From Gulosibacter hominis (GTDB lineage Bacteria > Actinomycetota > Actinomycetes > Actinomycetales > Microbacteriaceae): a stretch of 37,750 bases of DNA. Positions 1 to 37,750 of the stretch are shown here, piece after piece. The notes below the pieces were generated by a model that was not told the DNA's origin, did no database searches, and saw only the letters and a list, made by a program, of their open reading frames with translations. Made by a program: the position numbers and the translations under genes. Location of the stretch: the NCBI RefSeq assembly GCF_904842695.1, contig NZ_CAJGWQ010000017.1, positions 1 through 37,750 on the forward strand, written 5' to 3'. The first letter of the stretch is position 1, and each line of letters starts with the position of its first letter.

Positions 1-769
1 CCTGATGGTGTGACTATCGACGAGAACACTGGTGAGATCACGGTGACCATCCCTGAGGATGCGAAGCCTGGTGACAAGATCACTGTTCCTGTTGTGGTGA
101 CTTACCCGGATGGTTCGAAGGACAACGTCGATGTGACGGTTACGGTTGAGCAGCCTGACGCTCCTGACACCAAGCAGAGCGATGAGTTCGAGCCTGGTTA
201 TGAGGATGGTTCGGGTAAGCCGGGTGAGGACGTCAAGGTTGAGAAGCCTGAGTTCAAGGACAAGGGCGGTAACCCGACCACTGCTCCTGAGGGCACCAAG
301 TTCACTCCTGGTGAGAACACTCCTGATGGTGTGACTATCGACGAGAACACTGGTGAGATCACGGTGACCATCCCTGAGGATGCGAAGCCTGGTGACAAGA
401 TCACTGTTCCTGTTGTGGTGACTTACCCGGATGGTTCGAAGGACAACGTCGATGTGACGGTTACGGTTGAGCAGCCTGACGCTCCTGACACCAAGCAGAG
501 CGATGAGTTCGAGCCTGGTTATGAGGATGGTTCGGGTAAGCCGGGTGAGGACGTCAAGGTTGAGAAGCCTGAGTTCAAGGACAAGGACGGTAACCCGACC
601 ACTGCTCCTGAGGGCACCAAGTTCACTCCTGGTGAGAACACTCCTGATGGTGTGACTATCGACGAGAACACTGGTGAGATCACGGTGACCATCCCTGAGG
701 ATGCGAAGCCTGGTGACAAGATCACTGTTCCTGTTGTGGTGACTTACCCGGATGGTTCGAAGGACAACG
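1..769 (+). repeat. Near-identical 321-bp tandem coding repeats
   Basis: Units begin at 1, 322 and 643, an exact 321-bp period of 107 codons. Units 1 and 2 differ at one base that I could find (G266 versus A587, changing Gly to Asp). The third unit stays identical until about 769 and then diverges by synonymous and non-synonymous changes. The array continues off the left edge, so copy number is unknown. Such identity implies recent expansion or ongoing homogenisation by recombination, and it is a likely site of assembly collapse. Confidence 0.95.
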
Positions 770-1512
770 TTGACGTGACTGTCACCGTTGAGCAGCCGGA
801 TGCTCCGGCTGAGCAGCCTGACTGGAAGGACGACAAGGGTAAGCCTGGCGACAAGGTTGAGATCCCGAACACCGGTGGCGACGTGCCGGAAGGCACCACC
901 GTTGAGACGGAAGGCCCTGGTAAGGCTGAGATCGATGACAACGGCAACCTGATTGTCGATATCGATGAAGACGCCAAGCCTGGTGACAAGATCGTTGTCA
1001 TCGTCAAGGACAAGGACGACAACGAGATCGACCGTGTAGTCGTTGAGGTCGAACAGCCGACCCCTGGCGACAAGGGCAAGGACTCGGACAAGTACCAGCC
1101 TGAATACCCTGACAGCACGGGTAAGCCTGGTGAGAAGACCGAGATCCCGCTGACGCCTGGCGACCTGCCTGAGGGCACCAAGTGCGAGCTCGACACGAGC
1201 ACTGTGCCGGCTGGTTGGAACGTCACCATTGGTGAGAACTGCAAGCTGATTGTGGTTCCCGGCAAGGACGCGAAGCCTGGTCAGACCGCTGACATCAAGG
1301 TGAACTTCACCTACCCCGATGGCAGCACTGACACTGCGACCGCACACTTTGTGGTGGCAGAGGCTGACGGTGGCAAGAAGGTCATCCAGGAAGGTGGACT
1401 CGCTCAGACGGGTGCACAGGTTGCTGGTGTGGCCGGTATTGCAGCCGCGATGATCGCAGCAGGCCTCGGCCTCGCGTTCACGCGCCGTCGCCGCGCAGGT
1501 GAGGAGAACTAA
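1..1512 (+). CDS. Repeat-rich LAxTG-anchored surface protein, 5' end outside window
   Basis: The reading frame is already open at base 1, so the N-terminus and signal peptide lie upstream; the GTG at base 10 is not a real start. The visible 503 residues are tandem Ig-like modules with a recurring YPDG motif followed by alternating Val/Thr, typical of Rib/alpha-like surface repeats. Two and a half modules of 107 residues are almost identical, then come two diverged modules. The last diverged module holds the only two cysteines (codons at 1183 and 1240), which could form a disulfide. The C-terminus is a sorting signal: LAQTG (codons 1399-1413), a hydrophobic stretch and an RRRR-containing tail. 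LAxTG is the form known for actinobacterial class E sortases. The protein is probably an adhesin or cell-wall stalk; its ligand cannot be inferred. Codons favour GGT, CCT and AAG, unlike the GC-ending codons of the downstream housekeeping genes. Confidence 0.9.
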   Translation, partial: PDGVTIDENTGEITVTIPEDAKPGDKITVPVVVTYPDGSKDNVDVTVTVEQPDAPDTKQSDEFEPGYEDGSGKPGEDVKVEKPEFKDKGGNPTTAPEGTKFTPGENTPDGVTIDENTGEITVTIPEDAKPGDKITVPVVVTYPDGSKDNVDVTVTVEQPDAPDTKQSDEFEPGYEDGSGKPGEDVKVEKPEFKDKDGNPTTAPEGTKFTPGENTPDGVTIDENTGEITVTIPEDAKPGDKITVPVVVTYPDGSKDNVDVTVTVEQPDAPAEQPDWKDDKGKPGDKVEIPNTGGDVPEGTTVETEGPGKAEIDDNGNLIVDIDEDAKPGDKIVVIVKDKDDNEIDRVVVEVEQPTPGDKGKDSDKYQPEYPDSTGKPGEKTEIPLTPGDLPEGTKCELDTSTVPAGWNVTIGENCKLIVVPGKDAKPGQTADIKVNFTYPDGSTDTATAHFVVAEADGGKKVIQEGGLAQTGAQVAGVAGIAAAMIAAGLGLAFTRRRRAGEEN

Positions 1513-1542
1513 TCGCCTGACCGGTAACGTATCGGTATAGCT

Positions 1543-1577
1543 TGTGGGGTGGGATCGCAGTGCGGTTCCACCCCGCA
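1543..1577 (+). terminator. Possible terminator hairpin after first surface-protein gene
   Basis: A 10-bp stem (1543-1552 with 1568-1577, one G-T wobble) encloses a 15-nt loop, 31 bp after the stop codon. There is no proper U-tract, only a short GTGTTT, so termination is plausible but unproven. Confidence 0.4.
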
Positions 1578-1900
1578 AGTGTTTCCGGGGGAGTGCGGGC
1601 AAATACTCGGCGCCCGACCGGATCCACACCGCGGGTTATCGGTGTCAATGTGATTGCCGCTGGCGGTAGTTGTGTTGCATTCATGCGGCGTGACAGGTCG
1701 GAGCGGTGTGCGCATAGTGCTCGGTACTGAAGCCCAGTCGAACAAACCCCTAAATCTAGCCACAGCGACCTAGCGATAACTCTGCAGTGTAATTACTATT
1801 AGTCCTGCGTGTGGTGAGATCACGTTGCTGGAGAGTTTTCTACGGTAACAGACGGCTTCTTCAGCGCGATTCTTAGCAGACAACAGAAAGGGTGTGGCTG
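1578..1900 (+). promoter_or_regulatory. Intergenic leader of the second surface-protein gene
   Basis: No credible gene is seen here. The region is visibly more AT-rich toward its 3' end. A TACTAT hexamer at 1794-1799 could be a -10 box, but no convincing -35 lies 17 bp upstream. An AAAGGG ribosome binding site at about 1887-1892 sits about 8 bp before ATG 1901. Promoter position is therefore only a guess. Confidence 0.3.
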
Positions 1901-4900
1901 ATGGCACGGCCAATCCACAGGAACCGTTCAACATGTCGAACCTTGTTCACAATTCTCCCCGCGTTTATCGCGGTCATCATGGTTTTCGCATCGCAAGCGG
2001 TTTATGCCTTTGGCAGCGTCGATAATAGCGGTGGCACCAAAGCGTACGAGCTAGAAGGTGTGTGGAAGGACCAACCCGAGACGGTCACCTCGGGTCTCGA
2101 TGTACTTTCTATGGTGTGGCACCTGGATATCAACGATTCGGCGCCAGCGCCAGGCAATGAACCGACCACTGACAACCTCCTGGCTGTCACAGTGGAGAAC
2201 GCGCACTTTGGCGAGATCCCCGCTGAATGTCTCAGTGGAGACAAGGGAGCTTCAGAGATTTCAGAAGATCAGCGCACCTTGACATGTGACATCGGTGAGC
2301 GCGATGAGGGTACCGCCCAGATGGTGTTGTCGGGCATTAAAGTTGACGGCCCAGCAGGGTCAACGGTCTCTGCGAAGGCGACCTTCCGGGGTCTTGAAGC
2401 TAAGCTGCCGGAGATCCCGATCATCGCGCCGTTCATCATGGACGCCAAGTTCGATGCTGGTGCACCGAGCTCGTTGACTGGTCAGCCAGACACGTACCAG
2501 TTCATGTCTTTCCCGTTCTCGTTGGCGCATGCAACGGGTTCCGCGGCGGGCCCGGAAAGCGTCAGCTATGACATCACGATCAATGGTGTCCGCGGCGAAA
2601 GAATCACTACGCAGGATGTAGCGTGCGCGCCTATTGATCGCGTGCATTCTGGTTATCCGTACTCAGCTCCGGGTAAGCCGCAAGAGCAGACCGCTAACTT
2701 CCCTACATGCGAGTTCACTCTGGTTGACCCTGAGACGAACACCTTCCGATTGACGTTGTCTGATCTGGACTATGTTTCGAAGCGGCCGGAGCTTGACTCG
2801 AATGGTGTCCGTTTGCCTCAGGTTCAGCCGAAGCATCCGCGCGAGGTGATCGCTGCTGGAGAGCTTCGCATCAAGGTTCCGTATATGGTTGCCGGGCCAA
2901 ATTCGAACGCCAAGACCAACGTGACGCTGAAGGCATCGGCGCCGACGTACACCGCCGTCGATGGGTCGACGAGTGATGACGACCCGTCGAACAACCAGAA
3001 CCGCGCCCCGATGATCCGCGGCAACTGGACGGGTGCATGGGTTGTTGGGTCCCAGTACCCGAAGGCATACCCGGGTATCGGATGGTCTGACACGTCGCGT
3101 GCTCCCGTGGGCGCTACTGTGATGTCGGTGTCCGGAATCGCTCCTCCGCGCGTTGAGGGCTTCTCTGACAACTGGATTTGCAACACCCTAGATACTGAGC
3201 GCGTCGATTTCGTCGACGCCCGTGTGGTTGCTGACCCTTACGCGAAGCCGAACGTCTACTACGGCGAGAACGTGGAGGGCCTTGACATCCTCTATTACAC
3301 GGGTGAGGTCAAGGACCCCAACCTCTTCGAATGCGGTACCACGGAAACCCCGTTTGATGAAGGGAAGGACGAAAAGGACGGCTGGAGCTACACCAAGCCT
3401 GCCGACCTCTCGACGGTGAAGGCTGTCAAGCTGCGTGTGCCTCGCGATAAGGGCCACTTGTCGGAGCTCCCGCAGTCGTACTTCTACCTGGTGATCGAAC
3501 AGAAGATTCACGATGACGTAGAGATCGGTGCGGACGTGTGGACGTGGACTTCCGTCCTTAACGAGACGCACACTGAGTGGAAGATGGATATCAACTCGAA
3601 GATTGCTTATGACCGCGTGACCAATGAACGTGAGATTACTCCTGGGTTCGCATCCCCTGGCGTGGTTACTGATGGAGTCCGCTACCCATACGCTGGCCCA
3701 GGACGTGACCTCTTGCGGGTGGTTCCCTCGCTACCTGTTGTAGCCAAGGACGTCGCCCAGCCAGAGTATGGTCCGGGTGCGGAAGCTGAATACACGATTC
3801 GTTATGGCCTCGAATCTGAGATCGCGAACATGCCTAACGACCAGGTGGTTATTGAAGACACCTTGCCGGCAGGTATGGAGTATGTTCCGGGTACCGCGGA
3901 CGTTGAACCTGATGTGAAGACCAACTCTAATGGCCAGCAAGTTCTGACGTGGACGAAGGATGGCGTTGAACCTAATATCCGCGTCTTTGAGGACGGCAAT
4001 GCTTATGTCATCAACTACAAGGCGACGCTCCCTAAGGATGCGAAGCCTGGCGCTGTATACATCAACGAGGTCGCGGCATCGAGCCAGGGCCACACCCGTA
4101 AGGCGAAAGCTAAGGTGACGGTTCCGCGCGCGGGCTACACGTCGTTGAAGAAGGATGTGAAAACATCTGTTGTTGAAACAACCCGAAACGGGGTTGCAGC
4201 AAACGAGTGGACGCTGAAGCTCACCTCGAATGATCCGACGCGTTCAAACCTCACTGACGTGATCGATGTGCTTCCGTCAAACGATGATTCCCAGGGTTCG
4301 AAGTTTGATGGCACACTCAAGGTGACCGGAGTTGAAGGTGCTGAAGGCGCGAAGGTCTACAGCACCACTGTGGACCCAGCTAAGATTGATGAAGACCCGA
4401 ATGCCAAGGTCAATGGTGGCACCGGAACGCCGTCTGACATCTGGGAAGAAGGCGTGAAGGAGGACGCGACCGCGCTCCGCGTTATCACCAAAGCCCCGCT
4501 GGCGTATGGGGATACGCAGACCATCACGGTGAAGACTGAGTTGCATCAAGCGCAGCTAGGCGATGTTGTTGTCAACAAGGCCGTGGGCCGAGCTGAGAAC
4601 ACCAAGCTGCGGATGCGTACTTCTGCACAGTTCACGGTGCGCACACCAGTCGAGGTTCGTGTTGAGAAGGTGTGGAAGGACGAGAACGGCGAAGCCCTTA
4701 CGGAGACTCCGGAATCGGTGCAGGTGCAGCTAATGCGCCAGCAAGGTGACGAAATCACTCCGGTGGGCGAAAAGGTTGAGCTTTCTGGCGCCAACGACTG
4801 GAAGCACACGTTTGAATCGCTACCAGCCGTGATCGATGACGAGCCGGTCAGCTATACGGTGAAGGAAGACTCGGTCGAAGACTACACCTCGCAGGTCAAG

Positions 4901-5248
4901 GTGGTAGACGCCGGTAGCGTCTTCGAGGTGACGGTCACGAATACACGTGAACCTGAGCCGACACCGGAGCCGACGCCGGAGCCGACGCCGGAGCCGACGC
5001 CAGGGCCGACGCCGGAGCCGACGCCGGATCCGACGCCAGGGCCGACGCCGGAGCCGACACCGGATCCGACACCTGAGCCGACGCCAGGGCCGACGCCAGG
5101 GCCGACGCCAGGGCCGACGCCGGAGAAACCGAAGGCTCCTGAGGAGGGATTGGCCCGAACTGGTGTGGAGGTTGCAGGCTTCCTCGCGATTGCAGTCACG
5201 TTGCTTGGCGGTGGGTTGTTCTTGTTGAGGCGACCACGCAAGCAGTGA
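1901..5248 (+). CDS. Large LAxTG-anchored Cna-B/isopeptide-type surface protein
   Basis: This 1115-residue protein is built for export and wall anchoring. A signal peptide (Arg-rich start, hydrophobic core 15-30, likely cleavage after Ala36) is followed by a long beta-rich ectodomain. Residues about 610-745 resemble DUF11-type repeats (LPAGMEYVPGT signature), 746-915 form a second similar module, and 917-1016 a Cna-B domain with VEKVWKDENG at its start and a YTVKE box near its end, the arrangement that gives intramolecular Lys-Asn isopeptide bonds in SpaA-type pilins. A Pro-Thr-Glu/Asp/Gly stalk (about 1018-1075) precedes LARTG (1084-1088), a hydrophobic helix and the tail RRPRKQ. I chose ATG 1901 over GTG 1892 because AAAGGG is correctly spaced only for the former. 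It may be a pilus tip, an adhesin or a fibrillar protein; no sortase lies in the window. Confidence 0.88.
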   Translation: MARPIHRNRSTCRTLFTILPAFIAVIMVFASQAVYAFGSVDNSGGTKAYELEGVWKDQPETVTSGLDVLSMVWHLDINDSAPAPGNEPTTDNLLAVTVENAHFGEIPAECLSGDKGASEISEDQRTLTCDIGERDEGTAQMVLSGIKVDGPAGSTVSAKATFRGLEAKLPEIPIIAPFIMDAKFDAGAPSSLTGQPDTYQFMSFPFSLAHATGSAAGPESVSYDITINGVRGERITTQDVACAPIDRVHSGYPYSAPGKPQEQTANFPTCEFTLVDPETNTFRLTLSDLDYVSKRPELDSNGVRLPQVQPKHPREVIAAGELRIKVPYMVAGPNSNAKTNVTLKASAPTYTAVDGSTSDDDPSNNQNRAPMIRGNWTGAWVVGSQYPKAYPGIGWSDTSRAPVGATVMSVSGIAPPRVEGFSDNWICNTLDTERVDFVDARVVADPYAKPNVYYGENVEGLDILYYTGEVKDPNLFECGTTETPFDEGKDEKDGWSYTKPADLSTVKAVKLRVPRDKGHLSELPQSYFYLVIEQKIHDDVEIGADVWTWTSVLNETHTEWKMDINSKIAYDRVTNEREITPGFASPGVVTDGVRYPYAGPGRDLLRVVPSLPVVAKDVAQPEYGPGAEAEYTIRYGLESEIANMPNDQVVIEDTLPAGMEYVPGTADVEPDVKTNSNGQQVLTWTKDGVEPNIRVFEDGNAYVINYKATLPKDAKPGAVYINEVAASSQGHTRKAKAKVTVPRAGYTSLKKDVKTSVVETTRNGVAANEWTLKLTSNDPTRSNLTDVIDVLPSNDDSQGSKFDGTLKVTGVEGAEGAKVYSTTVDPAKIDEDPNAKVNGGTGTPSDIWEEGVKEDATALRVITKAPLAYGDTQTITVKTELHQAQLGDVVVNKAVGRAENTKLRMRTSAQFTVRTPVEVRVEKVWKDENGEALTETPESVQVQLMRQQGDEITPVGEKVELSGANDWKHTFESLPAVIDDEPVSYTVKEDSVEDYTSQVKVVDAGSVFEVTVTNTREPEPTPEPTPEPTPEPTPGPTPEPTPDPTPGPTPEPTPDPTPEPTPGPTPGPTPGPTPEKPKAPEEGLARTGVEVAGFLAIAVTLLGGGLFLLRRPRKQ
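4952..5126 (+). repeat. 12-bp Pro-Thr-Glu stalk repeats
   Basis: Tandem 12-bp units, mostly CCGACGCCGGAG or CCGACGCCAGGG, encode PTPE, PTPG and PTPD tetrapeptides. Such extended Pro-rich stretches carry the ligand-binding part of surface proteins through the cell wall. The array is prone to length change by slippage. Confidence 0.9.
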
Positions 5249-5317
5249 AGCCGCTGGGTGAGAACCCGCAGGGCTAAAATGAACTGCCGGCGTTAGCCTC
5301 CGCGACTAGGAATGGCT

Positions 5318-5357
5318 AAGGGCTGGGCATGGACTTTGAAGTCCATGCCCAGCCCTT
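5318..5357 (+). terminator. Perfect 19-bp hairpin terminator, probably bidirectional
   Basis: Bases 5318-5336 and 5339-5357 are perfect reverse complements with a 2-nt spacer. Farther out, GGCTAA (5314-5319) and TTAGCC (5365-5370) are also inverted. It lies 70 bp after the surface-protein stop. TTAGCC on its right side is also the stop codon of a small minus-strand coding remnant, so the structure probably once ended two convergent genes. Confidence 0.85.
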
Positions 5358-5364
5358 GTCATTG

Positions 5365-5441
5365 TTAGCCGATTGGTTCTGGCCCTGGCTCGACGGTGTA
5401 GGCGAGCATGATGAGGGCTTCGCGGATAGGGGTTCGCGAGA
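5365..5441 (-). pseudogene. Short C-terminal coding remnant, family unknown
   Basis: Read on the minus strand from about 5441 to a TAA at 5365-5367, this gives about 25 protein-like residues (TPIREALIMLAYTVEPG near the end) that stop right at the edge of the terminator hairpin. Upstream the frame closes where the HsdR-like remnant starts, as expected of a truncated gene at a deletion or insertion junction. I do not recognise the family; a transposase tail is possible but unsupported. Confidence 0.35.
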
Positions 5442-5919
5442 AACTCCACACCTACACCATCGTCGGGGCCATCACCGACAAAAGCGAGTACGCGACCTCA
5501 ACGCACTCTTCGCAACCGCATCAATCACCGTCGCACGCGAGTTCCTCGAAGGCGCAATCCGCGACGCCACCACCCTCAACACCCTTTCGGCGACGAAAAC
5601 CTCCGCTCCCATGGGCTCATTCAGGCTACCGCAGCAGCTACCTCGACCTCTGCACCGACTACCGCAGTCAACACAGCGCCGAACGAACCCCCGTCAACGA
5701 CGACGTCGTATTCAAAATCGAACTCACATCAATCAACGCTGACGAAAACCTGTGCAGCGAAGCCGCCCACACCTACGCCGAAACTGCCTTCCGAGACCGC
5801 AAGCTGCGCACAACCGGCACCGATATCACCAAAACCCTGCCACCAACGTCACGATTCGCCACCCGCGACAACCACGCCAAAAAGAAACACCAACAGCGCC
5901 AACGGCGGGCCACAGCTCG
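5442..5919 (+). pseudogene. Broken type I restriction enzyme R-subunit (HsdR) C-terminus
   Basis: Plus-strand segments in two frames look protein-coding but cannot form one gene. One frame reads RDLNALFATASITVAREF, then coding sense moves to another frame near 5583. That frame gives YRSSYLDL, DDVVFKIEL, EAAHTYAETAF and TGTDITKTLPPTSRF before a run of lysines. The order and spacing match the EcoR124-type C-terminal helical domain of HsdR: a YRSxY helix, DDVVFEVDLL, then NEEAAKRYI and the ILPKMSPLN-KKQ end. About 50 residues usual between the INxD and EEAA parts are absent, so there is an internal deletion as well as a frameshift. The helicase and nuclease domains are gone and no hsdM or hsdS is present. 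It is a dead relic. The assignment rests on motif memory, not on a search. Confidence 0.6.
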
Positions 5920-6585
5920 CTACTGTGCCGACGCCATTAACCCCACCAGCAGATCCGCAACATCCTGCGGTGAAATCGCATCAAAGTTTTCTTTGCTCAG
6001 CGAATTAATTTCAATCGTGAACAGCGCCTGCGCATCCTCATCGAAATACATCGCACTGTAATAGCCCTGCGGATTCGTCGGATACCAGCGCGTCAACACC
6101 AGCACCTCAAGATTTCCCGACGTCACCGTCTCAACAGTGTTGTCTTGCTCAGGGATGCTCGTCGTGTTTTTAAAATCGTCATACGCCGCCTGAGCATCAG
6201 CCGCACTCGACGCCTGGATCAGCTGCAGCTCACCGGCATACAAATCCCGGCGCCAAAAATCACAAATATAGCGATAGCCATCATCATCGCTCGCAAAACT
6301 ACCCCAGCCCACATCCGTGAACCGCGGTCGCTTATCAAGGATGCGCGGCATCTGATCGGCCAACAAGCAATCACCCTCGCTCAACACCGGATACTGCTGC
6401 CCATACCCATCCGACGACTCCCAGCCATCCGCAGTCTGCTGCAACCACGACTCGGGAATCTGCGACACACTGTTCAAATCAGGCGCCGCATCACCACCTG
6501 ACTCCTCCGACGCACAAGCCGCCAGCGGCAACGCCAGCAACAAAGACCCAACAAGAGCAGCACGTCGTTGAAATCGCATGCGCAC
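5920..6585 (-). CDS. Secreted lipoprotein of unknown function
   Basis: The 221-residue product starts with a basic stretch (FQRR), a hydrophobic core and the lipobox LAAC with Cys24, so it should be diacylated and held on the outer face of the membrane. The mature part begins with an acidic, Ser/Gly-rich linker and continues as a single soluble domain with two further cysteines (in GDCLL and YICDFW), which may pair. I recognise no family; it resembles in style the many small actinobacterial lipoproteins of the DUF3558 kind. Start choice is open between GTG 6585 and ATG 6579, neither with a good ribosome binding site. It is divergent from the MOSC gene, with 65 bp between them. Confidence 0.75.
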   Translation of the reverse strand: MRMRFQRRAALVGSLLLALPLAACASEESGGDAAPDLNSVSQIPESWLQQTADGWESSDGYGQQYPVLSEGDCLLADQMPRILDKRPRFTDVGWGSFASDDDGYRYICDFWRRDLYAGELQLIQASSAADAQAAYDDFKNTTSIPEQDNTVETVTSGNLEVLVLTRWYPTNPQGYYSAMYFDEDAQALFTIEINSLSKENFDAISPQDVADLLVGLMASAQ

Positions 6586-6650
6586 ATGCTAACGGGGGAG
6601 CGTAACCACCAACTCAGACCGCAGCCAGCGAGCCGTGACAAACTCACAAC

Positions 6651-7346
6651 ATGACCCAAACGCACCCGCTCATCGGCACAGTTCGCCGAGTGCGTACCGG
6701 CAAAGTCACCACCCAGCAGTGGAGCGGCCGCACCATCAACACCGGCGCCGCCAAAACACCCCGCGACGGGCGCATCCCCGTCAGCGTCCAAGGGCTCGAC
6801 GGCGACGAACAGGGCAACCTCAAAGTACACGGCGGCCCAAACAAAGCCATCTGCTGCTACCCCTACGAATTCCTCGACCAGTGGCGAGCCGACGGCATCG
6901 AACTTCCCGAAGGAGCCCTCTTCGAAAACCTCACCCTCGAAGGGCTCACCGACCAAGAAGTACATCTCGGCGACATCTACCAGCTCGACGATCTGCGCGT
7001 ACAGGTCACCCAGCCGCGCCGACCCTGCGCCACCGTCTCCGCGCGCTGGAGCATGAAAGAACTGCCGCGGCTCATGCAAACAACCAACCGCACCGGTTTT
7101 TACTTTCGCGTGCTCGAACCCGGTACCGTCGCCCAGGGAGACACCCTGCGGCTCATCCAACGCCTCGACAACTCGGTATCAGTCGCTGAAACCAACCGCA
7201 TCATGAACGTCGACCGCGACGATATCGCCGGCATCCACCAACTACTCGCATCCCCCGAACTTCCCGAACGCTGGCGGGGGATGCTCGAACGCCGACTCGA
7301 AGGCAAATACGAAGACGACTCGGCACGACTATTCGGCACCAGCTAA
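6651..7346 (+). CDS. MOSC domain protein, YiiM-like
   Basis: At 231 residues this is a stand-alone MOSC protein. It shows the conserved HGGPNKA (60-66), the GxLFENLT stretch around 89-95, and the hallmark cysteine C126 in RRPC that in this superfamily carries sulfur or binds the molybdenum cofactor. Residues from about 180 match the short helical 3-alpha domain that follows MOSC in YiiM-type proteins. E. coli YiiM helps reduce N-hydroxylated base analogues; a similar sulfur or Mo-dependent detoxification role is inference. No molybdopterin synthesis genes are nearby. ATG 6651 has no visible ribosome binding site and may be translated from a short leader. The end of this gene is duplicated after its stop codon. 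Confidence 0.85.
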   Translation: MTQTHPLIGTVRRVRTGKVTTQQWSGRTINTGAAKTPRDGRIPVSVQGLDGDEQGNLKVHGGPNKAICCYPYEFLDQWRADGIELPEGALFENLTLEGLTDQEVHLGDIYQLDDLRVQVTQPRRPCATVSARWSMKELPRLMQTTNRTGFYFRVLEPGTVAQGDTLRLIQRLDNSVSVAETNRIMNVDRDDIAGIHQLLASPELPERWRGMLERRLEGKYEDDSARLFGTS

Positions 7347-7365
7347 CAGCAACCAGCTAACAGCG
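7338..7365 (+). repeat. 14-bp duplication across the MOSC stop codon
   Basis: ACCAGCTAACAGCA (7338-7351) is followed directly by ACCAGCTAACAGCG (7352-7365). The real TAA is at 7344-7346 and its copy at 7358-7360. The copy is untranslated. Confidence 0.9.
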
Positions 7366-7407
7366 CCAGGGGCTACAAGCGTCAGCGGATGCACGCGCCG
7401 GCGGAGC

Positions 7408-8937
7408 CTACAAACTCCGGCCGATCTCCCACAGCCGGTCGGGGCGGCCATCAATCGCCTCCGACAGCGCAAACGCCTGATCGTCCGAAAGCGACGACAC
7501 ATAGTCGAGCACTCCGCGCCCCACCCCGAACCGGTGCGCCGTCGCCACCGAATCAGGCACCGGAATGCCTTCGGGGCAATCCTCCATCAACTCCAGCTGC
7601 TGTCGAGTCGCCAGCGCCACCAGTTCGCGCAGCCGCGGCGGCACCCGCTCACGATCATGGCGATCATCAAGCCACGAAGTTAACCCGTTCACAATCCGCA
7701 GCAGCACCCGACTCAGCCCACGCTGATACATCGCAATATCGGGGCGGTTCAAAATAAAGTGCCGGTGCACAAACTTGAGCACATTCACCGCATGCCAACC
7801 CGACACATCCAGTGTCACAAGCCCCGTGCGCGGATTGTTCTCGGGCGCCAACACCACCGAATTTTGCAGCTGCCCAATCCAGCGGCTCGTGAACGACGAC
7901 AGCGCCCGCTCGGTGGTGAGCGAACCATCAAAATCCTCCGCCAAAAGGCCATCCACGAGGTCATCCGCAACCAGACGCACCGCGTCAGTGAACGCACCAT
8001 CATCAGCAATCCACGGATCATCGGCGTGCAGCTTCCGGCGCAACAACTCCAGCGCCGCCCCCGGACGCTGCCGCTGACCGCCAAGCTGCTCGCCACTCAA
8101 ATGCCGCAGCGGACACGCATCCTCAAGCCAGGTGCCAAGCTCGCGCGCCACCGCACTCTGGCTCAGCAGCCCGGCCCGATAAAAATCATCAACATCGTGC
8201 ACCGAATAGGCGATGTCATCAGCAATATCCATCACCGTCGCCTCGAGCGACTGCTGCAATGGCAATACCCCAGCTGAACCGGCACGCGCATCCGCAAGGT
8301 CGGCTGCATCCACAAAATAGGCCGAGTACTTCCGCACCACCAGCTCGCCATCAACCCGGCGCAGCCCCGGTGGCAGCACTGCATCGGGGGCATCAACCGT
8401 CACCGCCGCAGTCCACGGATATTTCGCGGTTGCCGAACGAGACGCGGCGGTGAGATTCAGGCCGTGATCGGTGTCGTGCCACACATCCAGGGCCGTAATG
8501 ATGCGATACGTCTGCGCGTTCCCCTCAAACCCATCCGGCAGCCCGAGCGTCTCGCGAGCGACCCGGTCGAGCACCTGCTCACCCAAATGTCCAAACGGGG
8601 GATGGCCAAGATCGTGCGCGGCAGCCGCTGCCTGCGCCACCACAGGATCACAACAAAACTTGGGATTCGTCGAAGCCAGCGGCGCAAGATCGGCAACCAA
8701 CTGGGTCGCGATCGTGCGCGCCACCGCAGTGACCTTCAACGAATGCGTCAGGCGATTGTGCACCAGCGGGCCTGCACCCGTCTGGCCAATCACCTGCGTC
8801 ACCGCCGACAGTCGCGCGTAATACGGCGAAAACCGGATGCGCTCCAGATCGCGTCGAAACTCGGTGTCGCTATCAGCAATTTCGTGACCGCCAACAGCAT
8901 CGGCGAAACGACGAGAGGTGCGGGAATGCGGCTTCAT
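7408..8937 (-). CDS. dgt: Deoxyguanosinetriphosphate triphosphohydrolase (dGTPase)
   Basis: This HD-superfamily enzyme of 509 residues hydrolyses dGTP (and in many family members other dNTPs) to the nucleoside and triphosphate, controlling dNTP pools. The metal site is visible: HNRLTHS (60-66), the HD pair in AAAAHDLGHPPFGH (108-109) and the later MDIADDIAYSVHDVDD segment. FEGNAQTYRII is the nucleotide-pocket motif usual in Dgt. Length matches the long Dgt form. I chose ATG 8937 because GAGG lies 6 bp upstream; TTG 8943 is in frame but less likely. Downstream the gene converges on the MOSC gene with about 60 bp between. Confidence 0.92.
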   Translation of the reverse strand: MKPHSRTSRRFADAVGGHEIADSDTEFRRDLERIRFSPYYARLSAVTQVIGQTGAGPLVHNRLTHSLKVTAVARTIATQLVADLAPLASTNPKFCCDPVVAQAAAAAHDLGHPPFGHLGEQVLDRVARETLGLPDGFEGNAQTYRIITALDVWHDTDHGLNLTAASRSATAKYPWTAAVTVDAPDAVLPPGLRRVDGELVVRKYSAYFVDAADLADARAGSAGVLPLQQSLEATVMDIADDIAYSVHDVDDFYRAGLLSQSAVARELGTWLEDACPLRHLSGEQLGGQRQRPGAALELLRRKLHADDPWIADDGAFTDAVRLVADDLVDGLLAEDFDGSLTTERALSSFTSRWIGQLQNSVVLAPENNPRTGLVTLDVSGWHAVNVLKFVHRHFILNRPDIAMYQRGLSRVLLRIVNGLTSWLDDRHDRERVPPRLRELVALATRQQLELMEDCPEGIPVPDSVATAHRFGVGRGVLDYVSSLSDDQAFALSEAIDGRPDRLWEIGRSL

Positions 8938-9018
8938 GAACAACCTCGGCGATATCGGAAAGCAGCTGCTGCCACACTAGCTTCAGCCCGGAAAGAACTG
9001 GTAGCGCCCCAACCCGAG

Positions 9019-10170
9019 CTACAGCTGCCGCAACCGGGTGGCAGCCTTGTGCAGCACCTCGGGGCGCTTACAGAACGCAAACCGTACGAGCGACTTGGCT
9101 CCGGCCGCATCGCGATAAAACGCCGACAGCGGCACCGCCGCCACCCCGATGCGCTCGGGCAACTCTCGGCACAGCTGCGCGGCATCAGTTACGCCCAGCG
9201 GCGCCGCATCGGCCACCGCGAAATAGCCGCCGTTCACCGGCGCCACCGTAAAACCGGCATCCGCAAGCGCCGGCACCAGCAGATCACGGCCGGATCGCAG
9301 CTGGGCACGAATTGCCGCGAAATCAGCATCCGGCAGCGCCAACCCGACAGCAATTCCCTCCTGCAACGGCCCGGCATTCACATAGGTGAGCCACTGCTTC
9401 ACCGCCATCACCGCCGACACCAGCTCGGCCGAGCCGGTCACCCAGCCAACCTTCCAGCCGGTGGTGGCGAAGGTCTTGCCACCGGAAGAAATCGTGATGG
9501 TGCGATCACGCATCCCCGGCAGCGAAGCCATCGGAATATGCCGATGCTCGTCGAAGGCCAGATGCTCGTACACCTCGTCGGTAATCACGATGAGATCGTG
9601 AGCGATCGCCAGCTCGGCAATCTGCTCCAGCTCGGCGCGCGAAAACACGTGCCCGGTGGGGTTATGGGGCGTGTTCACCAAAATCGCGCGCGTTCTCGGC
9701 GTAATGGCGGATGCGAGCCGGTCACTATCGAGCGCGAAATCGGGCCACTCAAGCCGCACCGGCACCAGGGTGGCCTGCGCGAGCACCGCATCGGCATCGT
9801 AGGCGTCATAGAACGGTTCGAAGGCGATCAGCTCGTCACCGGGTTCGCACAGCGCCAGAATCGCGGCCGCCAGCGCCTCGGTGGCACCGGCGGTGACTAG
9901 CACCTCCGAATCAACATCCCACTCCAGGCCGTACCAGTGGCGCTGGTGTGCGGCGATCGCCCGGCGCAGCTGGGGGATGCCGGGGCCGGGCGGATACTGG
10001 TTGCGGCCCGCCGAAATCGCCTCGATCGCCGCGTCCAGCACCGGCTGCGGGCCGGCCGTATCCGGGAACCCCTGACCTAGATTTACGGCATCGTGCTCGA
10101 CCGCCAACGCCGACATCTCGGCAAAAATCGTCGTACCAAACCGGCGCATCCGGGACACTAGCTCGCTCAT
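9019..10170 (-). CDS. PLP-dependent class I aminotransferase
   Basis: The 383-residue fold-type I aminotransferase has all the expected landmarks: LGQGFPD near residue 31, NQYPPGPG (57-64), HNPTG with N170, TDEVY with D198, and the Schiff-base lysine K232 in SSGGKTF followed by TGWKVGW. The C-terminal VRFAF holds the substrate-carboxylate arginine. The closest families I know are the DapC/YbdL-type enzymes, acting on N-succinyl-diaminopimelate, methionine or kynurenine-like substrates. Substrate cannot be fixed from sequence alone. It stands upstream of dgt on the same strand with about 80 bp between; a shared transcript is possible. Confidence 0.88.
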   Translation of the reverse strand: MSELVSRMRRFGTTIFAEMSALAVEHDAVNLGQGFPDTAGPQPVLDAAIEAISAGRNQYPPGPGIPQLRRAIAAHQRHWYGLEWDVDSEVLVTAGATEALAAAILALCEPGDELIAFEPFYDAYDADAVLAQATLVPVRLEWPDFALDSDRLASAITPRTRAILVNTPHNPTGHVFSRAELEQIAELAIAHDLIVITDEVYEHLAFDEHRHIPMASLPGMRDRTITISSGGKTFATTGWKVGWVTGSAELVSAVMAVKQWLTYVNAGPLQEGIAVGLALPDADFAAIRAQLRSGRDLLVPALADAGFTVAPVNGGYFAVADAAPLGVTDAAQLCRELPERIGVAAVPLSAFYRDAAGAKSLVRFAFCKRPEVLHKAATRLRQL

Positions 10171-10289
10171 GCACTCATGCTACTGACAGGAACACCGGCA
10201 ACCATGCTGAGCGCGTCATGCAAAGTCACTCGACGCTGAACTGACTCACCCAAGCACCTGCTCAACCCAATACCGAACGGAGCCGAACC

Positions 10290-10751
10290 ATGGCCGAACT
10301 CGACGACACCCTCGACCAGCAGATCAACCAGCTGTGCGCTCGCGGTGACGAACTTGCCGAAGAAGAGAAGTTTGCTGAAGCGGTTGCCGAATACGACCGC
10401 GCCTGGGCGCTGCTGCCCGAACCGAAACAGCAGTGGAACGCCGCCACCTGGATTCTCGCGGCGATTGGTGACGCGCACGTGCTGCGCGGCGACTTCGCGG
10501 GCGCGCACAATGCGCTCTCGGCGGCCATGCACTGCCCCGATGCGATCGGGAACCCGTTCATTCACCTGCGGCTGGGACAGGCACAGTTTGAGCTCGGCAA
10601 TCTCGACCGCGCCGCCGACGAGCTGATGCGCGCCTATATGGGTGCCGGGCCGGAAATCTTCGCGATGGAGGACGAAAAATACCTTCAGTTCCTCGCCACC
10701 CGGGCCCAGGGCATCGAATTCCCGGATGCTGCGGAGGTCGACCTCGACTAG
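10290..10751 (+). CDS. Small tetratricopeptide-repeat protein
   Basis: The 153-residue soluble protein is almost entirely helical, with two or three TPR-like helix pairs: GDELAEEEKFAEAVAEYDRA (about 19-38), AIGDAHVLRGDFAGAHNAL (about 57-75) and LGQAQFELGNLDRAADELM. No signal peptide or catalytic motif is visible, so it should act as a protein-binding adaptor. Similar stand-alone TPR proteins occur in polymorphic-toxin immunity loci, but no toxin gene is adjacent, so I make no such claim. It converges on the patatin gene, with the repeat at 10757-10804 between. Confidence 0.7.
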   Translation: MAELDDTLDQQINQLCARGDELAEEEKFAEAVAEYDRAWALLPEPKQQWNAATWILAAIGDAHVLRGDFAGAHNALSAAMHCPDAIGNPFIHLRLGQAQFELGNLDRAADELMRAYMGAGPEIFAMEDEKYLQFLATRAQGIEFPDAAEVDLD

Positions 10752-10756
10752 ACGCT

Positions 10757-10804
10757 CAAGTTACGGGGCGCTCAAGTCACCGGGCCAGCAAGTCACCGGG
10801 CCGG
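10757..10804 (-). repeat. Three 16-bp copies of the patatin gene's 3' end with stop codon
   Basis: Three contiguous 16-bp units lie at 10757-10772, 10773-10788 and 10789-10804. On the minus strand each contains a stop codon at the same place (TAA, TGA, TGA). The rightmost is the true end of the patatin gene; the other two are downstream copies. The last two units differ at a single base. Confidence 0.9.
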
Positions 10805-11701
10805 TAGCACAAGGAACTCGCGCAGCGCCGGCAGCTCGCGCTCGATCTGCGCGCCACCGAGCTCATACATGCGCTGCAGCTTGCGCACATCCGTTTCGGA
10901 ATTCGACACCGTCAACCCCTCGGGGCAAAACAAGTAGGCGCGCCCGCTGCGCTCCAAATCAAACAGCTCGGCACGGGTGCGGTTATAGCGCAGCGGACGC
11001 TTCACCACCGCATCCGCAATTGCCGGATAGCGGCGAAAAATTGCCCGCAGCCCCGCCGACGTGACACTGCCGCCGAGCGGTTTTACATAGTTGCGGGGCC
11101 GCGTGAGCACCACCACAAAGCGTTCGAATCCCGCAGCCTTCGCCGCATCCAGCGCAAACCCACCCGTGGGGCCCAGCGCGCCGTCAAAATACACGTGACC
11201 GTCAATCGTCGCCGGGGGCATCCACACCGGCAGCGTCGACGAAGCACGCACCCGCACCATCAGATCGTGCAAATCGTGCACATCATCGCGGCCCCAGTAC
11301 ACCATCCGGCCCGTGTCGGCCTGCACCGCACCGACTGCAAACTGTGCCGGATGCGCGCGGTACGCATCCCAGTCGTAGGGGAGCGCCTCACCGGGAAGGC
11401 CGGTTTGCTCATAAATATATTCGGCATGAAATCGGCCCTTGCCCTGCATCCAGGTGCGCCAACTGCCAAAGTGAGGATCTGCTGCCAAATCCACAAACGA
11501 TTCGCGTGCCCGGCCAGCATCACGGCTCAAATAGTTTGCGGTGCAGCTCGCGCCGGCAGAAATACCACCCACCCACGGGAAATCAATCCCCTCGGCAATG
11601 AGCCGCGCCACCACCGCCGAAGTAAAGCTGGCGCGCATCCCACCACCCTCAAAAATGAGCGCCGTATTTGCCAGAGCGTCAGAATGCGTCATAGCGAACA
11701 T
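10793..11701 (-). CDS. Patatin-like phospholipase
   Basis: The 302-residue protein carries the patatin Ser-Asp dyad: the oxyanion loop GGGMR (19-23), nucleophile S48 in GISAG (46-50) and D173 in DGALG. It should hydrolyse acyl esters of phospholipids or similar lipids. There is no signal peptide or transmembrane segment, so it probably works in the cytoplasm or at the inner membrane face. The YqhO/RssA-like size and the DxxGRxxYWGxDD segment (about 129-140) fit the bacterial subgroup. The gene starts 15 bp after the amrS stop, on the same strand, so it is very likely the last gene of the AmmeMemoRadiSam operon. ATG 11692 is an alternative start, with no better ribosome binding site. Confidence 0.87.
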   Translation of the reverse strand: MFAMTHSDALANTALIFEGGGMRASFTSAVVARLIAEGIDFPWVGGISAGASCTANYLSRDAGRARESFVDLAADPHFGSWRTWMQGKGRFHAEYIYEQTGLPGEALPYDWDAYRAHPAQFAVGAVQADTGRMVYWGRDDVHDLHDLMVRVRASSTLPVWMPPATIDGHVYFDGALGPTGGFALDAAKAAGFERFVVVLTRPRNYVKPLGGSVTSAGLRAIFRRYPAIADAVVKRPLRYNRTRAELFDLERSGRAYLFCPEGLTVSNSETDVRKLQRMYELGGAQIERELPALREFLVLPAR

Positions 11702-11716
11702 TGTTACAAGACTCGG

Positions 11717-12822
11717 TTACGGTTGCCGGCGACCAACGGGATGGGAACCGCGCCGGGATGCAATCCGCACCGGGATGCGGTGGCCATCAAACGTTCCCAG
11801 CCGCTCGGCAAATCGTCCCGGCACGGCGCGACCGCAGTCCGGGCAGCAGCCGTCGGCCGTCAAACGATATTCGCGCACCCGATGCCAATCACGCACGATC
11901 AGCCCGGCACCGCATCCCGGGCACCAGGTGGTGCCGCCGCGGGCATCATGCACATTGCCGGTGTACACAAAACGCTCACCGGCATCGAGGGCGATCTGAC
12001 GAGCCTTCGAAAGCGTTGCCGGTGGCGTGGGCGGAACATCTTGCATCCGGTGATCGGGATGAAAGGCCGTGAAATGATGCGGCACATCCGGCCCCAGCTC
12101 GGTCACAATCCAATTTGCCATCCGCTTGATTTCGGCATCCGAATCGTTATGGCCGGGAATCAGCAGCGTGGTGATCTCTAACCAGCAATCGGTTTCATGC
12201 CGAATAAAACTCAGCGTATCGAGCACCGTCTGCAACCGGGCACCCGTAATTCGACGATAAAAGTCGTCACTAAAGCCTTTGAGATCGATATTCGCGGCAT
12301 CAACCGCGCCATACAGTTCGGCGCGTGGCTGCGGCGAAATGTACCCCGCACTCACCGCAACCGATTTCACACCGCGCTCGCGGCAGGCGGCAGCAATATC
12401 GATCGCATATTCGGCAAAAATCGTCGGATCGTTATAGGTGAACGCCACCGAATCGCAGCCGGTGCGAAGCGCTGCCTGCGCGATAGCGTCGGGCGTGGCC
12501 CGATCGGCGAGGTGGTCGATCTCGCGCGAAGTCGAAATATCCCAGTTCTGGCAAAATTTGCAGCCGAGATTACAGCCGGCGGTGCCAAAACTCAGCACCG
12601 AGGTGCCCGGATAAAAATGATTCAGCGGCTTTTTTCAATCGGATCGATACAAAACCCGCTTGAGCGGCCATAGGTATCGAGCACGATCTGCTCGCCATCG
12701 CGCATCCGCACAAAACAAAAACCGCGCTGACCATCGCGCAATTTGCACTCGCGAGGGCACAGATCACACTGCAGGCGGCCATCATCAACCGCATGCCACC
12801 AGCGGGCCGCTACTCGCTCCAC
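11717..12822 (-). pseudogene. amrS: AmmeMemoRadiSam radical SAM enzyme, split by a 1-base frameshift
   Basis: The first part (12822 to about 12622) encodes RWW, then CDLCPREC and RGFCFVR, ending at IDPIEK. A TGA follows three codons later. The rest continues in another frame as PLNHFYPGTSVLSFG and the radical-SAM cluster motif CNLGCKFC (Cx3Cx2C), down to a C-terminal region with two further CxxC pairs. Adding one A to the run of six As (plus-strand Ts 12630-12635) restores the family sequence exactly across the join. Radical SAM chemistry needs the 4Fe-4S cluster encoded in the second part. The gene starts at GTG 12822, overlapping amrA by 13 bp. It is either a recent natural mutation, a phase-variable tract or a homopolymer sequencing error. 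The A-run is not in the frame required for dnaX-type slippage. Confidence 0.88.
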
Positions 12823-13367
12823 TCGCGCACCTCATAGCGCTGCAACTCAATGCTCGGCGACCAAAAATGCTCGTCGAGCCGGGCCTTGCGTTTCAGACTG
12901 CGCAAAAACTGTGCCGGTTCGGGAAGCTGCTGCCACACCTGCGGAAGATAGGTGGCCCGGTGACGCCCCGACCGCAGAATCACCCCGTCGATACCGGGCC
13001 GCAGCGCCGCGATCGCCCCCGCCTCGGTGCCGCCGTACTCAATCGCAACCGGTGTCGTAAGCAGCGACACACTCACCGTCACCCGCTCGAGTTCAGCCGC
13101 GCGCAGTGGCGCAAACCGCGGGTCATTAAACGCTGCGGCCAGCGCATTTTCGATGACATCGTCACGGATGCTGCGATACGCCGAAAGCGTGCCAATACAA
13201 CCGCGCAGCGCGCCATCAATTTCGAGGGTCACAAAAGTGGCACCCGGATGGTGCAGCGCATCATCACCACCGGGCCAATCGGTGTGCGCGCCGAGCTCGG
13301 ACGCGATCGCGGCCCGCGCGAGCCGCACCAGTTCCTGTCCCTGTTCGTCAGTGAGTGCGTGCGTCAT
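12810..13367 (-). CDS. amrA: AmmeMemoRadiSam system protein A (AMMECR1 domain)
   Basis: The 185-residue protein consists of one AMMECR1 domain. Conserved pieces are ATFVTLEIDGALRGCIGTLSA (about 49-69), with the invariant LRGCIG, and the segment NALAAAFNDPRFAPL. The C-terminal part with the YLPQVW stretch is also typical. Function is unknown, although the domain is conserved from bacteria to humans. The ATG overlaps the TGA of amrB in an ATGA quadruplet, indicating translational coupling. In many bacteria and archaea this protein is encoded with a MEMO-like protein and a radical SAM enzyme, as here. Confidence 0.93.
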   Translation of the reverse strand: MTHALTDEQGQELVRLARAAIASELGAHTDWPGGDDALHHPGATFVTLEIDGALRGCIGTLSAYRSIRDDVIENALAAAFNDPRFAPLRAAELERVTVSVSLLTTPVAIEYGGTEAGAIAALRPGIDGVILRSGRHRATYLPQVWQQLPEPAQFLRSLKRKARLDEHFWSPSIELQRYEVREWSE

Positions 13368-14203
13368 TCAGCATCCCCCTGCTGTGTCATTGAATCGGGT
13401 CGTGGTGCGGTAAAGGTCAGCGAGGCATATCCGACAACTCGGTCGTGATCACCATAGGACGTATCGCCTGAGTTCGCGGCCGCAACAAGCTCAGCCTGCC
13501 AGCCGGATGCGGCGGCGTGGTGCAGCAGGCCGTTCACTGGGCGCACCCCACACGCATCCCCGGGAAGCAGCTGCGCCTCACAGCGCAGCATCCGCTCGAT
13601 AGTTTGCGCATCGCGCAGCCGGGCCTGTGCATAGTCGAGATAGTGCGATAGATCGCTCGATACGAGCACGAGCGCATCCGGCACCGCGGCAAGTGCCCGG
13701 CTGATCACCTGCGCGGCGAGCGCCGGCGTCACCTCGCTCACGGCAAGCGGCGCCACCGTGAGCGGCACCTCAGCCTTCGCGGCCAGCCGCTGTAAAAACG
13801 GCAGGTGCACTTCGAGCGAATGCTCCTGCGCGTGCACTCGCGGTGCCGGCACCACAGCCGGCAGCTCGCGCACCGCGGCCATTATCTCGGCATCCAGCGG
13901 CACCTCGCCCAGGGGAGTGGCGAACGCGGCCACTGCCGGGTCAGCAACACCCCGAATCGCCACCCGATGCGTGGGGCCAAGCAGCAGCACCCGAAGCGGC
14001 CCGGCAACCGGAATGCAGTTATACCCGGATGCGGCAATCGCCCCCGAAAACCGGTAGCCAGCGTGCGGGGCGATCAGCGCCCGCAAATTTGGCACGGTGG
14101 CCTGCGGGCGCTGTGTCAGCAGCTGATCGACCTGCGCGCGCAGCTCGCCCGGCTCGGCGGGATAAAACACTCCGGCGACGGCCGGCTGGCGCACGCTGCT
14201 CAT
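13364..14203 (-). CDS. amrB: AmmeMemoRadiSam system protein B (MEMO1-like)
   Basis: The 279-residue protein belongs to the MEMO family, related in fold to non-haem iron dioxygenases. Candidate metal-binding residues are visible: His in PHAGYRFSG, His in EHSLEVHLPF, His in SSDLSHY and Cys in GDACGVRPV, matching the His/His/Cys centre known in human MEMO1. I chose ATG 14203 (MSSVRQPAVAGVFYP) since MEMO proteins begin at this point; the longer open frame to 14419 would run into the divergent gene. It is the first gene of the operon amrB-amrA-amrS-patatin. Confidence 0.92.
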   Translation of the reverse strand: MSSVRQPAVAGVFYPAEPGELRAQVDQLLTQRPQATVPNLRALIAPHAGYRFSGAIAASGYNCIPVAGPLRVLLLGPTHRVAIRGVADPAVAAFATPLGEVPLDAEIMAAVRELPAVVPAPRVHAQEHSLEVHLPFLQRLAAKAEVPLTVAPLAVSEVTPALAAQVISRALAAVPDALVLVSSDLSHYLDYAQARLRDAQTIERMLRCEAQLLPGDACGVRPVNGLLHHAAASGWQAELVAAANSGDTSYGDHDRVVGYASLTFTAPRPDSMTQQGDAE

Positions 14204-14285
14204 ACGACCAGAATGGCACCCGTGGCTGAGCGGCCGCGCAATGCCCTCACGCTGCGGCATAATGGGAGGGCTGAAAGGAGTCGAG

Positions 14286-14906
14286 ATGGCCGATGCTGAC
14301 GAGAAGTCGGCTGAGTTCGACGCTGAAGTCGATCGACTCGCAACCGAGGGCCTGATGATTGCCCGTTCGGTGTTGCGGATGCGCGTAAAAAACCGAATCA
14401 TCGTCGAAGTGATGGGCAAAGATCAGCGGCTGCCGCGAAGCCACTACGACCAACTCGTGCTCGCCGAAATTGACCGGCTGGCCGAAGAAAGCGATGCGGC
14501 GGCTGAGCGGCTCACCGCCACCCGAAATCTCGTTCGCACCAAGGGCAGCCAGGCCTACCGCGGCAACCCCGCCGAAAACCTCGACCCCGCTTCGCTGCAA
14601 TTGCGCAGCGAAGCTGAAACCGCGCTCGCGAAACTGCTGCGCGGCCAGCGCGACGACGAGCAATTCCGATCTGAAGTCGCCACCCAGGCACGGCAAGACG
14701 CAATGGATGAAATGTTCCGGGCCCGGATGCTGCAAGACACGGCAATTCCGCCGGAACAAGACGACCCGGTTGAACGCAAAAACCGGCTCATGGGGCTTGT
14801 TGATGACCTGCGTCGTGACGCCCACAAACACGAGCTGCGGCAGCGCCGCCGCGAACGCTGGGCTCGCCTCACCGCGCCGTTCAAATCGCTATTCGGCCGC
14901 GGCTAA
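14286..14906 (+). CDS. Coiled-coil protein of unknown function
   Basis: The 206-residue product is highly charged and helical throughout, rich in Glu, Arg, Ala and Leu, with no membrane segment and no cysteine. A helical start (FDAEVDRLATEGLMIARS) is followed by a basic motif, and the C-terminus ends in an Arg-rich helix (about 180-195) and a short PFKSLFGRG tail. Start ATG 14286 is set by AAAGGAG 6 bp upstream; the longer frame from 14241 has none. It is divergent from amrB with 82 bp between. I recognise no family; the basic C-terminal helix suggests contact with nucleic acid or membrane, but that is only inference. Confidence 0.65.
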   Translation: MADADEKSAEFDAEVDRLATEGLMIARSVLRMRVKNRIIVEVMGKDQRLPRSHYDQLVLAEIDRLAEESDAAAERLTATRNLVRTKGSQAYRGNPAENLDPASLQLRSEAETALAKLLRGQRDDEQFRSEVATQARQDAMDEMFRARMLQDTAIPPEQDDPVERKNRLMGLVDDLRRDAHKHELRQRRRERWARLTAPFKSLFGRG

Positions 14907-14956
14907 CGCGCAGCTCGATTGAGCGTGCTTAATAAACCGGTGCTTGTGGGGGGGCG

Positions 14957-15017
14957 GTGCCTAATAGACCGGTGCCTAATAGACCGGTGCTAATGGGTTG
15001 CCGGTGCGTGATAGACC
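14957..15017 (+). repeat. 15-bp intergenic tandem repeat
   Basis: GGTGCCTAATAGACC occurs twice in exact tandem (14957-14971 and 14972-14986), then as decayed copies at 14987-15002 and 15003-15017; a partial copy precedes at about 14927. Each exact unit contains TAATAG. The rest of the 284-bp gap holds no gene that I can support. Confidence 0.85.
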
Positions 15018-15146
15018 GATGCGGGCAAAAATAACCACACGGAGAAATGAATGCGGTTTGTAAATAGGCCGTTAGAGCGAAATTCGCGCGTTGATTTCGA
15101 ATTGTTGGTCAAATCGGCGTATTGTGCTGCCCGATTCACTATTGGC

Positions 15147-15170
15147 ACCGATCGCGACGAAGCGATCGGT
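15147..15170 (+). promoter_or_regulatory. Perfect 9-bp inverted repeat before the OFA transporter gene
   Basis: ACCGATCGC (15147-15155) and GCGATCGGT (15162-15170) form a perfect dyad with a 6-bp centre, 20 bp upstream of the start codon. It could be an operator for a GntR/TetR-type repressor or a hairpin in the 5' leader. No regulator gene is adjacent. Confidence 0.5.
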
Positions 15171-15190
15171 CGTAGTCGGGAGAAACCTCT

Positions 15191-16768
15191 ATGTCTACTG
15201 CACCAGCATCCACCGCGCGTCGCGGCGGCCTTGCCGGATACCTTGACCGGCGCAATATCATCGCCCCAATGGGGTATAACCGGTGGCTCATCCCACCCGC
15301 AGCCCTCGCGGTACACCTCAGCATCGGCCAGGTTTACGCAACCAGCGTGTATAAAACCTCGCTCGCCGCACACTTCGGGGTGGGGCTCACCGAAATTGGT
15401 GTGATCTTCTCGATCGCCATCGTCATGCTCGGCGTCTCGGCGGCAGTGCTCGGCACCTGGGTCGACCGTAACGGCCCCCGTAAAGCCATGTTTTTTTCGA
15501 TGTGCTTCTGGGTGACGGGCTTCCTCATCGGCGCACTCGGCATCGCCACGCAACAGCTGTGGCTGCTCTATTTTGGCTACGGGTTTATCGGCGGTATCGG
15601 TCTCGGGATCGGCTACATTTCACCGGTCTCGACCCTCATTAAGTGGTTCCCCGACCGGCCGGGCCTGGCAACCGGCCTCGCCATCATGGGATTCGGTGGC
15701 GGTGCGATGGTGGCGAGCCCCATCTCACGCCAGCTCATGAGCCTCTACGACCCGGCCTTCGACCCCAGCGATAAAGCCGCGGTGGTCAGCGGTTCGGCGG
15801 TGGCGCTGCTTTTTGTCACCCTCGCTGCCATCTACCTGGTGCTGATGCTCATCGGTGTCGCCAACATCCGTCTGCCGCACCCCGACTGGAAACCCGACGG
15901 CTGGACACCCGCGCCCGCCAAGAGCAACTCGATGATTACCGACAAATCGGTGTCGGCGAAAAACGCCATCCGCACCCCGCAATTCTGGCTGCTGTGGATC
16001 GTGCTGTTCACCAACATCACCGCCGGTATCGGCATCCTCGAGCAGGCCAGCCCCATGATCCAAGACTTCTTCCGCCAGCCCGATGGCACCTCGACCGTGG
16101 CCGCGGCAGCCGCCGCCGGTTTTGTGGGGCTGCTGTCGCTGTTCAACATGGCGGGCCGGTTCGTGTGGTCGTCAACCTCAGACAAGATCGGCCGTAAGCC
16201 GATCTACATGATCTATCTCGGTGTCGGGATGCTGATGTTCGCCGGCCTGGCGCTGCTCGGTCACACTTCGGTGGCACTGTTCGTGCTGTTCGCGGTGATT
16301 GCGCTGTCGTTCTACGGCGGCGGCTTTGCCACCATCCCCGCCTACTTGCGTGACATGTTTGGCACCTACCAGGTGGGCGCCATCCACGGCCGCCTGCTCA
16401 CCGCCTGGTCGGCTGCCGGTGTGGCCGGGCCGCTGATCGTCAACGCGGTGCTCGACGCGCAGGGTAAGCCCGGCGAACTCGATGCCGGCGCCTACCGGGT
16501 TGCGCTGTTCATCATGATCGGTGTGCTCGCCGTCGGTTTTATCGCCAACCTGCTAGTGCGCGCGGTCGACTCACGCTTCCACGAACCCGAAGATGTCGTT
16601 AAGGCGCACCTCGACGAACTCAACGGCCGCAGCGAAATTGACCAGGTTGGTGACAAATCACTGCCGGGTGCCGGTCGCCTCGTGTTCTCGTGGCTGATCG
16701 TCAGCGGCATCCTCGCCTATGGTGTGATCCTCACCGCCATCACCGCGGCGCAGCTGTTCATCCACTAA
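15191..16768 (+). CDS. OFA-family major facilitator transporter
   Basis: The 525-residue protein has 12 predicted membrane helices and an N-terminal cytoplasmic extension of about 30 residues. The MFS loop 2-3 motif is present as DRNGPRKA, and a second copy, SDKIGRKP, lies in the symmetric loop. The pattern WLIPPAALAVHLSIGQVYATSVY and the later FGGGAMVASPI are typical of the oxalate/formate antiporter family. Members move oxalate/formate, lactate or other monocarboxylates; the substrate here is unknown, and no oxalate-degrading gene is nearby. GGGAGAAA about 6 bp upstream supports ATG 15191. It appears to be a single-gene unit with its own strong terminator. Confidence 0.88.
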   Translation: MSTAPASTARRGGLAGYLDRRNIIAPMGYNRWLIPPAALAVHLSIGQVYATSVYKTSLAAHFGVGLTEIGVIFSIAIVMLGVSAAVLGTWVDRNGPRKAMFFSMCFWVTGFLIGALGIATQQLWLLYFGYGFIGGIGLGIGYISPVSTLIKWFPDRPGLATGLAIMGFGGGAMVASPISRQLMSLYDPAFDPSDKAAVVSGSAVALLFVTLAAIYLVLMLIGVANIRLPHPDWKPDGWTPAPAKSNSMITDKSVSAKNAIRTPQFWLLWIVLFTNITAGIGILEQASPMIQDFFRQPDGTSTVAAAAAAGFVGLLSLFNMAGRFVWSSTSDKIGRKPIYMIYLGVGMLMFAGLALLGHTSVALFVLFAVIALSFYGGGFATIPAYLRDMFGTYQVGAIHGRLLTAWSAAGVAGPLIVNAVLDAQGKPGELDAGAYRVALFIMIGVLAVGFIANLLVRAVDSRFHEPEDVVKAHLDELNGRSEIDQVGDKSLPGAGRLVFSWLIVSGILAYGVILTAITAAQLFIH

Positions 16769-16780
16769 TCACTAGCCAGT

Positions 16781-16834
16781 CGGCAGCAAAAACCGTTCGG
16801 TTCCCTCCGCGGGCCGAACGGTTTTTTGCTGCCG
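16781..16834 (+). terminator. Strong bidirectional terminator after OFA gene
   Basis: CGGCAGCAAAAACCGTTCGG (16781-16800) pairs with 16814-16834 with one extra T in the 3' arm. The A-rich/T-rich part of the stem gives a U-tract on the plus-strand transcript and the equivalent on the other strand. Confidence 0.85.
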
Positions 16835-16836
16835 CA

Positions 16837-17012
16837 ATGGAAGAACGAGCGAGAATGGAAGAGCGAGCATGGCTGCACGGGCGCGGATGCACGAGAGCGG
16901 ATGCGCGGGTGCGGATGTACTGGACCGAAGTGCGGGCGCGGATGTACTGGCCCGGGCGAACGAGCCCGGCCCACTACCAACTGGCCCGGCCCACTACCAG
17001 CCGGCCAGACTA
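16837..17012 (-). repeat. Mosaic of decayed short tandem repeats, including copies of the hrpB gene end
   Basis: On the plus strand, CCACTACCAACTGGCCCGGC (16971-16990) and a diverged 20-bp copy (16991-17010) abut the hrpB stop (CTA, 17010-17012), with GGCC-rich ends that match the gene's own last bases. GCGGATGTACTGG occurs at 16911-16923 and 16938-16950, and ATGGAAGA-CGAGCGAGA type units run from 16837 to about 16873. No gene is supported here. Confidence 0.75.
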
Positions 17013-19538
17013 CCGGCCCGACTTTTTTGTGCCCCGCTGCGGTGGCGCCGTCAATGGATCTTCGGGCCAGGGATGCTTGCTATAGCGGCCGCGCAGCTCG
17101 GCCCGCACCTGCGGATACCCCTGCTGCCAAAACGACGCGAGATCCTCGGTGATCGCCACCGGACGCTGCGCCGGTGACAACAACTGCATCACCAGCGGCG
17201 CCCTGCCCCCAACCAGCCGAGGTGTGTCGAGCATCCCGAAACACTCCTGCAGCTTCACCGAACAGCGCGCCGGCGCATCCGCATCGCCCGCGTCGGGATA
17301 TTCGATGTGGATTTTTGAGCCGGTGGGCACCTGCAAATATTCCGGCACTAAATCGGCGAGCCCGGCCGCCTCGGGCCAGGGCAGCAGCCGCTGCAGTGCC
17401 GGCACCAGATCGAGCGAGCGCAGCGAGGCGCCGTCAGCGACCCGCGCAAACTCGGGGCCGAGCCAGTCCGCATCCAGCTCGCGCAGCACCGCATCCGAAA
17501 CATCCGGCCACGGCGCACCCAAATAGCGATGCACAAACGCCAAGCGGTTGCGCAATTGCCGGGCAGCCTCCGACCAGTGCAGCAGCTGCGGGCCCCGCCG
17601 CGCAAACTCATCACGCACACACGCCAGCACCTGATCGGGTGTGGGCGACACCGCCGTTTCGGCAAGCGTGATCGCGCCGAGCCGCTCATATTTGCGGGCG
17701 GTCACGCGGGCATCAACGAGCGCGGTTTCAGTGACGGTCGTGTGCATCGAGGCGGCCACCTCAAGCGCGAGCTGCCTGGTGATGGGCACCGCGGCGCGAA
17801 TCTGCGCACCCGAACCATCCACGGCATGACCGCGAGCCACATCGGTGGCCACCAGCCACTGCTGACCCATCAGCGCGGACTCACGGTGCAGCTGCGCGCC
17901 GGTGCCGCCGGCAAACAGATACGAACCATCGCCGCCGCGGGCGCAGGCGATGCGTTCGGGATGCGCGGCCGCCGCCACGAACGCCAGCGCCTGCTCTGCC
18001 GAGAGGTCAGTCGCTTCCGCGGTACTCGTGACACCACCGAGCAGCCGCTGCAGGCGGTCGCGTTCGCGGCGCCACTGGCGGGCGGCCGGATCATCACCGT
18101 TTCGCAGCTGCTGATGAAGCGCCGCGAGATCACCGCGCGGTGCGCGCTGGGTTGATTGCAGGGTGGCAACACATCCGGCGGCCGCAGCCGGTCCGATGCG
18201 CGGCGCGGCATCGATGAGCGCGCGGGCGAGGCGAGGATGCGTCGGGAAACGAGCAAGCTGTTCGCCGCGGTCGGTAATCGTCACCGTGCCGTCAGCGGCA
18301 ATCGCGACCGCATCCAGCAGCTGCAGCGTCTGCTGCGCTCGGCGCAGGGCATCGGGCGCGGGATGGTCGGGGAGCGCAAGATCGCGCGCAAACGGATCAC
18401 CCCACAGCGCCAGCAGCAGCGCCGTTTCGGTGAGATCGACGGTGGCGATTTCGGGTTTGCGCGCGGCCGCAAAACTGGCCCACTGTGCCTCACTCACGCA
18501 GCGATACACGTCACCCGGCCCCACCCGCGCGGCACGTCCGGCACGCTGCCGACCCGAATCCTGCGATACCGATACGGTCACGAGTCCCGAGATGCCGCGG
18601 GCAAGATCAAGTCGCGGTTCACGCGCAAGGCACGAGTCGACCACGATGCGAATATCGGGGACCGTGAGTGACGATTCGGCAACCGCGGTGGCGACAACCG
18701 CGCGCGGTGCACCGTCTGGTGCGGGCCGCAGTGCCGCATCCTGTTCGGCGGCCGAGAGCGAACCGGTGAGCGAGATCGCCTCGACTCCGTCGGCACGCAA
18801 ACATGTCACCACCCGCTCGACCTCGCGGTGGCCGGGCAAAAACACCAGCGCCGAATGTTCGGGATGCACGGCCATCGCTTCGCGCGTGGTTGCGGCAACA
18901 TGGTCGAGAAACTCGCGGCGCACACCGCGTTCATCCAGCCGGTGGCCGGCGAACGGCATCCAGTGTTCGGTGAGCGGATGCAGTTCCATCGGCACCGAAA
19001 GCACGGGTGCATTGCCGAGCAGTGTCGCCCACTGTGCCGCGTCGAGGGTTGCCGACATCGCCACCACGGCGAGATCGTCACGCAGCTGCGCAATTTGCTG
19101 ACTGAACGCGAACGCGAGGTCGGCATCGATGCTGCGCTCGTGCACCTCGTCGAGCACTACGGCCGACACCCCGGGAAGGTCGGGGCTGTGCAGCAGCCGC
19201 CGCACGAGCACACCGGCGGTTACGAATTCGACGCGCGTGTGCCGCGACACTTTGCTGTCGTCTCGCACCGTGTAGCCCACCAAATCGCCCAGGGCCGTGC
19301 CGGTGAGGGATGCGAGACGCCTCGCCGCGGCCCGCGCCGCCACTCGGCGGGGCTGGGCGACAACCACGCGGCCGGTGCTGAGGTTGGCGAGCACCGGCGG
19401 CACCACCGTGGTTTTACCCGAGCCCGGGGGAGAGGTGATCACTGCCGCGCGATGTTCGGTGATCGCCGAACGCAGCGGCGCCGCTAGCGCGAGCGCCGGT
19501 AGGTCGCGGCCGATGGCATCGACGTCAAAACTGGTCAA
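17010..19538 (-). CDS. hrpB: ATP-dependent helicase HrpB (DEAH/RHA type)
   Basis: The product has 842 residues from TTG 19538, a normal HrpB length. Superfamily 2 motifs are complete: Walker A PGSGKT (about 38-43), AQPRR (motif Ia), DEVH (about 130-133, motif II), SAT (motif III), ATAVAESSLTVPDI (motif V) and QRAGRAAR (motif VI). A helicase-associated region and the HrpB-specific C-terminal domain follow, with KIHIEYPD and a GYPQVRAELRGRYSKHPWPEDP end. E. coli HrpB has no clear phenotype; an RNA helicase role is the usual assumption. The start is uncertain: TTG 19538 has GAGGA upstream, while the open frame extends to TTG 19577. It is downstream of sbcC with 105 bp between. Confidence 0.92.
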   Translation of the reverse strand: MTSFDVDAIGRDLPALALAAPLRSAITEHRAAVITSPPGSGKTTVVPPVLANLSTGRVVVAQPRRVAARAAARRLASLTGTALGDLVGYTVRDDSKVSRHTRVEFVTAGVLVRRLLHSPDLPGVSAVVLDEVHERSIDADLAFAFSQQIAQLRDDLAVVAMSATLDAAQWATLLGNAPVLSVPMELHPLTEHWMPFAGHRLDERGVRREFLDHVAATTREAMAVHPEHSALVFLPGHREVERVVTCLRADGVEAISLTGSLSAAEQDAALRPAPDGAPRAVVATAVAESSLTVPDIRIVVDSCLAREPRLDLARGISGLVTVSVSQDSGRQRAGRAARVGPGDVYRCVSEAQWASFAAARKPEIATVDLTETALLLALWGDPFARDLALPDHPAPDALRRAQQTLQLLDAVAIAADGTVTITDRGEQLARFPTHPRLARALIDAAPRIGPAAAAGCVATLQSTQRAPRGDLAALHQQLRNGDDPAARQWRRERDRLQRLLGGVTSTAEATDLSAEQALAFVAAAAHPERIACARGGDGSYLFAGGTGAQLHRESALMGQQWLVATDVARGHAVDGSGAQIRAAVPITRQLALEVAASMHTTVTETALVDARVTARKYERLGAITLAETAVSPTPDQVLACVRDEFARRGPQLLHWSEAARQLRNRLAFVHRYLGAPWPDVSDAVLRELDADWLGPEFARVADGASLRSLDLVPALQRLLPWPEAAGLADLVPEYLQVPTGSKIHIEYPDAGDADAPARCSVKLQECFGMLDTPRLVGGRAPLVMQLLSPAQRPVAITEDLASFWQQGYPQVRAELRGRYSKHPWPEDPLTAPPQRGTKKSGR

Positions 19539-19643
19539 ATGAGCACAATCCTCGAGCGGGAGATCGAATGCTCCCAACCATATCGGGCTGCCGGCAGCGG
19601 CGATTGGCGCCTGTGCGATAGCCGCGATGGCAGGTGAGCTGAC

Positions 19644-22600
19644 TCATTCAACCTGGAGGCGACTGGAACCATCCGGATTGCGTTCGACCACGAGCTTCGC
19701 CGGGATGCGCTGGTGCATTGCCTCGACATGGCTGATCACGCCGATAGTGCGCCCGCTCTGCCGCAGCTGGTCGAGGCTGCGCATCGCCACCTCGAGCGTT
19801 TCGCTATCGAGCGAGCCGAAACCCTCGTCAATGAACAGCGTGTCGAGTGAGATGCCGCCAGCCTGCGCCGAAACCACCTCGGCGAGACCGAGCGCGAGCG
19901 CCAGCGACACGAGAAACGTTTCGCCACCCGAAAGCGATTGCGGTTTTCGCAGCTCGCCGTTGTAGCTGTCAAATACGGCGATACCGAGCCCCGACTGGCG
20001 TCCATGCGCCTCGATCGACTCATCCACCTCGAGCTGGTAGCGGCCGGACGACAGCTGGGTGAGATGCGCGTTGGCTGCCTGAATGATTTCTTCGAGCCAG
20101 CTCGCGAGCACAAACACCTCAATATTTTGTTTGCGGGCGTTGGCACCCCGCAGCGTGTCGGCAAAACGCGACAAAGCTTCGGCTCGCGCGCCCTCTTCGC
20201 CGAGGCGTGCCATAAGCTCGCGCGAATGCTCGGCCTGTTCGGCAGCCCGGCGCTGCTCAGAGGCAACCGACCCGGCGAGCTGGTTGAGCTCGGTGAGCCG
20301 GTTGGCACTGGCCTGGGCCACGGCTGCCGGGGTGTCACTGTCAACGGGCGTGTCGGGGAGCGTGGCAAAACGCTCGTCGGCGAGTTTGGCGCGCACCTCG
20401 GCGACAGCCTCGCGATGCTGGTGAACCTCCTCACGCAACTCGGCCACTTTGGATGCCGGCAGCGCAGCTGCCGCGAGCCGGTCACGATCGGCAAACGGCG
20501 AGCTGGCGAGGCGCTCATCGAGTTGCCGGGTGGCCGCCTCGAGCTGCTGCCTGGTGTTGCGCACGGCGCTATTTGATTGCAGCAGCGAGTCGGTGGCCGT
20601 TATGAGTGCCGCAATAATCTTGATGCGCCGGGCGATGGTCGGTTGCCCGGCTCGCAATCGGGTGACCTCGCTGCGCATCTGTTGGCACGCCTCGGCCGCG
20701 TTGTCAGACGAGCTGCGTGCCCGAACGAGCGCTGCTTCGGCATCGCGAAGATGCTGCGCATCGGCTTCGATTTCACGTTTGAGGGTCTCGATCTGCTCGG
20801 AGCATTTTTGGAGCGCTGCATCCGCCTCGCGGGCCGCCGTGAGCTCGGCGCGGGCGGTGGTGAGCGTGGCGGTGGCCGCATCGAGGGAGGTGCCGCCCGA
20901 TTTTTGGCGCAGGGCGTCGCGTTCTCGCTCGTGCGTCTGTACTTCATCGTGTGCGGCACTGACGCGGTCGTGAGCCAGCTGTGAGCGCTCGCGTGCCGCA
21001 GCCAGCTCGGTATCGCTTACCGGCTGCTGCTGCGCATCGCCGGGGTGCGCCGGGTTTGGGTGGTCAGTGGCGCCGCAAACCGCGCAGGCTTCGCCGGGAG
21101 CCAGCTGCGAGGCCAGTTCGATCGCGGCATTGCGATAGCGGCGCTCGGCGAGCTCACGTTCGTGCTGATTGGCGTGCTCGCGCTCGGAAAGCGCGCTGCG
21201 ATAGGCGGCCGCTGCCTGTTCACACCGCGTTTCGGCGGCTGGCAGTTCGCGTGCCGCGGCACAGACCCGCTCTGCCTGCTCCACCGCATCGGTGCGAGCT
21301 GCAACAAGCGCGGCGAGTCCGGTGAACTCAGTGTGTTTGGCCTGCTGTTCGGCGAGTTTTGCCGGGCGTTCGGCTGCTTCACGCTGCACTCGGTCAAGCT
21401 GCTCTGCGAGCGAGTCGACAAGTTCGTTGGCCTCTCGCTGGCGCTGCTCGAGCTGCTCGAGTTCTATTTCAGCATCGGCGCGCTCGCGCAGCACTCCCAA
21501 AAATTCGCGCGCGTGCTCAAGCTCCCGGGTGTGCTCGGCCACGAGCTCTTCGGAAAGCGCGCCAGACTCGTCGGTGTCGGCTGTCTGCCGACCGATAGCA
21601 AGCTCGGTGTCGGTGCCAACATCTGCCAGGCGGATGCGAGCGGCCTTGAGCTCGGCCGCAGCTTCGGCAACTGCCGTGCCGGCCCGTTTTTCGCCTTCAA
21701 GATAGGGCAGTAGCGGTGCTGCCGTCTCAGCCGCGGCGATTTTGGGGACGACCTGATCTTCGATGTGCTGTGACTGCTGCTGCAGCGCATCGCGCTCTCG
21801 TTGCAGCTGGGCACGCAGCTGCTGCAATTGACGCTGCTCTTTTGCTTTCGCGGCACGCTGTGCATCCGCATTGGCGGCCGCTTCAGCATGATCGCGGGCA
21901 TCCCGCACCCGCGCCTGCGCCGCCGCAATTTCGGCCAGGGCAGCCGCAATCAGCTGTTCCGGTGAGGGTGCCGCGGCGCCATCGTCCACGGTCGTGCCAT
22001 CGTCGCTCGCAGCCGCATCAGCAGAGACCGAATCAGCAGCGACCGAATCAGCCGAGACTCCTTCAGCCGCAGCGCAAACACTGCCGCGCAGCCGCTCAAT
22101 TTCAGCCACGGCCACCTCAAGAGCGCTGCGAGTCTCGTCGACGTTGACGCGAGCCGCATCGGCGCGAGATTTCACCGCATCCATCAGATCGCGGTAAAGA
22201 TACGTGCGAAAAAGCTTCCGCAGCACCTCCTGGCGCTCGCCAGTTTTGGCGTCGAGAAATTTCATGAAGGCGTTTTGCGCCAGCAGCACCACCTGCAAAA
22301 ACTCGTCGGCGCGCAGCGGAAACACCTCCGCAAATTCCTGCGCCACCTGCTTCGCCCTGGTGGCGATCGTGTGCCATTGGTCACCCTCGCGGCGTTCAAA
22401 CGCGAGTTTGCCGGCAACTGTGCGCATCCCGTCACCCGATTTTTTTGGCACCTGATAGGCGAGTGATCGGCTCATCCGGTAGTACACACCGCCGTGCTCA
22501 AATTCGACCGTCACCCGCGTGGGATCGGTTGGACCGCAAAAATTACTGCGGATCTGTTCGCCGGTGCCGGTGTCGTCATAGCGCGGAGTGTTGCCATACA

Positions 22601-22754
22601 GGGCGTACATGATGGCATCCAGCACACTCGATTTGCCCGCGCCCGTGGGCCCCGCGATGAGGAAGAGTCCGTCATCGTCAAAGCGGGTGAAATCGACGAA
22701 TTGTTCGCTGCGGTAGGGGCCAAAACCCGCAACCTTCAGGTTCAACACCTTCAT
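19644..22754 (-). CDS. sbcC: Exonuclease subunit SbcC (SMC-like ATPase)
   Basis: At 1036 residues this is the Rad50-like partner of SbcD. Walker A GPTGAGKS sits at 35-42. Two long coiled coils flank a zinc hook with CAVC near residue 557. The ABC signature LSGGETFLVSLALALG lies near 940 and Walker B FIDEGFGSLD near 970. The complex opens hairpins and trims DNA ends, so it acts on palindromes and blocked breaks. Its ATG overlaps the sbcD TGA by 4 bp. An odd Ser/Ala/Asp-rich insert near residue 230-265 in the first coiled coil is made of 15-bp tandem repeats. Confidence 0.96.
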   Translation of the reverse strand: MKVLNLKVAGFGPYRSEQFVDFTRFDDDGLFLIAGPTGAGKSSVLDAIMYALYGNTPRYDDTGTGEQIRSNFCGPTDPTRVTVEFEHGGVYYRMSRSLAYQVPKKSGDGMRTVAGKLAFERREGDQWHTIATRAKQVAQEFAEVFPLRADEFLQVVLLAQNAFMKFLDAKTGERQEVLRKLFRTYLYRDLMDAVKSRADAARVNVDETRSALEVAVAEIERLRGSVCAAAEGVSADSVAADSVSADAAASDDGTTVDDGAAAPSPEQLIAAALAEIAAAQARVRDARDHAEAAANADAQRAAKAKEQRQLQQLRAQLQRERDALQQQSQHIEDQVVPKIAAAETAAPLLPYLEGEKRAGTAVAEAAAELKAARIRLADVGTDTELAIGRQTADTDESGALSEELVAEHTRELEHAREFLGVLRERADAEIELEQLEQRQREANELVDSLAEQLDRVQREAAERPAKLAEQQAKHTEFTGLAALVAARTDAVEQAERVCAAARELPAAETRCEQAAAAYRSALSEREHANQHERELAERRYRNAAIELASQLAPGEACAVCGATDHPNPAHPGDAQQQPVSDTELAAARERSQLAHDRVSAAHDEVQTHERERDALRQKSGGTSLDAATATLTTARAELTAAREADAALQKCSEQIETLKREIEADAQHLRDAEAALVRARSSSDNAAEACQQMRSEVTRLRAGQPTIARRIKIIAALITATDSLLQSNSAVRNTRQQLEAATRQLDERLASSPFADRDRLAAAALPASKVAELREEVHQHREAVAEVRAKLADERFATLPDTPVDSDTPAAVAQASANRLTELNQLAGSVASEQRRAAEQAEHSRELMARLGEEGARAEALSRFADTLRGANARKQNIEVFVLASWLEEIIQAANAHLTQLSSGRYQLEVDESIEAHGRQSGLGIAVFDSYNGELRKPQSLSGGETFLVSLALALGLAEVVSAQAGGISLDTLFIDEGFGSLDSETLEVAMRSLDQLRQSGRTIGVISHVEAMHQRIPAKLVVERNPDGSSRLQVE
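22018..22062 (-). repeat. In-frame 15-bp tandem repeat inside sbcC
   Basis: Units begin at 22018, 22033 and 22048 (plus-strand TCAGCAGAGACCGAA and variants), with a decayed fourth. They encode pentads such as VSADS and VAADS in a low-complexity stretch of the coiled coil. The period matches the 15-16 bp units seen in intergenic repeats of this window. Confidence 0.85.
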
Positions 22755-23932
22755 CGCTCGGCCTCCTGCTTGCGGATTTCGTTTAATAAATCGGTCAGCA
22801 CTTCGTTTTCAAACCGAGTCAGCCCCTGCGCCTCACGAACGTGTTTGAGAAACGCATCCGCGTGCTGTTCAGGCGAGGTGGCACGAGGCAACGTGCGGCG
22901 AGCCTGTTGAGTGGTGCTTCGCTGCACATACTCAAGATGCACGGCGTGCGGGAAGCGCTGTCGCAGGCGGCGCATCGCATCAACCGGCCGATCGGTGTCG
23001 GTGAGCCGCGCACTCACCCAGCTCTCGGTATGAGCGGCAAACTCTGCGTCGGTTTCGAGCTCTTGTAGCGTGCCAGTGAGCTCAACCAACGGCCGTGGCA
23101 CCGGCAATTCGAGCCACTGGCAGGCAATATCGCCAGCGCCTTCGTCAGCACCACCTTCGCCGGCACCGCCGAGATCGATGAGCCACGAACCGCGGGGCTG
23201 ATTCGCCTCCCCAAATGAATAGTGCAGTGGCGCCCCCGAATATCGCACCCGCTCACTCAGCCTTGACCGGCTGTGAATATGACCGAGCGCCACATAACTG
23301 ACACCCTCAAACAGCTCCAGCGGCACCACATCGATACCGCCCGCGCTCAGATCGCGTTCAATATCGTCAGCCACCCCGGTATCGGGCACCCCGGCCGCAA
23401 AACAGTGGGCGAGCACCACGACGCGACCGTCGAACTCGGCCATCGACTCGCGCACCAATCCCATTGCCCAAGCGATCGCATCGCGCTGCGAACCGATCTG
23501 GTCACCGTCGGCATAGGAGCGCACAATCGCCGGCTCAAGATAGGGGATGCCATAAAAACGAACCGGGCCGGATGCATCCTGCAGCTCAATAAACTCGGCC
23601 GGTCGAGACGGATCGGCAAAAATATGGATGCCCGACTCGCCCAGCCAGCGCGCCAGATAACCGAGCCGGGCAGCCGAATCGTGGTTACCGGCAGTGACCA
23701 GCACTCGTGCACCATCATCAACAAATTCGGCGAGCCGAGCATCAAAAAATTGCAGCGCCTTGGCCGAGGGGACGGCCGAATCAAAAATATCGCCCGAGAT
23801 GCACACCACCTCGACGCCGTGCTCGCGCACCTGTTCGTGAAGACGGTCGAGCGCCAGTGCCAGGTTGTCGAGCACCGGTTCGCCGTGAAAGGTGCGTCCG
23901 ATATGCCAGTCGGAAGTGTGGAGGATGCGCAT
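22751..23932 (-). CDS. sbcD: Exonuclease subunit SbcD (Mre11-like nuclease)
   Basis: The 393-residue protein has the metallophosphoesterase motifs of Mre11/SbcD nucleases: D8 and H10 in SDWHIGR, D48 in SGDIFD, N83-H84 in GNHD, HCF near residue 176 and GHIHS near 218-222. These bind two manganese ions. The C-terminal part is the SbcD capping domain. It is translationally coupled to sbcC. ATG 23932 starts right at the MRILHTSDWH beginning typical of the family. The DUF3097 gene ends 26 bp upstream, suggesting one transcript from DUF3097 through sbcC. Confidence 0.96.
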   Translation of the reverse strand: MRILHTSDWHIGRTFHGEPVLDNLALALDRLHEQVREHGVEVVCISGDIFDSAVPSAKALQFFDARLAEFVDDGARVLVTAGNHDSAARLGYLARWLGESGIHIFADPSRPAEFIELQDASGPVRFYGIPYLEPAIVRSYADGDQIGSQRDAIAWAMGLVRESMAEFDGRVVVLAHCFAAGVPDTGVADDIERDLSAGGIDVVPLELFEGVSYVALGHIHSRSRLSERVRYSGAPLHYSFGEANQPRGSWLIDLGGAGEGGADEGAGDIACQWLELPVPRPLVELTGTLQELETDAEFAAHTESWVSARLTDTDRPVDAMRRLRQRFPHAVHLEYVQRSTTQQARRTLPRATSPEQHADAFLKHVREAQGLTRFENEVLTDLLNEIRKQEAER

Positions 23933-23958
23933 ATCGCAACCGTAGCGCGAGCCTCCGA

Positions 23959-24798
23959 CTATTCTTCGGTCACAAAATCAATCAGCTCTTCAACACGGCC
24001 AATTACCGCCGGCTCAAGATCGTGCCAATTGCGCACCTGACCAAGGATGTGCTGCCACGCGCGAGCAATATCAGCCTGGTCTTCGTGCGGCCAGCCAAGG
24101 GCCGCACAAATACCGTGTTTCCACGACTGCCCGCGCGGGATAACCGGCCACTCGTTCAAACCGAGCCGCTCGGGGCGAAGTGCCTGCCACACATCCACAT
24201 AGGGATGCCCGACAACTCGCACCGCATCGGTGCCGAACCGCTGCATGATGTGCGCCGCGATCCGCGACTCTTTTGAACCGTGTACCAGGTGATCAAGCAG
24301 CACCCCGGCCCGGCGATGTCGCGACGGCTGGAATTCGCGCAGCACCTCCTCGAGATGATCGGCACCCTCGAGATAGATGACCGCCACACCCTCGACGCGG
24401 AGGTCGTGGCCCCACACCTTTTCGACGAGTTCGGCATCGTGGCGCCCCTCGACGAAGATGCGCCCGGCCCGCGCCACCCGCGCCGGTGCATCCTTGACAT
24501 ACACCGAACCAGAAGCGCTGCGGGCGGGAGCGGTCGGCTGCGGGCGGGTGAAGTCGAGCTGCACGGCGTTGCCGTCGTCGTCCAAAAAAATCGTGTCGCG
24601 CGGAAACCGGCGGGCGGCGCCGTCGGCATCGCGCAGCTCTACCTGGTTGCGGTCGGCGCGCACGAGCTCGCCATAGAACTCGGTGACGGTGTCTTCGAGC
24701 CAAAGCCCACGTCGTGCCGGCAACTTTTGTGGCTCGCGTGGCACCCGTGCCGCACGCATGCGAGCGACCGGGTCGTCGTCGTACCGATCATCGAACAT
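23959..24798 (-). CDS. DUF3097 family protein
   Basis: The 279-residue cytoplasmic protein matches the actinobacterial DUF3097 family as I know it: a small beta domain (residues about 30-80), then a central region with GRIFVEGRHDAELVEKVWGHDLR that resembles a Toprim-type acidic fold, DHLVHGSKESRIA, and GHPYVDVWQAL, ending in a helical domain. Acidic and His residues (EGRHD, DHLVHGSKE) could bind a metal; this suggests nucleic-acid chemistry but is not shown. The position directly before sbcDC hints at a role in DNA end processing. That is a neighbourhood argument only. Confidence 0.8.
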   Translation of the reverse strand: MFDDRYDDDPVARMRAARVPREPQKLPARRGLWLEDTVTEFYGELVRADRNQVELRDADGAARRFPRDTIFLDDDGNAVQLDFTRPQPTAPARSASGSVYVKDAPARVARAGRIFVEGRHDAELVEKVWGHDLRVEGVAVIYLEGADHLEEVLREFQPSRHRRAGVLLDHLVHGSKESRIAAHIMQRFGTDAVRVVGHPYVDVWQALRPERLGLNEWPVIPRGQSWKHGICAALGWPHEDQADIARAWQHILGQVRNWHDLEPAVIGRVEELIDFVTEE

Positions 24799-24884
24799 AG
24801 GGCGAGCGTAAGGTGGGCGAGCAGGTTTGTTGCAGCGCAGCGCCGAGAAGAGCCTGAAAACCTCCCCGGTACCGGGCAGATCAT

Positions 24885-24937
24885 CAGTTTTTGGATGCGC
24901 CGCTTGCGATAAACTGGATGCTCACATTTAGCAGGAG
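24885..24937 (+). promoter_or_regulatory. Probable promoter and ribosome binding site of garA-ftsR
   Basis: TAAACT at 24910-24915 is a fair -10 box; AGTTTT at 24886-24891 is an 18-bp-spaced but poor -35. AGGAGG at 24932-24937 is the ribosome binding site. A 12-bp palindrome (24865-24876) lies just upstream and could be regulatory. Confidence 0.4.
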
Positions 24938-24943
24938 GAACGA

Positions 24944-25456
24944 ATGGCAACCATGGATGGTCGCGGCGAGGGGCTGCTCCCAGACGCCCCGGACAACGCG
25001 CAGGCGTCTGCAGCGGCGGATCATTCGTCAACCATGTCATTTACCGGCGACTTCAGTGCGCAGCTCGCGGCGCTCATCGCCGGCGGTGTTTCAAAAGAAG
25101 AGATGGACTCGATCAGCGCTCTGCCCTCGGGATCGGCGCTGCTCATTGTTCGTCGCGGGAACAACATCGGTGCCCGCTACCTGCTTGACACCGATCTGCA
25201 AATCGCCGGCCGTCACCCCAATGCTGAAATCTTCCTCGACGATGTGACCGTGTCGCGTCGTCACGCCGAGTTCACCCGGCAGGGCACAACGTTCCAGCTG
25301 CGCGATCTCGGCTCGCTGAACGGCACCTACTACAACGGCGAGCGCATCAACCAGGTTGCGCTCTCGAACGGTAGCGAGGTGCAGATCGGCAAGTACCGGC
25401 TGACTTTCTACGCTTCGCCGATCGACGTCAACACCCCGGCCGCGCCCGAGCTATGA
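24944..25456 (+). CDS. garA: GarA/OdhI-like FHA domain protein
   Basis: The 170-residue protein ends in a full FHA domain with R90 in GRHP, S104 and H107 in VSRRHAEF and N126 in SLNGTY, the residues that read phospho-threonine. The pSALLIVRRG start and DVTVSRRHAEF core are those of GarA/OdhI, which inhibits 2-oxoglutarate dehydrogenase and adjusts glutamate metabolism until phosphorylated by PknB/PknG near its N-terminus. The usual ETTSVFRAD phosphorylation motif is replaced at 28-37 by SSTMSFTGDF, keeping one Thr. AGGAGG lies 7 bp before ATG 24944, the best ribosome binding site in the window. Its stop overlaps the start of ftsR. Confidence 0.9.
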   Translation: MATMDGRGEGLLPDAPDNAQASAAADHSSTMSFTGDFSAQLAALIAGGVSKEEMDSISALPSGSALLIVRRGNNIGARYLLDTDLQIAGRHPNAEIFLDDVTVSRRHAEFTRQGTTFQLRDLGSLNGTYYNGERINQVALSNGSEVQIGKYRLTFYASPIDVNTPAAPEL

Positions 25457-26154
25457 GTGGCAGCAGCGCCGCCCGCCGGACGCGTCCGGCAGCTTCGCTT
25501 TCGATTGGGCAAGTGCAGCTCAGATTGGGAGCGGAATTCCCCGACCTCACGCCCTCAAAGCTGCGGTTTCTTGAGGAGCAGGGGCTGCTGAATCCCGACC
25601 GCACGCCGGCTGGCTATCGCAAGTTCACCGAGCGTGATGTCGAACGGGTGCGCACAATCCTGCAGCTGCAGCGCGACCACTATTTGCCGCTGCGCGTTAT
25701 CGGGGAGTATCTCGAGGCGCTCGACCGTGGTGAACAGCCGAAGCTTCCCGGAGCAGAAGCTGCCGCACCATCCCGAAGCATCCTGCTGGGAGACGAACTG
25801 GTGTCGCGCCACCAACTGTTGACCCAGTCGGGAGCCAGCCGCGAGCTGCTCGATCAGGCGCTGCAGGCGCAGCTGCTGCCGCGGCAGCAGCACTACACAC
25901 AGGCCCACGTGCAGCTTTTGGCGACGCTGGTGCTGCTTGAACGGCGGGGGATTGAGCCGCGTCACCTGCGGGCTTTCCGCAACTCGGTGCAGCACGAACT
26001 CGGGCTGATCGAGCAGGTGGTCTCATCGCTGGGACGTCGTAACGACGCTGCCTCGCGAAAGCGCGCTGAGGCGGTGGCAACCGAGGTTGCCGAACAGCTG
26101 GCGTGTGTGCGTCGTGGGCTCATCCAGCAGGGAGTTGCCGACTCTGGCCTCTAG
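25453..26154 (+). CDS. ftsR: MerR-family regulator FtsR
   Basis: The 233-residue protein begins with a winged-helix MerR DNA-binding domain at about 17-85 (LSIGQVQLRL, KLRFLEEQGLL, GYRKFTERDVERVRTI) and has a helical C-terminal half. Order next to garA/odhI and the PSKLRFLEEQGLL signature match Corynebacterium FtsR (next to odhI) and mycobacterial Rv1828. FtsR activates ftsZ in C. glutamicum; that target is inferred here. The ATG overlaps the garA TGA by 4 bp, so the two are co-translated. The gene end is repeated behind the stop. Confidence 0.88.
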   Translation: MSGSSAARRTRPAASLSIGQVQLRLGAEFPDLTPSKLRFLEEQGLLNPDRTPAGYRKFTERDVERVRTILQLQRDHYLPLRVIGEYLEALDRGEQPKLPGAEAAAPSRSILLGDELVSRHQLLTQSGASRELLDQALQAQLLPRQQHYTQAHVQLLATLVLLERRGIEPRHLRAFRNSVQHELGLIEQVVSSLGRRNDAASRKRAEAVATEVAEQLACVRRGLIQQGVADSGL

Positions 26155-26191
26155 TGGGCTGGCTCTCTAGTGAGTTGGCCTCTCGTTGATT
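26146..26191 (+). repeat. 15-16-bp copies across the ftsR stop codon
   Basis: GGCCTCTAGTGGGCT (26146-26160, containing the real TAG) is followed by GGCTCTCTAGTGAGTT (26161-26176) and GGCCTCTCGTTGATT (26177-26191). The second copy keeps the TAG; the third still has a TGA. Confidence 0.85.
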
Positions 26192-26240
26192 GGCGCCGCG
26201 GCGTTGCGACAGCGGCCTCGGTAACAATCGGATTACGGTC

Positions 26241-26255
26241 TCAAGTATTGCTTGA
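26241..26255 (+). promoter_or_regulatory. Dyad TCAAG-N5-CTTGA in the ftsR-merR gap
   Basis: A perfect 5-bp inverted repeat spaced by TATTG lies 87 bp after ftsR. It could be an operator for either MerR protein. The 284-bp gap (26155-26438) holds no gene that I can support. Confidence 0.35.
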
Positions 26256-26299
26256 AGCTTGCGGCGCGTCGCCGCTGAAGTGAACAGAATGCTGAAACC

Positions 26300-26315
26300 A
26301 TCACACCGATGTGAT
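26300..26315 (+). promoter_or_regulatory. Dyad ATCACA-N4-TGTGAT upstream of merR
   Basis: A perfect 6-bp inverted repeat sits 124 bp before the second merR gene. The half-sites face opposite to the CRP/GlxR consensus, so it is not a classical CRP site. A role as a binding site for the downstream MerR protein is inference. Confidence 0.4.
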
Positions 26316-26438
26316 TTTGCTCCTCGAAGTTGGCGGTGGCGTCACCTACACTGAGAATCGGGCGAGTCGCACTCGTGTGTGCCGAATCGGCGCATCCACA
26401 ACTCACCCACACCACACGTCGCGTAGAAAGGTGGCAAC

Positions 26439-26987
26439 ATGAGCGCACGTGAGCACGCTCCCAACACGGAGTCGCGCGCTGAACTGCTGTTCACCGATGG
26501 CCTTCCCGATCTCGACCCCAATATCGGCTACCGCGGCGCTGTGGCCGCACGAGTGGCCGGCATCACTTACCGTCAGCTCGACTACTGGGCTCGCACCGAA
26601 CTGGTCGAACCCTCGATCCAAACCGCCGCGGGCTCAGGCTCGCAGCGTCTGTACTCATTCCGCGACATCCTGGTACTGCGCCTGGTGAAGCGCCTGCTCG
26701 AAACCGGTATTTCACTGCAGCAGATCCGGGTCGCGGTCGAGCAGCTGCATGAAGCTGGCATTAACGACCTCGCTCAGATCACGCTGCTTTCAGACGGCGC
26801 GAGCGTCTACCTGTGCACCAAAGAAGACGAAATCATCGACCTCGTGCGTCGCGGGCAGGGCGTATTCGGCATCTTCCTCGGCCAGGTTGTGCGCGAGGTT
26901 GAAGACAACCTCGTCGATGTCGACAGCGACGAGCTGCATCCGCACGATGAACTTGCCGCGCGCCGCCGTAAGCACCGCGCCAGCTAG
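26439..26987 (+). CDS. MerR-family regulator, Rv1830/ResR-like
   Basis: The 182-residue protein has the MerR helix-turn-helix beginning at GYRGAVAARVAGITYRQLDYW (about 28-48), with RLYSFRDILVLRLVKRLLETGIS as the wing and linker. The C-terminal part (LLSDGASVYLC, GQGVFGIFLGQVVREVE) is that of the mycobacterial Rv1830 group, linked there to cell growth and division timing. AAAGG (26426-26430) precedes ATG 26439. In mycobacteria and corynebacteria a DUF151 nuclease gene lies between the ftsR and this gene; here it is missing. Confidence 0.88.
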   Translation: MSAREHAPNTESRAELLFTDGLPDLDPNIGYRGAVAARVAGITYRQLDYWARTELVEPSIQTAAGSGSQRLYSFRDILVLRLVKRLLETGISLQQIRVAVEQLHEAGINDLAQITLLSDGASVYLCTKEDEIIDLVRRGQGVFGIFLGQVVREVEDNLVDVDSDELHPHDELAARRRKHRAS

Positions 26988-26992
26988 TCGCA

Positions 26993-28420
26993 TTGGAAGC
27001 ATCCTCGACAGCCAGCGAAACCGCCGGCGAAAACGAATTTGACCTCATCATCATCGGTGCGGGGTCGGGGAACACCATTCCCGATGAACGATTTGCCGAT
27101 CTAAAAATCGCCATCATCGACGATGGCGAACACTTTGGTGGCACCTGCCTCAACGTCGGCTGCATCCCCACCAAGATGTTTGTGCGCCCCGCAGAAATTG
27201 TTCACGGAGCACGCAGCGCGCAGCATCTCGGCGTCACCGCGCCCGATGTGCGCGCCAACTGGGCGGCGGTACGCGACCGCATCTTCACGCGCATCGACGC
27301 AATATCCAACTCGGGTGAGGAATATCGGCGCAGCGGCGAACCAAACATTCAGCTCGTCCGAGAACGCGTGCGGTTTGTTTCCGACCACGAACTCGAAACC
27401 GACTCGGGACGCCGGCTGCGAGCCGAACGCATCATCATCGCGGCCGGGTCGCGCAGCGTCGAACTCGACCCGCTCCCGTGGTCGCAGCGGGTGATTACCA
27501 ACGCCGAGGCTCTGCGCCTCGAACAGCTGCCGCAGCACATCACGGTGATCGGCGGCGGCGCAATCGGCTGTGAATTTGCGAATATTTTCCACGGCTTCGG
27601 AGCCAAAACAGTGCAGTTGGTGCGCTCGATGCCGCTGAAATCGGTCGACAGCGAAGTGGCGGCCACGTTCGCGCAGGTGGCCGATTGGGACCTGCACACC
27701 GGCACCGAAGTGACCGCCGCGCACGAAACCGAAGCCGGCGTCGAATTGACGCTGAGCGACGGCTCGCAAATGATTACCGACCTCGTGCTGGTGGCAGCCG
27801 GCCGCATCCCCAATAGCGACCGTCTCGAGGCGACCGCCGCCGGATTCGACCTGCACGAGGATGGCCGCATCGTCGTGGATGACTACCAGCGGGTGCTTCG
27901 CGATGGCGAACCGGTGCCCGGAGTGTGGGCGCTCGGCGATATCAGCTCACCGCACCAGCTCAAACACGTCGCCAACGAAGAGGCACGAGTGGTTGCGCAC
28001 AATGTCGCCGCCGAGCTCAGCGGTGAAAAGCTGCGCCGCAATACGCTCGGGCCGGTGCCGACAGCGGTGTTTTCGAACCCCGAAGTCGCCTCAATTGGCG
28101 AATCATTGTCGCAGGCGCTGGCGCGCGGCGCGGATGCATTCGCGGTGCGGCACGACTACGGCGCCACCGCCTGGGGATGGGCACTCGAAGACGAAACGAG
28201 TTTTTGTAAGCTCGTCGTCGACCGCGAAAATGGCAAGCTGCTCGGCGCACAGATCATCGGCCCCGATGCGGCGATTTTGCTGCAGCCGCTCATCCAAGCC
28301 GCAAGTCAGGGGCAGAACGTGCGTGGGCTGGCACGGCAACAGTATTGGCCGCATCCGGCAGCCACCGAAATTATTGAAAACGCCCTGCTGCGCGCCGAAG
28401 CACAACTGGCCGCTCACTGA
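26993..28420 (+). CDS. mtr: Mycothione reductase
   Basis: This 475-residue flavoenzyme of the glutathione-reductase family shows the FAD loop GAGSGNTIPDERF, special to mycothione reductases, and the redox pair C52/C57 in GGTCLNVGCIPTK. The NADPH loop GGGAIGCEFA and the C-terminal catalytic H454 and E459 in HPAATE are present. It reduces mycothione (oxidised mycothiol) using NADPH, keeping the main actinobacterial thiol reduced. The only start consistent with the frame is TTG 26993, 5 bp after the merR stop and without a ribosome binding site, giving an N-terminus about 12 residues longer than usual. Translation may depend on coupling to merR. Confidence 0.93.
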   Translation: MEASSTASETAGENEFDLIIIGAGSGNTIPDERFADLKIAIIDDGEHFGGTCLNVGCIPTKMFVRPAEIVHGARSAQHLGVTAPDVRANWAAVRDRIFTRIDAISNSGEEYRRSGEPNIQLVRERVRFVSDHELETDSGRRLRAERIIIAAGSRSVELDPLPWSQRVITNAEALRLEQLPQHITVIGGGAIGCEFANIFHGFGAKTVQLVRSMPLKSVDSEVAATFAQVADWDLHTGTEVTAAHETEAGVELTLSDGSQMITDLVLVAAGRIPNSDRLEATAAGFDLHEDGRIVVDDYQRVLRDGEPVPGVWALGDISSPHQLKHVANEEARVVAHNVAAELSGEKLRRNTLGPVPTAVFSNPEVASIGESLSQALARGADAFAVRHDYGATAWGWALEDETSFCKLVVDRENGKLLGAQIIGPDAAILLQPLIQAASQGQNVRGLARQQYWPHPAATEIIENALLRAEAQLAAH

Positions 28421-28427
28421 GCCGCGC

Positions 28428-28467
28428 GCCGCACAACCCAGCGAAAGGCCGCACAACCCAGTGAAAG
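28428..28467 (+). repeat. 20-bp tandem duplication carrying the def ribosome binding site
   Basis: GCCGCACAACCCAGCGAAAG (28428-28447) and GCCGCACAACCCAGTGAAAG (28448-28467) differ at one base. Each ends in GAAAGG with the next base, a Shine-Dalgarno-like element; only the second is at a proper distance (about 5 bp) from the GTG start of def. Confidence 0.9.
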
Positions 28468-28473
28468 GAAAAC

Positions 28474-28965
28474 GTGACCGTTCGGCAAATTCGCCACTAC
28501 GGCGATCCGGTACTGCGCACCCCCGCCGACCCGATTGGCGAAATCACCGATCAGGTGCGGGCACTCATCCAAGACCTACTCGACACCACCGATATGGACG
28601 GGCGGGCGGGAGTTGCCGCACCTCAAATCGGTGTTGGACTGCGCGCATTCAGCTGGCATATCGACGGCAAACTCGGTTACATCATCAACCCCGAAATCGT
28701 CGAGCTCGGGGGAGAGCCCAGCGAAATTGACGAGGGTTGCCTGTCGGTTCCGGGACTGTGGTTTCCCACTCGGCGCTATCCCTACGCAAAAGTGCGCGGT
28801 ATCGACCTCGACGGTAACGAGGTCGTGCTCGAGGGTGAAGGGCTGATGGCGCAGATGCTGCAACACGAGTGCGACCACCTCGACGGCACCGTGTACGTCG
28901 ACACGCTGGCAAAAGAGCACCGCCGCGAAGCGCTGCGACAGATCCGCGCCGCCGACTGGTTCTAG
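28474..28965 (+). CDS. def: Peptide deformylase
   Basis: At 163 residues it has the three deformylase motifs: GVAAPQIG (46-53), EGCLSVPG with metal ligand C89, and QHECDHLDG with H131, H135 and catalytic E132. The enzyme removes the formyl group from new N-terminal methionines at the ribosome exit. GTG 28474 follows GAAAGG. The C-terminal residues ADWF are the template of repeats found behind the stop codon. It is 53 bp behind mtr, probably co-transcribed. Confidence 0.95.
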
Positions 28966-29112
28966 CAGCGAAGCGCCGGGACTGGTTCTGGCGGCGAAGC
29001 GCGGGGATTGGTTCTAGCGGCGATGCGGTTCTGGCGGCGAAGCGCCGGGCACGGCGCTTCGCTCACCAGCAATCCCAGCTCACCAACAATTACAGCCCAC
29101 CAACAAGGTTGG
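28966..29112 (+). repeat. Compound minisatellite behind def: 26-bp and 17-bp units and a hairpin
   Basis: Four units begin at 28966, 28992, 29018 (9 bp shorter) and 29035; the full ones are 26 bp and end in (G)GACTGGTTCTRG, the same bases that end def (GACTGGTTCTAG). The last unit runs into a perfect 10-bp hairpin (29037-29046 with 29053-29062). Directly after comes a second array of three 17-bp units (29062-29078, 29079-29095, 29096-29112; CTCACCAACAATTACAG type). No gene is supported here. Confidence 0.85.
29037..29062 (+). terminator. Hairpin, possible terminator of mtr-def
   Basis: GCGAAGCGCC and GGCGCTTCGC pair perfectly around a 6-nt loop. No U-tract follows, so intrinsic termination is uncertain, but it lies between convergent genes. 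Confidence 0.45.
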
Positions 29113-29142
29113 CGGCGCAGTTCCCTCGAGACCGGGCAGAAC

Positions 29143-31008
29143 CTAGCGCGAGCTCGAACTTTCGGGATCGTGCGCGCGCTCAACACCCTCGTAGATGCGG
29201 TCAATCACATCGGCGTACTGCTTCAGCACCACGTGCCGACGAATCGAAAGTTTCGCCGTCATCGTGCCCTCGTCAATTGAAAACACGTGATCGAGAATTT
29301 CGAACTTGCGGATCGACTCGGCGCGCGATACCTGCCGGTTCGCGCGGTCAATAACTTCCTGTACGTGCTCACGCACGCGCGGGTGACGGGATGCATCCGC
29401 GAGCGACATTTTTGGGTCGAGTCCGTTGACCTCGAGCCATGACACGAGCATTTCGTGATCGAGGGTGATGATTGCCGAAACAAACGGCTGCGCATCGCCC
29501 ACCACCACACATTCGCCCACGAGCACATCGGCACGAATCGGGTCTTCGAGCACTGCCGGTGCCACGTTTTTACCACCGGCCGTGATGATGAGGTCTTTTT
29601 TGCGGCCGGTGACAGTCAGGTAGCCATCGGCATCAAGCTGGCCGATATCACCGGTGCGGAACCAGCCGTCTTCGGTGAATGCATCCGCATTTGCCTCGGG
29701 GTTGCGCCAGTATTCGCGAAAAGCATTGATGCCGCGGGCGAGAATCTCACCATCATCGTCGATGCGTACCGAACAACCCGGCAGGGGCGGGCCCACCGTG
29801 CCGATTTTGAAACTGTCGGCGAGGTTGACCGACACCGGCGCCGTGGTTTCGGTGAGGCCATAGCCTTCGAGCACCTGCACTCCGAGCGCGCGATAGAAGT
29901 GCCCGAGAAAAAGCCCCAGCGGAGCCGACCCCGACACCGCGTGCTCGACCTTGCCGCCGAGCGTTTTGCGCAGCTTCGCAAAAACGAGCTTGTCAAAAAT
30001 TCGATACTGCAGCCGTAGCCCGAGCGGTACCCGGCCGGCATCGAGCGCCTTCGAATAGGCGACCCCGACACGCACAGCGCGGTTGAAAATGCCTCGCTTA
30101 CCACCGGCCGCCGCGGTCTGTGCCGCAGAGTTGTAGACCTTTTCAAAAACCCGCGGCACCGCCAATAGGAAGGTGGGCTGAAACGAACCGAGCGCGGGAA
30201 CGAGCCGCTTGGTATCAGACTGGTGTCCAACCCGGATGCCCTCACTCACACACATCACCGAAATAAACCGGGCAAACACGTGGGCGAGCGTAATAAACAG
30301 CAGTGTCGACGCACCGGGCTTGTTGACCATCACCGACAGTGCCTTGGCGGCGTTATTGCTGAGATCCACGAAATTGCTGTGCGTCAAGATGACGGCCTTG
30401 GGTTTGCCGGTCGAACCTGAGGTGTAGATGAGCGTGGCTTCGTCGTCGGCCACCCGGCTCAGACCGGTCGAGCGCACCTGCTCGTCAGTGACACCGTCGC
30501 CCGCCTGCCGCAGCTCGTCCATCCCGCCATCATGCAGCTGCCAGAGTTTCCGGACGCGGTCGGGGAGTGGCGCATCGTGCTCGGTAATCTTTTCGGCATG
30601 CTCGGGAAGCTGCGTGATTACCGCGATCGCCTCGGAGTGATCGATGATCCAATTAATTCGCTCCGGAGAGTCGGTCTCATACACCGGCACCATCACCGCA
30701 CCGGCCGCCCACAGCGCATAGTCAATAAGCGACCATTGATAGCTCGTGGAGCCGATAAATGCCACCCGCTCACCGGGGCGGATGCCCGAGCCAATCAGCC
30801 CTCGGGCAACCTCGTGCACCTCATCAAGGAATTGCCGGGCCGAAACATTCTGCCAACCATCGCCGTCGGGCACCGAAAAAAGCGGCGCATCGGGCGTGAG
30901 TTTGACTCGATTGAGCAGCAGCGAATACGTGGAGCTGGCGGGATCGTGCTCGGCAACAGCCGGAGTGTGAAATTCGCGCTCATGCTGAACGACGGCGTTG
31001 TCGGTCAT
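29143..31008 (-). CDS. fadD: Long-chain fatty-acid-CoA ligase
   Basis: The 621-residue AMP-forming ligase carries YTSGSTGKPKA (P-loop), EGYGLTETTA, FRTGDIG and GRKKDLIITAGGKN. These are the motifs for acyl-adenylate formation and thioester transfer to CoA. Overall pattern and length fit FadD15-type ligases. ATG 31008 is chosen because AGAAAGG lies 9 bp upstream and the family starts here; the open frame to 31281 overlaps the promoter region. It is divergent from plsC, and together they suggest activation of fatty acids and their placement in phospholipids. Confidence 0.92.
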   Translation of the reverse strand: MTDNAVVQHEREFHTPAVAEHDPASSTYSLLLNRVKLTPDAPLFSVPDGDGWQNVSARQFLDEVHEVARGLIGSGIRPGERVAFIGSTSYQWSLIDYALWAAGAVMVPVYETDSPERINWIIDHSEAIAVITQLPEHAEKITEHDAPLPDRVRKLWQLHDGGMDELRQAGDGVTDEQVRSTGLSRVADDEATLIYTSGSTGKPKAVILTHSNFVDLSNNAAKALSVMVNKPGASTLLFITLAHVFARFISVMCVSEGIRVGHQSDTKRLVPALGSFQPTFLLAVPRVFEKVYNSAAQTAAAGGKRGIFNRAVRVGVAYSKALDAGRVPLGLRLQYRIFDKLVFAKLRKTLGGKVEHAVSGSAPLGLFLGHFYRALGVQVLEGYGLTETTAPVSVNLADSFKIGTVGPPLPGCSVRIDDDGEILARGINAFREYWRNPEANADAFTEDGWFRTGDIGQLDADGYLTVTGRKKDLIITAGGKNVAPAVLEDPIRADVLVGECVVVGDAQPFVSAIITLDHEMLVSWLEVNGLDPKMSLADASRHPRVREHVQEVIDRANRQVSRAESIRKFEILDHVFSIDEGTMTAKLSIRRHVVLKQYADVIDRIYEGVERAHDPESSSSR

Positions 31009-31274
31009 CGTGGCGGCCTTTCTCGTGTGAGGGATGCGCGGCGAGGCACCTCTCACGCGGGTTGCGCGCGGTTCGCGGCCTCGTCGCCGGGATAAAACAA
31101 ACAATACCGGGTTCGTTGCGGATGCTCGTGATCGGCACCCGGAGGCGGTACCCCCACCTGGTTGCGCAGCCGACGCGGCGAATGAGCGGCCTGGATGCGC
31201 GTGGGTTCGGGCGGCACGGATGCGCGGCCAGGTATGATGACTCACGCCCGCAAGACCATATGGAGTGTTCGCCA
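31009..31274. promoter_or_regulatory. Divergent promoter region between fadD and plsC
   Basis: A good -10 (TATGAT, 31233-31238) faces plsC, though no strong -35 is seen 17 bp upstream. On the other strand TATTGT is a possible -10 for fadD. Nothing else is recognised in these 266 bp. Confidence 0.4.
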
Positions 31275-31991
31275 ATGCCAATGATGTATTCGCTGCTCAA
31301 GCACGTCTTCGTCGGCCCAACCGTGAAACGACTGTTTCCGCAGGACATCGTTGGTCTCGAGAACATTCCGAAAAAGGGCCCGGTGGTTTTCGCTTCGAAT
31401 CACCTCTCGGTGATCGACTCGATTCTGATGCCGCTCGTGGTGAAACGCCAGGTGTACTTTCTCGCTAAAGCCGAATATTTTCGCGGCAAGGGCGTAAAGG
31501 GCTGCATGACGAAGTGGTTTATGACGTCGGTCGGGCAGCTGCCGATCGACCGTTCGGGCGGGCAGGCCTCGCAGAGTTCACTCGACACCGGAGTCGAAGT
31601 GCTGAACTCGGGACGCTGGCTCGGTATCTATCCCGAAGGCACCCGCAGCCCCGACGGCCGGCTTTACCGTGGCCGTACGGGAATTGCGCGGATGCTGCTC
31701 GCGGCAGATGAATCGGTACCGGTGATCCCGGTAGTGATGGTGGGCACCGACAAAATCATGCCCATCGGCGCCAAGCGCCCCGTCCGGGGTCGCACCGGCA
31801 TTATTTTCGGGGAACCGCTCGATTTCAGTCGATATCGCACTATGCCAGCCGACCGCTTCGTGCTTCGCGCTATCACCGACGAAATTATGAGCGAAATTGC
31901 CCAGCTGAGCGACCAAGAGTATGCCGATGTGTACGCATCCACGCTGCGCAAAAAGCTTGACGCACAGCGCGCGACGGCCGCCGAATCGTAA
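31275..31991 (+). CDS. plsC: 1-acyl-sn-glycerol-3-phosphate acyltransferase
   Basis: The 238-residue protein has the acyltransferase boxes in order: NHLSVID (42-48, HX4D catalytic pair) and PEGTRS (120-125, glycerophosphate binding). VPVIPVVMVGTDKIMP follows as block IV. It adds the second acyl chain to lysophosphatidic acid at the membrane, in phospholipid synthesis. GGAG at 31262-31265 places the start at ATG 31275; the open frame upstream is spurious. It corresponds in position to M. tuberculosis Rv2182c. Confidence 0.9.
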   Translation: MPMMYSLLKHVFVGPTVKRLFPQDIVGLENIPKKGPVVFASNHLSVIDSILMPLVVKRQVYFLAKAEYFRGKGVKGCMTKWFMTSVGQLPIDRSGGQASQSSLDTGVEVLNSGRWLGIYPEGTRSPDGRLYRGRTGIARMLLAADESVPVIPVVMVGTDKIMPIGAKRPVRGRTGIIFGEPLDFSRYRTMPADRFVLRAITDEIMSEIAQLSDQEYADVYASTLRKKLDAQRATAAES

Positions 31992-32049
31992 CCGGCCGCA
32001 TCCGCACGCAATCAAATCCCGATAGGCTGCAAGATCCCAGGCCGGATTT

Positions 32050-32079
32050 TTGGCAGCACCACCTCGACTCCAATATGAA
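32050..32079 (+). promoter_or_regulatory. Promoter of the DAHP synthase gene
   Basis: TTGGCA (32050-32055) and TATGAA (32074-32079) are separated by 18 bp. Transcription should begin near 32086, only a few bases before ATG 32090, implying a leaderless or nearly leaderless mRNA. The upstream ATG 32075 lies within the -10 box and cannot be the start from this promoter. Confidence 0.5.
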
Positions 32080-32089
32080 TGCAAACAGG

Positions 32090-33466
32090 ATGATGAACGA
32101 CACTCAATTGACGCAGCCGCAGCTTGGCGACCACGGCCTCGACAACTGGCGCGAGCTTCCGATTCGGCAGCAGCCCAGCTGGCCCGACCGCGCCCAGGCC
32201 GATAAGGTACTGGCCGATATCGCCACCCGGCCGCCGCTGGTATTCGCCGGCGAGGTCGACCGGCTGCGCACCCGGCTGGCCGCCGCAGCGCGCGGTGAGG
32301 CCTTCGTTCTGCAGGGCGGCGACTGCGCCGAAACATTCGCCGCGGCAACCGCCGACAAAATTCGCGCGCGGGTGTCGACGGTGTTGCAGATGGCACTCGT
32401 GCTCACCTACGGCGCCTCGATGCCGGTGGTAAAACTCGGTCGGATGGCTGGTCAGTTCGCGAAGCCCCGCTCGAAAGATGTCGAAACCCGCGAGGGCGTG
32501 ACGCTGCCCGCTTACCGCGGCGATATCGTCAACGACTTCGCCTTCACCGAACAGGCCCGCACCCCCAACCCGCAGCGGATGCTCGAGGGCTACCACATCT
32601 CGGCCTCGACGCTGAACCTGGTGCGCGCCTTCACCACCGGCGGCTACGCCGATCTTCGTGCTGTGCACTCGTGGAACCATGATTTCCGCTCAAACCCCAA
32701 AAACTCGCGCTATGAGGTCATGGCCTGCGAAATCGACCGGGCTCTGCAATTCATGGCCGCCACCGGCGCCGACTTCGACGCCCTGCGCGAGGTGGAGTTT
32801 TACATCGGCCACGAGGGGCTGCTGCTCGAATACGAGCGCGCACTCACCCGGGTCGACTCGCGCACCGGCACCCCGTACGACACCTCGGCCCACTTCATCT
32901 GGATCGGCGAACGCACGCGCGGCCTTGACGAAGCGCACGTCGACTTCTTCTCGCGAGTGCGCAACCCGATCGGCGTGAAGCTTGGCCCCACCACCGAACC
33001 CGACACCGTGTTGCGCCTACTCGACAAGCTCGACCCCGAGCGCGAACCCGGTCGACTCACCTTTATCACCCGCATGGGCGCGACGAAGATCCGCGAAACA
33101 CTGCCGGGGCTGCTCAGCGCGATTAAGGCAGAGGGCTCGACGCCGCTGTGGATCACCGACCCCATGCACGGCAACGGCTTCACCACCGAGCGCGGCTTCA
33201 AGACCCGTCGCTTCGACGATGTCATGGAAGAGGTGCGTGGCTTTTTCGACGCCCACGCCGAAGCCGGCACGCATCCGGGTGGTATCCACATCGAGCTCAC
33301 CGGCGACGACGTTACCGAATGCCTCGGCGGCACCGACCAGATCGACGAGGCCACGCTCGAAACGCACTACGAGAGCCTGTGCGACCCGCGTCTGAACCAC
33401 CGCCAATCGCTCGAACTGGCCTTCCTGGTCGCCGAGCTGCTGCAAAACCGCGGCGCGGCAAACTAG
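32090..33466 (+). CDS. aroG: Class II DAHP synthase
   Basis: This 458-residue protein is a plant-like type II 3-deoxy-D-arabino-heptulosonate-7-phosphate synthase. It joins phosphoenolpyruvate and erythrose 4-phosphate in the first step of the shikimate pathway. Family marks are FVLQGGDCAETF (metal-binding Cys), KLGRMAGQFAKPRS, GYADLRAVHSWNHDF, FYIGHEGLLL, GVKLGPTT and ITDPMHGN, with GGIHIELTGDDVTECLGG near the end. In M. tuberculosis the homologue (Rv2178c) pairs with chorismate mutase for feedback control. ATG 32090 is preferred for promoter reasons; ATG 32075 and 32093 are in frame. Confidence 0.95.
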   Translation: MMNDTQLTQPQLGDHGLDNWRELPIRQQPSWPDRAQADKVLADIATRPPLVFAGEVDRLRTRLAAAARGEAFVLQGGDCAETFAAATADKIRARVSTVLQMALVLTYGASMPVVKLGRMAGQFAKPRSKDVETREGVTLPAYRGDIVNDFAFTEQARTPNPQRMLEGYHISASTLNLVRAFTTGGYADLRAVHSWNHDFRSNPKNSRYEVMACEIDRALQFMAATGADFDALREVEFYIGHEGLLLEYERALTRVDSRTGTPYDTSAHFIWIGERTRGLDEAHVDFFSRVRNPIGVKLGPTTEPDTVLRLLDKLDPEREPGRLTFITRMGATKIRETLPGLLSAIKAEGSTPLWITDPMHGNGFTTERGFKTRRFDDVMEEVRGFFDAHAEAGTHPGGIHIELTGDDVTECLGGTDQIDEATLETHYESLCDPRLNHRQSLELAFLVAELLQNRGAAN

Positions 33467-33489
33467 CGGGTCGACGCGCAAATACACAG

Positions 33490-33533
33490 TGTGGCCGGGT
33501 GCCTTTGAACCGAGTTCGAGGCATCCGGCCACA
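33490..33533 (+). terminator. Bidirectional terminator between aroG and pknL
   Basis: TGTGGCCGGGTGCCT (33490-33504) pairs with 33519-33533 over 15 bp with one wobble, around a 14-nt loop. It serves two convergent genes. Confidence 0.75.
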
Positions 33534-33565
33534 GATCTATCTGCACACCGACGAGCCGGGATGCG

Positions 33566-35548
33566 CTAGAGCTTAACCTCGGTGGTCAACTCAACCGTGC
33601 TACCGCGCTCGATCTTTTCGCCGGCCGGTGGATTGGATGAGACAACCCTGGCGCTATCGATAAATAGCTCGGGCACGCGATGCGACACCTTAAATCCGGC
33701 ATCCTCGAGCTTTTTAATCGCGTTTTTTAGCTTTTCGCCCTCAACCTTGGGTACCTCGACAAGATCGGGGCCCTTGGAAACCACCAGATTGATCGTGTCG
33801 CCGGCAACGACCGGGTCGGTGGTGGACGACTGCGAGATCACCACACCCTCGGGCACATCCGACGAAAAGGGTCGGTCAACAACATTGCCCTTGAGCCCGA
33901 CGGCATCGAGTGTGGCCATCGCATCAGCCTCGCTCTGACCGGCAACTTCGGGTACCTTGCCCTCTGAAACCACCAGTCGAATAGTTGACTGCTCGGCCAT
34001 TTCTTGGGGGAGTGGGGCACCGTCTTCGGTGGTTCCGGAGATCACATGGTCGTCGGGCACGCTGGCCGAGAACTCACGCCGCTCATCCGCATCCTGGTAG
34101 ACAAACCCGGCATTTTCGATGGCGGCAATAGCCTCATCACGGCTGAGCCCGGCGAGCGCCGGCACGGTCAGGATGCTCGGCCCATCAGAAATCACAATTG
34201 AAATTGCTGACTTAGGCGCCAAACTCAAGCCGCTTTCGGGATCGGAGCGCAGCACCTGACCCGCCGGTGTATCGAGCGAGTTTTCGTGCTGCACCTCACC
34301 GAGCACAAAACCCGAGCTGCTGATCTGCTGCCGTGCATCCGCCTCAGACATTCCGGTCAGGTCGGGAGTGATCAGGTACGAACCGGGCCCGTACCCCTGC
34401 CACCAGCCGATGACCCCTGCGAACGCCATCAAAAGCACGACAACCGAGGCGGTTACCTGCCCTGAACGGCGTTTTTGGCGATTGATACGTTCGAGTCGTG
34501 CCGCCGTGGCCGGGAGCCCCGCCGAGGCGCGCAGCAGCGGTTCGGCCACCGCAGCCATCGGGTCAGCGTTGATCGCCCCGGTGGGTTGGTTCACGCTGTG
34601 CCACGGCTGGTCATGATCGTCTGCGGTGGCAAGCAACCGAGTTGCTTCGCCCGAGTCGGAAGGCAGCGTGGGTGAGTCTGGCGGCACCGGCGCGCCACCG
34701 CCGGCCGCAATATCGCGCTCGGCCTGACGCAGCGCCGCCAGCATCGCTCCGGCATCTGTCGGCCGATCATCGGGATTGCGTTCAGTGGCCCACAGCACCA
34801 GATCGTCGAGCACCCGGGGGATGCCGGGCTGTTTTTCGCTGGGTGGTGGCACATCGTCATTGGCGTGCCGAAACGCAATATTGACCGGTTCATCGCCGCG
34901 GTAGGGCTGCTCGCCAACCAGCAGCTCATACATCATGATCCCCGCCGAATAGACATCACTGCGCACATCGGCCGAACCCTTGGTGACCAGCTCGGGCGCC
35001 AGATAGGCGATCGTGCCGAGCAACACCGAGCCCGTGGCCGTATTTGAGGTGGCCGCGCGCGCGAGTCCAAAGTCGGAGAGCTTAATGCGGCCATCATCAG
35101 CCAGCAGTACGTTCTCGGGCTTGATATCGCGATGCACGATGCCCTGTCGGTGCGCCACCTGCAGCCCCGCCAGGAGTGCATCCATAATGTCGATGGTCTG
35201 CTCGACCGTGAGCCGGTGGTGGTCGTGCAGCAGGTCGCGCAGCGTGATACCGGGCACGTATTCCATCACCATATAGGCGAGGTCACCATCCTCACCCTGG
35301 TCGTACACATTGACCAGATTGGGATGCGCCAGGCGGGCCGCCGCTCGTGCCTCGCGAATGAAGCGGTCACGGAAAGCTTCATCCGCGGCCAGATGGTCGT
35401 GCATGATTTTGATTGCCACTCGCCGATCGAGGCGAAGATCGGTGGCAACATACACTGTGGCCATACCGCCGCGGGCGATAAGCGAACGCACGCGATAGCG
35501 GTCGTCGATGAGACGACCAATGACCGTATCGGGGTTCGCTGCGTTCAC
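33566..35548 (-). CDS. pknL: PASTA-domain Ser/Thr protein kinase, PknL-like
   Basis: The 660-residue kinase has its catalytic domain at the N-terminus: glycine loop ARGGMATVY (25-33), K47, HRDIKPEN with D141, DFG (159-161), and a Thr/Ser-rich activation loop (residues 167-179). A Pro-rich linker leads to one membrane helix (about 364-384), then four extracellular PASTA repeats (about 390-660) that in this family sense peptidoglycan fragments or lipid II. Position next to an Rv2175c homologue, a known PknL substrate in mycobacteria, supports PknL. The start is GTG 35548: the open frame to 35659 overlaps the divergent gene, and a GATACT -10 box ends 9 bp before the GTG. Confidence 0.94.
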   Translation of the reverse strand: MNAANPDTVIGRLIDDRYRVRSLIARGGMATVYVATDLRLDRRVAIKIMHDHLAADEAFRDRFIREARAAARLAHPNLVNVYDQGEDGDLAYMVMEYVPGITLRDLLHDHHRLTVEQTIDIMDALLAGLQVAHRQGIVHRDIKPENVLLADDGRIKLSDFGLARAATSNTATGSVLLGTIAYLAPELVTKGSADVRSDVYSAGIMMYELLVGEQPYRGDEPVNIAFRHANDDVPPPSEKQPGIPRVLDDLVLWATERNPDDRPTDAGAMLAALRQAERDIAAGGGAPVPPDSPTLPSDSGEATRLLATADDHDQPWHSVNQPTGAINADPMAAVAEPLLRASAGLPATAARLERINRQKRRSGQVTASVVVLLMAFAGVIGWWQGYGPGSYLITPDLTGMSEADARQQISSSGFVLGEVQHENSLDTPAGQVLRSDPESGLSLAPKSAISIVISDGPSILTVPALAGLSRDEAIAAIENAGFVYQDADERREFSASVPDDHVISGTTEDGAPLPQEMAEQSTIRLVVSEGKVPEVAGQSEADAMATLDAVGLKGNVVDRPFSSDVPEGVVISQSSTTDPVVAGDTINLVVSKGPDLVEVPKVEGEKLKNAIKKLEDAGFKVSHRVPELFIDSARVVSSNPPAGEKIERGSTVELTTEVKL

Positions 35549-35637
35549 GTTGGGCAGAGTATCGGGATCACGCAACGAACACCGGGTGAAACTCCGTAGA
35601 TACCCCGCGTGGCTCGATAATCTGCAACCATAGAAGG
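35549..35637. promoter_or_regulatory. Back-to-back promoters of pknL and the Rv2175c homologue
   Basis: On the minus strand GATACT (35563-35558) should start transcription about 3 bases before the pknL GTG. On the plus strand GATAAT (35616-35621) lies 16 bp before GTG 35638, giving a leader of about 10 nt with GAAGGG. Clear -35 boxes are not seen. Confidence 0.5.
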
Positions 35638-35982
35638 GTGTCAGAACACTTTTCGTCACGCGAGTGGCTCACGTTTACACAGGTGTGCGAGCTACTTGGC
35701 GTTTCAAAGAACAAGCTCCGTCGATTGCTCGAAGACCGGTACCTGCTCGCGGCACAGGTTGATAGTGAGCCCCGCATCCCGGCAGATTTTTTTAAGAACG
35801 GTGAACCGCTTCCGGGGCTTCGCGGCACACTCACCCTGCTGGCCGATATGGGGCTCGAGGGTGAAGAAGCCATGAACTGGATGCTGAGTGAAGATAGTGC
35901 GCTCGGCGAGGCGCCGGTTGCGGCGCTGCAGCGCGGGCACAAAACTAGCGTGCGTAAATCGGCGCAGCTGCTGGCGTTTTAG
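35638..35982 (+). CDS. Rv2175c family DNA-binding protein
   Basis: The 114-residue protein has a winged helix-turn-helix at its N-terminal half (WLTFTQVCELLGVSKNKLRRLLED, about 10-33) and a short domain with LPGLRGTLTLLADMGLEGEEAMNWML in the second half, the signature of the Rv2175c group. In M. tuberculosis the homologue binds DNA and loses binding when PknL phosphorylates it near its N-terminus. Divergent placement with pknL fits a local kinase-regulator pair. GTG 35638 follows GAAGGG closely. Candidate phospho-acceptors here are S6, S7 and T12. Confidence 0.9.
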   Translation: MSEHFSSREWLTFTQVCELLGVSKNKLRRLLEDRYLLAAQVDSEPRIPADFFKNGEPLPGLRGTLTLLADMGLEGEEAMNWMLSEDSALGEAPVAALQRGHKTSVRKSAQLLAF

Positions 35983-36051
35983 TCGGCCGCTGGCAAGCGG
36001 TTCGTTGGCGCGGGGCCGCGCTGCCTGGGTCGTGCTGAGTTAGGCCTGTAC

Positions 36052-37158
36052 CTAGGCGTTCCGCACTGCGGCTCGTTCGGCAAGCTCGCCAAGCAGGGCG
36101 CGCACCTGCTCATTCGGGGCAGCCTTGTCGATGGCGCTGAGCGCTTCTTCGAGCCACCCCTGGATACGCGCTTCAACCGCCGCCAGCGCGCCGCTATCGA
36201 GCAGCAGCTGTTGCATCTTTTCGACGTCGGCTTCGGTCAGCTCGGGATTGCCGAGGTGGCGCACAAAATATTCGCGATCATCGCCATCAGCGCGGCGTTC
36301 AAACTCTGCCACTAGCAGGGTGCGCTTGCCCTCGCGCAGATCGTCGCCGGCGGGCTTGCCGGTGACCTGGCTATCGCCGAACACTCCCAGCACATCGTCG
36401 CGCAGCTGAAATGCGAGCCCGAGGGGGAGACCGTAGGCGCGAATGGCTGCGACCGTGTCGTCATCGCCACCGGCCAGCAGGGCGCCGAGCACGAGCGGCG
36501 ACTCAACCGAGTAGCGTGCCGATTTGGAAGTGGCGATGGCAATTGCCCGTTCAGCGTGCTCGGCCACCGGAACGGTGTGCCAGTTCAGCTCGGCAAGCAC
36601 ATCGAGATACTGGCCGGCGGTCACCTCGGTGCGCATCCGCGCATATTCGTGGCGCACCCGACGTGCCGAGCGCTCATCAATGTGGGCGCAGGCGCTCAGC
36701 AGCAGATCATCACTCCACATCAGCAGCAGATCGCCAATCAAAATTGCTGCCGAGGTGCCGAAGTGTTCGGCTTCGCCAGCAAACGAGCTCTCGCGGTGCA
36801 GCTGCTCGAACACCCGGTGCGTTGCGGGCTTCCCGCGGCGGGTGTCAGAGCGGTCGAGCACATCATCGTGCACGAGCGCTGCGGCGTGAAACAGTTCGAG
36901 GCCGGCTGCGGCATCGACGATGGCCGTATAGAGATCGGCGGGTACCGTCTGTCCCACGGCCTGAGCGGCACCGGCGGCAACGAATCGGGCTCGGGCACGC
37001 TTACCACCCTCGGTGAACGAGCTGATCTGGTTAAACACCGGAGCGAGGTCGTCGCCAAGGGGGAGGAACTCGTCGCGCTTGGCAGAGACGACCGCCGCAA
37101 TACGATCGTTAACGGCATGTACAAGGGCATCAGCAGACAGCGGCATACTTTCAGGCAC
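36052..37158 (-). CDS. idsA: Polyprenyl diphosphate synthase (geranylgeranyl-type)
   Basis: The 368-residue trans-isoprenyl synthase has GGKRARA (51-57), the first aspartate-rich motif DDVLD (98-102) with SDTRRG, and the second region QLRDDVLGVFGD (about 251-262). It condenses isopentenyl diphosphate with an allylic diphosphate to give a C15-C25 product, for quinones, carotenoids or lipid carriers. The residue pattern before the first motif (HAAALVHDDVLD) suggests a C20 product, but chain length cannot be fixed by eye. GTG 37158 or ATG 37146 are possible starts; TAAAGT (plus-strand 37165-37170) is a likely -10 that would leave almost no leader for the GTG. Confidence 0.92.
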   Translation of the reverse strand: MPESMPLSADALVHAVNDRIAAVVSAKRDEFLPLGDDLAPVFNQISSFTEGGKRARARFVAAGAAQAVGQTVPADLYTAIVDAAAGLELFHAAALVHDDVLDRSDTRRGKPATHRVFEQLHRESSFAGEAEHFGTSAAILIGDLLLMWSDDLLLSACAHIDERSARRVRHEYARMRTEVTAGQYLDVLAELNWHTVPVAEHAERAIAIATSKSARYSVESPLVLGALLAGGDDDTVAAIRAYGLPLGLAFQLRDDVLGVFGDSQVTGKPAGDDLREGKRTLLVAEFERRADGDDREYFVRHLGNPELTEADVEKMQQLLLDSGALAAVEARIQGWLEEALSAIDKAAPNEQVRALLGELAERAAVRNA

Positions 37159-37164
37159 ACACCT

Positions 37165-37240
37165 ACTTTACAAAGTCATCTCGGCCTACAATGGGCAGTC
37201 AGACAGCGGTGAATCCGTAAGCTGCAAACGCGAGGTAATG
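37165..37240. promoter_or_regulatory. Divergent promoter region of idsA and the DUF3040 gene
   Basis: TACAAT (37187-37192) is a good -10 facing the DUF3040 gene; TTTACA (37167-37172) resembles a -35 but with only 14 bp spacing. The reverse strand has TAAAGT toward idsA. GAGG (37232-37235) is the ribosome binding site for ATG 37241. Confidence 0.45.
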
Positions 37241-37627
37241 ATGGCACTTTCTGAACAGGAACAGCGGCTGCTCGATGAGATGGAGCGCAGTCTCTACCAG
37301 GGAGACGCCGACTTCATGTCGACCGCGCCGTCGGGGCAGGGCGGAATTTCAGCTCGGTCTATCACTATCGCGGTGCTTGCAGTGGCCGTTGGCCTGGGCA
37401 TTGTGGTCACCGGGCTGGCCATTAACCAGCCGCTCATTGGACTGCTCGGATTCATCGTCACCGTCGCAGGTATTGCCTGGGCGCTGCGCGGTAACGGTTC
37501 GGCCAGCGGTGCGGCCGCCGACTCAGCCCCGCGCAAGCAGACCTCGAGTGCACAGCGACCAAAACAGTCTGACTATATGTCGCGTCTTGAAGAGCGCTGG
37601 GATGAGCGCCGCCGCGGCGACCTCTAG
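37241..37627 (+). CDS. DUF3040 membrane protein
   Basis: The 128-residue protein opens with MALSEQEQRLLDEMERSLY, the hallmark of DUF3040, followed by two membrane helices (about 42-62 and 67-86) and a charged, disordered tail rich in Ala, Ser, Lys and Arg. Function is unknown. In many actinobacteria such genes sit just upstream of mraZ and the division-wall cluster; here an insertion-sequence-like end follows 20-30 bp after the stop. GAGG lies 5 bp before ATG 37241, so this start is preferred to 37238. Confidence 0.88.
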   Translation: MALSEQEQRLLDEMERSLYQGDADFMSTAPSGQGGISARSITIAVLAVAVGLGIVVTGLAINQPLIGLLGFIVTVAGIAWALRGNGSASGAAADSAPRKQTSSAQRPKQSDYMSRLEERWDERRRGDL

Positions 37628-37645
37628 CTGTTGTGGGCCATGACG

Positions 37646-37750
37646 TTGTGGCCACCGGAGTGTGGGTAGAAGGAACGGGCCTCTGACCGGCACGATGGGT
37701 GGTGTCGAAAACATCCGTCGTCCGAAAGGAGACCCGTTCCATGACCCACC
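37646..37750 (+). mobile_element. Probable left part of an IS481-like insertion sequence, cut by the window edge
   Basis: After the DUF3040 stop the sequence changes character. GGAACGGG (37672-37679) and CCCGTTCC (37733-37740) are inverted, AAAGGAG (37726-37732) is a strong ribosome binding site, and ATG 37741 opens a frame reading Met-Thr-His. This is how many actinobacterial IS481-type transposase genes begin, with a GGAACGGG-containing leader. Only ten coding bases are visible, so the family is a guess. Confidence 0.4.
37741..37750 (+). CDS. Start of a gene, possibly a transposase, truncated by the window
   Basis: ATG 37741 has AAAGGAG 8 bp upstream and continues beyond the window. Only Met-Thr-His can be read. 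The leader suggests an IS transposase. Confidence 0.4.

Follow-up and report, generated by a model that had tools for sequence, protein, structure and literature searches.

Tandem arrays at the locus

The window, meaning the whole stretch of 37,750 nucleotides analysed here, is a complete contig (C17:1-37750) of the Gulosibacter hominis genome (G000; 2.34 Mb in 33 contigs; 61.9% GC in its first 788 kb). Our own gene finder predicts 28 genes in it, and protein matches were obtained for FtsR, def and a prenyl synthase. The FtsR is 55% identical to that of [Zimmermannella] faecalis, the closer of two loci from named genomes; both of these loci are distant and were left out of the spacer comparisons. 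A gene for a Rib-domain protein at the contig edge (window 1-806) contains an in-gene repeat with a unit of 321 bp, and the gene next to it has a 12-bp coding repeat, GAGCCGACGCCG, at 4951-5125. Repeats in the window were checked by direct reading of the sequence, by TRF and with a detector of lagged self-matches, which scores +1 for a match and -2 for a mismatch over lags of 8-60 bp and has a score threshold of 11.

An earlier note on this DNA had described tandem copies of the gene end, stop codon included, at five genes. Three of these are clear stop-spanning arrays, each found by reading, TRF and the detector. At the end of the MOSC gene (6690-7346), a plus-strand duplication at 7338-7364 (unit 14 bp, 1.9 copies) spans the stop at 7344-7346 in a convergent spacer of 61 bp. 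The patatin array at 10753-10802 (unstranded, unit 16 bp, 3.1 copies) contains the minus-strand stop of that gene (10793-10795), fills nearly the whole of a 41-bp convergent spacer and starts one base past the stop (10749-10751) of the opposing TPR-protein gene. The def array at 28954-29027 (plus strand, unit 26 bp, 2.8 copies) includes the def stop at 28963-28965. Behind it lies an unstranded hairpin at 29037-29062 with a perfect 11-bp stem, the left arm of which resembles the array units; it has no T run, and the terminator scan does not list it.

The other two cases are weak or lie beside the stop. The convergent spacer between an MFS gene (15191-16768) and hrpB (17010-19538, minus strand) is filled in large part by four unstranded arrays at 16836-17006 (d = 18, 14, 27 and 20; TRF and detector), none of which takes in a stop at score 11. 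The array with the 20-bp unit (16964-17006) falls immediately past the hrpB stop at 17010-17012, which is crossed only by two weak TRF rows (16986-17018, score 45; 17001-17023, score 39). At ftsR, a degenerate plus-strand array at 26144-26183 (unit about 16 bp, 2.6 copies) lies at the stop (26152-26154); it was reported by TRF only, with a score of 57, and its detector score of 9 is under the threshold of 11. A possible weaker case at the idsA end comes down to about five shared bases, which do not support a tandem repeat.

The earlier list was confined to repeats associated with stops, and the detector finds six more intergenic arrays in the window that lie off any stop. Three belong to the MFS/hrpB spacer (16836-16868, 16874-16917 and 16905-16954). 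The remainder, all unstranded, are an array in a divergent spacer (14955-14990, unit 15 bp, 2.4 copies), a duplication in a co-directional spacer (28428-28468, unit 20 bp, 2 copies) and an array in the def convergent spacer (29061-29106, unit 17 bp, 2.7 copies).

Distribution of arrays in the genome

We sampled 1.60 of the 2.34 Mb, with 1285 predicted genes. Gene coordinates are our own gene-finder calls, and the spacer counts keep RNA genes in; with these unmasked, one counted spacer contains a tRNA. Rfam finds three tRNAs in the window plus three 20-kb stretches, none of them in the window. With the window held out, arrays cover 11.0% of the intergenic DNA in convergent spacers, 3.2% in co-directional and 1.7% in divergent ones (77, 66 and 17 arrays, respectively). 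For the first 826 kb, window included, the corresponding values are 7.7, 2.3 and 1.0%, while three dinucleotide shuffles of this DNA give 0-0.27, 0.11-0.22 and 0-0.25%. Thus, the arrays as such exceed chance; their association with stops, as described below, does not. With 2.97 arrays per kb of spacer, the window is denser than any other of the 23 segments tabulated in the first sample, and was therefore a favourable place for spotting arrays.

The preference for convergent spacers persists at stricter scores. With the score raised to 13, 16 and 20, convergent, co-directional and divergent spacers retain 51/46/9, 33/36/4 and 15/20/2 arrays, and convergent spacers are the densest per kb each time. 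It persists as well when only private arrays are considered, that is, those whose unit is confined to its own locus and has no distant match: 40, 31 and 9 such arrays occur outside the window in 30.9, 99.0 and 48.5 kb of convergent, co-directional and divergent spacer. In the zone 20-80 bp past the stop, private arrays are found in 20 of 128 convergent against 7 of 220 co-directional cases (p=5e-5). For spacers of at least 200 bp the figures are 12/76 and 5/125 (p=0.007), and for those of at least 300 bp 8/60 and 4/81 (p=0.12). The absence of promoters may be insufficient, taken alone, to account for this excess.

Arrays and stop codons

We considered whether stops are covered by arrays more often than the DNA around them. 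In spacers of at least 120 bp outside the window, arrays include the stop itself in 5 of 348 cases, the points 10, 20 and 30 bp past it in 10, 16 and 26, and those at +40, +50 and +60 in 27 each; stop coverage is lower than that of the +30 point (Fisher p 1.4e-4). Over spacers of at least 100 bp, window included, coverage stays level at about 5-6% between +20 and +500 past the stop and is lowest around starts. The ten bases directly behind the stop have 2.9%, and the last 100 coding bases 1.6-2.7%.

The number of stop-spanning arrays was compared with a model in which each array is placed at random, in spacers of all lengths, and may reach into a gene end by up to one unit. Outside the window, 14 of 79 convergent arrays span a stop (14.9 expected), as do 9 of 73 co-directional ones (13.3 expected). 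Private arrays give 11 observed and 9.3 expected in convergent spacers, and 8 and 10.3 in co-directional spacers. In the window itself, three of eight convergent arrays span a stop (2.5 expected) and no co-directional array does so (0.55 expected).

The earlier note had proposed a scan of gene ends against the sequence downstream, and had held that its idea would fall if stops showed no excess over other intergenic positions. We aligned the last 30 coding bases with the next 120, where the note had suggested 150, for spacers of at least 180 bp and with the window excluded, and set pseudo-stops 45 bp downstream. Out of 231 each, four stops, 12 pseudo-stops, three in-gene points and one shuffled sequence reach a score of at least 10; for convergent spacers only, the counts are 1, 8, 2 and 1 of 86 each. 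Stops thus show no excess over matched intergenic points, and the scan lends no support to a process or function bound to gene ends and their stops. In this genome stop codons are copied incidentally, as short duplications arise between genes in general, and their copying is no property of gene ends as such.

Dispersed repeat families

The units had been taken to belong to no dispersed repeat family, which is right for most of the window and not for the genome. Eight of the ten window arrays have no distant match at E of 0.05 or less, and the number of such matches is 0-2 for each array, unlike a MIRU- or REP-like family. Genome-wide, about half of the intergenic arrays (82 of 170) match distant loci and partly represent dispersed families; part of these matches is due to chance, as shuffled copies match in 32 of 170 cases.

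Several dispersed motifs were noticed along the way. An element with a 19-bp unit (core AAATGACCCTGTTA) often has its units in the order minus, minus, plus, plus, forming a palindrome. Copies lie at C5:125683-126256, C10:3935-4315 (L160), C13:17139-17204, C2:72260-72326, C1:414979-415108 and elsewhere in the genome, and the folding energy of one is -51.7 kcal/mol (z -8.4). We counted 11 exact copies of the core in this genome and, for the exact pattern, none in 19 relatives; of 64 matches to a looser motif, convergent spacers contain 35 and contig edges 13. A second dispersed family has copies of GTTTCCTG spaced 21 or 31 bp apart, and neither this family nor the 19-bp-unit family is present in the window. 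Its pattern TTTGTTTCCTGRCTGCA occurs in direct runs at a spacing of about 31 bp, and inverted copies lie close by (C1:58255-58458, C1:376763-376939, C6:105938-106160, C7:35261-35495, C16:11393-11572 and others); with 43 exact matches here and none in 19 relatives for the exact patterns, it may be a miniature element particular to the species. A third motif, GACGCGAACCCACA, has 14 matches in nine clusters (C3:42556-42606 and eight more), 13 of them between predicted genes and in one case 19 bp apart. No match to Y1_Tnp (RAYT-type), looked for as a partner of the dispersed elements, was found in this genome.

Comparison with relatives

At def, the terminal residues DWF and the stop are kept in all ten congeners, and none of the ten has an array made of the def gene end; in one congener (L076) a lag-58 match at the def end scores 10, under the threshold of 11. 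By eye, several congeners (L074-L076) have a hairpin directly behind the def stop. At the ftsR stop no array was found in 18 relatives, at a threshold where our own genome also shows none.

Two relatives share the excess in convergent spacers: G003 has 1.83 arrays per kb in convergent spacers against 0.70 in co-directional and 0.13 in divergent ones, and G016 has 2.09 against 0.45 and 0.24. It is partial in G025 (1.85 against 1.10 and 0.99) and rests on three arrays and one array in G008 and G020. The congener G007 (200 kb of C1) has 0.26 arrays per kb in convergent spacers, 0.24 in co-directional and 0.79 in divergent ones; here divergent spacers lead, with 11 arrays in 13.9 kb, the reverse of our genome. 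In 200 kb of E. coli K-12 we found one intergenic array and none in 3.7 kb of convergent spacer. We made 20 comparisons of orthologous convergent spacers, which have little power (nine distinct spacers of our genome, three relatives). Arrays on both sides occur in none of them; three have arrays in our genome only (all the def spacer), two in the relative only and 15 in neither.

Origin of the duplications

The arrays very probably arose as local short tandem duplications, made by microhomology-primed slippage and filtered by selection, with no preference for stops. Microhomology-primed slippage during replication would duplicate short stretches at many places, and selection would remove those duplications that break reading frames, starts or promoters. 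The remainder would persist and decay in weakly constrained spacers, most densely between convergent genes. Where a unit begins inside the last codons, the stop would be copied too and the first copy would leave the protein intact; stop-spanning duplications would be tolerated for this reason. What we infer in this explanation is that slippage occurs and that selection filters its products.

Two sets of measurements bear on those parts. In genes, 350 of 397 lags are divisible by three, compared with 17 of 85 in convergent, 25 of 67 in co-directional and 8 of 18 in divergent spacers, as selection on the reading frame predicts; some in-gene arrays stem from codon structure itself, as genes with shuffled codons are still covered to 0.27-0.34% against 1.2% observed (826-kb subset). 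A set of 18 private arrays with two near-perfect copies, picked for low decay and allowed up to 2.6 copies so that partial third copies are possible, has on average 3.06 bp of microhomology at the junctions, against 0.96 bp in 2859 simulated duplications passed through the same detector, and none of 10000 resamples reaches the observed mean. Such short direct repeats at the break points are as expected for slippage. End joining was considered and rejected as a source. No match to Ku was found in our genome (within the genus, a single genome out of 11 has a match), which makes end-joining fill-in unlikely. There is likewise no match to MutS in our genome; mismatch repair is not known to act on loops of such length, so we draw no conclusion from this absence.

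It could still be supposed that gene 3' ends are targeted, either because the stop region is a hot spot for duplication or because extra stops or 3' structure are selected. Three clear arrays in the window do span stops, and two of the 28 window stops reach the gene-end score of 10, compared with 20 of 1252 in the rest of the sample, a count over all spacer lengths made without a pseudo-stop control. Yet stop coverage is about five times below that of points 30-60 bp downstream, stops are spanned no more often than random tolerated placement would have it and score below pseudo-stops, the def array is absent from all ten congeners, and the copied stops are mostly out of frame, since lags between genes are mostly not multiples of three. 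This account is already refuted by the standard that the earlier note had set for it, and we give it almost no weight. Scarcely more credible for the window, and already disfavoured there, is the idea that the arrays are what remains of dispersed repeat families, mobile or palindromic, in fragments. Distant matches exceed those of shuffled copies genome-wide, and families with 19-bp and 21/31-bp spacing recur, but the two window arrays with distant matches have only two and one short ones, and the family motifs tested are absent from the window except for GGATGCAGGG, which occurs once, inside a gene.

Less remote, although we still consider it unlikely, is that replication stalls at terminator hairpins or where transcription converges and that slippage results, which would make convergent spacers a mutational hot spot. 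The excess of convergent over co-directional arrays at equal distance from the stop is in its favour, as is the hairpin behind the def array with its unit-like left arm. However, 46 private convergent arrays overlap one hairpin arm just as often as randomly placed ones (0.15 and 0.15) and whole hairpins less often, at 0.07 against 0.16 for random placement in the same spacer, so that we rejected an association of private arrays with hairpins beyond random placement. G007 also shows no convergent excess, the 3.7 kb of convergent spacer in E. coli K-12 contain no array, and weaker constraint could explain the excess. A related and similarly doubtful proposal is that the zone where convergent transcription meets is a hot spot of microhomology duplication in this species and some relatives, and that convergent spacers grow thereby; the def spacer, of 177 bp here against 38, 33 and 19 bp in three congeners by gene calls, can be cited as an example.

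Slippage followed by selection thus remains our preferred reading. The earlier note had left the choice between a neutral trace of a genome-wide tendency to short duplication and a role at gene ends. For this genome the choice falls on the former: arrays occur across the intergenic DNA and span stops at the rate of random placement, so that general intergenic duplication, an ordinary drift of non-coding DNA, is at work. No special cause has to be sought for "duplicated gene ends" seen by eye, since the protein is spared when a unit extends into the last codons. The convergent-spacer excess is a further testable part of the finding.

Relation to known repeats

Bacterial minisatellite or VNTR loci consist of head-to-tail units of tens of bp and are often intergenic. 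Our arrays are likewise head-to-tail and intergenic, and differ in having mostly few and degenerate copies. The MIRU of mycobacteria form a dispersed family of intergenic tandem units near stops; the position is similar, while locus-private units, as in most of the window arrays, set ours apart. In a partial literature search we found no description of enrichment in convergent spacers or of stop-spanning duplications.

The closest likeness is to close direct repeats. In a survey of prokaryotes, two copies of a 10-mer within 50 nt were mostly over-represented between genes and weakly under-represented within them, and its Table 2 gives Actinobacteria a high score (3.00) for clustered 8-mers (PMC4060949). 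The word "convergent" is absent from the main text of that paper, and gene ends are untreated in the passages drawn on here; the intergenic excess of close copies that these passages describe is what we see in our own genome. The arrays described here are new examples of these known intergenic close direct repeats.
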